Shown here: positions 1 through 64,000 of the stretch, one piece after another
Layout: every line of letters begins with the position of its first letter
Numbering within the stretch: position 1 is the stretch's first letter
Source: Colwellia sp. MB3u-45
GTDB lineage: Bacteria > Pseudomonadota > Gammaproteobacteria > Enterobacterales > Alteromonadaceae
Direction: 5' to 3'
Assembly: GCF_014077005.1 (NCBI RefSeq)
Contig: NZ_JACGVC010000033.1
Coordinates: forward strand, 124,001 to 188,000
DNA length: 64,000 bases
Made by a program: the position numbers and the translations under genes
Notes under the pieces: generated by a model
Databases searched by the model: none
Told to the model about the DNA's origin: nothing
What the model saw: the letters and a program-made list of their open reading frames with translations, nothing else

Positions 1-93
1 CAGGGATATCACATTGGCAAACCACAGCCAATCAATGAAATTTTTGCCTGGAAAAATATAACGAATACAAGACTAAGCGGTGAAGATCAGTAG
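1..93 (+). CDS. C-terminal tail of an EAL-domain protein (partial)
   Basis: The frame is open from the first base and stops at TAG 91-93, leaving 30 residues that begin QGYHIGKPQPINEI. The pattern GY-x-IGKP-x-P is the usual end of the EAL (cyclic-di-GMP phosphodiesterase) domain, where the last strand and helix follow the barrel. Everything upstream, including the catalytic EAL motif, lies outside the window, so activity cannot be judged. The next 158 bases carry no gene and hold a 12-bp direct repeat. Confidence 0.6.
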   Translation, partial: QGYHIGKPQPINEIFAWKNITNTRLSGEDQ

Positions 94-136
94 ATGGAAT
101 TTTCGTCGACAAAGGACTCATAGCGTTGAACGTTGT

Positions 137-247
137 TAACGCATCTAGTTGAACGTTCTTAGCGCACTACTTTAACGTTTCTGACCCGTTGATTATTGAA
201 GATAAACCCTGTGTTGATAGACATTGAAAATATTGTAACGCATCTAG
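137..247. repeat. 12-bp direct repeat in the gap after the EAL gene
   Basis: The 12-mer TAACGCATCTAG occurs at 137-148 and again at 236-247. Between them a looser motif of the form TTGAACGTT/TTAACGTTT recurs. No open frame or hairpin with a T-run is visible. The function is unknown; it may be a worn mobile-element footprint. Confidence 0.4.
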
Positions 248-251
248 ACAG

Positions 252-815
252 TCATTCAACCGCGACTCGAACCGCCTTGCGTGTTCGTGTGTTGTAGGCA
301 ACAATCTCGCCGGACGAAGCCCCAATTCCAGATACAGCCTGGATGACCACTTGATGCGTGACCATTAGTGTAAGACTATTTTGGCTGAGCGCTGCAAGCT
401 TTTCTTGCAGCAACTTAAGTGTTTCATTACGATCAGCATGCTCTTCAAAAAATGAGTTAAGACCAGCAAATCTTTCAACTTCGCCAAGTTGTAAAAGTTT
501 GGCTGTTTCGAGGCAACGACACCAATAGCTTGAATAAATTTTATCAATCACTATAGCCGACTGCTTTAACTGCTGCCCTAATGAGATAGTTTGACTTCGA
601 CCAACGGCATCCAGATTTCGCTGTGTATTGCATTGGTTAATAACAAAATTAGCGGGATCACCAAAACCCGGAGCAATAGCATGGCGCATCAATAGTACGT
701 TGGCATCGATTTTCCGTAGCTTATCCATAATAGAATCAACATTTGTCGTGGCAAAGGCGTTCTGCACGCTAGCTGATAATATGACAAGAACTAATAATAA
801 ATTACCTACTAGCAT
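252..815 (-). CDS. Histidine phosphatase family protein, exported
   Basis: A 187-residue protein when started at the ATG at 815. Residues 1-21 are a hydrophobic signal sequence ending in NAFA, so the mature protein should be periplasmic or surface-anchored. The phosphatase signature LLMRHA is at about residues 41-46, with Arg44 and His45 as the phospho-acceptor pair, and the second catalytic His is in the late MVTHQ motif. A CN-x-QRNLD-x-xGR segment resembles the SixA/PhoE branch. A longer reading would start at 872, but that codon sits in the loop of a 15-bp hairpin (855-890), so the shorter start is preferred. The natural substrate is unknown. Confidence 0.8.
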   Translation of the reverse strand: MLVGNLLLVLVILSASVQNAFATTNVDSIMDKLRKIDANVLLMRHAIAPGFGDPANFVINQCNTQRNLDAVGRSQTISLGQQLKQSAIVIDKIYSSYWCRCLETAKLLQLGEVERFAGLNSFFEEHADRNETLKLLQEKLAALSQNSLTLMVTHQVVIQAVSGIGASSGEIVAYNTRTRKAVRVAVE

Positions 816-854
816 GTATTTTGAGCCACTGTTGGTTAATATTATGATTAATAC

Positions 855-890
855 AGTCACCTGATGTAACATATATTACATCAGGTGACT
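855..890 (-). terminator. Perfect 15-bp inverted repeat downstream of the fatty acid transporter
   Basis: Arms 855-869 and 876-890 are perfectly complementary around a 6-base loop. It lies 44 bases beyond the stop of the atoE-like gene, before the histidine phosphatase, so it fits a transcription end for the minus strand. No long T-run follows it, so an operator or mRNA-stabilising hairpin is also possible. Confidence 0.6.
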
Positions 891-933
891 TAGCACTGAG
901 TTTAAACGATTTATAGCGTCCCTTTATAAAAAA

Positions 934-2289
934 CTATAAAAAAACTAATCCTAATGATATAACAATGCCAGAATAGACAAGTATAACTAAGCAATAACCC
1001 ATAATATCTCTTGCTCCAAGTTTAGCAATCCCCAACAATGGTAAAGCCCAAAATGGTTGTATCATGTTTGTCCAAGCATCTCCCCAGGCAATTGCCATTG
1101 CCGTTCTGGCCGTATCTACGCCAAGTTCAATGGCTGCTGGCATCATAATAGGTGCTTGAACAACCCACTGTCCTCCACCCGAGGGGACAAAAAAGTTCAC
1201 AACGCCTGCACTTAAAAAAGTAAATAAAGGAAAAGTATTTACTGTAGAGATATTAACAAAACCTTGTGAAATATATCCAGCAAGTGAAACACCATCTGGA
1301 CCCATAAATTTCATCAGTCCCATTATTCCAGCATAAAAAGGGAATTGTAGTAAAATACCACCGACATTTTTTGACGCATCAGCCACTGCACGTACTACTT
1401 TAATGGGTGTGCCATGTAAAATAATGGCAGTAAATAAGAAGATAAAATTAATTATATTCAAATTTAAAGCAAATCCATTTTCGATAAAATAAGTGAAAAT
1501 AAAACTATATCCTAAAACACCCAGTGCTCTATTTATCCATTTAGAATTTTCAAGCTTTTGCGCTGGCGTCATATTATTTTTATCTAATGTTTCCACTATT
1601 TCAGCTTCAAATAAGCGGGTATCCACTTCAATGGTTTTTTCTTTTGAAGGATGCATAAACTTTAGAATAAAAGGTAATGTAAGCACAAGTATGGCGACAA
1701 TAATTAAATTATATGACGAAAATATGGTTTCGCTTGTTGGAATAGCTTGTGTTAATGCCCCATTGGTTATTTCTGCTAGACCAGTAGATGAGGCAATCGT
1801 TAATGGAATAGAGCCTGAAAAGCCTGCATGCCAAATCAAAAAACCAACGTAGGCAGAAGCGATTAATAATGGATAATGAACACCTTTTACTTTATGAGCG
1901 ACTTCTCTCGCAAAAATTGCCCCAATAACTAAACCAAAGCCCCAGTTAATAAAACTGGCAACTAATGCAACAAAACTGACCAGAAGTATCGCTTGTCCTG
2001 GTGTTTTTGAAAATCCAGCGAGTTTAGATAAATATTTTTTAAAAACATCTGTTGTTGCTAATATGGTGCCAGTGACCAGCACCAGTGCCATCTGCATTGC
2101 GAATGACAAAATAGACCAAAAACCGCCATACCAAGCTGTGACCAAATCCATAGGAGAGCTTTGTGTAAGAGGTATAGCGGCAATAAACACAACAAATGTT
2201 AATATAACGGCAAAAACAAATGGATCAGGAAGCCAATTTTTCACCAAACTAACAGAGCTGTCAGTAAACTTAACAAATATGTTTTTCAT
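934..2289 (-). CDS. atoE: Short-chain fatty acid transporter, AtoE family
   Basis: The 451-residue integral membrane protein is of usual length for the AtoE/SCFA_trans family. The N-terminus carries the family pattern NWLPDPFVFA followed by WYGGFWSILSFAMQMALVLVTG, and a PSGGGQW segment late in the protein is also typical. About 12 hydrophobic segments are visible. AtoE proteins import short-chain fatty acids such as butyrate or acetoacetate. A good ribosome site (AAGGAATA on the minus strand) precedes the ATG at 2289. No atoDAB genes sit next to it; instead the divergent neighbour is a decayed LysR-type regulator, which may once have controlled it. A hairpin at 855-890 probably ends the transcript. 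Exact substrate is inferred from family only. Confidence 0.9.
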   Translation of the reverse strand: MKNIFVKFTDSSVSLVKNWLPDPFVFAVILTFVVFIAAIPLTQSSPMDLVTAWYGGFWSILSFAMQMALVLVTGTILATTDVFKKYLSKLAGFSKTPGQAILLVSFVALVASFINWGFGLVIGAIFAREVAHKVKGVHYPLLIASAYVGFLIWHAGFSGSIPLTIASSTGLAEITNGALTQAIPTSETIFSSYNLIIVAILVLTLPFILKFMHPSKEKTIEVDTRLFEAEIVETLDKNNMTPAQKLENSKWINRALGVLGYSFIFTYFIENGFALNLNIINFIFLFTAIILHGTPIKVVRAVADASKNVGGILLQFPFYAGIMGLMKFMGPDGVSLAGYISQGFVNISTVNTFPLFTFLSAGVVNFFVPSGGGQWVVQAPIMMPAAIELGVDTARTAMAIAWGDAWTNMIQPFWALPLLGIAKLGARDIMGYCLVILVYSGIVISLGLVFL

Positions 2290-2464
2290 GTTATTCCTTT
2301 TTTTAATATCTGATTTTTAAGCACTTAACAAATACTACTATTTTACGCCCCTTCATTCGAATTTAGTGTCACTTCGTATGAAACTGGTGTTACATTTTTG
2401 ACATCTTTAAAGCTAGCAGAGTAGATGCTTGATACCAAGTGCTTTGGTACTTTCTTTAGCAACA

Positions 2465-2923
2465 ACTGATTGATACTGCCAATATAGTGTTTTATTTTTC
2501 GCGGCAATAACTATTGCCAATCCACTTGAAGATGATAAACCATCATTTAGCACACTAAGCAGCATTAACTATCGCCACTCAAAAGCTAGAATAAGAAGTT
2601 GGGCTAAAGTTAATTAACCGTGCGGAAAAAACGCGTTATTAACCGCTGAAGGTGAAGTGCTATATAAATTGTTACTTAACTATTAAGCCAAGTAAAATAA
2701 ATTGAATTAGAAGAGTTAAAAAATCTCGAACGGGGCCATTCTTTTTGGCGTTTCGGCCATGATGGGCTCTTACTACTGCCCAAAAATATTGACTGCATTT
2801 AAACAAAAAAATCGAAAAATAAAAATGCACTTGGTTGACCAAGGTACAGCAGCGCTGGATAAAATGTTGCTAAACGGCGAATCAAACCCCCTCATTATTA
2901 ATGAAAGACAAGTGTTGTGGTGA
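2465..2923 (+). pseudogene. Decayed LysR-type transcriptional regulator
   Basis: No single frame is open, but pieces of a LysR protein appear in order across several frames. Around 2570-2660 one frame reads ALTIATQKLE, stop, EVGLKLINRAEKTR, and a shifted frame continues LLTAEGEVLYK; this is the end of the LysR helix-turn-helix and its linker. Near 2700-2735 ELEELKNLERG follows, and from 2759 a 54-codon open piece starts MMGSYYCPKILTAFKQ and holds LVDQGTAALDKMLLNGE, the start of the effector domain, ending at TGA 2921-2923. Stops and frameshifts break the helix-turn-helix, and the remaining effector domain is missing. It is divergent to the AtoE transporter, the usual arrangement for a LysR regulator and its target. 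The 5' boundary is approximate. Confidence 0.75.
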
Positions 2924-3002
2924 GTAAAGTAATATTGCAATAAGTGATTGCCAACGCCCACTTGTTGGCTGCAATGGCTTGCATTAACAGCACTTGGTGC
3001 CA

Positions 3003-3030
3003 GCGCCACTAAATGTCAGTTTAGTGGCGC
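3003..3030 (-). terminator. 11-bp GC-rich hairpin after mscS
   Basis: Arms 3003-3013 and 3020-3030 (GCGCCACTAAA and its complement) are perfect around a 6-base loop. It lies 40 bases past the mscS stop and before the LysR remnant. There is no clear T-run, so termination may be weak or Rho-assisted. Confidence 0.5.
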
Positions 3031-3069
3031 CTGTGCAAAATTCGACTAATGGAATAGCTTCAGTAATCG

Positions 3070-3900
3070 CTAAGACTTATAAATATGCATGTCTCGTTGG
3101 GGGTAAGGAATGGTAATACCTTCCTTGTCGAAGGCTTTTTTCACTTTTTCATGCATGTCCCAGTAGTATGGCCACAGGTCATCGGTAGCAACCCAAGGTC
3201 GGAACATCAGATTGACTGAGTTATCGCCAAGGCTGCCAACACAGATTCTTGGCTCAGGATCTTTCAGAGAGCGTTCGTCCTCCTCAAATAGCCGTTGGAG
3301 AATGGCCTTCGCTTTGTCGATGTCGTCGTCGTAGTGGATGCCAAAGGTCATGTCGCAGCGACGATTTTTGTAAATACTGACATTTACCAAGGTGGCGTTA
3401 GATAAACTGCCATTTGGAATGACAATACGCCGGTTGTCGAAAGTATCCACCACAGTATAGAGGATCTGGATTTCGGTGACAGCACCATGAAAACCTTGAG
3501 CTTCGATGGTATCGCCCACTTTGAAAGGTTTAAAAATCAGGATCAGCACACCGCCAGCAAAATTGGCTAGGCTTCCCTGTAACGCAAGTCCTATCGCCAG
3601 ACCAGCAGCACCGATCACCGCAATAAACGAGGTCGTTGCAATACCGATCATCGAGGCGACTGAAATAAGTAGCATAACTTTCATAACTGCACTAGTTAGT
3701 CCACACAGAAACTTATTCAGTGTTGGGTCTTTAGCGCCAATCTTTTTATCTAGAACCCCAACAAAGCGGTTGATCAGCCATAGACCAACAACTAATGTAA
3801 TAATAGCAAGCACAAATTTAGGTGCGTAAGTGATCACTAGCGATATACCTTGGTCTATTAACTGCGAAACGTTTATGTTTGTTCCAATAATTTCTTCCAT
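3070..3900 (-). CDS. mscS: Small-conductance mechanosensitive channel MscS
   Basis: At 276 residues it is close to the 286-residue E. coli MscS and aligns along its length by eye. Three N-terminal hydrophobic segments are followed by the pore-lining helix with the glycine/alanine pattern AVIGAAGLAIGLALQGSLANFAGG at about residues 92-115. The beta domain with VIPNG and the C-terminal cytoplasmic domain ending IPYPQRDMH follow. The protein opens under membrane tension and releases solutes on hypo-osmotic shock. A GGGAA ribosome site precedes the start. It is a single-gene unit with a hairpin at 3003-3030. Confidence 0.93.
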   Translation of the reverse strand: MEEIIGTNINVSQLIDQGISLVITYAPKFVLAIITLVVGLWLINRFVGVLDKKIGAKDPTLNKFLCGLTSAVMKVMLLISVASMIGIATTSFIAVIGAAGLAIGLALQGSLANFAGGVLILIFKPFKVGDTIEAQGFHGAVTEIQILYTVVDTFDNRRIVIPNGSLSNATLVNVSIYKNRRCDMTFGIHYDDDIDKAKAILQRLFEEDERSLKDPEPRICVGSLGDNSVNLMFRPWVATDDLWPYYWDMHEKVKKAFDKEGITIPYPQRDMHIYKS

Positions 3901-4589
3901 TCAGTGGTTCCCTACTTGTGATGAGTTACTAGTTGAATATTATAATGACAAACACGGTAACACATCTATGCAACAGACCTAGACTGCAGTGAGTTTAGAG
4001 TATGTGACCTGATGATTAAAACAAGGTCATAAAAAGTAAGATCTGACTTTAGATGGTCTTTTGGCTTGGTAAGGTTAGACACAGGTGAATTACGCTGAAG
4101 AGGTATATTGACGCTAGCCCTTGTCAATAATCTATAAACGACGGTATAAACGACAGAAAGTGGATTTTAGCGGCTAAAGATGAGTAACTTATGGCGCTAT
4201 TGTTGGAAATTCTAACCTTAAATAAACAACAGTTAACGTCCGCTTTAGCCTATAAATGAATATTAGCTAGGATGATTTTAATAACAAAAATCAGCCCTTT
4301 TGTGTCGGTAGTCAACTTTTTTAGCACCAGTGAAGATCATTTTTATATCTGGAAATATTACCCGAGATGTCTATTAATACCCCTTGGATTATGGCGTTTA
4401 TCAAGCAAGGCTATAAAAAACCGCGTTAAAATATCTCTAGTACAGTTACCGAATTGTTCGTTATCCAAACTGCAAAAAAACTTGATAACACCCCACAGGT
4501 AAGACAGAAAATTTAATTTCTAAAGCGCTTTTTTATGCTTGCAGCACCTTGTTTGTTATTGTACAGTAATGAACTTTAGCGGCCCACAA
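3901..4589. other. Gene-free stretch between mscS and the TRAP operon
   Basis: About 690 bases without a supported gene, serving as the upstream region of both mscS (minus) and the TRAP operon (plus). A 76-codon frame at 4272-4502 has no ribosome site or recognisable pattern. Short peptide-like runs in other frames around 4340-4500 could be the remains of a gene, but I cannot name a family. Confidence 0.4.
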
Positions 4590-4606
4590 GTTCCGCCAAG
4601 CGAAAC
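4590..4606. promoter_or_regulatory. Putative IclR-type operator in front of the TRAP operon
   Basis: GTTCCGC-CAA-GCGAAAC is a 7-3-7 palindrome with one mismatch, ending 30 bases before the dctP start codon. Four more copies of the same design lie upstream of the acyl-CoA ligase, the 480-residue permease and the acyl-CoA dehydrogenase/TonB divergon. Assignment to the IclR protein at 8714-9514 is inference from co-location. Confidence 0.65.
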
Positions 4607-4635
4607 GCAGGATATTATTTTGAAGAGTCATCACA

Positions 4636-5700
4636 ATGAATAAGATTAGCAAATTTTTCAAAGTAGCCACATTCACAGCCGCTGCTTTGAGTGCAATTCC
4701 TGCGGTTGCAGCAACTGTGCTCACTTATGGTGAACCTGGGCCAAACCGAGGCGCCCGTGCAGGTGCCACTAAATGGTTTGCACAGGAAGTTGACAAGCGC
4801 TCTGGTGGTGATTTAAAAATTGATATTATGTGGGGCGGCGCCTTATTTAAATCAAATGCCTCACGAGAATCTATTGCTGCTGGCGTGGTTGATATGGGCA
4901 CCATTATCCCAGATTACTTTCCTAAAGAAATGGTTTCTGCTTCACTGACTAACTTGCCCTTTGAAAATTTAGATCCCTGGGTAGGACTAAAAGCGAACTA
5001 TGACCACATGCAATCGCCTGAAGTGATACACAGCTTGGCTGAACAAAATTTAGCCTTCGTCACTTCGTACATGCTTTCTAGCGTTATTATCTTATGCAAA
5101 GGCGACGCTGTTCGTTCAATAGATGATATAAGAAATAAAAAAATACGTGGCGTCGGTACCTTCGGGAAAATATTTGGCGACTTAGGCGCAAACTTGGTTA
5201 GCATGAGTATTTATAAGGCTTATCAAGGACTAGGTAACGGTTTACTTGATTGTAGTCAAGGTTATATGAACGCCACCATCGCCCTGAAACAACATGAAGC
5301 GGCAGACAGTTTAACCAAACTCAATTGGGGGATTTATACCGGATTGGGCATGTATATTAATAAAAAGTCACTAACAAAATTGAGCCTCTCTCAGCGTAAA
5401 GTGTTAGATGAAGTCGGCGCTGACTTTATCAACCATATTGGTCAAAATGTAGTGAAAGCTGACAATAAAGCAGAGCGATTATTAACCCAAGGGATTAATG
5501 GCCACAAATTGGAAATTATTAATCTCCCTCCTGAAGATTCTGCGAAATTATATTTAGCCAGCCAATCTCACATTAGTAAATGGCAAAATGAAGCCAATAA
5601 AAGTGACCTTGATGGCAAGGCCATGGTTGAAAACTATAAAGCACTACTCACTAAATACAGCCAAGAACGCGATCTAAAAGGCTACCCTTGGACACGTTAA
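4636..5700 (+). CDS. TRAP transporter substrate-binding protein (DctP family)
   Basis: The 354-residue protein starts with a clear signal peptide (residues 1-26, ending VPAVAA-like AVAATV) and then shows the DctP fold pattern: early GARAGATKWFAQEVDKRSGG, a middle IDDIRNKKIRGVGTFG segment, which in the family contains the arginine that binds the substrate carboxylate, and MYINKKSLTKLS. It should capture a carboxylic acid in the periplasm and hand it to the DctQ/DctM permease encoded just downstream. A putative operator palindrome ends 30 bases before the start codon, so expression probably responds to the pathway's inducer. The ligand is not predictable from sequence; the genomic setting suggests the acid that is CoA-activated by the ligase at 19020-20870. 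Confidence 0.9.
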   Translation: MNKISKFFKVATFTAAALSAIPAVAATVLTYGEPGPNRGARAGATKWFAQEVDKRSGGDLKIDIMWGGALFKSNASRESIAAGVVDMGTIIPDYFPKEMVSASLTNLPFENLDPWVGLKANYDHMQSPEVIHSLAEQNLAFVTSYMLSSVIILCKGDAVRSIDDIRNKKIRGVGTFGKIFGDLGANLVSMSIYKAYQGLGNGLLDCSQGYMNATIALKQHEAADSLTKLNWGIYTGLGMYINKKSLTKLSLSQRKVLDEVGADFINHIGQNVVKADNKAERLLTQGINGHKLEIINLPPEDSAKLYLASQSHISKWQNEANKSDLDGKAMVENYKALLTKYSQERDLKGYPWTR

Positions 5701-5834
5701 TTTAATTACATCTGTTTCATTAATAAGCTGATGAACTTTATACACAATAAAAATGGCCAAATATAAGGCCTTTATTTTAAACTGTATAAATATTCACAAC
5801 GAAGTGAGATAGGTACTACATAGAGTTTATTATT

Positions 5835-6365
5835 ATGTTGAAAAAAATGGAACAGGGAGCATTGATTGTCGCTGGGGTATGTATTGTCACTCTCGGACTC
5901 ATGATCACTCTAACGGTAGTGACGCGTAACCTTTTTGGCTGGGGCGTTACTGATGATGTTGTTATCGTTCGAGAACTCATGGTAGGTGCTGTTTTTCTAC
6001 CATTAGCATATGTCACCGCAGATTATAGTCACATTACTATAGAGTTCTTATTTAAACGCTTGGGTAAACACAGCAAATTATGGTTGCTTGCCATTGGCTC
6101 TTTCATCAGTTTATTAATATTAATGCCACTTGCCTTCGCCGCTTGGAAAGGTTTTTTTCATGCGGCCAGCAGTGGTGCCTATTTTTTTAGCGAGTTAGAC
6201 CTACCTGAATGGCCGGGGAGATTGGCCTTTTTCGTTGGAGCTGCACTCTTTATTATCCGTTTATTAGTGATTTTTATTGCTGATTTTCGAGCCGCTATTT
6301 CTGGTAATACTGAACATCTTGTGCAGCGCTCTGACGCTGCATACAATACAACTGAAGAGGATTAA
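5835..6365 (+). CDS. TRAP transporter small permease (DctQ family)
   Basis: A 176-residue membrane protein with four hydrophobic segments (about residues 10-30, 45-65, 85-105, 130-150), the normal build of the DctQ subunit. The family signature appears as the conserved arginine-containing TVVTRNLFG after helix 1 and ADYSHITIEF after helix 2. It lies 134 bases after dctP and its stop is 3 bases before the dctM start, so the two permease genes are tightly coupled. It stabilises the large permease and is part of the sodium-driven uptake complex in the inner membrane. Confidence 0.88.
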   Translation: MLKKMEQGALIVAGVCIVTLGLMITLTVVTRNLFGWGVTDDVVIVRELMVGAVFLPLAYVTADYSHITIEFLFKRLGKHSKLWLLAIGSFISLLILMPLAFAAWKGFFHAASSGAYFFSELDLPEWPGRLAFFVGAALFIIRLLVIFIADFRAAISGNTEHLVQRSDAAYNTTEED

Positions 6366-6368
6366 TCT

Positions 6369-7709
6369 GTGGATCCATTGATGCTTGGGCTAGTCGGGTT
6401 TGCCTGTACCTTGCTTTTACTTATGTTCCGTGTGCCAATCGCCTTCAGTTTGGCTGGTGTATCATCGGTATTTATCTTTTTATTTTTTGCCATGCGCTCT
6501 GGTGGTTTTGATATTGAATCAGCTGTAGCACCGACACTGACCATGATTTCATCCAATGCGTTTGACTTGGTGCATTCTTATGATCTGAGTATGATACCGC
6601 TATTCGTGCTGTTAGGTCATATCGCCTTCCATACCGGTATCACTACTGATATATATCATGCGGCACGCGTTTGGCTAAAACGCTTACCTGGCGGTGTGGC
6701 TATGGCCTCTGTTTTTGGCTGTGGTGGCTTCTCCGCCATTACCGGCTCCAGCATAGCTTGCGCGTCGGCTATGGGTAAAATCTGCGTGCCAGAAATGTTA
6801 CGTATGGGTTATGATAAGCGCCTAGCAACTTCTACCGTCGCTGTTGGCGGCACGCTAGGTTCGCTGATCCCGCCCAGTGTGCTATTTATTGTTTACGGTA
6901 TTTTTACCGAAATGTCTGTCAGCCGCCTGTTCTTGGCAGGTGTCATCCCAGGTCTAATATCACTAGTCGGTTTTTTAGTGGTGATCTACATCTGGGTAAA
7001 GCGTAATCCCAGTGATGCGCCCGCCGATACCACCCTACTGATAAAGGGAGACCGCCGCAAAGCCGCCATAAGATGTTGGCCCGCTGTGTTACTTTTTACC
7101 ATTATTATTGGCGGTATTTATGGTGGTTTATTCACCGCGACCGAAGCCGCAGCGATCAGCGCATTTTCGGTGATTATCATAGGGTCATTGCAAAAACGTC
7201 TTAATTGGCAGCAATTTATGCAATCAATTAAAGAAACCTGTACGCAAACCACGTCTATCTTCTTTATCGCCGCTGGCGCAAAAATATTTGTCGGCTTTGT
7301 TGCGCTAACCGGTATGGCGCCGGCACTGGTCGGCCTTATCGAAGCTGCCGATGTTTCTTTATGGCTATTGCTGATAATGATCGCAGGGGTATATTTTCTC
7401 CTGGGCATGTTTCTTGACCCGCTAGGTATTATGGTACTTACCTTACCTTTTCTAATCCCTATGGTAGAAGGTTATGGCTTAGACTTAATTTGGTTTGGCG
7501 TAGTGATAATAAAGTTGCTTGAAATAAGCTTGATCACCCCGCCGGTAGGATTAAACGTTTTTGTTATCGCCAGTGTCACTAAACCTTCAGTCGCGGTATA
7601 TGACATTTTTATGGGCGTGACAAGATTTTTGGTGATGGACATCTTGGTACTGGTGGCGATTATCGCCTTCCCTATCCTATCCTTGCTATTGCCTAATCTT
7701 ATGATGTAA
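6369..7709 (+). CDS. TRAP transporter large permease (DctM family)
   Basis: The 446-residue, roughly 12-helix protein is the transport subunit. Typical DctM features include AITGSSIACASAMG near residue 125, the following SLIPPSVLFIVYG, and the late LGMFLDPLGIMVLTLPF with ITPPVGLNVFV. The start is GTG at 6369, supported by GAGG eight bases upstream at the end of the dctQ gene. Together with the genes at 4636 and 5835 this completes a TRAP uptake system for an organic acid. A bulged 14-bp hairpin at 7750-7783 follows. Substrate unknown; regulated with the beta-oxidation genes if the shared palindrome at 4590 is functional. Confidence 0.92.
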   Translation: MDPLMLGLVGFACTLLLLMFRVPIAFSLAGVSSVFIFLFFAMRSGGFDIESAVAPTLTMISSNAFDLVHSYDLSMIPLFVLLGHIAFHTGITTDIYHAARVWLKRLPGGVAMASVFGCGGFSAITGSSIACASAMGKICVPEMLRMGYDKRLATSTVAVGGTLGSLIPPSVLFIVYGIFTEMSVSRLFLAGVIPGLISLVGFLVVIYIWVKRNPSDAPADTTLLIKGDRRKAAIRCWPAVLLFTIIIGGIYGGLFTATEAAAISAFSVIIIGSLQKRLNWQQFMQSIKETCTQTTSIFFIAAGAKIFVGFVALTGMAPALVGLIEAADVSLWLLLIMIAGVYFLLGMFLDPLGIMVLTLPFLIPMVEGYGLDLIWFGVVIIKLLEISLITPPVGLNVFVIASVTKPSVAVYDIFMGVTRFLVMDILVLVAIIAFPILSLLLPNLMM

Positions 7710-7749
7710 CACTTATTATTCGCACTTTGGCCAATATATTAAAGACGAA

Positions 7750-7783
7750 AGCGAACATACTAGGTTACTAGCTTATGTTCGCT
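7750..7783 (+). terminator. Hairpin after the TRAP operon
   Basis: Arms AGCGAACATA (7750-7759) and TATGTTCGCT (7774-7783) plus an inner CTAG/CTAG pair form a 14-bp stem with a small bulge. It starts 41 bases past the dctM stop. No T-run follows. The rest of the 308-base convergent gap to the DoxX gene holds no gene. Confidence 0.5.
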
Positions 7784-8017
7784 GTTCAAATATTAAAACA
7801 TTAAAATATTGAAAAATAGGTACATCAGATTGTATTTACCATTTCAGCATAACCCTTTTCAACGGGTGTTCACGTAGAGGCAATATCACCAGATAAAATA
7901 GCGGGTTAGGTCTATTAGCGCTAACTGACAGGGGTGTTCTTAGGCATATAACAGCAACGACAAAGGCCGATTTTCAGCCAAGTAATACCCATATATTACG
8001 TGAGCTGCTCGGCCTTG

Positions 8018-8404
8018 TTATTTATTTTCACCTTTGTGCTGAATTCTTTCTGGTGCAATTGCCCACCATACAAACCAAATAAATAATAATTGCATGGGTA
8101 GGCGAAGATATAAAAAGAACACTGAAATATCGTGATATTTTTCTGGCTGCAAAGCCATGTTTATATTAGCCGGATAAACAGCAACAATTAAGGCAATTAA
8201 CCCATAGCCCGCTAACAAACGAGTTTTAGGCACCAAAAGGCCTATCGCACCCAAAACTTCAAATACACCACTGATGAGAACAAGTTCTTTGTGATAAGGC
8301 AAATAATCTGGCATCGCCATTATAAAAAAGTCAGCCGAAATAAAATGGCCGATACCGCCGATAAGAAAGAACAAGGCAATAATTAAAAGTGGCATGCGAG
8401 GCAT
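8018..8404 (-). CDS. DoxX-like small membrane protein
   Basis: A 128-residue protein with four predicted membrane helices. The pattern LIGGIGHFISADFFIMAMPDYLP near the N-terminus followed by LVLISGVFEVLGAIGLL is characteristic of the DoxX-like/MauE-type group. A ribosome site (GGAG, eight bases before the ATG at 8404) supports the start. The function of such proteins is poorly known; some are linked to redox or sulfur metabolism. It is a single gene between the TRAP operon and the IclR regulator and may have nothing to do with the pathway. Confidence 0.75.
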   Translation of the reverse strand: MPRMPLLIIALFFLIGGIGHFISADFFIMAMPDYLPYHKELVLISGVFEVLGAIGLLVPKTRLLAGYGLIALIVAVYPANINMALQPEKYHDISVFFLYLRLPMQLLFIWFVWWAIAPERIQHKGENK

Positions 8405-8624
8405 CAGTTATTCTCCGTATTCATTTTTCCAAAGCTCAAATCAAGGCGATTAATAGTTTACTTAAAGCTAAAGTGAAGCCGAGCGAAGTAAACGCTTAGC
8501 ACTTTGCTTTAATTATTTTTTATGCGGCTGTTTTTACCCATGACTTTGCTATCGATATTGTATTGCTATCAAGATGGTATTTCATTGACATTGTATTTCA
8601 TTAACATAACTACCTGACACATAG

Positions 8625-8658
8625 CAAAAAGCCTTTGCAGTAAACAAAGGCTTTTTAG
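8625..8658 (-). terminator. Rho-independent terminator of the IclR gene
   Basis: Arms 8626-8637 and 8645-8656 (AAAAAGCCTTTG and complement) form a 12-bp stem, with T-runs on both strands. It lies about 55 bases after the IclR stop. It could also block readthrough toward the regulator from the other strand. Nothing else is seen in the 309-base gap 8405-8713. Confidence 0.85.
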
Positions 8659-8713
8659 CATTCAATCATGTCAAACACACCATCATGTCAAAGGATGAAA
8701 CTAAGATATAATC

Positions 8714-9514
8714 TTAAAATTGAATTAACGTGGCTTCAATATTACGCACCATGCTTTTTAATTGCGGCGCAACTTCACCCGCCAAGAATTCTTTCGACAA
8801 TCTAAATGCCGGACCACCCGCATTGAATACGTAGATTTGACCTTGAGTAAGTTTTAACGGTACGGCAATAGCATTGGTATCTCGCTCCCAATCGCCCCAA
8901 GAATGGCAATAACCAAATTCTTTATAGCTTTCCAACGCTTGATCAATACCCACTTTAACCGCGTCAAACTTATCACCAAGCTTTTCTTTGAAATGTCGTA
9001 AAAAGAAGTCACGTTCTTCTTCTGATAATGCCACTAAATAAGCTCGCCCTGCCGCCGTAGTGGCCATAGGTATTTTATCGCCAATATCTTTTTTAAAGGT
9101 AACAATATCTTTTGGCGCGCAATGATCAACATAAATCATGTCTAGTCGGTCGCGGTCTGCGAGGCCTATTGATGTACCTGTTTCAATTGACAGCTCTTTC
9201 ATTTGGGGGTTCGCCACTTGGCGAATGCCAAGGTTAGAAACAAAGGCATAACCCAATGCCAACACACCAGCGCCAAGCTGGTATTTTTCTAAGCGCTTTG
9301 AATAAGTTAGGTAGCCTAGGCTGGTCAAGGTATAGGTTAAGCGAGATATACTTGATTTGGGTAATCCGGTTCGTTGAGCAATTTCCTGGTTACCAAGAAA
9401 TCCGTCTCCGGGGTTAAATGCTCGTAATATATCTAACCCTCTGGCAAGCGCTTCGACAAACTTACGATCTACTTCCCCATTTATTTCTCTTGGCATACCA
9501 GTTAATGTATTCAT
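8714..9514 (-). CDS. IclR-family transcriptional regulator
   Basis: The 266-residue protein has the winged helix-turn-helix at about residues 24-85 (LARGLDILRAF, NQEIAQRTGLPKSSISRL, YTLTSLGYL) and the IclR effector domain behind it, with GTSIGLADRDRLDMIYVDH and TTAAGRAYL. The C-terminal INAxGGPAFRLS-like NAGGPAFRLS is standard for the family. IclR proteins usually control one catabolic pathway and respond to its substrate or an acyl-CoA or aromatic-acid intermediate. It is the only regulator inside the catabolic island, and five similar palindromes stand in front of the island's operons, so it is the best candidate to bind them. No copy of the palindrome is seen in front of the regulator gene itself. 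A terminator at 8625-8658 ends it. Confidence 0.9.
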   Translation of the reverse strand: MNTLTGMPREINGEVDRKFVEALARGLDILRAFNPGDGFLGNQEIAQRTGLPKSSISRLTYTLTSLGYLTYSKRLEKYQLGAGVLALGYAFVSNLGIRQVANPQMKELSIETGTSIGLADRDRLDMIYVDHCAPKDIVTFKKDIGDKIPMATTAAGRAYLVALSEEERDFFLRHFKEKLGDKFDAVKVGIDQALESYKEFGYCHSWGDWERDTNAIAVPLKLTQGQIYVFNAGGPAFRLSKEFLAGEVAPQLKSMVRNIEATLIQF

Positions 9515-10202
9515 TTTGAGCTACTCAGTTGTTAATCACACTAGACGTAGTGACTTATTGTAACTGTCAATACTTTTCAAATAATGGCGCTATAATCTCA
9601 TTTTTTGCTCTAAAAATAAAGATGATAGATAGCTTTAAGAATAAATTTATAGACTAATAGCAGCAAGTTAGCTTAATAGCTTTAAACATATACTGTCACA
9701 TATCGCCTTATTTTATTTGTTATTGAGATGTAAACACTGAAAATCGACAAACAAAATCAACACTAAAGTAGATTTTAACGCTTAGCAAACCCACGGCTTA
9801 ATAAGAAAAAAACAGATAAAAGCGCTGACCTTTTTTATCAGGTTAGGCACAGTTATTGGTAAATACGATAGCAAGCTTGTACCCAGCGTAATGAATTTAT
9901 TATCCATATTCAGACATATTTTGACTAAAAAACTTCAAGTTATAGCAGATGATTTTTGCTGGCTTTGTTGATGTGATTGTTGTTGATGGCTTTGATAGTG
10001 ATAGTTTTGACACAGAAGATATTAGCTGACAAGTATGCCAACTAAAATACCAGCGAAAGTAAATCTAAAGCATTTTTGCTAAATCAATTAAAAGCCAGCA
10101 TCATTTAACCTGCTTGGCTTTTAATTCATGGCATTAGCATTAAGCTCAACATAAATCTCACCATTGAGCTCACTGGTGAGTTCTCCATTGAGCTATCAGT
10201 AC
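9515..10202. other. Gene-free stretch between iclR and etfA
   Basis: About 690 bases without a supported gene. It contains the upstream region of the IclR gene and the end of the etf transcript. A 26-codon frame from about 9950 is acidic and has no family resemblance. Short CTCAATGG direct repeats occur just past the etfA stop. No palindrome of the shared operator type was found. Confidence 0.5.
10088..10124 (-). terminator. Terminator of the etfBA transcript
   Basis: Arms TTAAAAGCCA (10088-10097) and TGGCTTTTAA (10115-10124) form a 10-bp stem with a 17-base loop. On the minus strand the second arm ends in a T-run. It lies about 80 bases past the etfA stop. Confidence 0.6.
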
Positions 10203-11129
10203 TTACAAAGCACTTTCTAATTCAGGTAAGGCTTCAAATAGATCCGCTACCAGACCGTAGTCAGCCACTTGGAAAATAGGCGCTTCTGGGTCTTTGTTAA
10301 TCGCGACAATAACTTTTGAGTCTTTCATACCGGCAAGATGTTGAATAGCTCCCGAAATACCGACCGCTATGTATAAATCTGGCGCGACAATTTTACCCGT
10401 TTGCCCTACTTGCATGTCGTTAGGCACAAAGCCCGCGTCGACAGCCGCGCGTGATGCGCCAATGCCAGCCCCTAACTTATCAGCAATGCCGTCTAATAAG
10501 GTAAAGTTATCACCATTTTGCATGCCACGACCACCGGAAATAATCACCCTTGCGGCACCTAAATCAGGACGTGCTGAAACCGTTAACTCGTCACTAACAT
10601 GGCTTGAAATACCGGCGTCTTTAACCTTATCTAATAAGATAATTTCTGCAGCGCCATCAGTGGCAACCGCATCAAATCCGGTTGAACGCACGGTGATCAC
10701 TTTTTTAGCATCTAAACTTTGTACGGTTGCAATAGCATTGCCGGCATAGATAGGACGCACAAAGGTGTCAGCACTTTCAACCGCAACAATATCTGAAATT
10801 TGAGCCACATCTAATAAAGCGGCAACGCGAGGCATAAAGTTTTTGCCTGTGGTTAATGCGGTTGCCATAACGACACTGTAATCAGCCGCTAATTCAGTCA
10901 CTAATAAACTGATATTTTCTGCCAGTTGATGCTCGTACACCACATTATCAGCCACCAGTACCTTAGCAACTCCATTAACTTTTGCCGCTTGTTCTGCAAC
11001 ACTTTGACAGTGATGCCCTGCAACTAAAATAGTGATGTCTCCGCCTATTTGTTGAGCCGCCGCTACTGTTTTTAAAGTATCAGCTTTTAACGCGCTGTTG
11101 TCGTGTTCTGCGTAAACTAAAATACTCAT
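10203..11129 (-). CDS. etfA: Electron transfer flavoprotein subunit alpha
   Basis: The 308-residue protein is of standard length. The C-terminal FAD-binding domain is clear: [50 protein letters not shown] and [15 protein letters not shown]. With the beta subunit it accepts electrons from acyl-CoA dehydrogenases and passes them to ETF-ubiquinone oxidoreductase at the membrane. Its start overlaps the etfB stop by four bases, which couples their translation. Placement inside an island with three acyl-CoA dehydrogenases suggests a dedicated ETF; whether the genome has a second pair cannot be seen here. Confidence 0.96.
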
Positions 11130-11878
11130 GAGATCACCTTGGCTTCATTTCTTAACTTTTCAACTAATGCATCAATTGATTCAACCATAATGCCGGCTTG
11201 ACGCTCTTTCGGAGGAGAAACCTTTAATAACTGAGTACGTGGGGTTAAATCAATACCAAAATCACTCGCCAACTTCACCACTAATGGCTTACGTTTAGCT
11301 TTCATAATATTAGGTAAAGAGGCGTAACGGGGTTCGTTTAAACGTAAGTCCGTAGTGACAATAGCGGGTAAGTTTAGCGCCACAGTTTGCAAGCCGCTGT
11401 CGACTTCACGTGTGACCTTAATTTTGTCGCCTTCAACCTTAACTTGGGAGGCGAAAGTACCTTGGGCAAAACCGGTTAGTGCGCCCAGCATTTGGCCAGT
11501 TTGGTTGTTATCGCTGTCGATAGACTGCTTACCTAAGATAACTAATTGAGGCTGCTCTTCTTCAACAATTTTTTGTAATAACTTGGCAATATGTAACGCG
11601 TCGAGCGTTAGCTCGGTATCGATATGAATCGCACGATCAGCGCCTAAAGCCAGTGCGGTTCGCAGTTGTTCTTGACAACTTTTCTGACCAATAGAAACCA
11701 CAATAACTTCAGTGGCTGTGCCCGCTTCTTTAAGACGAACAGCTTCTTCTACCGCAATTTCACAAAACGGGTTAAGGGCCATCTTAACGTTGGCTAAATC
11801 AACGTTTGAGTTATCTGGTTTAACACGCACTTTGACGTTGTAGTCGATGACACGTTTGATGGGGACTAATACTTTCAT
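11126..11878 (-). CDS. etfB: Electron transfer flavoprotein subunit beta
   Basis: The 250-residue protein begins [20 protein letters not shown] and carries the beta-subunit signature, here [40 protein letters not shown] split over about residues 158-200, plus the AMP-binding [11 protein letters not shown] region. It pairs with the alpha subunit encoded immediately downstream. GAGGAG nine bases before the ATG is a strong ribosome site. The genes upstream on the same strand (thioesterases, isomerase, flavoprotein) are separated by a 279-base gap containing a dispersed repeat, so co-transcription with them is uncertain. Confidence 0.96.
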
Positions 11879-11965
11879 GAAATTTACTGCTCCTCGATGA
11901 ATTATCTGAAATAATTTTTTTTGTTATTACTTTTTAATTTGGTTCTTTTTTAATTTGGTTCTGCT

Positions 11966-12080
11966 GTAGTTAATTGTCATCGTCTTAGATAAAATTAACT
12001 TGGCTATTCATATTGAATCCATTGCATTAATTGCCCGTTTGACAGTTGACGGACTGAAGTCCGACCTACAAAAAAATTTA
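11966..12080. repeat. Diverged single copy of the REP-like repeat family
   Basis: TTAATTGTCATCGTC and TTGGCTATTCATATT here match TTAATTGTCGTCGTC and TTGGCTATTTATATT at about 15029-15074, and both are followed by a palindrome GACGGACTGAAGTCC/GACGGACTAAAGTCC plus GACCTACAAAA. So one diverged, incomplete copy of the element found in tandem at 15077-15670 lies between etfB and the thioesterase gene. Confidence 0.7.
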
Positions 12081-12157
12081 GCTAACATGCTAATTTTCTT
12101 TCTAACCCTTTAAGAGATCGGCATCATAACCTAGCAACAGTTTTGTAAAACTTCGCC

Positions 12158-12613
12158 TTAAATTGATGCACCACCACGGGCTAACTCTTTTTCTAACAAG
12201 GTTAATGCCGTGCTAGGAAGGTTAATCTTACTTTGCAGTTCATGGCTAAAAGAAACAATAATGCTTTCACTTTTAGCGGCAACCTTTTGATGGTTTTCAC
12301 TATAAATAATTTGACTTAAAGTAAACCTATCCTTGCTTATTTGCTCAACTTTGGTCGCAACAATAAGGTTATCAGGATAAGTTACTGGAAACTTAAACTT
12401 ACAATCGATATAAGCCACAACAAAGCCGAGTTTGTCTTCGCCAAGTGCGGCTCTAATATGACTATCAGTAAAAAAATTCACCCGGCCTTCTTCACAGTAA
12501 CGAAAATAATTAGTGTTATTAACATGGCCTAACATATCAATATCGCCCCATCTAACCGGATGTTTTATTTGATGAGGATAATGTTGTAATGGTTCGTTCA
12601 AAAAATTCTCCAC
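12158..12613 (-). CDS. Acyl-CoA thioesterase, 4-hydroxybenzoyl-CoA type (YbgC/FadM-like)
   Basis: The 151-residue single hotdog domain has the family motif VRWGDIDMLGHVNNTNYFRY at about residues 20-39, where the aspartate of D-x-x-GHVNN is the catalytic residue, followed by EEGRV. Such proteins cleave short or aromatic acyl-CoAs. It is the third member of a minus-strand gene run NMO-like, ECI-like, PaaI-like, this gene. In a catabolic setting it may rescue CoA from dead-end intermediates. The substrate cannot be told from sequence. The gap to the next gene upstream is 72 bases. Confidence 0.85.
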   Translation of the reverse strand: MENFLNEPLQHYPHQIKHPVRWGDIDMLGHVNNTNYFRYCEEGRVNFFTDSHIRAALGEDKLGFVVAYIDCKFKFPVTYPDNLIVATKVEQISKDRFTLSQIIYSENHQKVAAKSESIIVSFSHELQSKINLPSTALTLLEKELARGGASI

Positions 12614-12685
12614 TTGTTTGCTGGTCTGCTGGGGCTCTGACTAACGCCCAACCAGGTTTAACAGTATAATTGGCTGAAAATTAAC

Positions 12686-13084
12686 TCACGCTTTTCGATA
12701 ACGAAATACGCCTTGCCCTGAAGCAATGATATTGTCAAAAGAGTCGAATACCTCGGCCGAGCCATAATAGATATTTCGCCCCGACGCGGTCACTTTGCCA
12801 ATAGCATAAAGGCTGTTGGACTGCGCTTGTCCTAAGTAATTTATGTTTAAAGATAAAGTTAATGCTTTTCTATAATCAAGCGGATCGTCACTATGGGCGC
12901 CCGATAGTGCCGTGGCGGCATCTAATAAGGTCGAAATAAAGCCACCGTGGGGGATCCCTGAACGGTTAAGATGTTCAGGCTTAAGCTCAGCACTAATTTT
13001 AATATGATTTTTATGCCATTCTTCGACCACAAAACCTAAATGGTTATTGAATGCCGGCATGGTTTTATTTGCCCAAGGTTTCAT
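12686..13084 (-). CDS. PaaI-family hotdog thioesterase
   Basis: A 132-residue hotdog protein with the PaaI pattern NRSGIPHGGFISTLLDAAT at about residues 41-59; the HGG turn and the acidic residue at the start of the central helix form the active site. The family hydrolyses acyl-CoA thioesters, often of ring or hydroxylated acids. It starts 9 bases after the stop of the enoyl-CoA isomerase-like gene, so they are clearly one operon. It is the second of three hotdog proteins in the island (others at 12158 and 25887). Confidence 0.85.
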   Translation of the reverse strand: MKPWANKTMPAFNNHLGFVVEEWHKNHIKISAELKPEHLNRSGIPHGGFISTLLDAATALSGAHSDDPLDYRKALTLSLNINYLGQAQSNSLYAIGKVTASGRNIYYGSAEVFDSFDNIIASGQGVFRYRKA

Positions 13085-13093
13085 TGTAAACTC

Positions 13094-13828
13094 TTATTTT
13101 TTTGTTCTGGCGGCTATAGATTCTTCACTTTGCAGTAGCTGTGCAAAGATCACTAACTCATTTTTAATCACATCGTGCAGTATTGCCTGCCCAGAGGCTT
13201 TCAGAAGTTTTTTGCTAGCACGCAAAGCATTTTGCGGTTTCAGCGCTAAGGCTTTGGCTTTACTTAAGGCAAAATCAAATACCTCAGACTTGTCTAATTG
13301 TTGATTAACTATGCCGATATTAATCGCCGTTTCAGTATTAAAAGCCTCGCCAAGCATTAATAACTCAGCGGCTTTACGATGGCCAGCTAACTGAGGAATA
13401 AGCAGGCTTGAACCACCTTCAGGGCAAACACCTAAATCAACAAATGGCATTTTAAAATAAGTCTCTGAGGCGTAAACCAAATCAAAATGCAGCAACATAG
13501 TTACGCCTATACCTACGGCAACACCAGATACTGCACCAACAATCGGCTTAGGATAGTTATACAGCTCATACAATAAAGTGGCGGCTGGTGAGGGTTCATT
13601 GGCATCACGATTATTGAAATCGTTTAAATCATTACCGGCTGAAAAAGCCTCTTGTGTGCCATGTATCAGTACCACTTTGATACTTTCATCAGTCACACTG
13701 TCTTTTAGGGCTTTAGCCATAGCGGCATACATTACACTGCTTAAGGCATTTTTTTTCTCGGGGCGATTAATCGCTAAGTGTAAAACACCACTGTCCTGAT
13801 GAATTAAGATGTGTTCTTGAGCTTTCAT
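13094..13828 (-). CDS. Enoyl-CoA hydratase/isomerase family protein, ECI-like
   Basis: A 244-residue crotonase-fold protein. The CoA oxyanion-hole motifs are FSAGNDLNDF near residues 62-71 and VSGVAVGIGVTM near 100-111. The first hydratase glutamate is replaced, while DLGVCPEGGSS keeps Glu137, the position used by PECI/ECI-type delta3-delta2-enoyl-CoA isomerases. This makes isomerisation of unsaturated acyl-CoAs more likely than hydration, since the bifunctional enzyme at 15683 supplies a full hydratase. It follows the flavoprotein gene by 11 bases and precedes the PaaI gene by 9. Role inferred from residues; not certain. Confidence 0.82.
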   Translation of the reverse strand: MKAQEHILIHQDSGVLHLAINRPEKKNALSSVMYAAMAKALKDSVTDESIKVVLIHGTQEAFSAGNDLNDFNNRDANEPSPAATLLYELYNYPKPIVGAVSGVAVGIGVTMLLHFDLVYASETYFKMPFVDLGVCPEGGSSLLIPQLAGHRKAAELLMLGEAFNTETAINIGIVNQQLDKSEVFDFALSKAKALALKPQNALRASKKLLKASGQAILHDVIKNELVIFAQLLQSEESIAARTKK

Positions 13829-13839
13829 ATGAAGAGTAC

Positions 13840-14817
13840 CTATTTTTTTTGTAGACTATTTAAACGCGATAGCGCCACATCGTATTCTGTTTTAAAGCGT
13901 TCCACGACAGTAGCAACAGTCGCAATATCGGTAATACTGCCCAAGCCTTGTCCTGCACCCCAAATGTCTTTCCAAGCCTTAGTTTTACTGCCCCCTGATG
14001 AGCCAAACTTCATTTTACTTTTATCACCTTCTTCTAAATCATCAGGATTTAAGCCGGCATTAGTAATACTGGGTTTAAGATAATTGCCGTGAACACCGGT
14101 AAATAACGAACTATAAACAATATCTTTCGCGCTATGCTCAACTAACATTTTTTTGTATGCTTGATCGGCATTAGCTTCTTTAGTGGCAATAAAAGACGTG
14201 CCGATATAAGCAAAATCTGCCCCCAAAGCTTGCGCTGACAATATAGAAGCGCCATTAGCAATAGCGCCTGATAAGGCAATAGGGCCATCAAAAATTTGTT
14301 TAATTTCACTCACTAAAGCAAAAGGGCTTAAGGTACCTGCATGGCCACCTGCGCCAGCACACACTAATACTAAGCCATCAACTCCGGCTTCTATGGCCTT
14401 TTCAGCATGGCGAATATTAATAATATCGTGAAAAATAATGCCGCCATAAGCTTGAATACGTTGCACTAATTTAGGATCTAACGCGCGTAAGCTGGTAATA
14501 ATCACCGGTACTTTATATTCAATACAGGTATTTATATCAGCCTCTAAGCGGTCATTACTCTTATGCACAATTAAATTAACCGCATAAGGCGCAACGATGG
14601 CGTTAGGGTTCGCAACTTGATAGCTATCTAACTCAGTTTTAATGGTGGTGAGCCATTCAGCCAACAATGATTGTGGACGGGCATTAAGCGCTGGAAAAGA
14701 GCCAACAATACCGGTTTTACACTCTGCGATAACCAATTCTGGTCCCGAGACGATAAACATAGGAGCGCTGATAACAGGCAAAGATAGTTTGTTTTGTAAT
14801 GTTTTTGGAATTGGCAT
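13840..14817 (-). CDS. NMO-family flavoprotein, possibly NADH:quinone reductase
   Basis: The 325-residue FMN-binding TIM-barrel protein has PVISAPMFIVSGPELVIAEC at residues 14-33, GIVGSFPALNARPQSLLAEW, and the phosphate-binding GAGGHAGTLSPFALV and GALGADFAYIGTSFIA-like segments. Annotation pipelines call such proteins nitronate monooxygenase (2-nitropropane dioxygenase). The PALNARP segment and length also resemble PA1024 of Pseudomonas, which is reported as an NADH:quinone reductase rather than a nitronate enzyme. It is the first gene of a four-gene minus-strand operon with acyl-CoA enzymes, so a redox role within the acyl-CoA pathway is plausible. Confidence 0.82.
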   Translation of the reverse strand: MPIPKTLQNKLSLPVISAPMFIVSGPELVIAECKTGIVGSFPALNARPQSLLAEWLTTIKTELDSYQVANPNAIVAPYAVNLIVHKSNDRLEADINTCIEYKVPVIITSLRALDPKLVQRIQAYGGIIFHDIINIRHAEKAIEAGVDGLVLVCAGAGGHAGTLSPFALVSEIKQIFDGPIALSGAIANGASILSAQALGADFAYIGTSFIATKEANADQAYKKMLVEHSAKDIVYSSLFTGVHGNYLKPSITNAGLNPDDLEEGDKSKMKFGSSGGSKTKAWKDIWGAGQGLGSITDIATVATVVERFKTEYDVALSRLNSLQKK

Positions 14818-14876
14818 CTTGATCCCCTAAAAAGTATTTGTTGTGATGAAAAAAATGAGCTGTGCTAAACACTGGC

Positions 14877-15015
14877 ATAATACCCATATCACTAACCTTG
14901 TGATCATTTCACCTGATTAAAATAAGCCACTGCTGGTTATTTATCTCATTATTAAAACATAAGTATTTAAAATAAATGCCCTCTATTTGGCGATTTTTAC
15001 GGCGTATTAAGTAAA
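14877..15015. repeat. Decayed copy of the MITE-like element at 35242
   Basis: Blocks GATCATTT, TTAAAATAA, CCACTGCTG, GTTATTTAT, AAAATAAATGCC and CTATTTGGC occur here in the same order and spacing as in 35242-35409. The left end is diverged (TAATACCCATATCACTAA) and the right terminal repeat is missing, apparently cut by the neighbouring REP-like tandem. It lies in front of the NMO-like gene. Confidence 0.7.
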
Positions 15016-15076
15016 AGCTTTGTTGTCGTTAATTGTCGTCGTCTCAAGTGAAACTAATTTGGCTATTTATATTTGG

Positions 15077-15670
15077 CCCATCACGTTAAGCACTGGCTAA
15101 AAGGTTGACGGACTAAAGTCCGACCTACAAAACAATCGCTAAACGCTACGCGATCACCCGTAAATATTATCTGGGCCTTTGTAGGTTGGACTTTAGTCCA
15201 TCAAGTTAAATGCAATTTAACCGTGCTCGGCACAAATACCGAGCGACAAAAATATCCGTTTCAAATCTGTGTTAACCCATCACGCTAACCACTGGCTTAA
15301 CGGTTGATGGACTAAAGTCCGACCTACAAAACAATCGCTAAACGCTACGCGATCACCTGTAAATCTTATCTGGGCCTTTGTAGGTTGGACTTTAGTCCAT
15401 CAAGTTAAATGCAATTTAACCGTGCTCAGCACAAGTGCCGATTAACAAAAATACCCGTTTCAAATCTGTGTTAACCCATCACGTTAAGCACTGGCTAAAA
15501 GGTTGACGGACTAAAGTCCGTCCTACAAAACAATCGCTAAACGCTACGCGATCACCCATAAATTTTATGTGGGCCTTTGTAAATTTTATCTGGGCCTTTG
15601 TAGGTTGGACTTTAGTCCATCAAGTTAAATGCAATTTAACTGTCATCAGCACAAATGCCGATTAACAAAA
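15077..15670. repeat. Three tandem copies of a 199-bp unit with REP-like palindromes
   Basis: Units begin at 15077, 15276 and 15475 with CCCATCACG, giving an exact 199-base period for the first two. Each contains an outer inverted pair: GGACTAAAGTCCGACCTAC on the left and its near complement GTAGGTTGGACTTTAGTCC on the right, about 60 bases apart, with CGCTAAACGCTACGCG between them. Unit 3 has an extra internal duplication of about 22 bases (GGCCTTTGTAAATTTTAT region, 15566-15600). The palindromic core resembles REP/BIME elements mobilised by RAYT transposases in other bacteria; no such transposase is in this window. It fills the gap before the multifunctional beta-oxidation gene. Confidence 0.85.
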
Positions 15671-15682
15671 CTTATAACTTTT

Positions 15683-17782
15683 TTAGCTATTAGAAGACCA
15701 CTCAGATAAGGTTTTACCTTCTGCAACAAGTTGTTTTAATAACGCCGCAGGTTGCCAAAAATCTTCACCATAAGTAGCACCAAATTGACAAATGGTTTGA
15801 TAAACTTTCTCTAAACCTATGGTTTCAGCATAAAACATCGGACCGCCTCGAAAAGCCGGAAATCCGTAACCGAATGCGTAAACTACATCAATATCACTTG
15901 AACGTTGGGCAATACCTTCTTCCAATATTTTAAAGCCTTCGTTGATCAAGGCAAAAGTCAAACGCGCTAATATAGTTTCGTCACTTATCGCTTTGCGCTC
16001 AACTCCCCTTTTTTTGGCTTGTGCTTCAATCACTTCAAGTACTATGGGGTCAGCTATACGCTGCCTCGTCTCGGCGTCATAACGATAATAACCTGCACCG
16101 GTTTTTTGACCTAAACGGCCCATCTCATATAAAGCATCAGCAATACAATAGCTTCTAACATCGCCTTTTTCTTCATCCGTTAAGCCTTCACGCGCTTTAT
16201 AGCCAATGTCTATGCCCGCTAAATCGCCTACCGCTAGCGGTCCCATTGCCATACCAAAATTTTGCATAACCCTGTCTATCGCTTCCGGGCTTGAGCCTTC
16301 AAGCAAACACAGTTGTGCTTCACGGGCATATTGACGCAACATACGGTTACCAATAAAACCATAACAAACACGCGACAATGCCGGGATTTTTTTAATGGTT
16401 TTAGCCATTGCCATCGAGGTGGCTAATACTTGCTCAGAGGTTTTATCGCCACGTACAATCTCAAGTAATTTCATCACATTAGCTGGGCTAAAGAAATGCA
16501 GACCAATGACATCTTGGGGACGAGAAGTAGACTCGGCAATTAAATTAACGTCTTGATAAGAGGTGTTGCTGGCTAAAATAGCGCCGGGCTTACACACGCT
16601 ATCGAGCTTGGCGAAAACTTGTTTTTTAATCGCAAGATTTTCAAAAACGGCTTCAATCACCAAGTCCATGTCAGCGAGATCGTTATAATCGGTTGTACCT
16701 GTGATCAGCGCTTGACGTTCAACGGCGAGCTCAGTGGTCAACTTACCTTTTTTAACCGTCATCGCGTAATTTTTAGCGATAATGTCTTTACCACGTTGCA
16801 ATGCTTCGTGGTTAATTTCCAATAAGGTCACGGGAATATTGGCATTAACAAAATTCATTGCAATACCGCCGCCCATAGTACCGCCGCCAATAATACCAAC
16901 GCGCTTAATATCTTTCAGCTGGGTGTCTTTGGGTAGGCCTTTAATTTTTGAAGACATCCGTTCAGCAAAAAACAGATGACGCAAAGCGGCCGACTGTGTT
17001 GATTGCATGCACTCGACAAACAGACGTCGTTCAACTTTAAGACCTTCATCAAAAGATTGACTCAAGGCGGCTTCAATACATTCAACAATACGTTGTGGTG
17101 CTTCTTGTTGGCGAAAACGTTTATTTAAATGGGCTCGATATTCAGCAAAAAAATCAGCTGAAATACCTTCATTATCAACGGCTATATCTCTGACTCTTTT
17201 AAGTACCGCACCTTGGGCAATAATGTCTTGGGCAAAATCAAGTGCGGCGCTAAGTAAATCACCTTTAACCACTTTATCAATTAAGCCAATCTTTAACGCG
17301 TTAACTGCCGTGATGGGCGTGCCTGTGGTGATTAAATCAAGTGCCGCTTTCACACCGGCTAATCTAGGTACTCTTTGGGTGCCACCCGCGCCAGGTAACA
17401 AGCCTAATTTAACTTCTGGTAAGCCAACCTTGGCGCTAGATAAAGCACAACGATAATGACAAGCCAATGCCGTTTCTAAACCACCGCCAAGTGCCGTGCC
17501 ATGAATCGCGGCGATAATAGGTTTTGTTGACGCTTCTATAATATCAAGCAGCCCAGGTAATGATGGCAACATAGGGGCTTTGCCAAATTCTGAGATGTCT
17601 GCCCCGGCAATAAAGGTACGGCCCTGACAAATTAACACTAAGGCTAAAGAAGCATCGTTTTGTGCTTGTGCTACCGCGTCTTGAATACCTAAACGTAATG
17701 CATGAGAAAGCGCGTTAACTGGTGGGTTATTTAGACTAATAACACCGATGTCACCCTCTAATTGATAACTAACAACTGACAT
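15683..17782 (-). CDS. Bifunctional enoyl-CoA hydratase / 3-hydroxyacyl-CoA dehydrogenase (PimF/FadB-like)
   Basis: A 699-residue fusion. Residues 1-180 are a crotonase domain with FIAGADISEFG, GTALGGGLETALAC and GLPEVKLGLLPGAGGTQRVP, so both hydratase glutamates are present. From about 290 the NAD-binding motif VGIIGGGTMGGGIAMNFVNA starts the dehydrogenase domain, with IGLHFFSPANVMKLLEIV carrying the catalytic His and Glu side. It performs the hydration and second oxidation steps of beta-oxidation in the cytoplasm. Length and domain order match PimF of Rhodopseudomonas and other peroxisomal-type proteins. It ends a three-gene operon ligase-thiolase-this gene; the gap to the thiolase is 24 bases. 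Thus thiolase and hydratase/dehydrogenase are made together, as in fadBA but with different partners. Confidence 0.93.
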   Translation of the reverse strand: MSVVSYQLEGDIGVISLNNPPVNALSHALRLGIQDAVAQAQNDASLALVLICQGRTFIAGADISEFGKAPMLPSLPGLLDIIEASTKPIIAAIHGTALGGGLETALACHYRCALSSAKVGLPEVKLGLLPGAGGTQRVPRLAGVKAALDLITTGTPITAVNALKIGLIDKVVKGDLLSAALDFAQDIIAQGAVLKRVRDIAVDNEGISADFFAEYRAHLNKRFRQQEAPQRIVECIEAALSQSFDEGLKVERRLFVECMQSTQSAALRHLFFAERMSSKIKGLPKDTQLKDIKRVGIIGGGTMGGGIAMNFVNANIPVTLLEINHEALQRGKDIIAKNYAMTVKKGKLTTELAVERQALITGTTDYNDLADMDLVIEAVFENLAIKKQVFAKLDSVCKPGAILASNTSYQDVNLIAESTSRPQDVIGLHFFSPANVMKLLEIVRGDKTSEQVLATSMAMAKTIKKIPALSRVCYGFIGNRMLRQYAREAQLCLLEGSSPEAIDRVMQNFGMAMGPLAVGDLAGIDIGYKAREGLTDEEKGDVRSYCIADALYEMGRLGQKTGAGYYRYDAETRQRIADPIVLEVIEAQAKKRGVERKAISDETILARLTFALINEGFKILEEGIAQRSSDIDVVYAFGYGFPAFRGGPMFYAETIGLEKVYQTICQFGATYGEDFWQPAALLKQLVAEGKTLSEWSSNS

Positions 17783-17806
17783 AAATTCATTCCTTACTTT
17801 GAGAAG

Positions 17807-19006
17807 TTAAACACGCTCAATAACGACAGCGATACCTTGACCGATACCAATACACATGGTGGCTAATGCATAACGGCCACCGGTTTTTTCTAATTGGCGT
17901 AATGCCGTCATCATAATACGCGTACCACTAGCGCCTAAAGGATGGCCAATGGCAATAGCACCGCCATTTTGATTAACCCGTGGGTCATCAAAAGCGATAC
18001 CTAATTGTTTCATGCAACCTAGCGCTTGTACGGCAAAGGCTTCATTAAATTCTAAAACGTCCATATCCGCTAACGTTAAACCCGCTCGCGCTAAGGCTTT
18101 TTGTGAAGCGGGAACTGGCCCTAAACCCATAACACGTGGTGGTACACCGGCTATAGCGCCGGCTATAATTCTACCACGCGGTTTAATACCCGCTTTTTCA
18201 CCCACTTCTTTGCTACCAATAATCATCGCTGAAGCACCATCGTTGATGCCTGAAGCATTACCTGCGGTAACTACGCCATCAAATAATGGTCTTAATTTAC
18301 TTAAAGCTTCTGCGGTTGAAGCAGGACGTGGGTGTTCATCAGCGGTTACCGAAAGTGCTGGCAACTTACGCCCTTGTGACACTTCAATGGCAATAATTTC
18401 ATCATCAAAATATCCTGCTACTTTGGCTGCTTCATACTTAGCTTGAGAGCTGGCAGCAAATACATCACAGTCTGCTCTGCTGATATTTAAATCACTGGCA
18501 ATGTTGTCGGCTGTTTCTGGCATAGAATGGCCGCCATAGGCTTTAATAATCTCAGGATTAGTAAAACGTGCCCCCATAGTGGTATCAAACATTTCTTGCT
18601 GGCGAGCAAAGGCTGAGCTTGCTTTAGCCAAAACAAAAGGCGCACGACTCATAGATTCAACACCACAAGCAACAAATAATTCACCTTCATTGGCTTTTAC
18701 ACAGCGAGCAGCATCTAACGCGGCTGATAAACTTGAACCACACAAACGGTTCACCGTTATGCCACCTGTTTCAATCGGTAAACCCGCTAATAGCCCGGCA
18801 AAACGCGCAACATTTCGGCTGTCTTCACCTGCTTGATTAGTACTACCAGCAATAACATCTTCATAAAGGCTTAAATCAAAGTCGTTGCGTTGTACTAGAG
18901 TTTTTATAAGGTGGGCAAGCATATCATCGGGTCGAACAGAAGATAAAATTCCGCCATGACGTCCAAAGGCTGTTCTTGCGGCATCGTATATATACGCGTC
19001 TTTCAT
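17807..19006 (-). CDS. Acetyl-CoA acyltransferase (thiolase)
   Basis: With the ATG at 19006, which has AGGA upstream and matches the family start MKDAYIYDAARTAFGRHGG, the protein has 399 residues; an upstream start at 19042 would overlap the ligase gene. Active-site Cys89 is in NRLCGSSLSAALDAAR, the second motif is GHPLGASGTRI, and the last Cys is in ATMCIGIGQG, so it is a complete degradative thiolase. It cleaves 3-oxoacyl-CoA to acetyl-CoA and a shortened acyl-CoA. It resembles PcaF/PimB-type thiolases more than short-chain biosynthetic ones by the N-terminal segment. It is 13 bases after the ligase stop. Confidence 0.93.
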   Translation of the reverse strand: MKDAYIYDAARTAFGRHGGILSSVRPDDMLAHLIKTLVQRNDFDLSLYEDVIAGSTNQAGEDSRNVARFAGLLAGLPIETGGITVNRLCGSSLSAALDAARCVKANEGELFVACGVESMSRAPFVLAKASSAFARQQEMFDTTMGARFTNPEIIKAYGGHSMPETADNIASDLNISRADCDVFAASSQAKYEAAKVAGYFDDEIIAIEVSQGRKLPALSVTADEHPRPASTAEALSKLRPLFDGVVTAGNASGINDGASAMIIGSKEVGEKAGIKPRGRIIAGAIAGVPPRVMGLGPVPASQKALARAGLTLADMDVLEFNEAFAVQALGCMKQLGIAFDDPRVNQNGGAIAIGHPLGASGTRIMMTALRQLEKTGGRYALATMCIGIGQGIAVVIERV

Positions 19007-19019
19007 AATTTTTCCTAAG

Positions 19020-20870
19020 TTATAAAGTTGTTTGATAATCAACCAAGACAGGAACGGCGATTAATAATGCTGCCACTTTGTCTTTGTCTTGAGTATTTGA
19101 TAATTGAATATGAACGACCTGACCTTTTTCTGGATCAAATGCTGCGCTAACTTGAGCGGTAATATTATTGGCTTTGAATAAGGCATTGACGCTAAATTCG
19201 GTCGCTTTATTACGTAAGATAGGCTTGAACACTTTACCCACCGCCGTTAGCGGAAAGCTATCAAGTATTTCGATACGTTTTGGAATGGCCGCTCTTTCGT
19301 TAATATGTGTTTGGCAATGGAGCAATAGTTCAGCGGCTGTGGTTTGCTGGGGATCTTTTACCACCACGTAAGCAACCGGTATTTCTCCTGCATGTGCATC
19401 AGGTTGACCAATAGCCACTGCTTGAAGAACACCGGCATGCGTCATTAAGGCATCTTCAATAATCTGGGGATCAATATTATGCCCACCACGGATAATCAAG
19501 TCTTTTGCTCGGCCCGTTAGCTGAATATGTCCTAGGTCATTAATTAAACCTAAGTCACCAGTATTGAACCATTCACCGTCAACCCATGCTCCTTCATTAT
19601 CGCTTTCGTTCAAATAACCCTGAAAGATATTAGGCCCTTTGACCAGAATAATGCCAGGTTCATTGGCGCTACAAACACGGCTAATTTTATTATCAATAAC
19701 GTGGGCAGCAATCACTCGGCTATAAGGTATGCCATTACCCACGGAAACCCCTTCAACATCATAACCAGGTAATACTCTAGCCACCACGCAAGAAGATTCG
19801 GTCATGCCATAACCATTGGTAACATTACAATTAAAGCGACGCTGAAAAGATAATTTCAGTTCAATAGGTAAAGGCGCTGAGCCACAAGCCGCATGTTCAA
19901 AACAGCTAAGATCAATGTCTTCATCAGGTTGCTGCAGTAAAACAGAAATAATAGTAGGTACGGTAGGAAACCAGCACACTTGATATTTATTAACAAAAAA
20001 CCACCAGTTCTTCACCGTATTAGGATTTCTGAATCCTTCTGGGGTCATAATAACGACCTGACGACCAACAAAAAACATCGATAAACTGGCCGCAATAACA
20101 CCAAAAACATGAAATAAGGGTAAGGCATTCAAGACCGCAGATTTACCTTGAAAAGCATTAAACCCGGCATAAACTTGCACGACAAAACTAATGTTGTAAT
20201 GCGATAGTTTCGCTACTTTAGGGCGGCCGGTTGTGCCTCCCGTATGAAAGTACATCGCAATATCATCAGCCTTGGGTTGAGAGGTTTTTGTTAATCGTTC
20301 ACTTGATTGAGTCGATATCGCCTGATTAAAATCAGTGATGGTGATGCGGTTATTATTGCTTGGGCCATAGCGGTTATCGAGGACAAGTATGTGCTCAAGT
20401 GATGGTACGCGGGCAATAATCTCATGCACTTTTTTACCTAATTCTGTGCTTTGATCAAGCGAAACAGTGACTAATACTTTGGATTTTACTTCGTTTAATA
20501 TTTCAACAATGTGATCAACCTGCAACAGGTAATTAATCGGGTTGGCAATACCTACCGCTTGGGCAGCCCACATACTGAGATGAGTTTCAGCCAAATTAGG
20601 CAGTAAAATAGAAATAACGTCTGTACGCTCAACGCCAAATGCTTGATAAAGCTTTGCTGTTTGATTCAGTTTTTTAGCTAAAGTAGCAAAAGTAAGGGTA
20701 TTAGCCACTTCATCTCGATCAGCGGTTAAATGCTCAACTATGGCGATATCAGCAGCATATTCATCGGCTGCATGGCAAAAAATATCGTAGGTTGTTTTAC
20801 AATGATATCTGTCTTGGTCGTTTATTTTTTCTAAATCAGCAAGTAACTCTACTTCTGTTAGTTTGGACAT
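19020..20870 (-). CDS. Acyl-CoA synthetase (AMP-binding), pathway-entry ligase
   Basis: The 616-residue ANL-superfamily enzyme has MYFHTGGTTGRPKVAKLSH (ATP-binding loop, about residues 210-230), NGYGMTESSC, WFNTGDLG, GRAKDLIIRGGHNIDP and the C-terminal catalytic lysine in FPLTAVGKVFKP. It should activate a carboxylic acid to its CoA ester with ATP. It heads the operon with thiolase and PimF-like enzyme, the same functional trio as pimA, pimB and pimF. Its long N-terminus and ERTDVISILLPNLAETH place it with a subgroup found in catabolic clusters and not with FadD. A shared operator palindrome lies 73 bases upstream of the start (20943-20959). Substrate class is inferred only. Confidence 0.9.
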   Translation of the reverse strand: MSKLTEVELLADLEKINDQDRYHCKTTYDIFCHAADEYAADIAIVEHLTADRDEVANTLTFATLAKKLNQTAKLYQAFGVERTDVISILLPNLAETHLSMWAAQAVGIANPINYLLQVDHIVEILNEVKSKVLVTVSLDQSTELGKKVHEIIARVPSLEHILVLDNRYGPSNNNRITITDFNQAISTQSSERLTKTSQPKADDIAMYFHTGGTTGRPKVAKLSHYNISFVVQVYAGFNAFQGKSAVLNALPLFHVFGVIAASLSMFFVGRQVVIMTPEGFRNPNTVKNWWFFVNKYQVCWFPTVPTIISVLLQQPDEDIDLSCFEHAACGSAPLPIELKLSFQRRFNCNVTNGYGMTESSCVVARVLPGYDVEGVSVGNGIPYSRVIAAHVIDNKISRVCSANEPGIILVKGPNIFQGYLNESDNEGAWVDGEWFNTGDLGLINDLGHIQLTGRAKDLIIRGGHNIDPQIIEDALMTHAGVLQAVAIGQPDAHAGEIPVAYVVVKDPQQTTAAELLLHCQTHINERAAIPKRIEILDSFPLTAVGKVFKPILRNKATEFSVNALFKANNITAQVSAAFDPEKGQVVHIQLSNTQDKDKVAALLIAVPVLVDYQTTL

Positions 20871-20942
20871 TAAGCGCTCACTCTAATACAATTTTCAATC
20901 ATTATTACCACAAAATTAATTACGCAGTAAAACAGTACATAC

Positions 20943-20959
20943 ATTCTGCAATGCGGAAC
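20943..20959. promoter_or_regulatory. Putative IclR-type operator before the ligase operon
   Basis: ATTCTGC-AAT-GCGGAAC, a 7-3-7 palindrome with two mismatched positions, lies 73 bases before the ligase ATG. A second site of the same family lies 188 bases further on at 21131. Confidence 0.65.
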
Positions 20960-21057
20960 TTAATTTTGCAAGTCATTTTAAAACCCTCGCCAATGTACTT
21001 GATTAAATAATGAAATCATAGGTATTCACATAGGTATTCAGTTGAAGAGAAATCAAG

Positions 21058-21082
21058 AAACCCGCCGCTAAATACCGGGTTT
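21058..21082. terminator. Small hairpin in the divergent ligase/permease gap
   Basis: AAACCCG (21058-21064) and CGGGTTT (21076-21082) can pair. It lies between two operators and two divergent starts, so it does not obviously end any gene. It might belong to an unseen short transcript or be a chance structure. The rest of the 20871-21368 gap holds the two operators and two 8-base repeats GGTATTCA at 21021 and 21033. Confidence 0.3.
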
Positions 21083-21130
21083 AATTCATCATATTAATAA
21101 AGCTAGATAACCTCAACTATGTAAAATATA

Positions 21131-21147
21131 ATTCCGCCAAGCGGTAC
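21131..21147. promoter_or_regulatory. Putative IclR-type operator before the 480-residue permease
   Basis: ATTCCGC-CAA-GCGGTAC, a 7-3-7 palindrome, lies 222 bases before the permease start. It shares the CAA spacer with the TRAP site at 4590. Confidence 0.65.
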
Positions 21148-21368
21148 TGTGTGGTATTATTTTAAATGTAGTTGCCTGGAAATTTATTACCACGCTAAAT
21201 AAAGTCCAGAATAAGTAATAATAACTATCCCTATCAAGCGTTAGTGGGAGCTTCAACAAGGTTTGTCGCCAACAGTGTAAAATGGAACTGTCTAACACGA
21301 GTTTTATAAAGCAATGAGTTTTATAATACTGCTTTTAATGTCAACCACTTATGTAAAAGAACATAGCT

Positions 21369-22811
21369 ATGAATAATATTTCTGATCTAGAGCAAAGTGG
21401 CAAAATAACTCACGCCTTTGCTTGGTTGTCACCCCTTTGCCTAGTGATTATTTTTTTTGCCACCTTAATCACTGAATGGACAGGTTACCAGCCACCTGCC
21501 CTATTAGCTGTATTCATGTTGATATTATTTATGGCTATCGAATGGAGACAGTTAGATTTATCAACAAAGATCATTGCATGGGTTGCTATGGGTTTAACAC
21601 TGGTCTTGTTATTCTTCTCACAGATATCATTTCATCAACTAGCTAGCCTATCTAGCAGTGTCGTTTTTTTTGCTTTTTTCTTAATTTCCCTCGGCCTATT
21701 AAAAGAAGCGGCTTTAAGCTCAAATTCGGTTAACCTTACCGGTCTAGTGCTATTACAACAACACCCCGTTAGACGTTATGCGCTGCTAACCTTTGCCAGT
21801 CATGTTTTGGGGATATTAATGAGTGTTGGTGCTATTAATTTATTAGGCACCATGATCCAAAGAAGTTTAGATAACAATAAAGATACCGTTGACGCACGCA
21901 TCAATCGCGTTAGGCAGCGCCGTATGATGCTAGCGGTTATGCGAGGATTTTGCAGCATACCGCTTTGGGCGCCCACTTCAATTACTATTACGCTGTTAGT
22001 CACCACCATTCCTGATCTAAAGTGGATAGATATTATTCCTTATGGTTTGTACCTCACCCTAGCGCTACTGTTGTTTGGCATTTGGCTCGATCATGTTCAA
22101 GCACCGAAAAACCTGAGTCATCTTGTACCGACAATTTCTAACGATTTATCCGCCTTAAAGGTCAGTTACCCTATTATTGTTGTTGTTATCACCTTGGCTA
22201 TCATATCTGCGCTACTGATATTTTCCTCGCCGCTACGACCTATTGCGGCGGTGTTAGTCAGTGCGCCGCTTGTCAGCATAGCTTGGATATTTAGCCAGTA
22301 TCATAAAACAAATAATAAAGTAAACGCCATGCGATTAACGGTAAAACGTTTTCGCACAGACATATTTTTTAGATTAGCCTTACAGCGTTCAGAAATCGTA
22401 TTTTTTGCTGGTTCTGTGCTCATTGGTCGCTTGTTATTAACCGTGTTAGACCTTGACTGGTTTGCGCAACAATTAGCCCATTTACATTTATCTGCTGCGC
22501 TAATATTAATTGCCGCTTCATGGCTAATTTTTATCGCCGCGCTGTTATTTATCAGCCCAATGATTTCTGTCACCTTGATGGCTGGGGCTTTAGCTCAATT
22601 ACCTGGTGTTGAGAATATGCCAGTCACTATTGCACTCGTCATGATGGTCACTTGGGCCGTGGTTGCCGGTAGCTCGCCTTCTACTACCTCGGTACGTATT
22701 AGCGCTAAAATCACTGGAATTTCTTCTTTTCAAATGGGGGTAAAGTGGAATGGTTTATATAGCATATTAGTACTATTGGCCTTAGATTTTTTTCTGCTTG
22801 TCATGGTGTAA
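21369..22811 (+). CDS. Multi-spanning membrane protein, possible organic-acid permease
   Basis: A 480-residue protein with about 12 hydrophobic segments and a charged central loop (about residues 165-190, DNNKDTVDARINRVRQRRMM). I do not recognise it as a named family. The two halves and the late segment VVAGSSPSTTSVRISAKITG suggest a re-entrant loop of the kind seen in ion-transporter-superfamily permeases. It is divergent to the ligase operon and has a palindrome of the shared operator type 222 bases upstream, so it probably moves the pathway's substrate or a product. It has no partner subunits, unlike the TRAP system, which may be a second route. A weak ribosome site (AAAGAA) precedes the ATG. 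Function is inference from context. Confidence 0.7.
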   Translation: MNNISDLEQSGKITHAFAWLSPLCLVIIFFATLITEWTGYQPPALLAVFMLILFMAIEWRQLDLSTKIIAWVAMGLTLVLLFFSQISFHQLASLSSSVVFFAFFLISLGLLKEAALSSNSVNLTGLVLLQQHPVRRYALLTFASHVLGILMSVGAINLLGTMIQRSLDNNKDTVDARINRVRQRRMMLAVMRGFCSIPLWAPTSITITLLVTTIPDLKWIDIIPYGLYLTLALLLFGIWLDHVQAPKNLSHLVPTISNDLSALKVSYPIIVVVITLAIISALLIFSSPLRPIAAVLVSAPLVSIAWIFSQYHKTNNKVNAMRLTVKRFRTDIFFRLALQRSEIVFFAGSVLIGRLLLTVLDLDWFAQQLAHLHLSAALILIAASWLIFIAALLFISPMISVTLMAGALAQLPGVENMPVTIALVMMVTWAVVAGSSPSTTSVRISAKITGISSFQMGVKWNGLYSILVLLALDFFLLVMV

Positions 22812-22979
22812 TTAAAAAGGGATGTAAACACTATTTATTATATTTTTCATAGTTTTTGCTGAGCTTGTAATTTTTAACAACGTGCACTGGTCTGGTAAAT
22901 AATATTATGATCTTAACCACAAAGTTTTTCGTATTTTTAAATTAGCTTTAAATTGCGATATAACCATAAAGGAATACAA

Positions 22980-23969
22980 ATGAAGCATAACCTCATTACC
23001 TCAAGCCTTACTGCTTTTTTTCTCCTGGCAGGCGCAACATCGACTGCAAGTGCAAGTGACAAAAAAATTGAAGCAAATGATCTCGTTGAAATGTTCGAAA
23101 AGCTAGGTGGTAAACATCCAGGCTACAGAAAGGCACATGCTAAAGGTCTATGTGCCTCTGGCACTTTTGTGCCCGCGCCCAATAAGTACTTTACAGGAGC
23201 GGCCTTGTTATCAAACGGTGAATTACCCGTATCTATGCGCTTTTCAGTAGGTGGTGCTAGCCCAAGTAGTGATGAGAAAGCCCCTGGTACGCGTGGTATG
23301 GGTATGCAAATTCAACTACCTGATGGCGCTTTGCATACTTTTACCGGTAACAACTTTCCCGTATTTGCCGGCAAAAATCCAGAAATTTTTCATGGCTTTT
23401 TATCGACTTTACTTCCTGATGAAAATGGTAAATCTGACCCAGCTAAAACCATGGCATTTATCCAGCAGAACCCTAGCTTACAAGCTCACGTTATGTGGAA
23501 TAAAAACGCTAAAACAGCCGCGTCATTCGCCAATACTGAGTTTTTTGGTTTGCACACCTTTTACTTTGACCAAGCCAATGAACAACAAACTAAGTTTCGC
23601 TGGAATATTAAGCCAAACTTAGGGGTAAAAACACTAGAAAAAGCTGAGGCTGATAGCATGCCGACTGAGTTTTTAGCTAATACTTTTGCACAACAACTTA
23701 AAGATGAAACCGTTAGTTTTACCATTATGGCGAGCTTAGGTGAAGCACAAGATAGCGACATTGACCCCTCACAACAGTGGCCTAGTGAACGCCCTCAAGT
23801 AACGCTTGGCACGGTAACCGTTAAAACAAGTGGTGGCGATGCCTGTAATAATACTAACTTTGATCCTAATGTGATGTCGGCAGGCTTTACACCCAGCGCT
23901 GACCCTATATTAAGAATGCGTTCACCGGCTTATGCTATTTCTTTCGGTAAAAGATTGAGTGGTCAATAA
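22980..23969 (+). CDS. Catalase-family peroxidase, exported
   Basis: Starting at the ATG at 22980, which is preceded by AAAGGAATA, the protein has 329 residues and a signal peptide ending ATSTASAS. It is a short catalase-fold protein of the SrpA type. The distal catalytic His is in YRKAHAKGLCASGTF near residue 42, the RFSVGGASP loop follows, and the proximal heme tyrosine is in RMRSPAYAISFG near the C-terminus. It probably consumes peroxides in the periplasm. It sits between the permease and the old-yellow-enzyme gene, and acyl-CoA and flavin oxidations nearby could generate peroxide. A GC-rich terminator follows. Confidence 0.88.
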   Translation: MKHNLITSSLTAFFLLAGATSTASASDKKIEANDLVEMFEKLGGKHPGYRKAHAKGLCASGTFVPAPNKYFTGAALLSNGELPVSMRFSVGGASPSSDEKAPGTRGMGMQIQLPDGALHTFTGNNFPVFAGKNPEIFHGFLSTLLPDENGKSDPAKTMAFIQQNPSLQAHVMWNKNAKTAASFANTEFFGLHTFYFDQANEQQTKFRWNIKPNLGVKTLEKAEADSMPTEFLANTFAQQLKDETVSFTIMASLGEAQDSDIDPSQQWPSERPQVTLGTVTVKTSGGDACNNTNFDPNVMSAGFTPSADPILRMRSPAYAISFGKRLSGQ

Positions 23970-24380
23970 ATAATTTTCTCAGTGTTAAAAGCCTTTATTA
24001 CAAAATCGCTGTACTGAAAAATTAATGAGGGGGTAGTTTACGCTACCCCCTTTTACTCTTGAAATTCAATACGTAAAACTCAAGAGCAAAGGATGATAGC
24101 CGCTTGTAGATAAATTAAAAACAAGCTATAAAAAAGCCAAAATGTATCTTTTGAAATTGAGTGAAAATTGAGAGGGAATTAAAAGTGACTTAGTCAATTT
24201 AACATTAGATTTCAATACGAATACTACATTTACATATAACTACAAGTTATTACAAAATATAAAAACAATGTTTTTATATTATATGAGACAATCATATTAA
24301 TGACTGAGATCTACATCTAGTGACCTATTAACGTGACTTATGAAATAGGTTTCTACATAAATGAATAAGGAAACAATAAC
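23970..24380. other. Gap between the peroxidase and the ene-reductase
   Basis: About 410 bases holding the peroxidase terminator at 24029-24050 and the upstream region of the ene-reductase. It is very AT-rich after 24100. No gene, repeat family or operator palindrome was seen. Confidence 0.5.
24029..24054 (+). terminator. Terminator after the peroxidase gene
   Basis: GGGGGTAG (24029-24036) and CTACCCCC (24043-24050) form a GC-rich 8-bp stem with a 6-base loop, followed by TTTT. It lies 60 bases after the stop codon. Confidence 0.8.
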
Positions 24381-25472
24381 GTGTCTACACCTACAATTTT
24401 TTCGACAACAACATTTGCTAAGAACCCCCTCAAGAATCGTTTTGTTCTTGCCCCGTTAACTCGCGGTCGTGCAGGTCCAACTCGCGTCCCTAATGAATTA
24501 ATGGCAGAGTATTATCAGCAGCGCAGTACTGCTGGCTTAGTGATTGCAGAAGCGACCGCTATATCTGAAGAAGGCAATGGTTGGGTAAACTCACCTGGTA
24601 TTTATACCCAAGAAATGGTCGAGGGTTGGCAGACAATTACTGAGCGTGTACATCAGCAAGGCAGTCAAATTATTCTTCAACTTTGGCATACCGGACGAGC
24701 ATCTCATAGTGACTTTCATGACGGTGAATTGCCGCTATCAGCTTCAGCATTAAAAATTAATGGCGATCAAATTCATACCCCTGAAGCTAAAAAAGACTAT
24801 GAAGTGCCACGCGCTATGACAGTGCAAGACATCAGAAGAACAGTGGAAGACTTCCGCAAAGCAGCTGAAAATGCAAAGGCAGCAGGCTTTGATGGCGTTG
24901 AAGTTCATGCCGCAAACGGCTATCTGATTAATCAGTTTCTTGATGCTAGCACCAATCAGCGTGACGATGAGTATGGCGGTAGCATTGAAAATCGTACGCG
25001 CTTTTTAAACGAAATACTTGAAGCGGTATTAACGGTATGGCCTGCGGAAAATGTTGGCAGCAGAATTTCGCCCAATGGCGTATTCAATGATATGGGCTGT
25101 GATGACTACAGAGAATTATATACTCATGTTATACAGCGTTTTACTCATTACCAGCTTGGTTTTGTGCATATTATGGATGGCTTAGCTTTTGGTTTTCACG
25201 AACGTGGAGAACCAATGACGCTGGAAGATTTCAGAAGTTTATATCATGGACTTATTATCGGTAATTGTGGCTACGACCAGGCAAAAGCTGAAGCGGTAAT
25301 AGGTTCAGAAAAAGCGGATCTGGTGGCTTTTGGTCGCCCCTATATTTCTAACCCAGACTTACCTCAGCGTATGCTTAATAACTGGCCATTGGCGCCATCT
25401 GACGATGCGAGTAATTGGTATGGTGGCGGCGCTAAAGGTTATACTGATTATGAAACCTACAAGTCCGCTTAG
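24381..25472 (+). CDS. Old-yellow-enzyme family alkene reductase (NemA-like)
   Basis: A 363-residue FMN TIM-barrel enzyme. It begins with the family pattern KNRFVLAPLTRGRAG, has LQLWHTGRASH near residue 107, the substrate-binding pair in VEVHAANGYLINQFLD (His/Asn of the NemA and morphinone reductase group), and RISPNGVFNDMG. Such enzymes reduce activated double bonds with NAD(P)H. The start used is GTG at 24381, preceded by AAGGAAAC. It could act on an unsaturated ring or enone intermediate, or serve in detoxification. It has its own promoter region and a terminator at 25579-25611, with no shared operator, so membership in the regulon is open. Confidence 0.9.
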   Translation: MSTPTIFSTTTFAKNPLKNRFVLAPLTRGRAGPTRVPNELMAEYYQQRSTAGLVIAEATAISEEGNGWVNSPGIYTQEMVEGWQTITERVHQQGSQIILQLWHTGRASHSDFHDGELPLSASALKINGDQIHTPEAKKDYEVPRAMTVQDIRRTVEDFRKAAENAKAAGFDGVEVHAANGYLINQFLDASTNQRDDEYGGSIENRTRFLNEILEAVLTVWPAENVGSRISPNGVFNDMGCDDYRELYTHVIQRFTHYQLGFVHIMDGLAFGFHERGEPMTLEDFRSLYHGLIIGNCGYDQAKAEAVIGSEKADLVAFGRPYISNPDLPQRMLNNWPLAPSDDASNWYGGGAKGYTDYETYKSA

Positions 25473-25578
25473 GTTTACAACATAATCGCAGGGATAAGTT
25501 TGCCGATTGTAGACCTGCCCCTGTTGATACTGCTTAGGCGCTACATTATTAATAAATCCTAAGGGGTAAGTTCATTGT

Positions 25579-25611
25579 GTGGTATTTGTTGTTTAACGTA
25601 ACAAATACCAC
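25579..25611 (+). terminator. Terminator-like hairpin after the ene-reductase
   Basis: Arms 25579-25590 (GTGGTATTTGTT) and 25600-25611 pair perfectly over 12 bp around a 9-base loop. It is about 107 bases past the stop. The remaining gap up to 25886 between the two convergent genes holds no gene. Confidence 0.6.
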
Positions 25612-25886
25612 CTTTACTACTGACCGCACCGCGACAAAAGTAATAATATAACTGGTGCCACATTCGTACAATGCAAGAATAAGCCCCAATGAGTCAGAGC
25701 GAAAGTACAGGCTAAACTACAAAACCGTGGCCAATTTTACTTGACCACTTTAGTCATTAAAAGAAAGGTAGAAACCCTTTCAACACTTTAACCACCGCAG
25801 ATATTTAATCTCTTATATTTAGCGAATGCAAATGTGCTGATCATTAACTAGCTAATGTTCACTATGATAAGGTTTATTGATGAGGT

Positions 25887-26294
25887 TTATTTGAGCTTTG
25901 GTACTGAGTATGTGCCAACCACATGTGCAACCGCTTTTTCATCACCTTCAGAATATAAAGAAACTTCACCTACGATCAGTGACTTCCCCACTTTTAACAA
26001 AGTACATTTAGCAATAATATCTTTCGTTGATGAGGGCTTTCTCATAAAGTTAATCGTCAGACTGGTGGTAACCGCAAGTGCAACTATGCCTATTTCACCT
26101 AGAATAGCGACGTATAAAGCACAGTCAGCAACCGTCATTAAAACGGGGCCAGATACAGTACCACCTGGCCTTAATTCATCAAATCCAACCCTGTGTCTTA
26201 CCCTTGCTGACTGTGCTCCAACAGCATCAACAGTGCACTTAGCCTGAGGAAATTCTGTTTTCATAAAATCTTCAACTTCTTGCTTAGTGGCCAA
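25887..26294 (-). CDS. PaaI-family thioesterase
   Basis: A 135-residue hotdog-fold protein with FDELRPGGTVSGPVLMTVADCALYVAI in the position of the PaaI active-site loop, where the usual HGG is replaced by SGP. This variant is common in a PaaI subgroup and may alter activity. The start chosen is TTG at 26294 with GGAG eight bases upstream; an ATG at 26264 is the alternative and would drop ten residues. The upstream region is a short tandem repeat, and the ribosome site lies inside it. It stands apart from the other two thioesterase genes and is followed on the same strand by nothing. Confidence 0.75.
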   Translation of the reverse strand: MATKQEVEDFMKTEFPQAKCTVDAVGAQSARVRHRVGFDELRPGGTVSGPVLMTVADCALYVAILGEIGIVALAVTTSLTINFMRKPSSTKDIIAKCTLLKVGKSLIVGEVSLYSEGDEKAVAHVVGTYSVPKLK

Positions 26295-26343
26295 AATAGT
26301 TCTCCAAAATAGTTCTTTAAAATAGTGTTTTAAAATAGTGCTT
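26291..26343. repeat. Short tandem repeat, four 13-14-base units
   Basis: Units at 26291, 26304, 26318 and 26331 share the core AAAATAGT followed by T/G-C/T-T. The first unit overlaps the first codon of the thioesterase gene and the second supplies its ribosome site, so changes in copy number could affect expression. Confidence 0.7.
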
Positions 26344-26504
26344 TAAAAAAGCCCAGCCAAGGGCGAATAATAACTTAAAGTGTCAAGCCTAGTCTGTGCC
26401 TACACCTTGAAATAATTTCGCTGTATTGTCTTACTAGCGGTAACTAATAATAGCCAGCAAGAATAGACAGTAATAATAGCCATCAATAATAAACAGTAAA
26501 CATT

Positions 26505-27107
26505 TTAAGGACGCTTAAGTTCTATATTTTTAGCTGTTAGGCTAAAGTGATTTCCACCCATCTTACCAACAGAATCAATTAATTTTTGGTTTATATTGCC
26601 ATCTTCATATAAGTCATCTCTGACATAAACGCACTTTACATCCAAAAGAATAACAGTGCCGCCGGTAGGCAAATCACTAATCGGAATTATTTCTCTTAAG
26701 CTACACTCGTAACGTATGGGTGAGTCTTTTACTGAGCGAGGCATTACTTGCTCACTAGCGCAGCGCTCAACATTAGCGAAATCGAATTCACTTTCATCTT
26801 TATTAAGACTGGCACTGGTCAGGTTCATTTTTTCTAATAAAGCGGAGTTAACTATATTGACCACACATTCGCTGGTTGCCATTAAGTTTTGTAAGGTATC
26901 TTTTTCAATACCACTTCGCTGCTTTACCTCAGTATAAAGCAGCACAGGAGGATTACAGCTGGCAACAGTGAAAAATGAATAAGGGGCTAAATTATCAATA
27001 CCCTCGGTTGAACGGGTACTAATCCATGCAATGGGTCTGGGCGTTACGCCGCCATTGAGGAGACGATATTTTTCTTGGTTTTCTAATACTGAAACATCAA
27101 AAATCAT
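26505..27107 (-). CDS. Flavin reductase family protein
   Basis: A 200-residue flavin-binding split-barrel protein. The motif VTPRPIAWISTRSTEGIDNLAPYSFFTVASCNPPVLLY at about residues 21-58 is the FMN-binding core of the flavin reductase-like/NADH:FMN oxidoreductase group (DIM6/NTAB type). Later VVNIVNSALLEKMNLTS is also typical. It may bind FMN and reduce it, or act as a flavoenzyme by itself. The neighbours on both sides are small single genes on the same strand; a 13-bp tandem repeat lies upstream. Its partner is not evident, although the NMO-like and old-yellow enzymes nearby are flavoproteins. Confidence 0.85.
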   Translation of the reverse strand: MIFDVSVLENQEKYRLLNGGVTPRPIAWISTRSTEGIDNLAPYSFFTVASCNPPVLLYTEVKQRSGIEKDTLQNLMATSECVVNIVNSALLEKMNLTSASLNKDESEFDFANVERCASEQVMPRSVKDSPIRYECSLREIIPISDLPTGGTVILLDVKCVYVRDDLYEDGNINQKLIDSVGKMGGNHFSLTAKNIELKRP

Positions 27108-27223
27108 TTGTTACTCCATCTCCTAGTGTTCAAGTTTAACAGTAGATACTCTACGCTTTCTTTACCGCTAATGCGCTGTTTTCCCGCTAAAAAAAATAAG
27201 TGACTATGATAAATTAAGACTAT

Positions 27224-27262
27224 AAATTACAACAAGAAATTACAACAAGAAATTACAACAAG
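27224..27262. repeat. Three perfect 13-bp tandem units
   Basis: The unit AAATTACAACAAG occurs at 27224, 27237 and 27250 without mismatch. It lies in the gap between the YbhB-like and flavin reductase genes, downstream of the first... on neither coding strand. No hairpin is associated. Confidence 0.8.
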
Positions 27263-27341
27263 AAATAACTAAAGGTTTTGCAGCGCTACCGCTAGCAAAA
27301 CCTATAGCAAACTTATTGCTGTTTTACTTTCAATGCTTAAG

Positions 27342-27896
27342 CTAGTCACGTTGGTACAAGGCCTCAATCGTACTTGATTCTATGGTGTGTAGATTTATCA
27401 TGTAACCTGCTAATGCACCAGAAGCGTTTTCTGGTAAGTCAATTTTCGCTACCGAAAGTGCATGTATTGTAAAGCGGTAGTGATGTAAACCATCGCCTTT
27501 AGGCGGGCAAGCGCCACTAAAAGCGGCAATACTAAAATCATTTTCTATTTGAGTACTACCGGTAGGGGTACTATTTTTTTTATTCGCTGCCCCTCTTGGT
27601 ATTTCCAACACAGTCAGCGGAATATTTATTACCTGCCAATGCCACCAACCACTGCCTGACGCTGTATCAGGATCATAAGCGGTAATGGCAAAACTTTTTG
27701 TGCCTTCGGGCGCGCCAGACCATTTAAGGTGTGGCGACAGATCGTCTCCTGAACAACTATAGCCTTTAAATTCATGTGTTTTAGGCATAAATTCTCCTTG
27801 CGCAATATCCTGACTAGATAATGTCAGCGGCGCTGAAAATGCCGTTGATGAAATGCTAAGTGATAAAACTGAAAAAAATTTAAGTGTATTAAACAT
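27342..27896 (-). CDS. YbhB/YbcL-family (PEBP-like) protein, exported
   Basis: A 184-residue protein with a signal peptide (residues 1-21, ending TAFSAP). The PEBP ligand site is seen as GDDLSPHLKWSGAPEGTKSFAIT, the DPDTASGSGWWHWQVINIP segment and GACPPKGDGLHHYRFTIHAL, all in the normal order of the bacterial YbhB family. These proteins resemble eukaryotic Raf-kinase-inhibitor/phosphatidylethanolamine-binding proteins; their bacterial role is not settled. It is a single gene between the flavin reductase gene and the TonB receptor and probably unrelated to the pathway. Confidence 0.9.
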   Translation of the reverse strand: MFNTLKFFSVLSLSISSTAFSAPLTLSSQDIAQGEFMPKTHEFKGYSCSGDDLSPHLKWSGAPEGTKSFAITAYDPDTASGSGWWHWQVINIPLTVLEIPRGAANKKNSTPTGSTQIENDFSIAAFSGACPPKGDGLHHYRFTIHALSVAKIDLPENASGALAGYMINLHTIESSTIEALYQRD

Positions 27897-28050
27897 AATA
27901 ACCCTTTTTTATAGTTATGTAATTTGCTTGAAAATGCCATGTAAAGGCATTCGCCACTCTTTGACATCGACCTGATCTTGGCATTGTCTACATGGATGTA
28001 GGTACTTATTTTTTGTCTAGAACAAAAAATTCCCCCTATACCCTATACAT

Positions 28051-28083
28051 AAAAAATCCGATGATTAACGTCATCGGATTTTG
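28051..28083 (-). terminator. Terminator of the TonB receptor gene
   Basis: Arms 28053-28064 (AAAATCCGATGA) and 28071-28082 form a 12-bp stem with a 6-base loop; on the minus strand it ends in TTTTTT. It lies about 100 bases after the receptor stop and before the YbhB gene. Confidence 0.85.
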
Positions 28084-28185
28084 TCTCCTTAGTCAATAAA
28101 GCCGGCATCAAGCCTTTACTACTAAAATGCCTTAGTGCTTAAAGTTTAGGACTTAAAGCTTAGTGCTTTATACTGCCTTTAAAGA

Positions 28186-30999
28186 TTATTCTCCAAATTT
28201 ATGCACAACACTTAATTTAAAAGTACGACCTAAAGGATTATGTGTGAACGGGTCATAGTTTAAATCTAAACGAGCAAAAGAAGGGTCTTCATCCGTTAAG
28301 TTACTCACGGTTAGGTTCAATTTGGTCTGATCTTCATTAAAGCGATAGTTATAACTTAAATCAAACTGTACTTGGCTATCAATGACTTGACCTCGAGTGT
28401 TAGTAGTAAATAACTCCTCTCGTTCATCTTTATAATCACCAACATAATAAGTAGATAAGCTAACATTATGATTGTCAAAATCAAAACTATTGATCATAGT
28501 CGCTTTATACTTGGGTATTGGACGATTCGAGTTAGTCTTATTTAGAAAACCAGCCGCGTCAAAAGTTTCAGACAAACCATCGGCACTTACTTCGTATTCA
28601 GCCGTATAGGTTCCATTCATGTTTAAGGTCCAGTAGTCGGTAACATTTAACCGTAATTGCACATCAACACCACTGGTTTTAACATCAGAACCATTGATTA
28701 TATTAGTTTCAATTCGCTCTACTGTCTTTGCGTTACCAGGCTCTGTCCATCGCACTTGGTCAACATAAGGTTGCTTACCGGCAACGGCAGCTGATAATAC
28801 CGCATTATAATTTTCAACAATAATAGGGTCGCTTAAATCAAATGACCAAAAATCAACTGTTGCGAATAAACGGTCGCCCCAAAATTCACCAATAATGCCA
28901 AAGTTTAACGCAACCGCTGATTCAGGCGCCAAAGCATTATTACCTTGAGTATCTACGGCTTTAAAAGCACCCGCAGCCCCCACATAAGAAAGGGTTGTAT
29001 TAGTCCCTTCTAATTGATTTAGTGTTGGACCTCTAAATGTAGTACTGGCAGAGCCACGTAATGAAAAATTATCATTTATGGTATATTGCGCTGATACTTT
29101 TGGATCTATGGTATTACCGACTTCTCCGCCGTAATCCTCATATCGCAAAGCAACTTGCATATTTAAATCGTCTGATACCGGTAACGCTAGTTCACCAAAT
29201 ACGGCAAAAATACTTTGAGATGAATCTTGATTTAGCTCACCACTACGAAAATGAAAAACACCAGTAGGGTTTGCACAATCTGTTTCTCCAAGCACTGGAC
29301 ATGGGTTTATTGCTAAATTACCTAAGTCATTAACTTCATTAGTAAAAGACTCATTTCGATACTGAGCGCCTACGGCAAACTCAACAATGCCACCGTCCAA
29401 TTCAAAACCTGTGTCTCCCGACACTAAGCCATCAAGCACAAATAATTCTGTGGCTTTTTGTGAAGTTCTTGTGCCTGAAACATAATCTAATACTTCTTGA
29501 GAGTTGGCTAATGCCGGATTGAAATTTGGATTAGTGACGCCATTAGAAGCCGATGTTTCAATGCCGTTAGAAAATGGATTAAAGTATAAACAGCCATTGG
29601 CACCTGGCACACCGGCTTCCATATCACAATTATCGCCGCCATAACCTAATAACGCATTCTTTAATGGCACAATTAATGTATCTGGGTTACTGGCATAATC
29701 AAGTTTTGAATTTGAATAAGCAAAACCAGTTTCCCAGTTATAGCCATTATCAAATTTACCTTCTAGATCTGCAGCAATACGGTAAGTTTTATAGTCTAGA
29801 CCACCTTCACTTGAGGGTCCCTCAACACCTACAGTACGACCAATATAAGCGACACGGTCTAACGACGGATGAGGAGCACTAGCAAATTCTGGATTGCCAG
29901 CCACTAATGCTTGCCATGCAGGATGATAAGTTGGTACATAACGGTCGGAAAAATCAACGAGCTTTTGTGGTGGGTAAGATGGTGAGCCATAAGTGGTAGG
30001 CACCTCAGTCTCTGAGTACAAAACTTCAACATGCAGATTAACGCCACTTTTAAAGTCGTGAGTTAATTCGCTAAATATTTTCAGATGTGTATCACCGTCA
30101 TTTAACGCTGAGAATGGCGTATATTGTAATTTACATGTACCGGCTATAGTTCCCCCTAATAATTCACAGCCAGGATCCATCAAGTATTTAGGTTGTGAAT
30201 TATCACCGAGCCAAGCCGCATTAAATATCGATGGTGGATTACCGATTGATGACCAACCCCCTTGTGGGTTAGTGGCAAAGTCTTGTACCGCCCAATCTTT
30301 ATCTCTGGTGTTGATGGTATTGGTTTTATCATAACTAACAGAAGTTACCCAATGAGTATCATTATTGCCTAGTCCCCAGATTACGCCTAAGCCGTAATCG
30401 CCGTCACTATCTTGTAAGCTTTTATAGTCAGCTTTTACTTCTAGGCCTTCGAAATCACTTCGGGTTGAAAAGTTAACTACACCTGCAATGGCATCAGAGC
30501 CATATATAGCGGCTGCACCTTCTTTTAACATGTCGACTCGTTTAACCGCCATAGAAGGAATGTCTTGGGTGTTAACATAAAGCATTTGTTGATCAACAAT
30601 AGCGTAAGGGTTGAAGGTATGCCTTTTGCCGTTAATTAACACTAAGGTACGGCCTGCTCCTAGCCCTCTTAAATTGATATTGGAAGTACCTTCAGTACCA
30701 TTAGAACCATATTGATTTGAGTTACCTTGAATACCAGAGCTGATTGACAATTTCTGAGTCAATTCAACAATAGAGGGAGAGCCAATTTTTTCTAAATCAG
30801 CTCGACTAATCGTTTGCACAGGTGCTGAGGTTTCTAGTGCCGAACCTTTTAAATGAGAACCAATAACTTGTATTTTCTCAATATCATTTTTATTTGTCTC
30901 TTTTACTTCTTCAGCATACAAAGCACTACTTGCCATAATTCCAAGCGCTGCGCTAATAGCGATAGTTATGGAGTTTCGTTTTAGTCTGGTATTTTTCAT
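28186..30999 (-). CDS. TonB-dependent outer-membrane receptor
   Basis: The 937-residue protein has a signal peptide (about residues 1-29, ending SSALYA), a TonB box-like region (DIEKIQVIGSHL), a plug domain with NINLRGLGAGRTLVLINGKRH and LKEGAAAIYGSDAIAGVVNF, and a long 22-strand type barrel ending NPLGRTFKLSVVHKFGE with the terminal aromatic typical of outer-membrane proteins. It belongs to the large plug group common in Alteromonadales that includes sugar, lipid and siderophore receptors. It is divergent to three acyl-CoA dehydrogenase genes, and two palindromes of the shared operator type lie in the gap, so it likely imports the hydrophobic or large precursor of the pathway's acid. The ligand is unknown. 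Confidence 0.92.
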   Translation of the reverse strand: MKNTRLKRNSITIAISAALGIMASSALYAEEVKETNKNDIEKIQVIGSHLKGSALETSAPVQTISRADLEKIGSPSIVELTQKLSISSGIQGNSNQYGSNGTEGTSNINLRGLGAGRTLVLINGKRHTFNPYAIVDQQMLYVNTQDIPSMAVKRVDMLKEGAAAIYGSDAIAGVVNFSTRSDFEGLEVKADYKSLQDSDGDYGLGVIWGLGNNDTHWVTSVSYDKTNTINTRDKDWAVQDFATNPQGGWSSIGNPPSIFNAAWLGDNSQPKYLMDPGCELLGGTIAGTCKLQYTPFSALNDGDTHLKIFSELTHDFKSGVNLHVEVLYSETEVPTTYGSPSYPPQKLVDFSDRYVPTYHPAWQALVAGNPEFASAPHPSLDRVAYIGRTVGVEGPSSEGGLDYKTYRIAADLEGKFDNGYNWETGFAYSNSKLDYASNPDTLIVPLKNALLGYGGDNCDMEAGVPGANGCLYFNPFSNGIETSASNGVTNPNFNPALANSQEVLDYVSGTRTSQKATELFVLDGLVSGDTGFELDGGIVEFAVGAQYRNESFTNEVNDLGNLAINPCPVLGETDCANPTGVFHFRSGELNQDSSQSIFAVFGELALPVSDDLNMQVALRYEDYGGEVGNTIDPKVSAQYTINDNFSLRGSASTTFRGPTLNQLEGTNTTLSYVGAAGAFKAVDTQGNNALAPESAVALNFGIIGEFWGDRLFATVDFWSFDLSDPIIVENYNAVLSAAVAGKQPYVDQVRWTEPGNAKTVERIETNIINGSDVKTSGVDVQLRLNVTDYWTLNMNGTYTAEYEVSADGLSETFDAAGFLNKTNSNRPIPKYKATMINSFDFDNHNVSLSTYYVGDYKDEREELFTTNTRGQVIDSQVQFDLSYNYRFNEDQTKLNLTVSNLTDEDPSFARLDLNYDPFTHNPLGRTFKLSVVHKFGE

Positions 31000-31321
31000 C
31001 GGTTTCCCCTGTTATTCATTTTATTTTATTTTATTTTGATTATAATATTTTCAATTAATGACTGTTTTTCCTCCAACAGCTATTAATTGTTCTGCTTACT
31101 GCACTAAATCACCCTTAAGGTTTTGCTTGCATAGTCATGATAATTCACCCATTCAATCGTTATAAAGGCTCAGTAAAAAAGCCTATACCGCACTGCATTG
31201 ACCATATTCTGCGTTACAAAATTACTTATTAACCTGACTGAATAAGGCCAATACCTAAGCCAGTCAAATCAAAAACATCCTAAAAAAATACTGCATTCAG
31301 AAATGAATTTAACTGATACTA

Positions 31322-31338
31322 ATTCTGCGTAGCGGAAT
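31322..31338. promoter_or_regulatory. Putative IclR-type operator (distal) in the TonB/acyl-CoA dehydrogenase gap
   Basis: ATTCTGC-GTA-GCGGAAT is a 7-3-7 palindrome with one mismatch, 323 bases before the TonB receptor start and 230 before the acyl-CoA dehydrogenase start. Confidence 0.65.
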
Positions 31339-31522
31339 ATGCAAGTACTTTATTTGGACAGTAATTCCACTGACCTCAATTTAACCTACATTAACAAAAA
31401 TAATATAAAGCTAAAAATAAAACTAATAACATTACACTAATGAGAATCTAGTAAGAGAATATTTAGTCCGCGAATATAATGTAATTAGCTGCAATTACAT
31501 CTTGATATTTACTTAACCCTAT

Positions 31523-31539
31523 GTTCCACTGTGCGGAAC
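31523..31539. promoter_or_regulatory. Putative IclR-type operator (proximal) before the acyl-CoA dehydrogenases
   Basis: GTTCCAC-TGT-GCGGAAC is a 7-3-7 palindrome with one mismatch that ends 29 bases before the start codon, almost the same distance as the TRAP operon site. This position would suit blocking of a promoter. Confidence 0.7.
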
Positions 31540-31567
31540 CCGTAGCTTTTATGATAGAGATTAAAAA

Positions 31568-32719
31568 ATGATTCGAGATCAAGAAATGTTGGATCAGTTT
31601 CTAGACAGTATTTCAAAATTTGTTAGAGAGCGGTTAGTTCCTGCGGAAAATGAAGTGGCAGAAAACGATGCTATTCCAGATGATATTGTTCAAGAAATGA
31701 AAGCGATGGGTTTGTTTGGTATGACAATCCCAGAAGAATATGATGGCTTAGGTCTAACGATGGAGGAAGAAGCGCTGGTTGCTATTGAGTTAGGTCGAAC
31801 ATCACCTGCTTTTCGCTCCCTCATTGGTACTAACAACGGTATTGGCTCGGCCGCTATTGTGTTTGATGGCACTGAAAAACAAAAAAAAACTTATTTACCT
31901 AAATATGCCTCAGGTGAAATTATCGGTGCTTTTTGTTTAACTGAACCCGATGTTGGCTCTGACGCCTCTGCCGTAAAAACCTCGGCAATAAAGCAAGGCA
32001 ATGAGTATATTATTAATGGTACCAAGCGTTATATTACTAACGCGCCAAGAGCGGGAACCTTTACCGTGATGGCTCGCACCGATCCATCGATTAAAGGCGC
32101 TAAGGGAATATCAGCTTTTATAGTCGACGCGTCGACTCCTGGTATTACCCTTGGGCCTAAAGATAAAAAAATGGGTCAGCAAGGTTCTCATACCTGTGAT
32201 GTTATTTTTGAGAATTGCCGTGTCCCTGCCGAAAATATTATTGGTGGTGTTGCAGGCAAAGGCTTTATAACGTCAATGAAAGTACTAGACAGAGGTCGCC
32301 TGCATATTTCAGCATTAAGTGTCGGTATTGCCGAGCGATTAATTGACGATGCCTTAAGATACGCCATAGATAGAACGCAATTTGGTAAAGCCATTGCTGA
32401 GCACCAAATGATTCAAGTGATGTTAGCGGACAGTAAGGCTGAAGCTTACGCGGCTAAATGCATGGTACTTGATGCCGCAAGACAAAAAGATTTAGGCAAA
32501 AAAATAACCACAGAAGCTTCTTGTTGTAAGTTATTTGCCACAGAAATGGTGGGAAGAGTCGCTGACAAAGCCGTACAAATTCACGGCGGTGCTGGCTACA
32601 TTTCAGAATACGCCGTAGAAAGACTTTATCGTGACGTCAGATTATTTCGATTATACGAAGGCACGACACAGATCCAACAAATGATCATTGCCAAAAATAT
32701 GATCAAAGACATTCAATAA
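31568..32719 (+). CDS. Acyl-CoA dehydrogenase (short/branched-chain type)
   Basis: A 383-residue flavoenzyme with the complete family layout. FAD and substrate motifs include AFCLTEPDVGSDASAV, YIINGTKRYITNAP, and DRTQFGKAIAEHQMIQ; the catalytic Glu364 is in the standard LYEGTTQIQQ motif. It introduces the alpha-beta double bond in an acyl-CoA and passes electrons to ETF. It is the first of three dehydrogenase genes on one transcript (gaps 26 and 20 bases) ending at a strong terminator. The operator palindrome at 31523 is 29 bases before the ATG. Unlike the next two it keeps the canonical catalytic glutamate, so it probably works alone as a homotetramer. Confidence 0.93.
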   Translation: MIRDQEMLDQFLDSISKFVRERLVPAENEVAENDAIPDDIVQEMKAMGLFGMTIPEEYDGLGLTMEEEALVAIELGRTSPAFRSLIGTNNGIGSAAIVFDGTEKQKKTYLPKYASGEIIGAFCLTEPDVGSDASAVKTSAIKQGNEYIINGTKRYITNAPRAGTFTVMARTDPSIKGAKGISAFIVDASTPGITLGPKDKKMGQQGSHTCDVIFENCRVPAENIIGGVAGKGFITSMKVLDRGRLHISALSVGIAERLIDDALRYAIDRTQFGKAIAEHQMIQVMLADSKAEAYAAKCMVLDAARQKDLGKKITTEASCCKLFATEMVGRVADKAVQIHGGAGYISEYAVERLYRDVRLFRLYEGTTQIQQMIIAKNMIKDIQ

Positions 32720-32745
32720 ATTAAGACCAACGAAGGATTTGCACA

Positions 32746-33945
32746 ATGAATTTAAACTTTACCGTCCAAGAAAAAGACTTTCAACAAGAAGTGCAGCAAT
32801 TTTTGCAAGAAAAGTTACCGAAAGATATCGCTGAAAAAACCAAAAACGCATTACATTTATCTAAAGATGAATGTAATCAGTGGCAAAAAATACTCTACAA
32901 ACAAGGCTGGGCCGGTGTTAATTGGCCAGTTGAGCATGGTGGAACGGGTTGGACACCAACGCAAAAATATATTTTTGCCAATGAATGTGCCAAAGCCGGT
33001 GGCCCCGATGTGATCCCTTTTGGTCTAAAAATGGTGGCCCCTGTTATTTATACCTTTGGTAATGAAGAACAAAAGCAACGTTTTTTGCCTGACGTATTAG
33101 CCAGTAATGTTTGGTGGTGTCAGGGTTATTCAGAACCAGGTGCAGGCTCTGATCTTGCATCGGTTAGAACAACAGCGGTAAAAGAAGGCGATGAATATGT
33201 TGTTAACGGCACTAAAACATGGACAACTTTAGGTCAACATGCCGATTGGATATTCTGTTTAGTAAGAACCGGTGAGCCGAGCGTTAAAAACCAAGAAGCC
33301 ATTAGTTTCCTATTAATTAACATGAACGACCCTAAAATAACGGTATCACCGATTATTACCATTGATGGTCGACATGAAGTTAATGAAGTTCATTTTGATA
33401 ATGCCCGTGTGCCAGCGATTAATCTTATCGGTGAAGAAGGTCAAGGTTGGACCTACGCTAAAGTGCTATTAACTCATGAGCGAACCGGTATCGCTCGTGT
33501 GGCTATCTCTAAAGATCGCCTCGTACAATTAAAAGCCTTGGCTCAAACATCGCCTGATGGCGATAATAAATTAATTGAAGACGCTATTTTTGCGCAAAAA
33601 GTTGCACAAGTAGAAATTGATTTATTAGCCTTAGAATATACTGAATTACGCACACTTTCTGCTATCAGCACAGGCCAAGCGCCAGGGCCAGAGTCTTCTA
33701 TTTTAAAAATTGTTGGGACACAAATTATCCAAGCCATTGACGAATTGTATGTCGAAGCCGCTGGATATTACGCAATGCCATTTGTTCCTCATCAGTTCCA
33801 TGATGACTTTGACGGACAAAGCATTGGCCCTGATATGGCAACGAACAGTGCATTACGTTACTTTAATAATCGCAAAGCTTCCATATATGGCGGTAGTAAC
33901 GAAATTCAAACTAACATTATTAGCAAAGCCGTTTTAGGCCTTTAA
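32746..33945 (+). CDS. Acyl-CoA dehydrogenase, PimC-like large subunit
   Basis: A 399-residue acyl-CoA dehydrogenase. It carries NWPVEHGGTGWTPTQKYIF, WWCQGYSEPGAGSDLASVRT, GTKTWTTLGQHADWIFCLVR and ends SIYGGSNEIQTNIISKAVLG. This pattern fits the pimeloyl-CoA dehydrogenase large subunit (PimC) and related steroid-pathway FadE proteins. At the usual C-terminal position the glutamate is replaced (YGGS); instead Glu245 in LLTHERTG lies at the alternative catalytic site used by isovaleryl-CoA dehydrogenase-like members. It is followed 20 bases later by the PimD-like gene, and the two probably form a heterotetramer. Relation to pimC is by my own reading of conserved segments. Confidence 0.88.
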   Translation: MNLNFTVQEKDFQQEVQQFLQEKLPKDIAEKTKNALHLSKDECNQWQKILYKQGWAGVNWPVEHGGTGWTPTQKYIFANECAKAGGPDVIPFGLKMVAPVIYTFGNEEQKQRFLPDVLASNVWWCQGYSEPGAGSDLASVRTTAVKEGDEYVVNGTKTWTTLGQHADWIFCLVRTGEPSVKNQEAISFLLINMNDPKITVSPIITIDGRHEVNEVHFDNARVPAINLIGEEGQGWTYAKVLLTHERTGIARVAISKDRLVQLKALAQTSPDGDNKLIEDAIFAQKVAQVEIDLLALEYTELRTLSAISTGQAPGPESSILKIVGTQIIQAIDELYVEAAGYYAMPFVPHQFHDDFDGQSIGPDMATNSALRYFNNRKASIYGGSNEIQTNIISKAVLGL

Positions 33946-33965
33946 ATTAGCATTAGGAGTTTACT

Positions 33966-35087
33966 ATGGACTTTTCGTTAAACAACGAACAACAAATGAT
34001 TCAAGATAGTGTATCAAAGTTTATTCTCAACGATTACGATTTTGATACGCGTCGAAAAATACTGGCATCAAAGACAGGTTTTAGTCAAGAAAATTGGCGT
34101 TTATTTGCTGAACTGGGTTGGTTAATGCTGCCATTTACCGAAGAAGACGGCGGTTTAGGCGGCTCTATGGTCGACCTTATGTTGGTCATGGAAGAGTTTG
34201 GCAAAGGCATGGTCGTTGAACCTTTCCTTGCAACGGCTGTTATGTCTGGTGGTTTAATTGCCTTGGCCGGTGATAAAGAGCAAAAAGACGATTACTTACC
34301 CAGAATAATGGCAGGTGAGCTGCAAATGGCTTTTGCCTATGCCGAGCCACAAAGTCGTTATCAATTAAACAACGTAAAATGTCGTGCTATCGAAAACGAG
34401 GGTGAATTTGTTATTACCGGTCAAAAGTCGGTGGTATTAAATGGTCATCATGCTGATACCTTAATTGTTGCCGCGCGTACTTCTGGTGCAACAAATGACG
34501 ACAATGGCATCAGCTTATTCCTTGTTGACGCTAATCATCCGAGCGTGAAACGTGAAGGTTATGCCAATGTTGACGGCCATCAAGCGGCTGACATTTGGTT
34601 TGACAATACCCCTACCCTAGGATTGTTAGGTGAGCTAGATAATGCCTTGCCTGCCATGAACAATATTATTGATAAAGCGACATTAGCGATTTGCGCCGAA
34701 GCCGTTGGCGCGATGGAAATCGCCCATCAGCGTACCTTAGAATATGCTAAAACACGTAAACAGTTTGGCCGTACGATTGGCTCTTTCCAAGCGATTCAAC
34801 ACCGTTTAGTTAATATGTTTATCGAGCATCAACAGGCTAAATCTATACTGTTAATGGCGGTATTAAAAATGGACAGTAATAATGGCAGTGATGCAAAAGC
34901 ATTGTCAGCGGCAAAAAGTCGTATTGGCAAAGCAGCGAGCTTAGTCGGTCGTGAAGCAATACAACTGCACGGTGCTATAGGCATGACAGACGAGCTTGAT
35001 GTGGGTCATATCTTTAAACGTTTAACCACCATTCAATTTTTGTTTGGTAGCACTGATGCTCATACCAAGCGCTTTGCCGCTTTGTAA
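33966..35087 (+). CDS. Acyl-CoA dehydrogenase, PimD-like small subunit
   Basis: The 373-residue partner has ELGWLMLPFTEEDGGLGGSM, VVEPFLATAVMSGG, AFAYAEPQSRYQLNN, GQKSVVLNGHHADTLIVAAR and QLHGAIGMTDELDVGHIFKRL, the pattern of the PimD/FadE small subunit. It lacks a glutamate at the normal C-terminal place (QFLFGSTDAH), so catalysis probably depends on the large subunit's Glu245 while this subunit contributes FAD contacts. Such alpha-beta acyl-CoA dehydrogenases act on dicarboxyl-, ring- or steroid-derived acyl-CoAs. It is the last gene of the operon; a strong terminator lies 98 bases after its stop. Confidence 0.88.
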   Translation: MDFSLNNEQQMIQDSVSKFILNDYDFDTRRKILASKTGFSQENWRLFAELGWLMLPFTEEDGGLGGSMVDLMLVMEEFGKGMVVEPFLATAVMSGGLIALAGDKEQKDDYLPRIMAGELQMAFAYAEPQSRYQLNNVKCRAIENEGEFVITGQKSVVLNGHHADTLIVAARTSGATNDDNGISLFLVDANHPSVKREGYANVDGHQAADIWFDNTPTLGLLGELDNALPAMNNIIDKATLAICAEAVGAMEIAHQRTLEYAKTRKQFGRTIGSFQAIQHRLVNMFIEHQQAKSILLMAVLKMDSNNGSDAKALSAAKSRIGKAASLVGREAIQLHGAIGMTDELDVGHIFKRLTTIQFLFGSTDAHTKRFAAL

Positions 35088-35184
35088 CGCTTTCTCGTTA
35101 GCGCCTTAGTCGCTAGCATTTGTCGTTACCATCGTTGTTAGCCATTAACTCAGCCGCTAATTATCTCTTAACGATTAGCGCTAT

Positions 35185-35229
35185 AAAAATGCCTTGAATT
35201 GATTATATCCAATTCAAGGCATTTTTTTT
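35185..35229 (+). terminator. Strong Rho-independent terminator of the acyl-CoA dehydrogenase operon
   Basis: Arms 35185-35201 and 35210-35225 pair over about 16 bp (core ATGCCTTGAATTG) around an 8-base loop, followed by eight T residues. Confidence 0.95.
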
Positions 35230-35241
35230 CATCTCAGCGTA

Positions 35242-35409
35242 GTTATACCAATCTCACTAATTACTTGATCATTTTTACTGGTTAAAATAACCCACTACTG
35301 CGTTATTTATTTAATAATTAGAACAACTAGTTATTAAAATAAATGCCTTATATTTGGCCATTTTTCCTGCGCATAAAGTAGACCACCTAATTAATGAAAT
35401 TGGTATGAC
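35242..35409. mobile_element. MITE-like element, 168 bp with 22-bp terminal inverted repeats
   Basis: The ends 35242-35263 and 35388-35409 are inverted repeats over 22 bases with few mismatches (left end GTTATACCAATCTCAC, right end ATTGGTATGAC reading outward). The element is flanked on both sides by TA (35240-35241 and 35410-35411), as expected for an IS630/mariner-type insertion. It has no coding capacity. A decayed relative is at 14877-15015. Mobilising transposase is not in this window. Confidence 0.75.
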
Positions 35410-35538
35410 TAAATTCGCCAACAACCTTTATTTGAACATGGACTAAGGCAAAGAAAAATAGGGGTAAATACCGGATCAAAATAGAATTCGCTTTATTTTA
35501 CTTTGCTTTACTTTACTTAGGTCAGATGAGATTAGGTT

Positions 35539-36645
35539 TTAATTATCCTGTATAAAAGCTAAACATTGCGCGTTGTTACCTTGAAAAACAACTCGGTCAG
35601 CTTTTAATCCTAACTGGTATTGGTACATAGGATCATAATACTCACTAAGCAAGGGTTTTAACCAATCTAAGTGATACGCTAGTTGACCTTTTTGCTGCTG
35701 AGATAAGGCCATACTCTGTATTTGCTTTAATTGACCATAACGTTCTGTACCTAAGCGTTTACGTACTTTGAATAAACCTTGGGCCAAATACTCACTAAAG
35801 GCAACAAAACCTTGTTCTTCACCATAGGCGAGTTGGTATTGGGCAGTCATTTTGATGATATATTCTTGGTATATCTGCTCAAGTCGATAATCTAAACTTT
35901 CTTCAATCACCACCACTGGCGCTAACGTCATTGCTTGGCGTAAACTTTCTGGTAAATGCACGCTACCAATTAATCTGCCTTCATCTTCCAAGACTAACCT
36001 TTGCGATAAAGAAAACTTACCTTGGATGTATTGTTCAGCCAATTTGTTTTCAAAATTTATTTGATTGGCTTGCGCGGTCACAAAACCGCCAAAACTTGAG
36101 CCTCGATGACCGGCCGCGCCTTCTAAATCTAAACTGTTTGCACAATGGGCCAGAAAAGGCGTTTTTCCACTGCCGGTATTTCCCGCTAAAATCGTTAAGG
36201 GATGTAAGGCAAGTTGCTCCAATTCGTTCAATAAAAACTGACGCAGTGCTTTGTAGCCTCCGGTAATCAATGGGTAGTTAACCCCTGACTCTTTTAACCA
36301 GCCTTGCACCGTTTGTGAACGTAAACCACCACGAAAGCAATATAAGTAACCTTGTGGGTTTTCCTGGGCAAAGTTTTGCCAGTGTGCCAGTCGGCTTGCT
36401 TTACTCTGTCCACAAACAAGGGTATTACCCAAAGTAATCGCGGCGGCTTGGCCTTTATTTTTATAACAAAGACCAACTTCAGCGCGTTCATCATTATTCA
36501 TTAACGGATGATTAATCGACTGACCAAAAGCGCCCTTTTCAAATTCAATCGGTGCGCGTACATCCATTAAAGGCAGTTTATTAGCAATAATAGTGCGAAA
36601 ATCAGCGCTATCGGCGCGCGCTGTTGCTGAACTCTTGATGGCCAT
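35539..36645 (-). CDS. mnmH: tRNA 2-selenouridine synthase
   Basis: Started at the ATG at 36645 the protein has 368 residues. The N-terminal rhodanese domain carries the active Cys in [18 protein letters not shown], and a P-loop [13 protein letters not shown] opens the second domain that handles geranyl/seleno-modification of the wobble uridine. The enzyme replaces sulfur of 2-thiouridine by selenium in tRNAs for Lys, Glu and Gln. Its start codon shares one base with the selD stop (TAATG), so it is translated after selD, whose product supplies selenophosphate. An upstream start that would overlap selD by 79 bases is not used. Confidence 0.93.
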
Positions 36646-37676
36646 TACAATAAGCTTACCGTGGGTGAAGTGGTTGTAACAACTTCGCCAATAGGTTGAA
36701 GATTCAAACCATTTTCTTGACATAAGGCTTCAAAAGCTTGCTTACCTGCTGGCTTAACCGCAACCAGTAACCCGCCACTGGTTTGAGGATCGCACAAGAG
36801 TATTTTCTGTTTTGGGCTTAACGGCCCAACATGTTCGCCATAACTGGTAAAGTTTCGTTCACAGCCACCAGGTACACAGCCTTGGTCGATGTAGTCATCA
36901 ACAAAATCAAGACGGGGTACTCGCTCAAAATCAAGCACAGCCGAAACCTTACTGCCTTGACACATTTCCAAAAGATGCCCTAACAGCGCAAAACCTGTCA
37001 CATCTGTCATGGCAGTTACTGTGTCTAGTGCTGCAAATTCTTGCCCAATAGTATTTAAAGTTTTCATCACTTGCGGCGCTATATCGGCATGTTCAGGTAA
37101 CAATTTACCTTGTTTTTCTGCTGTGGTTAAAATACCAATACCTAAGGGTTTAGTTAAATATAAAAGGTCACCGACCTCAGCAGTATTATTTCGCTTAATC
37201 TGCGCGTTATTAATCAGGCCAGTAACCGCTAAGCCAAAAATAGGCTCTGGTGCATCAATTGAATGACCGCCCGCTAACGGAATACCGGCTTCAGCACAAA
37301 TAGCTCTAGCGCCATCCAGTACTTGTTGGGCGATTTCTGGTGCTAAAAGATTAACCGGCCAACCCAAAATAGCTATCGCCATTAGGGGTTTTCCGCCCAT
37401 GGCGTAAACATCGCTAATAGCGTTACAGGCAGAAATTTTACCAAAGTCAGTTGGGTCATCGACAATAGGCATAAAAAAATCTGTGGTGGAGATCACGGCT
37501 TGGTCATTGCCAATATCGAAAACGGCTGCATCATCTTTGGTGCTATTACCCACTAACAGTGCGTTATTCACCGGTAAAGTAAGTGATGACTTTAGCATCA
37601 CGTCAAGTACCGATGGTGAAATTTTGCAGCCACAGCCTGCGCCGTGTGAGTATTGAGTCAAGCGAATTTTTGTCAT
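36645..37676 (-). CDS. selD: Selenide, water dikinase (selenophosphate synthetase)
   Basis: The 343-residue enzyme starts [19 protein letters not shown]; Cys15 and Lys18 correspond to the catalytic Cys17 and Lys20 of E. coli SelD. The AIRS-type ATP-binding segments ([19 protein letters not shown]-like, [31 protein letters not shown]) follow. It makes selenophosphate from selenide and ATP. With mnmH it forms a two-gene operon; no selA or selB is in view, so the visible use of selenium is tRNA 2-selenouridine and not selenocysteine. The catalytic residue is cysteine and not selenocysteine. Confidence 0.95.
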
Positions 37677-37765
37677 GATGTCTCGTATGAAAGAGTAAGC
37701 AGGTGCCTAATTTACAGTAATACCTGCCCTGTTACACCTGCCGATTACTATTTATAACCTGCCGC

Positions 37766-39370
37766 TTAACTTGCAGACATACTTTGTTTAACTAATAGCG
37801 CCGCTATTTCGTGTTGTGCATAGACAAACGAGCTAATGTTAATGCCTGCCAATTCGCTTTTTTCTTCTAAGGTGTTCACTTTCACTATTAAGTTTGCCTT
37901 AGGATAGTAATTAAGCACAGCTTCACAAATAATTTGTTTGTTTCTCAAAGAATTGGCAGTAACAATAATGCTACTGCTTTGTTCTACCTTTAATGACTCT
38001 AATACGGGCTTTTTGTCTAAGTGACCAAAATAGGCATTATAACCACGCTTTCTTGCCAGTAATACATGCTGTAAATCATCAGAAATAATTAAAAAATCAA
38101 TGCCTTTACTGCTCAGTTCTTTCGCAACAATTCGGCCCAAAATAGCAAAACCACAAACAATAGTATGGTTGCTTGCATCTACCGCGGTTATTTTGTCTGC
38201 TTCAAAATATTCAACCACAAAAATGGCGGCTAACTTATAAATATTACTGACCATAAAAGGCGTTAATATCATAGATAGCACGGTGATCAATATGAGGAAG
38301 CTGCCTAAATTTTCTGAGAGAATATTTTGACTGATCGCCAAGGCAAAAATAGCGAAAGAAAACTCTCCTACTTGGCACAAAGCAATAGCCGATTTTATCG
38401 ATTCACTTTTATTCGCTTTTGCTCTCATTAGAAAATAAACGATAATGGCTTTTATTATCATCACCAAGGCTAATATACCCAGTACCCAATGTAAGTTGCT
38501 GATAAAAAATAACACATCGATTTTTGTGCCAATAGAAAAGAAAAACGCGCCTAATAATAAATCTTTATATGAGGATATATCTGATTCTACTTTTATGTGA
38601 AATTTAGTTTCTGCGATGATCATACCCGCAATAAATGCGCCTAAAGAATAAGTAAAGCCCATTTCATGAGCAATCAGTGAAGCACCCAACACAATAGTAA
38701 ATACCGAACTTAAAAATAACTCTTCCATGCGCGCATTTGCTGAGAAATGCAGTAACCAAGTAATGATTTTTTTGCCAATAGTAAACATGAAAATAATGAT
38801 AAGGCTGGCATAAAAAAGCGTTTTTAATAAAATATCAACTAGCGATAATTCATTATTGGATAAAAAACCCATTAATAATAAAATAGGGATCACCGCCAAG
38901 TCTTGAAAAACTAAGATAGCAACTGACTTTTTACCATAAGGGGTAACAATATCTTTTGATTTTTTCAAATAGGGTAATACGATAGCCGTTGAGGATAAGC
39001 TAAATGAAAGCGCAATAATTAATGACGATATCGGTTCAACATTAAAACCATAAAAGGCAATAATAAAAATAACAATAGAGCTAAAAGCAACCTGTATAAA
39101 ACCATTAAAAAATATCAGTTCTTTCATTTTACCCAGCTTAGAAAATGACATTTCCAAACCAATAGTAAACATAAGAAAAACAATACCAAATTCTCCAATT
39201 AGCTCAAGAGAGTGAGGTGTGGTGCTGCCATTAAAATCAAAAAAATTACTGACAATAGTGCCAGTAATAATATAACCAATAATATGCGAAATAGAGAATT
39301 TGGTTAATACAATATTGATAACGCTCGCCAGCGCCAAGGATACAGCAATAATAACAAGTATGGAGTCCAT
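37766..39370 (-). CDS. Cation:proton antiporter of the CPA2/Kef family
   Basis: A 534-residue protein. About 12 membrane segments in residues 1-390 include LIGEFGIVFLMFTIGLEMSF and SLGAFIAGMIIAETKF, the standard core of CPA2 exchangers. Residues about 400-530 form a TrkA-N/RCK nucleotide-binding domain (HTIVCGFAILGRIVAKELS) that gates the transporter. It likely exchanges K+ or Na+ for protons. The nearest E. coli relatives by layout are KefB/KefC and YbaL; no KefF/KefG-type ancillary gene is beside it. It is a single gene with a 950-base gap upstream. Confidence 0.9.
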   Translation of the reverse strand: MDSILVIIAVSLALASVINIVLTKFSISHIIGYIITGTIVSNFFDFNGSTTPHSLELIGEFGIVFLMFTIGLEMSFSKLGKMKELIFFNGFIQVAFSSIVIFIIAFYGFNVEPISSLIIALSFSLSSTAIVLPYLKKSKDIVTPYGKKSVAILVFQDLAVIPILLLMGFLSNNELSLVDILLKTLFYASLIIIFMFTIGKKIITWLLHFSANARMEELFLSSVFTIVLGASLIAHEMGFTYSLGAFIAGMIIAETKFHIKVESDISSYKDLLLGAFFFSIGTKIDVLFFISNLHWVLGILALVMIIKAIIVYFLMRAKANKSESIKSAIALCQVGEFSFAIFALAISQNILSENLGSFLILITVLSMILTPFMVSNIYKLAAIFVVEYFEADKITAVDASNHTIVCGFAILGRIVAKELSSKGIDFLIISDDLQHVLLARKRGYNAYFGHLDKKPVLESLKVEQSSSIIVTANSLRNKQIICEAVLNYYPKANLIVKVNTLEEKSELAGINISSFVYAQHEIAALLVKQSMSAS

Positions 39371-39741
39371 CTAAGCCCTTAAATTAACCTGACTATTTAT
39401 ATCAGTAATTAAAAATTTATCTGATAAGTTATATGCACATTACAGACCACTAAAGAAACAAAAGCAATACACCAGCAATGCACTAAGTGATAAAAATAAT
39501 TATTTTAATTCAATAAGTTAAAAATAAATAGTAATAATTCTGTGCATTAAATTTTTATCTGATGCTTACTCTTAATGCACGCGCACCATTATAGTGCAAC
39601 TAGAGGGCTATATTAATCATTAATTAACTGAGGAGTTAAGCACAAAGCTTAAGCCAAAAAGCAATAAATTGATCGATGGATGGGTAATAAAATGAATGAA
39701 TATCGATATTGTCTTGAAGTTAGGTTCAAGCGAAAACTACA

Positions 39742-39768
39742 AGCCTGTAACAAAATCTGTTACAGGCT
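39742..39768. terminator. Isolated 10-bp hairpin
   Basis: AGCCTGTAAC (39742-39751) pairs perfectly with GTTACAGGCT (39759-39768) around a 7-base loop. It lies far from either neighbouring gene (372 bases from the antiporter start, 550 from the pgi stop). No T-run follows. Could be the end of a small RNA or a leftover of a mobile element. Confidence 0.4.
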
Positions 39769-40225
39769 CGAAACTAGTTATTATTAATCTAAGCACTGGC
39801 TATTTTCAATGACTCCTGCGTAAATCACCTAACACGTAGCGCATTGAAAAAAGTGTTGTCGACCATTAATTGAAAGCTGTTTTTCAGCATAAGTATCAGT
39901 TTATGAAAAAGCCATTAACCGGTTATCGCTATGGTTTTAGCTAAGAGCATCATTTTACCCTATTGCAATGCTCAACTAGGATGCTTCTGCGGTTGTAATA
40001 TTAAGGTTTTAACTCCAATTCAATAAATAGCCGCAAGTTTCCATTTATATCTGTTTTTATGTTTTTTCATTTCAGTTTTCTAGCTAAGCTTGTTATGCCT
40101 TAACTGAAGTAGTGGAATGCATGGTGCTGCGACAAAATTAATCGCCTATGTTAATTATATTAATCGCCTATATTAGCAACAGTACTTAGACACTGAGCTG
40201 ACTGTGCTCAACATTAGTGTCTAAA

Positions 40226-40285
40226 TGACTGATATCTGAATGACTAATATTTGAATAACTAATATTTGAATGACTAATATTTGAA
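40226..40285. repeat. Four 15-bp tandem units downstream of pgi
   Basis: Units TGACTGATATCTGAA, TGACTAATATTTGAA, TAACTAATATTTGAA and TGACTAATATTTGAA lie end to end 35 bases after the pgi stop. No coding role is seen. Confidence 0.8.
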
Positions 40286-40320
40286 TAAATAGGATCTAAG
40301 TACTTTTCAATGGTCTATTT

Positions 40321-41967
40321 TCAACCCTTTTTGAATTCATGATAAAAATTAATTAGACCAACTGTTGAGCTATCATACGAGTCATTAACATAGTTTGATT
40401 CAAGCTCTGCCTGTATTTTAATCGCTAATCCTTTACCCAACTCAACCCCCCATTGATCAAAAGAACAAATTTGCAGAATAATCCCTTGAACAAATATTTT
40501 ATGCTCATAGAGTGCAATCAAACTCCCTAATGAACGAGGAGAAATACGCTTCATTAATATCGTATTGGTTGGGCGATTACCCTGATGAATTTTATGAGGA
40601 GCGACTTTATTGATGTAATCTGGTGTTCGCCCTTTAGCTTTTAAGTCTGCCCTTACCTGCTCTTCATTTACCCCTTGCATTAATGCTTGTGTTTGTGCAA
40701 AAAAGTTCGCCATTAAGGTCTCATGGTGTCCTTCAATCGGCGTAACACTTTCAACTGAACCAATGAAGTCAGCAGGCACTACATTATTACTTTGGTGTAA
40801 ATATTGGTAAAAAGCATGCTGCCCATTAATACCGAGTTCACCCCAGATAGAAGGAACCGTTGGGTAAGTGATGGTTTCGCCATTCATCGTAACCGACTTA
40901 CCGTTACTTTCCATTTCAGCCTGTTGTAGATAAGCTGAAAGCATATGTAATGACTGATCGTAGGGAAGAATAGCCTGTGATCTTGCGCCTAAAAAAGTAC
41001 AGTTCCAAACACTTAATAGGGCGAGAATAACCGGGGCATTTTTTTCTAGTGGCGCACTACAAAAATGATTATCTATTTCATGAGCACCTTCAAGTAATTC
41101 GATAAAACGCTCGAAACCTAAATCTAACGCTATCGGTAAGCCAATTGCCGACCATAATGAAAAGCGGCCGCCAACCCAATCCCACATATCAAAAATATTT
41201 TCAGGGGCGATACCAAACTCTGTCGCATTCTTCTTATTAGAAGAAACGGCTACAAAATGTTGTGCGATAGCTGATTGATCAAATGACGAGGCAACTAGCC
41301 AATTCATTGCAGTTTTCGCATTGGTCATGGTTTCTTTGGTGGTAAAGGTTTTGCTCGAGACAATAAACAACACTGTTTCTGGATTTAACGGCCTTAGCAC
41401 GTTGGCAATCTGGGTCCCGTCAACGTTTGAAACATAGTGAACGTTAATACGGTTATCGCTATATTGCTTTAACGCTTCAGTAACCATTTGTGGCCCCAGA
41501 TTAGAGCCACCAACACCGATATTGACTACGTCAGTTATTCGTTGTCCAGAATAACCTTTCCATAACCCTTCGCGCACTTTGTCGGTAAAAGACTTCATGT
41601 GCAGCAAGGCATTATTTACTTGTTCACTAACCTCCTTGCCGTCAATAATGATTGATTTATTTGAACGGTCGCGCAATGCTGTATGAAGTACGGCACGATC
41701 TTCAGTATAATTAATCGGCTCGCCACTAAACATTTTTTCTCGCCAGCCTTCAATATCGCAATCTTTCGCTAGCTCAATTAAATTATCGACTGTTTCTTTT
41801 GATATTAGGTTTTTCGAATAGTCCAACATAAATGGTGACAGCTTAATAGAAAACTGCTCAAAGCGGGCACTGTCATTGGCAAACAATTCACTCATATGTT
41901 GTTGTTTCATAAAGCTTGCATGGCTGACCAATTTTTTCCAACTCGCCAGTGAAGTTCTAGGTGTCAT
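40321..41967 (-). CDS. pgi: Glucose-6-phosphate isomerase
   Basis: The 548-residue protein is of full length for bacterial PGI. The phosphate-binding NVGVGGSNLGPQMVTEAL-like VNIGVGGSNLG, SKTFTTKETMTNA, the catalytic Glu in WDWVGGRFSLWSAIGLPIA and GINGQHAFYQYLHQ, and the C-terminal SFDQWGVELGKGLA are present. It interconverts glucose 6-phosphate and fructose 6-phosphate. CGGAGA seven bases upstream is a good ribosome site. It is the last gene of a minus-strand run xylB, tal, tkt, pgi, and in this setting drains fructose 6-phosphate produced from pentose phosphates. Whether another copy exists elsewhere in the genome is unknown. Confidence 0.97.
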   Translation of the reverse strand: MTPRTSLASWKKLVSHASFMKQQHMSELFANDSARFEQFSIKLSPFMLDYSKNLISKETVDNLIELAKDCDIEGWREKMFSGEPINYTEDRAVLHTALRDRSNKSIIIDGKEVSEQVNNALLHMKSFTDKVREGLWKGYSGQRITDVVNIGVGGSNLGPQMVTEALKQYSDNRINVHYVSNVDGTQIANVLRPLNPETVLFIVSSKTFTTKETMTNAKTAMNWLVASSFDQSAIAQHFVAVSSNKKNATEFGIAPENIFDMWDWVGGRFSLWSAIGLPIALDLGFERFIELLEGAHEIDNHFCSAPLEKNAPVILALLSVWNCTFLGARSQAILPYDQSLHMLSAYLQQAEMESNGKSVTMNGETITYPTVPSIWGELGINGQHAFYQYLHQSNNVVPADFIGSVESVTPIEGHHETLMANFFAQTQALMQGVNEEQVRADLKAKGRTPDYINKVAPHKIHQGNRPTNTILMKRISPRSLGSLIALYEHKIFVQGIILQICSFDQWGVELGKGLAIKIQAELESNYVNDSYDSSTVGLINFYHEFKKG

Positions 41968-42023
41968 TTTTATCTCCGTTTCTCGTGTACAGCTAATATC
42001 AAAAGAATTTTTCTATTTATTAT

Positions 42024-42079
42024 TTATTGCTTATTACTTATTGCTTATTGCTTATTACTTATTGCTTATTAATTATTGC
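42024..42079. repeat. Eight 7-bp tandem units between tkt and pgi
   Basis: TTATTGC (five times) and TTATTAC/TTATTAA (three times) are joined without gaps at 42024-42079, directly after the tkt stop on the minus strand. Heptamer arrays are prone to slippage; here it could alter tkt-pgi spacing without changing either protein. Confidence 0.85.
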
Positions 42080-42086
42080 TGAAAAA

Positions 42087-44096
42087 TCACCTATTGGAGC
42101 TCAACAGCGCTATTGCGGTATTAACCACGTGCTCTACGGTAAAGCCAAAGTGATTAAGGAGCTGATTACCCGGCGCAGATTCACCAAAGCTGCTCATACC
42201 AATAACCTTGCCGTTTCTGCCAACATATTTATACCAAAAATCAACATGTGCTGCTTCTATGGCTATTATTGATTTAACGTCACTGGGCAGCACAGACTCT
42301 TGATATTTATCGCTTTGTCTGTCAAAAATATTAGTACTGGGCATAGAAACGACTCGCACTTGTACACCTGATTGGCTTAAACGTTCTGCGGCGTCTACCG
42401 CTAAACTGACTTCAGAGCCGGTTGCGATTAAAATAAGTTCAGGCTTGTCCTGGCAAGCTTTTAATATATAGCCACCTTTGGCAATATTATTTACCTGTGC
42501 GTTATCACGGTGTTGGTGTGACAAATTTTGACGGCTAAAAATTAATGCTGACGGGCCATTTTGTTTGGTGATCGCTGATTTCCAAGCCACCGCTGACTCA
42601 ACCGCATCACAAGGTCGCCAAGTTATTAAATTTGGCGTCATGCGCAAGTTAGCTATTTGCTCTATGGGTTGATGAGTTGGCCCATCTTCTCCTTGTGCAA
42701 TAGAGTCATGGGTGTAGACAAAAATATTTTGAATAGACATCAAAGCTGACATTCTTACCGCATTACGGGCATATTCCATAAACATCAGGAAAGTTGCCCC
42801 ATAATTAATAAAACCGTTATGTAATGAAATACCGTTCATGATGCCGCTCATCCCGAATTCGCGAACACCGTAAAAAAGGTAATTTCCATCCGCATCATCT
42901 GCCGTAATACCTTTAGAGCCTGACCATAAGGTGAGGTTTGAACCAGCTAAATCTGCTGAGCCACCTAATAGCTCAGGTAACAATTTTCCGTATGCTTCAA
43001 TCGAATTCTGTGATGCTTTTCGACTGGCTATATTTTGACCATCTTTTTGACATTGAGCGATAAACAGATCAGCATTTTTTTCAAATAACGCGGGTAAGTT
43101 TTGTTCAATAACACGACGTTGATATTCATTGCCCAATTCGGGATGGGCTTGCTTATATTTTGTAAAAAGTTGTTGCCATTGTTTTTCTTGCTCAACCCCT
43201 GATTTTTTTGCGTCCCAGCTAGCATAAATATCTGCAGGGATTTCAAAAGGAGCATGCGGCCAGTTTAAAAAGTCGCGGGTTGCTGCTATCTCATCTTCCC
43301 CTAACGGTGAGCCATGACAGTCGTGTGAGCCTGACTTGTTAGGTGAGCCAAATCCTATAATAGTTTTACAGCAGATCAGCGTTGGCTTATCAGTGACAAG
43401 TTTAGCTTGTTCAATCGCTTGTTGAATTTGTACTGGGTCATGGCCATCAACATCAGCAATAACATGCCAGTTGTAAGCGGCAAAGCGCGCTGGGGTGTTA
43501 TCGGTAAACCATCCCTTTACATCGCCATCAATCGAAATACCGTTATCGTCCCAAAATACCACTAATTTACCTAGGCCTAATGTACCCGCTAACGAACAAA
43601 CTTCATGAGATATACCTTCCATTAGGCAACCATCACCTAAAAAGCAATACGTATAATGATCAACAATTTCAAACGTTTTACGATTAAAATGTGCCGCTAG
43701 CGTTTTTTCAGCAATCGCCATACCAACGGCATTTGATAAACCAGCGCCTAACGGACCTGTTGTGGTTTCTACGCCTGGGGTATAGCCATATTCTGGGTGA
43801 CCAGGAGTTTTAGAGTGTAACTGTCTAAATTGTTTTATTTGCTCAATGGGTAAGTCATAGCCAGATAAATGTAACAATGAATAAATTAACATCGAACCAT
43901 GGCCATTACTTAAAACAAACCTGTCTCGGTCTGACCAATTGGGGTTATTTGGGTTATGTTTTAAAAAGTCATTCCATAATACTTCAGCAATATCTGCCAT
44001 CCCCATGGGGGCACCTGGGTGACCAGATTTTGCTTGTTGTACAGCATCCATGCTTAACGCACGAATAGCATTGGCTAACTGTTGTCGAGTAGTCAT
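42087..44096 (-). CDS. tkt: Transketolase
   Basis: At 669 residues it matches bacterial transketolases. The thiamine-diphosphate site is clear ([54 protein letters not shown] split over residues 150-190), as is the transketolase signature around [17 protein letters not shown]. It moves two-carbon units between sugar phosphates. Here it is paired with transaldolase 147 bases upstream and with xylulokinase, so it probably provides capacity for xylulose 5-phosphate formed from arabinitol. The start has AGGAT upstream. Confidence 0.97.
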
Positions 44097-44243
44097 TTTG
44101 TGATCCTGTTTTGATAATGAATTGCTTACTTAGTTACTATCTGTCGGCAAGAGGTAAGCTATGGAATGTGGGATGAAAAAGCAGTATGGCCAAATGACGA
44201 TAAGGGGATTTATCACTTGACCATACAAGCCATAATTATTTTA

Positions 44244-45197
44244 TTACACGGCAGTTTTTTGAGATATTAATGAAGTAACCAGTGTTTCCAACGACTTTTG
44301 GTCCGCCGAAAACTGGGTAATTCCACTGACAAGTTTCTCTTTTGCCATCGGATCATTTTCGTGTTGGCAAGTAAAGCGCTCTTCATCTAGCGGCTCTATC
44401 TCAGTACGAGGTTTAACGGCAATATCATCGGCATTTAACTTAACAACAAGTTCGCCTTCTGTTTCTTGTAGTTGCGTTAACAAGGTAGGAGAAATCGTTA
44501 ACAAATCACAACCAGCAAGTTCAATGATTTCACGAGTATTTCTAAAGCTTGCGCCCATAATTACTGTGCTATATCCATAAGATTTATAATAATGATAAAT
44601 ACGTGTTACCGATTGAACGCCAGGATCATCAGCACCGATAAAGTCTTTATTTTCGTTCTGTTTATACCAATCTAATATTCGTCCGACAAAAGGCGAAATT
44701 AAAGTAACCTTTGCTTCCGCACATGCAATCGCCTGAGCCATACTAAATAACAGTGTTAAATTACAAGAAATACCTTCTTTCTCTAACTGCTCAGCGGCTT
44801 TAATGCCCTGCCAGGTTGCCGCTAACTTGATTAAAATTCGATCTTTGTTAATACCGGCGGCTTGATATAAGGCAATTAACTTTCGACCTTTTTCAATACT
44901 TGCCTGCGTATCATAAGAAAGTCGAGCGTCAACTTCGCTGGAAATTCTCCCTGGAATAATTTTCAGTATTTCACAACCAAAATTAACAATCAGTTGATCG
45001 CAAACATCATCCACCTGACCCTGAGTTTTAGCTATCGCGTCATCAATTAGATGTTGGTACTGTGGTAACTTTGCTGCTTGTAAAATTAATGATGGATTGG
45101 TGGTTGCATCAATAGGGTTTAGTTCTTTGATTGAATCAACATCGCCGCTATCAGCGACAACTATCGTTACTTTTTTCAATTGTTCTAATAAGTTCAT
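44244..45197 (-). CDS. tal: Transaldolase
   Basis: The 317-residue enzyme begins [19 protein letters not shown] and holds the family signatures [13 protein letters not shown] and [20 protein letters not shown], where the lysine of IKLA forms the Schiff base. [10 protein letters not shown] is also typical. It transfers a three-carbon ketol unit and produces fructose 6-phosphate, which pgi can then use. It lies between xylB and tkt on the same strand with gaps of 228 and 147 bases. Together with tkt this is a complete nonoxidative pentose phosphate set next to the polyol genes. Confidence 0.97.
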
Positions 45198-45425
45198 GTT
45201 AGTCCTATAAAAGAGTTAATTTGATGATTTTACTAACGGCTTTATCACTGAGTTTTAACCGTTTAATTAATTACATTTTTGCTGAAATTTTGTTGCAATT
45301 ATAAAGCGTTAATAGCGGGTGTTTTTGCTTTTAACGCTAAATATTATCGACACTTCACAGTGATTTTTTGTGGTTTTGCCAAGCAAACGCTAAGCTTTTT
45401 TATTTACTACAGGCTAGTTACTTGA

Positions 45426-46883
45426 TTAAAAATAACCTTTCAAACTAGTGTAAAGCTTGCGATATGTTTGATATTGCGGCTGATAGTAAGTAGACATGGC
45501 ACTATCACTCTCAATAACTTTAGTGATCTTGCCTGGCTGACAAACACTTTGCGGTGACTCTTTTGATATGGCTATTCGTGCTAAGCGCGCAGCACCAAAA
45601 GCAGGACCCACTTCCCCCCCTTCCCGGTAGATCAGTGGCTGATTTAGTACACTTGCTAATATTTTTCCCCATAATTGACTTCGAGCACCACCGCCAATTA
45701 CCGACACTTGACCTATTTCAGTACCACCGTCCAACAACACTTGCTGTGCGTCGGCAAAAGCAAATGCAACGCCTTCTAAAACGGCACGCCCTAATGTGCT
45801 GCGCGTAGAATTATGTGATAAACCAAAAAATACACCTTTAGCATTAGGATTATTATGGGGCGTACGCTCACCAGATAAATAGGGTAAAAAAGTAACCGCA
45901 CAGGGTTTAGTAAAATCCTCAGTTTCCACTTCATCTAATAAAGCTTTTTCATTAGCGGCACCGGTCAGTTTAGTTACCCAACTTAAACAACTCGCTGCGC
46001 TAAGAATAACTGACATTTGATGCCAAGTTTCAGGAATACAATGACAGAAAGTATGAACTGCACCATCAGTATTCGACTGATAGTCTTTATTAGCGACAAA
46101 GAAAACGCCTGACGTGCCTAAAGACAAAAAGGCTTCGTTCGGATTAATCACACCAATACCGGCTGCTCCTGCGGCATTATCACCCGCACCCGCCGCTACC
46201 GGCACCTGCTTAACACCCCACTGCTTAGCCACGCTAGCACGCAATATTCCAGTAACTTCTGTGCCTTCAAATAATTCAGGCATATGAGACTTATCTAAAT
46301 CAGTTGCCGCTAGCATTTCATCTGACCACTGTCGATTTGCAACATCTAGCCATAGCGTGCCAGAGCTGTCTGACATATCTGAGGCATAATCACCGGTCAT
46401 TAATAGACGAAGGTAGTCTTTGGGTAAGAGAACTTTTTTGATTTTATCAAACAGATGAGGTTCATTTTTTTTCACCCATGCCAGTTTCGGTGCTGTAAAG
46501 CCAGGCATAGCGATGTTGCCGGTAATATCACGACTATTGGTTATTCTTTGCTCTATTTCAGCACATTCAGTATAACTACGACCATCATTCCATAAAATGG
46601 CTGGACGGATAATATTGTCATTATCATCGAGTAAGGTTGCACCGTGCATTTGCCCCGACAAGCCAATGGCCTTTACGTCAGAGAGTGCTTTACCATGCTC
46701 AGCTTTTAATTGAGCCATCGCAAAGTTTGTTGCCTGCCACCAATGTTTAGGGTCTTGCTCTGACCATAAGTTTTCTAGACGAGATATTGTTAATGAGGAC
46801 GAAGCTTGCCCGATAAGCTGCTCATCCTCTGCAAGTATAACAATTTTAACGCCAGAAGTTCCTAAATCGATTCCTAAATACAT
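45426..46883 (-). CDS. xylB: Xylulokinase
   Basis: A 485-residue FGGY-family sugar kinase. MYLGIDLGTSGVKIVIL at the N-terminus is the phosphate-1 motif, IGLSGQMHGATLLD is the xylulokinase-specific substrate motif, and GVFFGLSHNSTRSTLGRAVLEGVAFAF with VIGGGARSQLW are the FGGY signatures. It phosphorylates D-xylulose, the product of the arabinitol dehydrogenase encoded at 48241-49617. No xylose isomerase is in the window, so D-xylulose from a polyol is the likely source. A 228-base gap separates it from tal. Confidence 0.95.
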   Translation of the reverse strand: MYLGIDLGTSGVKIVILAEDEQLIGQASSSLTISRLENLWSEQDPKHWWQATNFAMAQLKAEHGKALSDVKAIGLSGQMHGATLLDDNDNIIRPAILWNDGRSYTECAEIEQRITNSRDITGNIAMPGFTAPKLAWVKKNEPHLFDKIKKVLLPKDYLRLLMTGDYASDMSDSSGTLWLDVANRQWSDEMLAATDLDKSHMPELFEGTEVTGILRASVAKQWGVKQVPVAAGAGDNAAGAAGIGVINPNEAFLSLGTSGVFFVANKDYQSNTDGAVHTFCHCIPETWHQMSVILSAASCLSWVTKLTGAANEKALLDEVETEDFTKPCAVTFLPYLSGERTPHNNPNAKGVFFGLSHNSTRSTLGRAVLEGVAFAFADAQQVLLDGGTEIGQVSVIGGGARSQLWGKILASVLNQPLIYREGGEVGPAFGAARLARIAISKESPQSVCQPGKITKVIESDSAMSTYYQPQYQTYRKLYTSLKGYF

Positions 46884-47136
46884 AAACCTATCTCTTTGTT
46901 TTATCGTTGTTTTTATTGTTGTCTTTTATAATGCAACTCTAATTGCTTTCCCTTTTAAGATAAAGGATTAGTTACCTTTAATCGTCAAACGGGGACGTTT
47001 TTATAAAATCAAAACGAATACTGCTGATAAGCATAGAAAACCAAAAAATTCTAAGCCTACAAAACGTGTCACATTGCCAAGGCAGCCGTTACTGCAATAA
47101 ATTAAATAAAATGACAAAAAACCTGTGAAGCTCTGC

Positions 47137-47814
47137 CTATACGTTATTGGCGATAACGCTAGGTTGTGCTTTATTTATTAAATAATGTTCAATTTCCTCA
47201 AGCGAAGTAAAAATACCATCAGCAATACTAAACTTAGGATCGGTAATGTCTTCAGGTATGACATAAGTCGTAATTGCTGCTGCTTTTCCTGAGATCATGC
47301 CAGTAACGCTATCCTCAATAATTATGCATTGCTCTTTGTTTGACTTTAGTTGTGTCATAGCGCTTAAATACACATCTGGATGGGGCTTTCCATACTTTTC
47401 GTTATCCGCACTACAAATCACGGTAAAAAAATCCCTAATCGACAAGTGATCTAGCACTGCATTAATGACGGGAACGCTAGAGGATGTTGCTAAACCAATG
47501 TTGAAATTATTTTTTTTCAAATAGTTCAGTAAGCTGTATAAACCGGCTTTAGCTTGTCCTTGCTCACGAATATGGCTAATTACCGAATGCATAATATTTT
47601 GTTGTAGCTCAATATTCGATATCGGCAGATCAAAACGTCGGCACCAAGTATCAGCTAAGTCGTCTAATTTTCGCCCCATAGTATAATTAATACAGTCATC
47701 TATAGTAATTTTGACCTTGTATTTACTAAGTTCTTCTATTTGCGCCTGACGCCAGAATGGTTCTGAGTCAATCAGTACACCGTCCATATCGAAAATAACA
47801 GTTTTTACATTCAT
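47137..47814 (-). CDS. HAD-family sugar phosphatase / beta-phosphoglucomutase-like
   Basis: A 225-residue HAD hydrolase with the nucleophile motif VIFDMDGVLIDSEPFW, the switch motif GLATSSSVPVI and the acidic motif CIIIEDSVTGMISGKAA. Length and sequence are near E. coli HxpB (YniC), a hexitol/2-deoxyglucose-6-phosphate phosphatase; beta-phosphoglucomutase is the other possibility. It is on the same strand as and between the xylB and dalD genes. It may clear toxic sugar or polyol phosphates formed by side reactions. Specificity is not decidable from sequence. Confidence 0.85.
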   Translation of the reverse strand: MNVKTVIFDMDGVLIDSEPFWRQAQIEELSKYKVKITIDDCINYTMGRKLDDLADTWCRRFDLPISNIELQQNIMHSVISHIREQGQAKAGLYSLLNYLKKNNFNIGLATSSSVPVINAVLDHLSIRDFFTVICSADNEKYGKPHPDVYLSAMTQLKSNKEQCIIIEDSVTGMISGKAAAITTYVIPEDITDPKFSIADGIFTSLEEIEHYLINKAQPSVIANNV

Positions 47815-47841
47815 AAATTAATATCCATAAAATTTGTACCA

Positions 47842-48093
47842 TCATATATAGTGAGCCAAACCCGTTACTAAAACGCAATTAAGCATGTGGATTACTATTT
47901 TTTTGATTTCAGGAACTACCGCAAGAATTATAATAATTCCTTTTACAAGCTTTTGCAGATAACCAAAAATATTCATTAACGTTGAAATAATAGCTAAAAT
48001 TAAAACTCCAACCCTGCTATTAAATAAAGCCCTGCGCCCTAAAGTTAAACTTGCAGCACCCATAGCAATCAGCCCACAAGTCATAACAATCAC
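47842..48093 (-). pseudogene. Remnant of a sugar ABC transporter permease (RbsC type)
   Basis: The 83-codon frame reads MGAASLTLGRRALFNSRVGV, LILAIISTLMNIFGY and LVKGIIIILAVVPEIKK. This is the C-terminal end of an RbsC/XylH-like permease, where the loop GGTSLTGGRGS and the last helix with QxxVKGxxIxLAV are well conserved. Compared with the family about four residues are missing before LVKGI, and everything upstream (some 230 residues) is gone or frame-shifted; the upstream 147 bases show no further pieces. So the gene is a dead fragment. It lies between the sugar phosphatase and dalD genes and suggests that the locus once had a ribose-type importer. Confidence 0.75.
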
Positions 48094-48240
48094 TAATATA
48101 AAAGGAGGACAGCACTGCGTTTAACTATTTTAACAACACCTGTAGCTGTTATAAATCTGCTAACTTAGTACTGTACAATCAATAGGTTGAGAGACTAAGC
48201 TTAGTTTCATTTCGCTTAATATGCTGTAGTTCAACTAGCC

Positions 48241-49617
48241 CTAATGATTTATTTTTAAATATAATTCATTAATTTTATCTCGCAACATGATCTCAAATTC
48301 AGCTTTCTCAGCAAGCTTGCCAAAAAGCATGCTGTTCTGAGAGTAAACTTTAATAGGATCGTCACTTGCGTACATATTAGTCACTAATTGCTTATCGATA
48401 ATGCCATCTTGGTATTGATAAGGTAGCGCACCTTCATGCCATTTCTTTAAGAAAATAAAGAATAATGCCGGTAACATTGCGGTTGCTTCAGGCGATTTAT
48501 TATTTTGATAACAGTCAATTAGTGTCGGTGTAATCATTGCTGGTATTTTAGAAAAACCATCCGCCGCAACCCGTTGATTCGTATCTTTGATATTAATATT
48601 CGCAAAACGTTCAAGCACAATATCACGGTAGCTAAACAAATCTATTTCATTACTATTTAAACTTGGAATAACATCTTCAGTGATATAATCAAAGGCCATA
48701 TTATAAATAAAATCGATAGCAACACTTTCATATATAAAGGATTTACCTAATAATGTTCCTGCCCATGCGATGCAGCTGTGCGAGGCATTTAAAATCCGAA
48801 TCTTAGCTTCTTCATAAGGCACAACAGATTCAACCACTTCTACCCCTACTGAAGCTAAATTAGGCCATGGTGTAATAAAGTTATCTTCAATCACCCATTG
48901 TATATATGACTCCGCCATCACAGGCGCATTGTCATCTATACCGGTTTTTTCTTTAATACGTTGTGGCAAATCTTCAGTTGGCCGTGGCGTTATGCGGTCA
49001 ACCATAGTGTTTGGACAAGTTATGTTATCACCGAGCCAAGTTAGTAATGTCTCGTCTTTTTGTAATTGTAAAAACTCCACTAATCCATTATAAAAACGCT
49101 GGCCATTATGGCGTAAATTATCACAATTTAATAAGGTCACAGGGCCATGATTACCTAGCATTCTTTTACGAAGAATACTGGCCACTACACCGTAAATGGT
49201 TTTTGTATCACCAGACAAGTCAGCTTTAACCGCCTCGTTTGATTGATCGAGTTTATTATTGGTATCTAAATAATATCCCGCTTCAGTGACAGTAAAAGAA
49301 ATCACTTTAGTTGCCGCTAAAGCCCCAACAGTAATTAACGGTGCCAAGTCTTCCTGCCACGGAACTATATTTTTTATTGAGGTGATTTTTTCGTACTTAC
49401 TTTCGCCTTGCGGTGAGATAGTTTCAAGTACATATTCCCCTTGTTGTTCGCGAAGGCACTTTGCTATGGCTTCATCTTCGCCGCGCATATTACCAGCGGT
49501 AATAGACCACGTATTATCACCTGCTTCTATAAGCTTGTGCATATACCAAGCTTGGTGAGAACGGTGGAATGCCCCTAAACCAATGTGTAGCCATGTGTAA
49601 CTATGTGAATTACTCAA
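48241..49617 (-). CDS. dalD: D-arabinitol 4-dehydrogenase
   Basis: A 458-residue long-chain polyol dehydrogenase. The NAD-binding LHIGLGAFHRSHQAWY starts at residue 10, then VTEAGYYLDTN, LLNCDNLRHNGQRFY, VDRITPRPTEDLP and the catalytic KIRILNASHSCIAWAG with the Lys/Asn/His triad of the mannitol dehydrogenase family. Length and sequence are nearest to Klebsiella DalD by eye, which makes D-xylulose from D-arabinitol; mannitol or sorbitol use is possible. The start is TTG at 49617 with AAAGG eight bases upstream, since no in-frame ATG exists nearby. It is divergent to the SorC-type regulator and upstream of the xylB-tal-tkt-pgi chain. Confidence 0.9.
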   Translation of the reverse strand: MSNSHSYTWLHIGLGAFHRSHQAWYMHKLIEAGDNTWSITAGNMRGEDEAIAKCLREQQGEYVLETISPQGESKYEKITSIKNIVPWQEDLAPLITVGALAATKVISFTVTEAGYYLDTNNKLDQSNEAVKADLSGDTKTIYGVVASILRKRMLGNHGPVTLLNCDNLRHNGQRFYNGLVEFLQLQKDETLLTWLGDNITCPNTMVDRITPRPTEDLPQRIKEKTGIDDNAPVMAESYIQWVIEDNFITPWPNLASVGVEVVESVVPYEEAKIRILNASHSCIAWAGTLLGKSFIYESVAIDFIYNMAFDYITEDVIPSLNSNEIDLFSYRDIVLERFANINIKDTNQRVAADGFSKIPAMITPTLIDCYQNNKSPEATAMLPALFFIFLKKWHEGALPYQYQDGIIDKQLVTNMYASDDPIKVYSQNSMLFGKLAEKAEFEIMLRDKINELYLKINH

Positions 49618-50112
49618 ACCATTAACCTTTAATAGACATTTCGTTGAGAGGTACTATATTCCAAGATCGAATAAATGTCCATAGCCTGAGCAATTATTTG
49701 AATACAATCAAAAGATTTTTATTTAAAATAATATCTACAGGTAAATAACCTACTTTATATTGATGCCCATACTGTTTATTCATGCTTGATTAACACCATA
49801 TTAAAGTGGACAAAAACATGAATTTAAACATTAGTTTTTAATGCGAACCTTAGGTCTGGTCCCTAAAACTGGCTTAAACAACGATAGAACCCTGCTTACC
49901 TATCGGCCAATAAATCAATAATAATTCGTTAACGATCCTATGCTACTGTATGACCTAAAGTGTTAATTTTTAATATATTATTAAATAGACGAATACTTGA
50001 TACATTAGTACAATAGTCAGGCTGTTCTTTGATAAACCCCTACATTGAATGGTTAAGTATCGTATTTCGATTACGTTAATCAAGGCTAAAAATTTACACA
50101 AAGAGATTACTA
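49618..50112. promoter_or_regulatory. Divergent control region of dalD and the SorC-type regulator
   Basis: About 495 bases between divergent starts, AT-rich, with no gene. It should hold the promoters of both and the regulator's binding site. I could not define an operator sequence; TTAATATATTATTAA at 49971-49985 is a short AT palindrome near the middle of the promoter-like stretch. Confidence 0.45.
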
Positions 50113-51060
50113 ATGACAGTAGATTATAAACATGACAACCTCGTTAGAGCTGCTTGGCTATATTATGTATTGGGTAAGAATCAAAGTGAGATAGCTACTA
50201 TCCTAGGTGTTTCTAGACCTTCAGTACAGCGTATGATTGCTTCTGCGAATGATAAAGGTTTAGTGTCAGTTGATATTAAACACCCGGTCTCTGTTTGCCT
50301 TGAATATGAATTATTGATTAGTAAAAAATATGACTTATCACTTTGCCGTATCGTGCCTTATGCACAAGACAGCAAATCTGATCATAAAAGCTTAGTTTCT
50401 TACGGGGCTTCCCAAGTTATTTCTAGATATATAAAACAAGAAAAATCATTAAACATAGGCATTGGCTCTGGCTTAACGTTAAAACGCTCTATTAACTATC
50501 TTGAGAAACTTAACCAGCCGCAACATAAATGTATCGCTTTAATTAGCCAAATGAATTTCGAAGGTTTATGTAATTATTATGATGATGTGCCGCTGTTGTT
50601 TGCAGATAAAATTAAAGCTGGTTATTATCAACTGCCTGCTCCTTTTTACTCTAAGAATGCAGAGAATCACAAAATGTGGTGCAACACCGACCTATATCAA
50701 GAGCTGGCAGTAAAAGCGAGTAATGCTGATGTTATCTTTATCGGTATTGGCTCCATTGGTGATTCAAGCCCTATCGTATCTAATGGTTTTATTACTAATA
50801 ATGAATCTGAAGCCTTGCAAAAGAAAGGGGCTGTAGGTGAAATTTTAGGTCGTTTCTTTGACTGCCACGGAAAAGTTATCAAGCACGCAATCAATGAACG
50901 CGTGACCAGTTACGATCTTAGAAAAAGTAAAAAAGCGAAAATAATAGGAATTGCCTCAGGAGAAGATAAACAAGCGGCAATATTAGCCTCATTAGAGGGA
51001 AAATGGATTAATGGTTTAGTCACTGATGAACAAACCGCCAGATGGTTACTTACTCAGTAG
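50113..51060 (+). CDS. SorC-family sugar-binding transcriptional regulator
   Basis: A 315-residue protein. The N-terminal helix-turn-helix is YYVLGKNQSEIATILGVSRPSVQRMIASA at about residues 17-45, and the remainder is the SorC sugar-binding domain with GIGSGLTLKRSINYLEKL, DVIFIGIGSIGDSSPI and the closing WINGLVTDEQTARWLL. Members sense phosphorylated or free sugars and control polyol genes (for example sorbitol or arabinitol use). It is divergent to dalD and convergent with the ABC importer genes, so it is the likely regulator of the whole locus. An AGAG-type ribosome site precedes the ATG. Confidence 0.92.
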   Translation: MTVDYKHDNLVRAAWLYYVLGKNQSEIATILGVSRPSVQRMIASANDKGLVSVDIKHPVSVCLEYELLISKKYDLSLCRIVPYAQDSKSDHKSLVSYGASQVISRYIKQEKSLNIGIGSGLTLKRSINYLEKLNQPQHKCIALISQMNFEGLCNYYDDVPLLFADKIKAGYYQLPAPFYSKNAENHKMWCNTDLYQELAVKASNADVIFIGIGSIGDSSPIVSNGFITNNESEALQKKGAVGEILGRFFDCHGKVIKHAINERVTSYDLRKSKKAKIIGIASGEDKQAAILASLEGKWINGLVTDEQTARWLLTQ

Positions 51061-51298
51061 GTTAAGCTATAAATACCCACAAAAAATCTATAGATTAATG
51101 TGTTTCGAAGATCATTTATAATCGAATACCGGCAGGATTTTCGTTAAATGCAGAGTCGAACACGTTAATATTCATATCAAAAGCCCAAGCTATCAATCCC
51201 CTGCCGTTTCGCTTGTCTCATGCTTTTAACCCTCCATCAATCTAGATGAAAGCAATTTTAAGCTCAGTTGGCTAGTAAAGTAATCTTGCTGATAGATA

Positions 51299-51330
51299 TG
51301 ATACTTTGTGCCCTTACGCACAAAGTATCA
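51299..51330. terminator. Perfect 13-bp hairpin between the regulator and the importer operon
   Basis: TGATACTTTGTGC (51299-51311) pairs with GCACAAAGTATCA (51318-51330) around CCTTAC. The genes on both sides converge on it, so it can end both transcripts. T-runs are weak. Confidence 0.75.
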
Positions 51331-51368
51331 TTAGTTACAAACATGATAGAGGGATTAGCCTCAACATA

Positions 51369-52373
51369 TTATTGAGACAAAGTAAGACCTGCGGCATCAA
51401 AATGTAGCATCTTGTTTTCTACGGCACTTAAATAAATATTGTCGCCATAAACATAAGGGCAATCGCCACCGGCTTTTACGGTAAAGGTGGCTTTACCTTC
51501 AACATGCACATGTAAAAAAGTTTCAGAGCCAAGATGTTCGATAACCCCTACTTTTCCAGGCCAGGTACCTGACGTTGTTGATATAGTAATATGCTCAGGC
51601 CTTATGCCTAAGCAACAAGTGGCATCGGTAGCCGTTGGCTCAATATCTATAAAGTTCATTTTTGGTGAGCCAATAAAACCCGCCACAAATTTATTCACTG
51701 GCGTGTTGTAAAGCTCAAGTGGGCTGCCCACTTGCTCTATGATGCCGGCATTAAATACCGCAATACGATCGGCCATTGTCATGGCTTCTACCTGATCATG
51801 GGTAACATAAATCATGGTAGTGGCGAGGGTTTTATGCAGCTCAGAAATCTCTAAACGCATATTGACCCGCAAAGACGCATCTAAATTAGATAAGGGCTCA
51901 TCGAATAAAAAAGCAGAAGGCTGACGCACGATGGCACGACCAATAGCAACACGTTGGCGTTGACCGCCAGATAATTGCCCGGGTTTACGGTCAAGGTAAT
52001 CAGATAAGTTTAATGTTTTGGTGACACTTGCTATTTTTTTCTCAATCTCTGCTTTGCTAACTTTCGCACGCTTTAAGGGAAAAGCGATATTGTTGCGCAC
52101 CGACATATGCGGGTACAAAGCATAAGATTGAAACACCATAGCTAGCCCTCTTTTAGCCGGTGGGGTATCAGTCGCATCTTGGCCATCAATTTCTATGTTG
52201 CCGCTGGTGGTGTCTTCTAAGCCCGCAATCATTCTTAATAAGGTGGATTTGCCACAGCCTGACGGCCCCACAAAGACAATAAACTCACCATCTTTAATGG
52301 CTAAATCAATCGGTTTAATGACGCTAACATCACCAAAATCTTTTGTTACTTGTTTTAAATTAATACTGCCCAT
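51369..52373 (-). CDS. ABC transporter ATP-binding protein (MalK/SmoK-like)
   Basis: A 334-residue ATPase. Walker A is GPSGCGKST at residues 37-45, the signature is [14 protein letters not shown], Walker B is [12 protein letters not shown], and an H-loop follows in [15 protein letters not shown]. The C-terminal OB-type domain from about residue 240 is typical of sugar importers of the MalK group and can receive regulatory input. It energises the importer encoded by the two permease genes just upstream and is last in the operon. Gap to the preceding permease gene: 11 bases. Confidence 0.94.
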
Positions 52374-52384
52374 TTTGAAATTTC

Positions 52385-53215
52385 CTATTTAACGGCGCCG
52401 AAACTTAATCCACGCACTAATTGTTTTTGACTAAACCAACCCAAAATCAGGATCGGCACTATCGCCATCATTGACGCGGCAGACAACTTGGCATAAAACA
52501 AACCTTCAGGGCTTGAATAGCTAGCAATAAAGGCGGTTAATGGTGCGGCGTCGGCGGCGGTTAAAATCAGCGTCCAAAAGGCTTCGTTCCACGCTAAAAT
52601 GACCGTTAACAATAATGTTGATGCGATACCCGGTAACGCGATAGGTAAAAGTACATACCAAATTTCCTCAGCAATATTGGCCCCATCCATGCGCGATGCT
52701 TCAAGCACTTCACTGGGGATTTCTCTGAAATAGGTGTAGAGCATCCACACCATGATAGGTAAGTTAATTAAGGTCATCACAATCACCAAACCTACTTTAG
52801 TATCGAGTAAACCAAAATCACGAAACAACAAGTAAATGGGAATAAGCACACCCACCGGCGGTAACATTTTGGTTGAAAGCATCCACATTAATAAATGTTT
52901 AGTGCGTTTCGTTTGTACAAATGCCATGGACCAAGCCGCAGGGATAGCAATGAGTAGCCCTAAAATACTTGAGCCCAGTGAAATCACGATAGAATTCCAA
53001 AAGTGGTTAAAGTAAGGCGATCGGGCTAATACCTCTTCATAATTCTCCAGCGTCCAGTCAAACATAAATAAACTTGGGCTAGCAGAGATAGCTTCCGCTT
53101 CTGTTTTAAAGCTAGTGATCAAGGTCCATAATATGGGGAAAAATATTAAGCTACTGATCGTCCAAGCTAAAAAGGTATAAATAATTTTTGATCTATGACT
53201 ATTTTTTATCGACAT
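52385..53215 (-). CDS. Carbohydrate ABC transporter permease (MalG/SmoG-like)
   Basis: A 276-residue permease with six membrane segments. The EAA loop that docks on the ATPase is [27 protein letters not shown] at about residues 182-208. It forms the inner-membrane channel with the neighbouring MalF-type subunit. Only three bases separate the two permease genes. By partner set and context it probably moves polyols such as arabinitol, mannitol or sorbitol. Confidence 0.93.
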
Positions 53216-53218
53216 TGC

Positions 53219-54091
53219 TTAATCCTCCAAGTTCTTACCAATTAATCGCATTAAGAAAATAGCAACTATATTGGCGATAATAACAGCAACAATGCCGCCT
53301 GCTGAGCCACCACCGACGTCAAATTGTAATAATGATTGGGTGTAAATCAGATAGGTGATATTGGTTGATTCATAGCCTGGACCACCGCTGGTGGTGACTA
53401 ATATCTCGGCGAAAATTGACAGTAAGAAGATGGTTTCAATTAAAATTACCGCGGTAATAGCGCGCGATAAGTGCGGCAAAACGATGTAATAAAACTTACT
53501 GAAGGGACCCGCACCATCTAAATCGGCGGCGTCAAGTTGCTCTCGATCTAATGATTGAATTGACGTCAGTAATATCAGCGCGGCAAACGGTAACCACTGC
53601 CACGAGACAATAATAATGATGGACAATAAGGGTATTTGAGCAAAGAAATCAATCGGCGACATGCCAAGCCAAGTCGCAAAATGTGCAAATAAACCATTCA
53701 CCGGGTTCATCAGCATATTTTTCCACACTAAGGCAGACACCGTCGGCATAACAAAGAAGGGCGCTAAGACCATAATACGGACGTAGTTACGACCCCAAAT
53801 AGCTTGGTCGAGCAAAATAGCTAAACCAATACCACCGCCCAGGGTGATCAGTAAAACACCCCCCACCAGTAATATTGTATTGAAAAATGAGGCAAAAAAT
53901 GCCGGATCGGTCAGGAAAAATTCATAGTTTAAAAAACCAATGAAGGCATTATTGCCCGGGGTAAGTAGATTGTAATCTAAAAATGAAAAATACAATGTCA
54001 TGCATAGCGGTACCAACATCCAAGCCAACAGTAAAACAACTGAAGGAAATAACATTAACCGAGCGAGTGTTCTTGAATTTGAAGTCGCCAA
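53219..54091 (-). CDS. Sugar ABC transporter permease (MalF/SmoF-like)
   Basis: A 290-residue permease with six membrane segments and the EAA-type loop LDAADLDGAGPFSKFYYIVLPHLSRAI at about residues 184-210. An N-terminal segment ARLMLFPSVVLLLAWMLVP begins helix 1, as in the MtlF/SmoF group. It pairs with the 276-residue subunit downstream. It follows the binding-protein gene by 68 bases. Confidence 0.93.
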   Translation of the reverse strand: MATSNSRTLARLMLFPSVVLLLAWMLVPLCMTLYFSFLDYNLLTPGNNAFIGFLNYEFFLTDPAFFASFFNTILLVGGVLLITLGGGIGLAILLDQAIWGRNYVRIMVLAPFFVMPTVSALVWKNMLMNPVNGLFAHFATWLGMSPIDFFAQIPLLSIIIIVSWQWLPFAALILLTSIQSLDREQLDAADLDGAGPFSKFYYIVLPHLSRAITAVILIETIFLLSIFAEILVTTSGGPGYESTNITYLIYTQSLLQFDVGGGSAGGIVAVIIANIVAIFLMRLIGKNLED

Positions 54092-54159
54092 CAGTAAAAC
54101 CTCTTATAAGTAAAGCTTAGGGCAAGCACTTACGTGCTTGCCCACCAATAACTAATGAA

Positions 54160-55470
54160 CTATTTTGGATAACGCGCTTTGCGCATTGTACGCTCTACTA
54201 AACGCTGAGAGGCTTTTAACGCTTCCTTCACCGTCATGTTGCCGGTCAGTGCCGCCGCAAATTGTTGTCCAACTGCCGTGCCGATACCTTGAAACTCAGG
54301 GATAGCCACAAATTGCACACCCACATAAGGAACAGGTTTAACGGTTGGGTTAACAGGATCAGCCGATTGGATAGAATCTAAGGTGATTTGTGCAAAAGGT
54401 GCCGCACTGAGGTATTTAGGATTATTGTAAAGTGACGTTCTAGTACCCGGTGGTACTTTTGCCCAGCCTTTGTTTTTAGCCACTAAAGCTGAATATTCTT
54501 TAGACGTTGCCCAACTGATAAATTTCATCGCCGCGTCAGATCTCTTACTACTTGAAGGAATCGCTAATGTCCAAGCCCACAACCAGTTTCCGCGTTTGCC
54601 TAAACCTTTATCCGGGGCTAAAGCAAAGCCGACCTTGTCTGCTACGGCAGAATCTTTTTCGTTAGTCACAAATGAACCTGCCACCGTGGCATCAATCCAC
54701 ATACCGCATTTACCGGTTTGGAATAAGGCTAAGTTTTCATTAAAACCATTAGCGGATGCGCCCGGAGGACCAGACTCTGCCATCACATCTACATAGTATT
54801 GCAAGGTGTCATGCCATGCTTGGGTGTCAAATTGTGGTTGCCAGTTTTCGTCAAACCAACGCGCACCAAAGGAGTTAGACATAGCCGTTATTAGGGCCAT
54901 ATTATCACCCCAACCGGCTTTACCCCGTAAACAAATACCATAAACACCGGCTTCTTTGTCTGTCATGGCTTTAGCTGCTTGACGAATAAAGCCCCAACTT
55001 GGCTTTTTAGGCATTTCAAGTCCCGCTTTTGCAATCAAGTCGGTGCGATACATCACCATCGAACTTTCACCATAAAATGGGGCGGCAAAAAGCTTTTCGT
55101 CTACGGTTAAGCCACTTCTTATCGCGGGTAATAAATCATCAACATCATAGCTGGCGCCTAGGTTATCAAGTTCAGTTAACCAACCTTGTTTGCCCCAAAT
55201 TGGCACTTCATATGTGCCTATGGTCATCACGTCGTATTGCCCACCACCGGTGGCCACATCAGTCGTGACACGTTGACGAAGGATATTCTCTTCTAAAGTC
55301 ACCCACTTTAAGGCGATATCAGGGTTTTGGCGGGTGAAGTCATTGCTGAGTTCTTTCATGGTGATCATGTCACCATTGTTAACTGTGGCGATGGTGATCG
55401 TCTCTTTTGCGGCGACTGCGGCACTCATGGTCATCACGCCACAAGCTAGCATCATTAATTTATTTTTCAT
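54160..55470 (-). CDS. ABC transporter sugar/polyol-binding protein (SmoE-like)
   Basis: A 436-residue periplasmic binding protein. The signal peptide spans residues 1-20 (ending AAVAAKE). Type-1 extracellular solute-binding features include TIATVNNGDMITMKELSNDF, YDVMTIGTYEVPIWGKQGWL and the GKCGMWIDATVAGSF and LWAWTLAIPSSSKRSDAAMKF segments. In the mannitol/sorbitol-binding group (SmoE, MtlE) these segments are very similar. It is the first gene of the four-gene importer operon and should set its specificity; dalD and xylB point to D-arabinitol or a related polyol. Confidence 0.92.
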   Translation of the reverse strand: MKNKLMMLACGVMTMSAAVAAKETITIATVNNGDMITMKELSNDFTRQNPDIALKWVTLEENILRQRVTTDVATGGGQYDVMTIGTYEVPIWGKQGWLTELDNLGASYDVDDLLPAIRSGLTVDEKLFAAPFYGESSMVMYRTDLIAKAGLEMPKKPSWGFIRQAAKAMTDKEAGVYGICLRGKAGWGDNMALITAMSNSFGARWFDENWQPQFDTQAWHDTLQYYVDVMAESGPPGASANGFNENLALFQTGKCGMWIDATVAGSFVTNEKDSAVADKVGFALAPDKGLGKRGNWLWAWTLAIPSSSKRSDAAMKFISWATSKEYSALVAKNKGWAKVPPGTRTSLYNNPKYLSAAPFAQITLDSIQSADPVNPTVKPVPYVGVQFVAIPEFQGIGTAVGQQFAAALTGNMTVKEALKASQRLVERTMRKARYPK

Positions 55471-55629
55471 CAGGTGTTCCCCATATTCAACGTTAATGTC
55501 TCACCTAAGGTGTTAGATGAGACTTTTATTATCATTATAATTGTAAGTTATCAAAGTCTATAAAAAGTAAAATAGACTTGCCATACTCCTTGGGTCTAGG
55601 CCCAGTTGCACACGGCCATATTAGATATC

Positions 55630-56970
55630 TTAGAACTTAACCGAAATTTCTGATGTGAAGCCGTCAAAGCCTGTGCCGATTTGGCCACCTGAATTAACGC
55701 CTTCTTCTTGATCAACATATTCAAACTTCAACAATGTTTTGTCATTAAACCAGTAACCTGCAGCGACTTGAATACGCTCAACCTTGTTGTCCGTTTGTGC
55801 GATTAAATCTGAAGTGTTTTCCGCTTCTGAATAACGTGCCGCTAGATAAAACTTGTTCGGTATTATGTAGTGCTGTGCTTCAAAGGTGTAGTACTCAACA
55901 GAAGAGTCGCCTTTAATGACACTATTTGAGTCGAAAGTTGTACCATTAGCATCGGCAATACCGTCAACACCAAAGTAAGTAATGCCTGCTACGGCGTTAC
56001 CGGCAGCATCGGCGAAAGTGTAATCATCAGTCGACTTACCTAACATGAAAATTAGGCTAGTTTCTGGTGTAGGTTGATACGCTAGGTTTAACTGAATAAT
56101 TGACTGTTCAACCCCTGGCATAGCGCCAACATGGGTATCACGCTCACTTGAAGCACCTGCAGAGAAGTTGTAGTTTTCACCATCACCAAAGCGATAGTTA
56201 GTTGTTGTAACACCAGCAAGACTGGCTACACCATTTTCAAAGCGTAGTTGGTCGCCTTGGTTGGCTTGGAAATAATTTAAACCCGCTTTAAAACCGCCAG
56301 CAAATTCAAGTGTTCCTTGTAGTCGAAAGTTAAAGCCGCGATCTTCTTGGAAGGCTTCACCAAAACTTGACGTAGTGACATGGCCGGCAACATTATAACC
56401 GCGGATCATACCGCTATCGCGTGTCTCGCTGTAGCTTAATTGCATCCCATTTTCTGCGGTTGCATAGTCTGTAATACCGTTACCAATAAGTGCATTACCT
56501 TGGTTATCAGCGCCATCTTGAAAACCTTTAAATTGGAAAGGGGCTGCGCCTATGTTACCTAAACGAAGTGTTAGGTTAGCGTTATCGCGCGCTGCGCCAG
56601 AAAGGCCGAGTAGTTCAAATTCAATACCGGCGAAATCTTGGTGAAAGGCGAAATCTCGGTCGCCGTTATTACCAAAATCATTTGGCTCTTCTGCGATGTC
56701 GACATCAGCGACGATATACTCGTTGATGTGAAATTTAAATTGTAAATTAACTCTTAGACGACCAAAGCCTGAAGACTGTTCTTCATCTACTGGACGAAAT
56801 GCACCCTCTTTCGCTTGAATGGCTTGGTAGTTTTGCAAGGCTAGAAAGTTAACTTCTGCAAGGCCGTCAAGAAATTCGGCAGATTGAACGTACGCCGGTG
56901 CTGATGCCGCCATAACAGCTGCTGCGAGTAAGCCAAACTTATGAGTTTTGCGGATTATTGCTTTAGACAT
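55630..56970 (-). CDS. Outer-membrane porin-like beta-barrel protein
   Basis: Started at the ATG at 56970, which has AGGGGAATT upstream, the protein has 446 residues and a signal peptide ending PAYVQSAE. The rest is built of alternating strands with aromatic residues and ends EISVKF, whose terminal Phe is required for barrel insertion. Short glycine- and aspartate-rich loops are typical of porins. I see no named family; it may be a substrate-specific porin. Its place beside the polyol ABC operon, on the same strand, suggests passage of the polyol through the outer membrane. The gap to the binding-protein gene is 159 bases. Confidence 0.8.
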   Translation of the reverse strand: MSKAIIRKTHKFGLLAAAVMAASAPAYVQSAEFLDGLAEVNFLALQNYQAIQAKEGAFRPVDEEQSSGFGRLRVNLQFKFHINEYIVADVDIAEEPNDFGNNGDRDFAFHQDFAGIEFELLGLSGAARDNANLTLRLGNIGAAPFQFKGFQDGADNQGNALIGNGITDYATAENGMQLSYSETRDSGMIRGYNVAGHVTTSSFGEAFQEDRGFNFRLQGTLEFAGGFKAGLNYFQANQGDQLRFENGVASLAGVTTTNYRFGDGENYNFSAGASSERDTHVGAMPGVEQSIIQLNLAYQPTPETSLIFMLGKSTDDYTFADAAGNAVAGITYFGVDGIADANGTTFDSNSVIKGDSSVEYYTFEAQHYIIPNKFYLAARYSEAENTSDLIAQTDNKVERIQVAAGYWFNDKTLLKFEYVDQEEGVNSGGQIGTGFDGFTSEISVKF

Positions 56971-57920
56971 GGTAATTCCCCTTTCGTTGTTTGATGAAAC
57001 TAATGTTTTTTGTATATCTTGTATATTTTTCAACATAGTTAACCTGTTATATTTCGGATGTTATTTGTAAACTTATTAATTTGCTTACATTTACTGCTCT
57101 TGTTGGCATAAGGTCCGGTATGAGCATATGCCCAACAGATGTTTATAATCCCACGGTAATTTATTGTCGTCAACCAGTTTGTTTGAAAAATAGGCGAGAT
57201 TTTAAATATAAATTATATTAAGCTTTTGATTCATTAACTTAGTGTGATTAATTAATTTGTTTTATGCAGTGAAAAGGTTTTTTTGCTGTGTAAATAGCTT
57301 GTTTTTGTTCTTTTTAAGGTATTAAAGAGCCATTACTTCAAAGTATTTAATGAGCGTGAATGAAGGCTGATGATGTAAGGATTCTTCTTTAGGCATGATT
57401 TTTAGGCATGATTTCTAGGTATGTTTTTCAGTGTGAATAGCGTCGTTTGTTACGAATATAAAGTGGCAGTATGTCAGCGTCTAGCATCATAGAAAAATAC
57501 ATTTATTTCGCAGGTTATTGATAATTTTTATCTTCATATTCGTCAATGCGGATGACTCAATTAGGTTTAAGTCAGCTTATATATGCTTAAGGACACTTTA
57601 TTTAGACAAAGCTTAGGCAAAGCTTTTATCTTAAAGTAAAAAGGGTAGAGAGCTTAAGCGTGAATTTGCTGTTATGCCTAGCGATACAATATTTACTTAA
57701 GAGCATACTATTTACAGGTCATTTTTAGGTGACAAAATTAATTGAAAAACCTGATTGAAAACCTATGTGTCATCATTTAGTTGGATTGAGCATTATTAAT
57801 GCTAGCGAGTTATATTGGAATAAAGTGTACTTTTGCCACTATTTTCAAGCTTAAGCGTCTGACCATTTTAATTTCGCCATGGTAAACTTGAGCATAATTT
57901 ATCGTATAGAAGGAAGAGTA
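56971..57920. other. Divergent gap between the porin and panE
   Basis: About 950 bases without a gene, AT-rich. It holds the porin's upstream region, an imperfect triplet of TTAGGCATGATTT-like motifs at about 57390-57425, and the panE promoter region at the end. No operator of the IclR-type design was found. Confidence 0.4.
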
Positions 57921-58913
57921 ATGCATTTTGTTATCGTGGGTTGTGGTGCTGTGGGTGGTTATTTTGGTGGCCGTTTAGCGCAGCATGGTGAAAATGTTAC
58001 CTTTGTTGCCCGTGGCCAGCAATTTCAACGCATGCAAACCTCGGGCTTAACCATTAAAAGTATTGAAGGCGATGTGCAGCTTGATCAGGTTAATGTGGTT
58101 AATGCACAAAGCCTAACGGCAGAAACTTTGCCAACGCCTGCCGATGTTATTTTTCTCTGTGTAAAGTCGTTTCAGTTACCGGCGGCAATTGCCCAAATAA
58201 AAGCCCTGATTTTACCTCACACGCGGGTAATACCCTTATTAAACGGTGTTAATGCTGTTGATGTTATGCAAAAGCACGGTATTGCTTTAGAAAATATTTT
58301 TGGTGGTTTAGCAAAAATTATTGCTGAGAAAACAGCTGATGGCGTGATAAATCATACCGGTTCAAAGCCTCATATCACCTTAGGCGCTTTTAGTGATGAA
58401 GTGTTAGTGGACTCAAGAGTTGAACAACTTGATGAAGTAAAAGCTGATCAAGTTAAGGCAGAAGAAACAGAGCGGCTTAGTGCGATAGCGAAATGTTTTA
58501 AATTAGCGGGCATTAGCGTCGGGGTAACCAGTGATATTAAGCTGGCATTATGGCGAAAATTTATACTTGTTGCTGCTTGGGGGGCATTGGCTTCGGCAAG
58601 AAAACTGAACTTGGGCGAAATTCGTGCACAAAGCCATATTACATTTTTATTAGAACGTATTGTTAATGAATATGCCGATATTGCGCGCAAAGCAGGGGTA
58701 AAGCTTGGCGATAAGCATATAAAGGAGACTTTAAGTTTTTTATCACGCTTACCTGATAGTAGCGAAACATCAATGCAACGAGATTTGGCCGCTGGACAGC
58801 ATTCAGAGTTTGATGTGTTAATGGCTTATCCTATGACCTTAGTGACCGAATTTAATCTCTCAGTCCCAGTGTTAACTCAGTGTTATCAAAAAATAATGCC
58901 AAATTCTCCATAG
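57921..58913 (+). CDS. panE: 2-dehydropantoate 2-reductase (ketopantoate reductase)
   Basis: Started at the ATG at 57921, preceded by GGAAGAG, the protein has 330 residues. The dinucleotide motif IVGCGAVGGYFGGRLA at residues 4-19 begins the NADPH domain, CVKSFQLPAAI carries the catalytic-lysine segment of the family, LLNGVNAVD follows, and the C-terminal helical domain has LALWRKFILVAAWGALAS. It reduces ketopantoate to pantoate in coenzyme A synthesis. Other genes for CoA synthesis are not nearby, and PanE-type proteins sometimes act on other 2-oxoacids. Confidence 0.9.
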   Translation: MHFVIVGCGAVGGYFGGRLAQHGENVTFVARGQQFQRMQTSGLTIKSIEGDVQLDQVNVVNAQSLTAETLPTPADVIFLCVKSFQLPAAIAQIKALILPHTRVIPLLNGVNAVDVMQKHGIALENIFGGLAKIIAEKTADGVINHTGSKPHITLGAFSDEVLVDSRVEQLDEVKADQVKAEETERLSAIAKCFKLAGISVGVTSDIKLALWRKFILVAAWGALASARKLNLGEIRAQSHITFLLERIVNEYADIARKAGVKLGDKHIKETLSFLSRLPDSSETSMQRDLAAGQHSEFDVLMAYPMTLVTEFNLSVPVLTQCYQKIMPNSP

Positions 58914-59069
58914 CGAAATGAGATGGCTAGCGATGAGTTCTCTAGCTGCATTAAAGTTAAAAAATTATAATAAATAACAAATTCACCCGTGCTAGCACTA
59001 CAGAGAAGGTTAAATTTGTGCTATTGTATCGGCGAATTTTTATCGTATCAATTAAGTGAAGATTAAATA

Positions 59070-59693
59070 ATGTCTGAAAATAAACTTGAATCAATCGAAC
59101 AACGCGTAAGTTATGGTGTAGGTCGTCAACTAGGTGACCAACTACGTAACAATCCTTTTAAAGATTTTGACGTATCTGCTGTGCAAGCTGGTTTAGCTGA
59201 TGCAATTGCTAATACTGCAAGCCAAGTATCTGACGAAGCACTTAATGAAGCATTTGGTGTTGTATCACAAAAGATGCAAGAGCTAGAGCAAGCAGAAGCT
59301 AAAGAAAAGTCAGCTGAAGGCGAAGCTTTCTTAGCAGAAAATGCAAAACGTGAAGAAGTCACAACAACTGAATCAGGTTTGCAATACGAAGTAATAGCAA
59401 CAGGTGAAGGCGAAAAGCCAACAGCTGCTAGCACAGTTCGTGTGCATTACCACGGTACATTTAGCAATGGCGATATCTTTGATAGCTCTGTTGATCGTGG
59501 CCAACCTGCTGAATTTCCAGTTAACGGCGTTATTGCTGGTTGGACTGAAGCATTACAATTAATGACTGAAGGTACAAAATGGCGTTTATATGTGCCTTAC
59601 GGTTTAGCTTACGGTGAGCGTGGCTCTCAAGGTGCAATTCCTCCGTATGCTACCTTGGTATTCGACGTTGAGTTATTAGCGATTATTAGCTAA
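59070..59693 (+). CDS. fklB: FKBP-type peptidyl-prolyl cis-trans isomerase (FKBP22/FklB)
   Basis: A 207-residue protein. The N-terminal helical dimerisation domain (residues 1-85, with RVSYGVGRQLGDQL) is followed by a charged helix and the FKBP domain from about residue 100, with RVHYHGTFSNGDIFDSSVDRG, FPVNGVIAGWTEALQLM and GTKWRLYVPYGLAYG, so the active site is complete. It lacks a signal peptide and acts in the cytoplasm as a foldase. This FklB form is common in cold-living Alteromonadales. A clear terminator follows. Confidence 0.95.
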   Translation: MSENKLESIEQRVSYGVGRQLGDQLRNNPFKDFDVSAVQAGLADAIANTASQVSDEALNEAFGVVSQKMQELEQAEAKEKSAEGEAFLAENAKREEVTTTESGLQYEVIATGEGEKPTAASTVRVHYHGTFSNGDIFDSSVDRGQPAEFPVNGVIAGWTEALQLMTEGTKWRLYVPYGLAYGERGSQGAIPPYATLVFDVELLAIIS

Positions 59694-59707
59694 GTAAACT
59701 ATTTTTT

Positions 59708-59734
59708 AAAAGCCCTCAAATGAGGGCTTTTTTA
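59708..59734 (+). terminator. Rho-independent terminator after fklB
   Basis: AAAGCCCTCA (59709-59718) and TGAGGGCTTT (59721-59730) pair around two bases and are followed by a T-run. Confidence 0.92.
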
Positions 59735-59782
59735 TAAGTATAATTTATATAAAGTAAATCCAGTTTGAGTTATATATCACGG

Positions 59783-60214
59783 ATGCATAAATCAGCTATC
59801 GAACAATTTTTCCAGCGCTACCTAACAGCGTTTCATCAGCAAAACATGTCAGATATGCAACAATGCTATCAGTTGCCTTGTACTTTGCATACGCCCGATA
59901 AAGTGGTATTAATTGCGAGTAACAAAGTATTTGAACAAGAATTTTTAGATATATTTACCGTACTAAGTCATGCAGAGATAAAGCGTTTTGTCGCCTTAAA
60001 AGCCAGTTTTAGTCAGTTGAGTGAAACCCTGATACTAGCTTGTGTTGATTGGCAGTTTATTGGCCCTCAAGCCGAAGTTTTTACCGATTTTTCAGCATTT
60101 TATCATCTAGCTTTGAGCGAAGGGCAATGGCGAATTTTTAATGTAGTGTCACAAGACCTGAGCCAATCAATTGATTTAAAGCACGCTTTTAATATTTTTT
60201 ATAATAAAGTATAG
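59783..60214 (+). CDS. Small NTF2-like protein, function unknown
   Basis: The ATG at 59783 gives 143 residues; a TTG at 59765 would add six. No good ribosome site is visible for either. The layout IEQFFQRYLTAFHQQNMSDMQQCYQLPCTLHTPD, then several beta-type stretches ending WRIFNVVSQD, is that of an NTF2/SnoaL-like fold. The family includes enzymes and binding proteins, so no function can be given. It is on the same strand between fklB and dapB. Confidence 0.65.
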   Translation: MHKSAIEQFFQRYLTAFHQQNMSDMQQCYQLPCTLHTPDKVVLIASNKVFEQEFLDIFTVLSHAEIKRFVALKASFSQLSETLILACVDWQFIGPQAEVFTDFSAFYHLALSEGQWRIFNVVSQDLSQSIDLKHAFNIFYNKV

Positions 60215-60253
60215 AACACCCCTTATAACATTATCGAGTAGGAAGACGTTGTC

Positions 60254-61063
60254 ATGAAAGTGAAAGTAGCCATATTAGGTTGTAGTGGGCGCATGGGCCG
60301 AAATTTAATACAAGCGGCAATTGAGCACAAATCAGTTGAACTTGTAGGTGGTAGTGTTCGTGCGGGTTCATCATTTGAAAATTTTGATTTAGGTGAAATC
60401 GCTGGTATCGGTGCGATTGGTCAAAAAACTACGACAGACTATAAAGCATTGTTGGCTGCCGATGTGCTAATTGATTTTACCTCGATTGAAGCTACGCTTG
60501 AGCATCTTGACTGGTGTCAGCAGCACAACAAAGCCTTGGTCATTGGCACTACAGGTTTTTCTGATCAGCAAGTAGAAACGATCAAAATGGCAGGTAATAA
60601 CATAGCCGTTATTTTGGCCCCTAATACCAGTGTTGGTGTAAATTTATTATTCAAGTTGCTTGAAGTTACGGCCAAAGCGATTGGCAACCATACTGATATC
60701 GAAATTTTTGAAGCACATCATAGATTTAAGAAAGATGCACCATCAGGCACAGCGGTGAAAATGGGCCAAGTTATTGCTGATACCTTAGGCCGAGACCTCA
60801 ATAAAGTGGCGGTGTATGGCCGAGAAGGTATTACCGCAGAGCGCAGCCGAGAAACTATTGGCTTTGCTACTGTCAGGGCGGGTGATATTGTCGGTGAACA
60901 TACCGCTTATTTTGCTGATATTGGTGAGCGCATTGAGTTGACTCACAAAGCAAGTTCAAGAATGACTTTTGCTTTAGGTGCAATGCGGGCGGCGTTTTGG
61001 TTAAGCGAAGCCCATGCCGGATTTTACGATATGCAAGATGTTTTGGGTTTTAAAGATAACTAA
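60254..61063 (+). CDS. dapB: 4-hydroxy-tetrahydrodipicolinate reductase
   Basis: A 269-residue enzyme. The NAD(P)-binding motif [18 protein letters not shown] is at residues 5-22, the catalytic pair of histidines is in [15 protein letters not shown] (with the lysine that follows), and [14 protein letters not shown] is near the end. It catalyses the second step of the diaminopimelate/lysine branch. AGGAAGA upstream supports the start. The dapB-carA-carB order is common in gammaproteobacteria. Confidence 0.97.
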
Positions 61064-61306
61064 AATCCTACAGTAATTTAGCCAAATATTAGCGGGTTAA
61101 TTTGTGCTATTTGCGAGTTAACTTTATAGAAAAGTGTTGTTTTTGGGGTCTTTACATCAATAACGTCAAAAACAGAGAGTTTTTACAATTATTACTAGAC
61201 GAAAGACGCTTACAAGCGTATTATAAGTGGATTTTGTCAAAAATTTACTGTTCATGACGAACTGGTTAATATTTTTGACATTTTTTGTGCGTATCGCTTT
61301 TTATCG

Positions 61307-61340
61307 TTAATGGTTAAATTCTTAGTTATTTTACCATTAA
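61307..61340 (+). promoter_or_regulatory. Hairpin in the carAB leader
   Basis: TTAATGGTTAAA (61307-61318) and TTTTACCATTAA (61329-61340) pair over 12 bp with one mismatch around a 10-base loop, 17 bases before the ribosome site. A wider inverted repeat GTCAAAAAT/ATTTTTGAC flanks 61236-61278. The leader (61064-61367) has no gene. It may carry attenuation or repressor control of carAB; the mechanism is not shown. Confidence 0.5.
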
Positions 61341-61367
61341 TTTTCTTTCTTCTTAACGGAGGTTACA

Positions 61368-62525
61368 TTGACTAAATCTGCCATTTTAGTGCTTGAAGAC
61401 GGCACTGTATTTAAGGGCACCGCTATCGGTGCAGAAGGGGCTGCTGTAGGTGAAGTAGTATTCAATACTTCAATGACAGGCTACCAAGAAATTTTGACAG
61501 ATCCCTCTTATGCAGAGCAAATTGTTACCCTTACCTATCCACATATAGGTAACACAGGTACCAATAGCGAAGATGAAGAGTCTGACACTATTTGGGCAAA
61601 AGGTTTAGTAATTCGTGACTTACCACTGTTAGCAAGTAATTTTCGCAGTGAACAAAGTTTAGGTGACTACCTAAAAGCGAAAAATATTTTAGGCATTGCC
61701 GATATCGACACCCGTAAACTAACGCGCATTCTACGTGAGAAAGGCGCACAAAACGGTTGCATAATCGCGGGTGACTTAGTTGACGCCAGTGCAGAAGAAG
61801 CCAAGGCGCTAGCACAAGCACAAAGCTTTCCTGGCCTTAAAGGTATGGACTTAGCCAAAGTTGTTTCTACTACAACAGCTTACCAATGGCATGAAGGGAG
61901 TTGGGAACTAGGCAAGGGCCATAGTTCTTTTCAAGATAAGCCTGAAAAACTGCCATTTCATGTCGTTGCTTACGATTTCGGTGCTAAACGTAATATTTTA
62001 CGTATGTTAGTAGACCGCGGCTGTAAAATAACGGTAGTACCGGCGCAAACTTCTGCTGAAGAAGTATTAGCCATGAAGCCCGATGGTATTTTCTTATCAA
62101 ATGGCCCTGGTGACCCAGAGCCGTGTGATTATGCTATTACAGCAATCAAAAAATTCTTAACCACAGATATTCCAGTGTTTGGTATTTGTTTAGGCCATCA
62201 ATTACTGGCGTTAGCCAGCGGTGCTAAAACGGTTAAAATGAAATTTGGCCATCATGGTGGAAATCACCCAGTTAAAGACTTTGCGCGAAATATTGTCATG
62301 ATCACAGCGCAAAATCATGGTTTTGCTGTTGATGAAAATAGCTTGCCTGAAAACTTGAAAGTAACTCATACCTCATTATTTGATGGTTCAATTCAAGGTA
62401 TTCATCGTACAGATAAAGCTGCATTTAGTTTTCAAGGTCATCCTGAAGCTAGCCCTGGCCCTGCAGATGCCGCACCATTGTTCGATCATTTTATCGATTT
62501 AATCGTTGCTGCTAAAAAAGCGTAG
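61368..62525 (+). CDS. carA: Carbamoyl-phosphate synthase small subunit
   Basis: A 385-residue glutaminase subunit. The start is TTG at 61368, preceded by a near-perfect GGAGGTT at 61359-61365; no ATG competes. [14 protein letters not shown] at the N-terminus and the class-I amidotransferase triad (Cys in [16 protein letters not shown], His/Glu in [13 protein letters not shown]) are complete. It releases ammonia from glutamine for the large subunit encoded 29 bases downstream. Together they make carbamoyl phosphate for arginine and pyrimidines. The weak start with a strong ribosome site may tune the dose relative to carB. Confidence 0.96.
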
Positions 62526-62554
62526 ACCCTAGACAAGAGAAGAGAGAATATAAA

Positions 62555-64000
62555 ATGCCAAAACGTACTGACCTAAAAAGTATCTTGATCTTGGGCGCGG
62601 GTCCAATTGTAATTGGTCAAGCATGTGAATTTGATTATTCAGGTGCACAAGCCTGTAAAGCACTTCGCGAAGAAGGCTACCGAGTTATTTTAGTTAACTC
62701 AAACCCTGCAACCATTATGACTGACCCAGAAATGGCCGATGCCACTTACATCGAACCTATTCATTGGGAAGTTGTTCGCAAAATTATTGAAAAAGAACGT
62801 CCTTGTGCGGTGTTACCGACAATGGGTGGTCAAACAGCGTTGAACTGTGCTTTAGAGCTTGAAGCAAAAGGCGTATTGAAAGAATTTAATGTTGAGATGA
62901 TTGGCGCAACAGCTGATGCGATTGATAAAGCAGAAGATCGCTCTCGTTTTGACAAAGCAATGAAGGCAATTGGTTTAGACACGCCAAATGCTGAAATTGT
63001 ACATACGATTGAAGAAGCACACGCCGCCAGTAAAATTTTAGGTTTCCCTTGTATCATTCGTCCTTCATTTACCATGGGCGGCACGGGTGGTGGTATTGCT
63101 TATAATATCGAAGAGTTCACTGAAATATGTACGCGTGGCTTAGACCTTTCTCCAACGTCAGAATTATTGATTGATGAATCTTTAATTGGTTGGAAAGAAT
63201 ATGAAATGGAAGTGGTTCGCGACAAAAATGATAACTGTATCATTATTTGTTCGATTGAAAACTTTGACCCTATGGGTATTCACACCGGTGATTCTATTAC
63301 GGTTGCTCCTGCGCAAACGCTAACCGATAAAGAATACCAAATTATGCGTAATGCCTCGATTGCGGTATTACGTGAAATTGGTGTTGAAACCGGTGGTTCA
63401 AACGTACAATTTGGTATTTGTCCTGATACTGGCCGCATGGTTATTATTGAGATGAACCCTCGTGTTTCTCGTTCATCAGCACTTGCTTCAAAAGCAACGG
63501 GTTTCCCCATTGCCAAGATTGCTGCCAAATTAGCCGTAGGTTATACACTTGACGAGTTAACTAACGATATTACTGGCGGCGCAACACCAGCGTCATTTGA
63601 GCCGACTATCGATTATGTTGTGACTAAGATCCCACGTTTTAACTTTGAAAAATTTGCGGGTTGTGAAGACAGATTAACCACTCAAATGAAATCAGTTGGC
63701 GAAGTTATGTCAATTGGTCGTAATCAACAAGAATCACTTCAAAAAGCATTACGTGGCTTAGAAGTGGGCGTAAATGGTTTTGACTCTATGGTTGATGTAA
63801 CTCAACCGGGTGCTAAAACTAAAATCATGCATGAGCTTCAAGAAGCGGGCGCTGACCGTATTTGGTATATTGCTGACGCGTTTCGCTTAGGCTTAACGGT
63901 TGACGACATTTACCGCTTAACCATGATTGACCGTTGGTTCCTCATTCAAATTGAAGATATTGTTTTAGAAGAAGCAAAAGTCGCTGAAGGCGGTTTAAAA
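62555..64000 (+). CDS. carB: Carbamoyl-phosphate synthase large subunit (partial, N-terminal 482 residues)
   Basis: The frame opens at the ATG at 62555 and is still open at the window end. [20 protein letters not shown] at residues 3-22 is the family start, followed by the first ATP-grasp domain with [40 protein letters not shown] and [21 protein letters not shown]. The oligomerisation domain has begun at the end of the window. The full protein would have about 1070 residues. It lies 29 bases after carA on the same transcript. Confidence 0.97.

Follow-up and report, generated by a model that had tools for sequence, protein, structure and literature searches.

The window analysed here, a stretch of 64,000 nucleotides from Colwellia sp. 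MB3u-45, contains a catabolic island that spans 4.6 to 35 kb. On the plus strand lie the genes of a TRAP transporter, comprising the solute-binding protein DctP (4636..5700; PF03480, NF037995 above cut-off), the small permease DctQ (5835..6365; PF04290) and the large permease DctM (6369..7709; TIGR00786 above cut-off, PF06808). The minus strand then carries genes for an IclR-family regulator (8714..9514), for the alpha and beta subunits of an electron transfer flavoprotein (ETF, 10203..11878; PF01012, PF00766), for two hotdog thioesterases, an enoyl-CoA hydratase and a nitronate monooxygenase (NMO)-like flavoprotein (together 12158..14817), for a FadJ-like multifunctional beta-oxidation enzyme (15683..17782), for a 3-oxoadipyl-CoA thiolase family enzyme (17807..19042; NF006001, 625.2 bits with a cut-off of 622) and for an acyl-CoA synthetase, hereafter the CoA ligase (19020..20870; NF005714, 638.3 bits with a cut-off of 632). 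Divergent from the last of these is the gene of a hydrophobic membrane protein of 480 aa (21369..22811, plus strand), which is without family match, and a further divergent arrangement is formed by a TonB-dependent receptor (28186..30999, minus strand; PF00593, PF07715) and three acyl-CoA dehydrogenases (31568..35087, plus strand). The second and third of these dehydrogenases form a PimC/PimD-like pair, with 465.4 of 623.85 bits against TIGR03204 and 375.3 of 652.7 bits against TIGR03203, both below cut-off.

Two of these products require further comment. The membrane protein was named a permease in the preliminary description of this DNA; it is indeed hydrophobic, but no Pfam or NCBIfam match bears that name out. 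A structure model of it built from two sequences had a mean pLDDT of 38.5 and was discarded. The IclR protein has an N-terminal IclR helix-turn-helix and a C-terminal effector domain (PF09339 and PF01614, above gathering score), its best solved chain is 5whm_A, and its best NCBIfam match is to the PcaR/PcaU/PobR subfamily TIGR02431 at 126.7 bits, far under the cut-off of 284.75. As had been proposed, no second regulator is present among the island's open reading frames scanned, a set that left out some frames antisense to annotated genes.

Palindromic sites before the pathway genes

Five 17-bp palindromes of a common core design, RTTCYGC-N3-GCRGAAY, occur in the island at the positions and with the sequences originally described. 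In coordinate order their arms differ at 1, 2, 2, 1 and 1 of 7 positions, within the two mismatches claimed for each palindrome, and all five are placed between open reading frames in gaps before pathway genes, the intergenic fraction of 3901-31567 being 0.225. The first, a predicted two-box operator at 4590..4606, precedes the TRAP operon with its centre 38 bp from the DctP ATG. The predicted operator core of the CoA ligase–thiolase–FadJ operon, at 20943..20959, is centred 81 bp before the ATG, and a second predicted operator in the same divergent CoA ligase/membrane protein region, at 21131..21147, is centred 230 bp before the membrane protein ATG. Two further predicted two-box operators lie between the receptor and dehydrogenase genes, one on the TonB-receptor side (31322..31338, centre 331 bp from the receptor ATG) and one before the acyl-CoA dehydrogenase genes (31523..31539, centre 37 bp before the ATG). 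Two sites had been said to end 29-30 bases before a start codon, which is true of that at 4590 (29 bases) but not of that at 31523 (28 bases). Published IclR sites lie mostly 20-80 bp before starts, and centres at -400 to -300 are reported as very rare (PMC8222616); the large start-codon distances of the sites at 21131 and 31322 count against the operator reading. A promoter scan of three regions returned 0, 4 and 2 matches of sigma-70 type where chance alone would give 0.9, 2.6 and 3.6. The TATAAT of one such match is at the edge of the site at 21131.

A symmetrised weight matrix gives the five sites scores of 20.0-22.1, while nothing else in the window exceeds 13.2, in agreement with the claim that the window holds no equal copy, the scores being circular since the matrix was built from these same sites. 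In the other scored gaps (2290 to 35538) the best score is 6.5. The own upstream gaps of the ETF, thioesterase, hydratase, PEBP and flavin reductase genes contain no site, nor does that of the IclR gene (best score 5.3). The reach of the proposed regulon in fact exceeds 27 kb, since the acyl-CoA dehydrogenase genes extend to 35087, but several island genes have no site of their own.

Matches in the genome and in relatives

From the window alone, the five-site family is not convincing. Motif-agnostic searches of the window for similar 7-3-7 palindrome families, which are crude tests, found nothing above shuffles. A pattern search of the window allowing up to 2 mismatches gives 22 matches, a count that takes each of the five sites on both strands, against a shuffle mean of 11.2, with 1 of 100 shuffles reaching 22. 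At up to 1 mismatch there are 8 matches in the organism's whole genome (4.17 Mb in 59 contigs) against 7 for the reversed-pattern control, from which it follows that any excess of the motif is only local. Indeed, five of those eight matches fall in 0.65% of the genome, with a p of ~6e-10 that is post hoc, the pattern having been chosen from those very sites. Necessarily, therefore, with the window tests negative and no genome-wide excess, the case rests on relatives. Chance similarity picked out by eye, to which both of these null results lend some colour, is nevertheless barely conceivable, contradicted as it is by conservation in relatives, by rearranged loci and by distant homologues (see below).

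A genome-wide scan had been set beforehand as a test, and it shows no scatter of equally good matches through coding DNA. Across the genome the core pattern is matched with up to 2 mismatches at 44 places; the top six by score, all before genes, are the five window sites together with one at C46:149908, and ranks 7-9, scoring 19.2, 17.8 and 17.7 (on C28, C49 and C52), are all inside open reading frames. The centre of the sixth site is 71 bp before the ATG of an alpha/beta hydrolase gene, after which come genes for an acetolactate-synthase-like TPP enzyme and then an aldehyde dehydrogenase. Among the other 16 genomes searched, only G008 has a full-length orthologue of the hydrolase (91%), with fragments in G012, and in the G008 hydrolase promoter the palindrome is kept despite a diverged flank. 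The full-length sixth target is present in only two of the seven regulator-bearing genomes, own included, which counts against it. Overall, membership of this unlinked hydrolase–TPP enzyme–aldehyde dehydrogenase cluster in the predicted regulon, missed by the preliminary description, is supported.

Alignment of the regions in relatives shows the arms of the palindromes to be retained where their surroundings are not. In the DctP region (9 sequences) 12 of 14 arm columns are invariant against 35 of 223 other columns; the corresponding figures are 26 of 28 against 211 of 476 for the CoA ligase–membrane protein region (6 sequences) and 26 of 28 against 212 of 544 for the TonB receptor–acyl-CoA dehydrogenase region (5 sequences), such that the flanks of these three regions are 16-44% invariant. 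In the hydrolase region (2 sequences) the figures are 14 of 14 against 262 of 476. The DctP site of G018 has both outer bases altered together, from G..C to A..T.

Counted by promoter, with the window included and only where upstream DNA was at hand, a site is found before dctP in 11 of 12 cases (the exception being L066, where dctP lies downstream of fadJ without a site of its own), before the CoA ligase in 8 of 8, before the acyl-CoA dehydrogenases in 6 of 6, before the TonB receptor in all 5 loci where the receptor was seen and before the hydrolase in 2 of 2. The second site, that of the membrane protein, is present in 6 of 8 loci, G018 and L066 having one site between both genes. In G018 the order of the operons is rearranged, yet the operons retain their sites. 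For two regulator-bearing relatives, G008 and L064, the stretches examined showed no TRAP genes. Loss of the sites in relatives had also been named beforehand as a refutation, and the relatives keep them. In other words, the arms are kept, the flanks are lost and the sites travel with their operons through rearrangement, and the proposed regulon tying TRAP uptake, CoA ligase, membrane protein, TonB receptor and acyl-CoA dehydrogenases together is supported and extended by its sixth target.

The IclR protein and the third half-site

The closest relatives of the IclR protein are 94-97% identical and come from Colwellia records, with others at 88-91% in Colwellia, Paraglaciecola and Glaciecola records. 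The same 7 genomes out of 60, own included, carry its orthologues (at least 91%) and those of the CoA ligase (at least 79%, in a search at E<=1e-150); an IclR search at E<=0.001 matched 22 of the 60, 15 of them by weaker homologues only. The core pattern, allowing 1 mismatch, occurs 6-9 times in the seven genomes with this IclR protein, against 1-5 times in 10 near-complete congeners without it (p=3e-4, against p=0.05 for the reversed-pattern control), a comparison that omits G007 (66% complete) and that partly restates the absence of the target genes.

Stronger evidence comes from further afield. Of 369 genomes in the class, 6 in addition to the organism's own carry a homologue at E<=1e-50, which with four named loci gives 10 distant loci, whose IclR homologues are 35-52% identical. 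Seven sites scoring at least 17 lie in four of these loci; 40 matrices with permuted half-columns, applied to the same 10 loci, average 0.6 such sites and never exceed 4. Nine sites scoring at least 15 lie in five loci, the shuffles summing to about 2.8. The homologues at these five loci are 42-52% identical; the five loci without a site of at least 15 (L071, L072, L115, L117 and L118) have homologues of 35-43% identity. Of these, L071 and L072 have in common a weaker palindrome that directly follows the IclR gene. Among the controls, 46 loci totalling 260 kb (23 flanking weaker IclR homologues in relatives, 8 from Dormiibacterota and 15 hydrolase-like), which are shorter on average than the distant loci and in many cases poorer in G+C, there are no sites of at least 17 and two places of at least 15, both in L078. 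In L114 and L116 a site lies in the divergent gap beside the IclR gene, as it does in L069 if the thiolase start follows the homology match. Homologues of island enzymes occur in several of the distant loci too, namely the first acyl-CoA dehydrogenase (61-71%; L069, L114 and L116), the acyl-CoA dehydrogenase pair (L113 and L115, with the large subunit at the edge of L118) and the thiolase (L069, L114 and L117), and L070 has a TAXI-type TRAP transporter with CoA ligases.

The sites also agree with what is published of the family. The IclR group-1 consensus of Suvorova and Gelfand (2021, PMC8222616) is GTTYCRYW3RYGRAAC, with a subgroup GTT-11-AAC, and shares with the sites the 17-bp palindrome, the 3-bp centre and a third box in alternating direction. 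By eye, the core RTTCYGC-N3-GCRGAAY fits this consensus, with the central W3 loosely kept and single positions deviating in some sites. The site of C. glutamicum PcaR reported there, GTTCGC-N3-GCGAAC, is close to the window motif.

The third box itself, missed by the preliminary description, lies at a spacer of 3 bp from the core. It reads GCAAAAT at the CoA ligase site (20963..20969, minus strand, 3 bp from the 20943 core), GTAAAAT at the membrane-protein site (21121..21127, 3 bp from the 21131 core) and GCAATAC at the hydrolase site; the DctP, TonB-receptor and acyl-CoA dehydrogenase sites are without a third box at this spacer. Over the window and nearer relatives it is found at 4 of 10 sites, and at 7 of the 8 distant sites swept for it. 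Over spacers of 0 to 30 in the same orientation, any other spacer is met in at most 1 of these 8, and in the opposite orientation in at most 2, with a sweep threshold (2.5) that was fixed after the first third-box result was known; the empirical p-values, which take the A+T-rich window as background, are not relied on. A ninth distant site outside the sweep (L070:7875, score 15.3) has no third box. In seven genomes all 13 zero-mismatch matches to the three-box pattern are at CoA ligase, membrane-protein or hydrolase promoters, from sites of which the pattern was drawn. One of the four one-mismatch matches is at these promoters and three are elsewhere, and with 2 mismatches the pattern is no commoner than its control. 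The alternating three-box arrangement is described for 32 IclR groups, and PcaU is reported to need the third box (PMC8222616). Where a third half-site is present, its sequence and spacing would match the published three-box design of PcaU-like regulators.

The third box also bears on whether the palindromes act as RNA or transcription-termination elements, that is, as short hairpins rather than as operators. The site at 20943 does score as terminator-like, with 6 pairs (0.4 expected by chance), and a 5-pair hairpin overlaps the end of the site at 31523 (0.2 expected by chance). The stems are short, however, with none in the DctP region; the sites are upstream of starts, four of the five between divergent genes; the sequence itself is conserved, beyond what pairing requires; and the third box is left unexplained, all of which makes hairpins a highly improbable account.

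The operator reading leads in turn to the question of which protein binds. Operators of a different, unlinked transcription factor, with the IclR gene only a neighbour, would accord with the lack of an operator before the IclR gene itself in the window and with the half of the distant loci that have no site of at least 15. IclR regulators generally autoregulate, a feature that is usual and not defining (PMC8222616). Set against an unlinked factor are the frequencies at distant IclR loci (4 of 10 against none of 46 control loci at a score of at least 17, and 5 of 10 against 1 of 46 at 15), the adjoining of site and IclR gene in L114 and L116 and conditionally in L069, a motif of IclR type, third box included, and the lack of a second regulator among the island frames scanned, so that such a factor is improbable. 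The palindromes are most likely the operators of the IclR-family protein encoded at 8714..9514. In short, co-occurrence, the presence of the motif beside distant homologues, the published consensus and the third half-site link this protein to the sites, and it is very probably the regulator.

Proposed regulation and substrate

A mechanism may be proposed in which an IclR dimer would bind the two inverted half-sites of RTTCYGC-N3-GCRGAAY, with the third half-site, 3 bp outward, allowing another subunit or dimer to bind at the CoA ligase, membrane-protein and hydrolase promoters. The substrate or its CoA thioester would bind the C-terminal domain of IclR, such that the operons for entry through the TonB receptor, TRAP uptake, CoA activation, the three acyl-CoA dehydrogenases, the hydratase/dehydrogenase and the thiolase switch together. 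Repression relieved by the substrate is probably the mode of action, as a working guess; activation is the less likely alternative, the IclR family comprising both repressors and activators (PMC8222616). The ETF genes and the NMO–hydratase–thioesterase genes, lacking their own site, would need read-through or another promoter.

The substrate is presumably an organic acid taken up by the TRAP transporter and activated by the CoA ligase. The PDB matches of DctP, the acyl-CoA dehydrogenases and the CoA ligase do not fix its identity. Among PDB entries the second acyl-CoA dehydrogenase matches best to 4x28, a steroid acyl-CoA dehydrogenase; a steroid substrate is set aside as less likely because there is no steroid ring-cleavage gene among the island frames scanned. 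From the thiolase narrowly above its cut-off and the PimC/PimD-like pair below theirs, a dicarboxylate-like or ring-derived acid may be guessed at, with somewhat under an even chance of being right. The pim genes of dicarboxylate beta-oxidation (TIGR03203-TIGR03205) have, as here, a paired large and small acyl-CoA dehydrogenase, and the pim set also comprises a CoA ligase, a FadJ-like enzyme and a thiolase. PcaU, PobR and PcaR are regulators of the beta-ketoadipate pathway, whereas the island frames scanned hold no protocatechuate-cleavage gene. In gene arrangement the island is like azeTSLR of Phycobacter, which serves azelaic-acid uptake and has TRAP genes beside the IclR-type regulator AzeR, with a thioesterase and an acyl-CoA ligase directly downstream and then beta-oxidation (PMC10945470). 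In Ralstonia an IclR repressor, taken as PcaR, is reported to limit growth on glutarate (PMC12543098), and a Colwellia TRAP transporter transcript is reported from oil-exposed seawater (PMC7284936).

Regulation by an IclR protein that joins outer-membrane uptake to catabolism has a counterpart in PheR of Sphingobium, a repressor linked to TonB receptors, though PheR differs from the present case in its core GCAACG site and its phenanthrene substrate, and its TonB effect comes from transcriptomes (PMC13273656). As judged by titles and abstract starts, no description of the Colwellia regulon was found in the literature. The main text of PMC8222616 names DctPQM as a co-occurring set and is without the words TRAP, acyl-CoA and Colwellia; the orthologous group may be in its supplementary tables. 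It is possible, if doubtful, that this is an undescribed IclR orthologous group across several gammaproteobacterial lineages, governing a modular regulon for organic-acid beta-oxidation in which three-box operators would serve the activation enzymes and two-box operators the genes for uptake and for the acyl-CoA dehydrogenases.

An IclR-controlled catabolic regulon is of a known kind, and the two operator classes are the most interesting point. If they are real, they may make the response to a single substrate ordered or graded, and the paired operators, 174-201 bp apart in two divergent regions, would possibly be bridged by a tetramer. The alternative dimerisation of IclR proteins still needs experimental validation according to the authors who describe it (PMC8222616), and two-box and three-box operators in one regulon would be a natural test of it. 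Moreover, this island of cold marine bacteria would gain a regulator, operators and targets that are open to experiment, with the orphan membrane protein of 480 aa, the TonB receptor and the unlinked hydrolase–TPP enzyme–aldehyde dehydrogenase cluster among those targets.

The IclR gene and its distant homologues

The 9515-10202 gap upstream of the gene for the proposed regulator, the IclR-family protein at 8714-9514 (-), is without an operator (top score 5.3), whereas three distant IclR homologues do have a predicted one adjoining their genes. Two IclR homologues (52% and 49%) lie in a Mangrovitalea sediminis locus (L069), in a neighbourhood of a thiolase, acyl-CoA dehydrogenases, a succinate-glutarate CoA-transferase-like gene and a TPP enzyme. 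Two further loci, L071 and L072, whose IclR homologues are alphaproteobacterial, have in common a weaker palindrome, TTTCCG-N5-CGGAAT, directly 3' of the IclR gene (L071:10802 and L072:10822).

Separately, an 865-bp gap within the catabolic gene run (14818-15682) contains palindromes at 15205, 15404 and 15624, which resemble one another and are spaced ca 200 bp apart.

Constant and variable parts of the island

The 480-amino-acid hydrophobic membrane protein encoded at 21369-22811, which has no Pfam or NCBIfam match, adjoins the CoA ligase in all eight loci in which that flank was seen. In the relative G008 etfA and iclR are ca 6.7 kb apart (L056, 2548-9215), as against ca 0.7 kb in the window. 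In G010 two abutting pieces match dctP (L050, 17716-18776), so a frameshift may have broken the gene there.

Also within the island, the catalase-like and OYE genes (22953-25472) are variable among relatives; among those fetched, OYE was seen in G008 only, and neither gene was seen in the G006 stretch fetched.

An unlinked hydrolase cluster

A predicted three-box operator, the palindrome with a third half-site at a 3-bp spacer, lies on another contig of the same genome (C46:149898-149924; L057:6899-6925), upstream of clustered genes for an alpha/beta hydrolase, a TPP enzyme and an aldehyde dehydrogenase, and is kept in G008. This unlinked cluster is probably a sixth target of the regulon.
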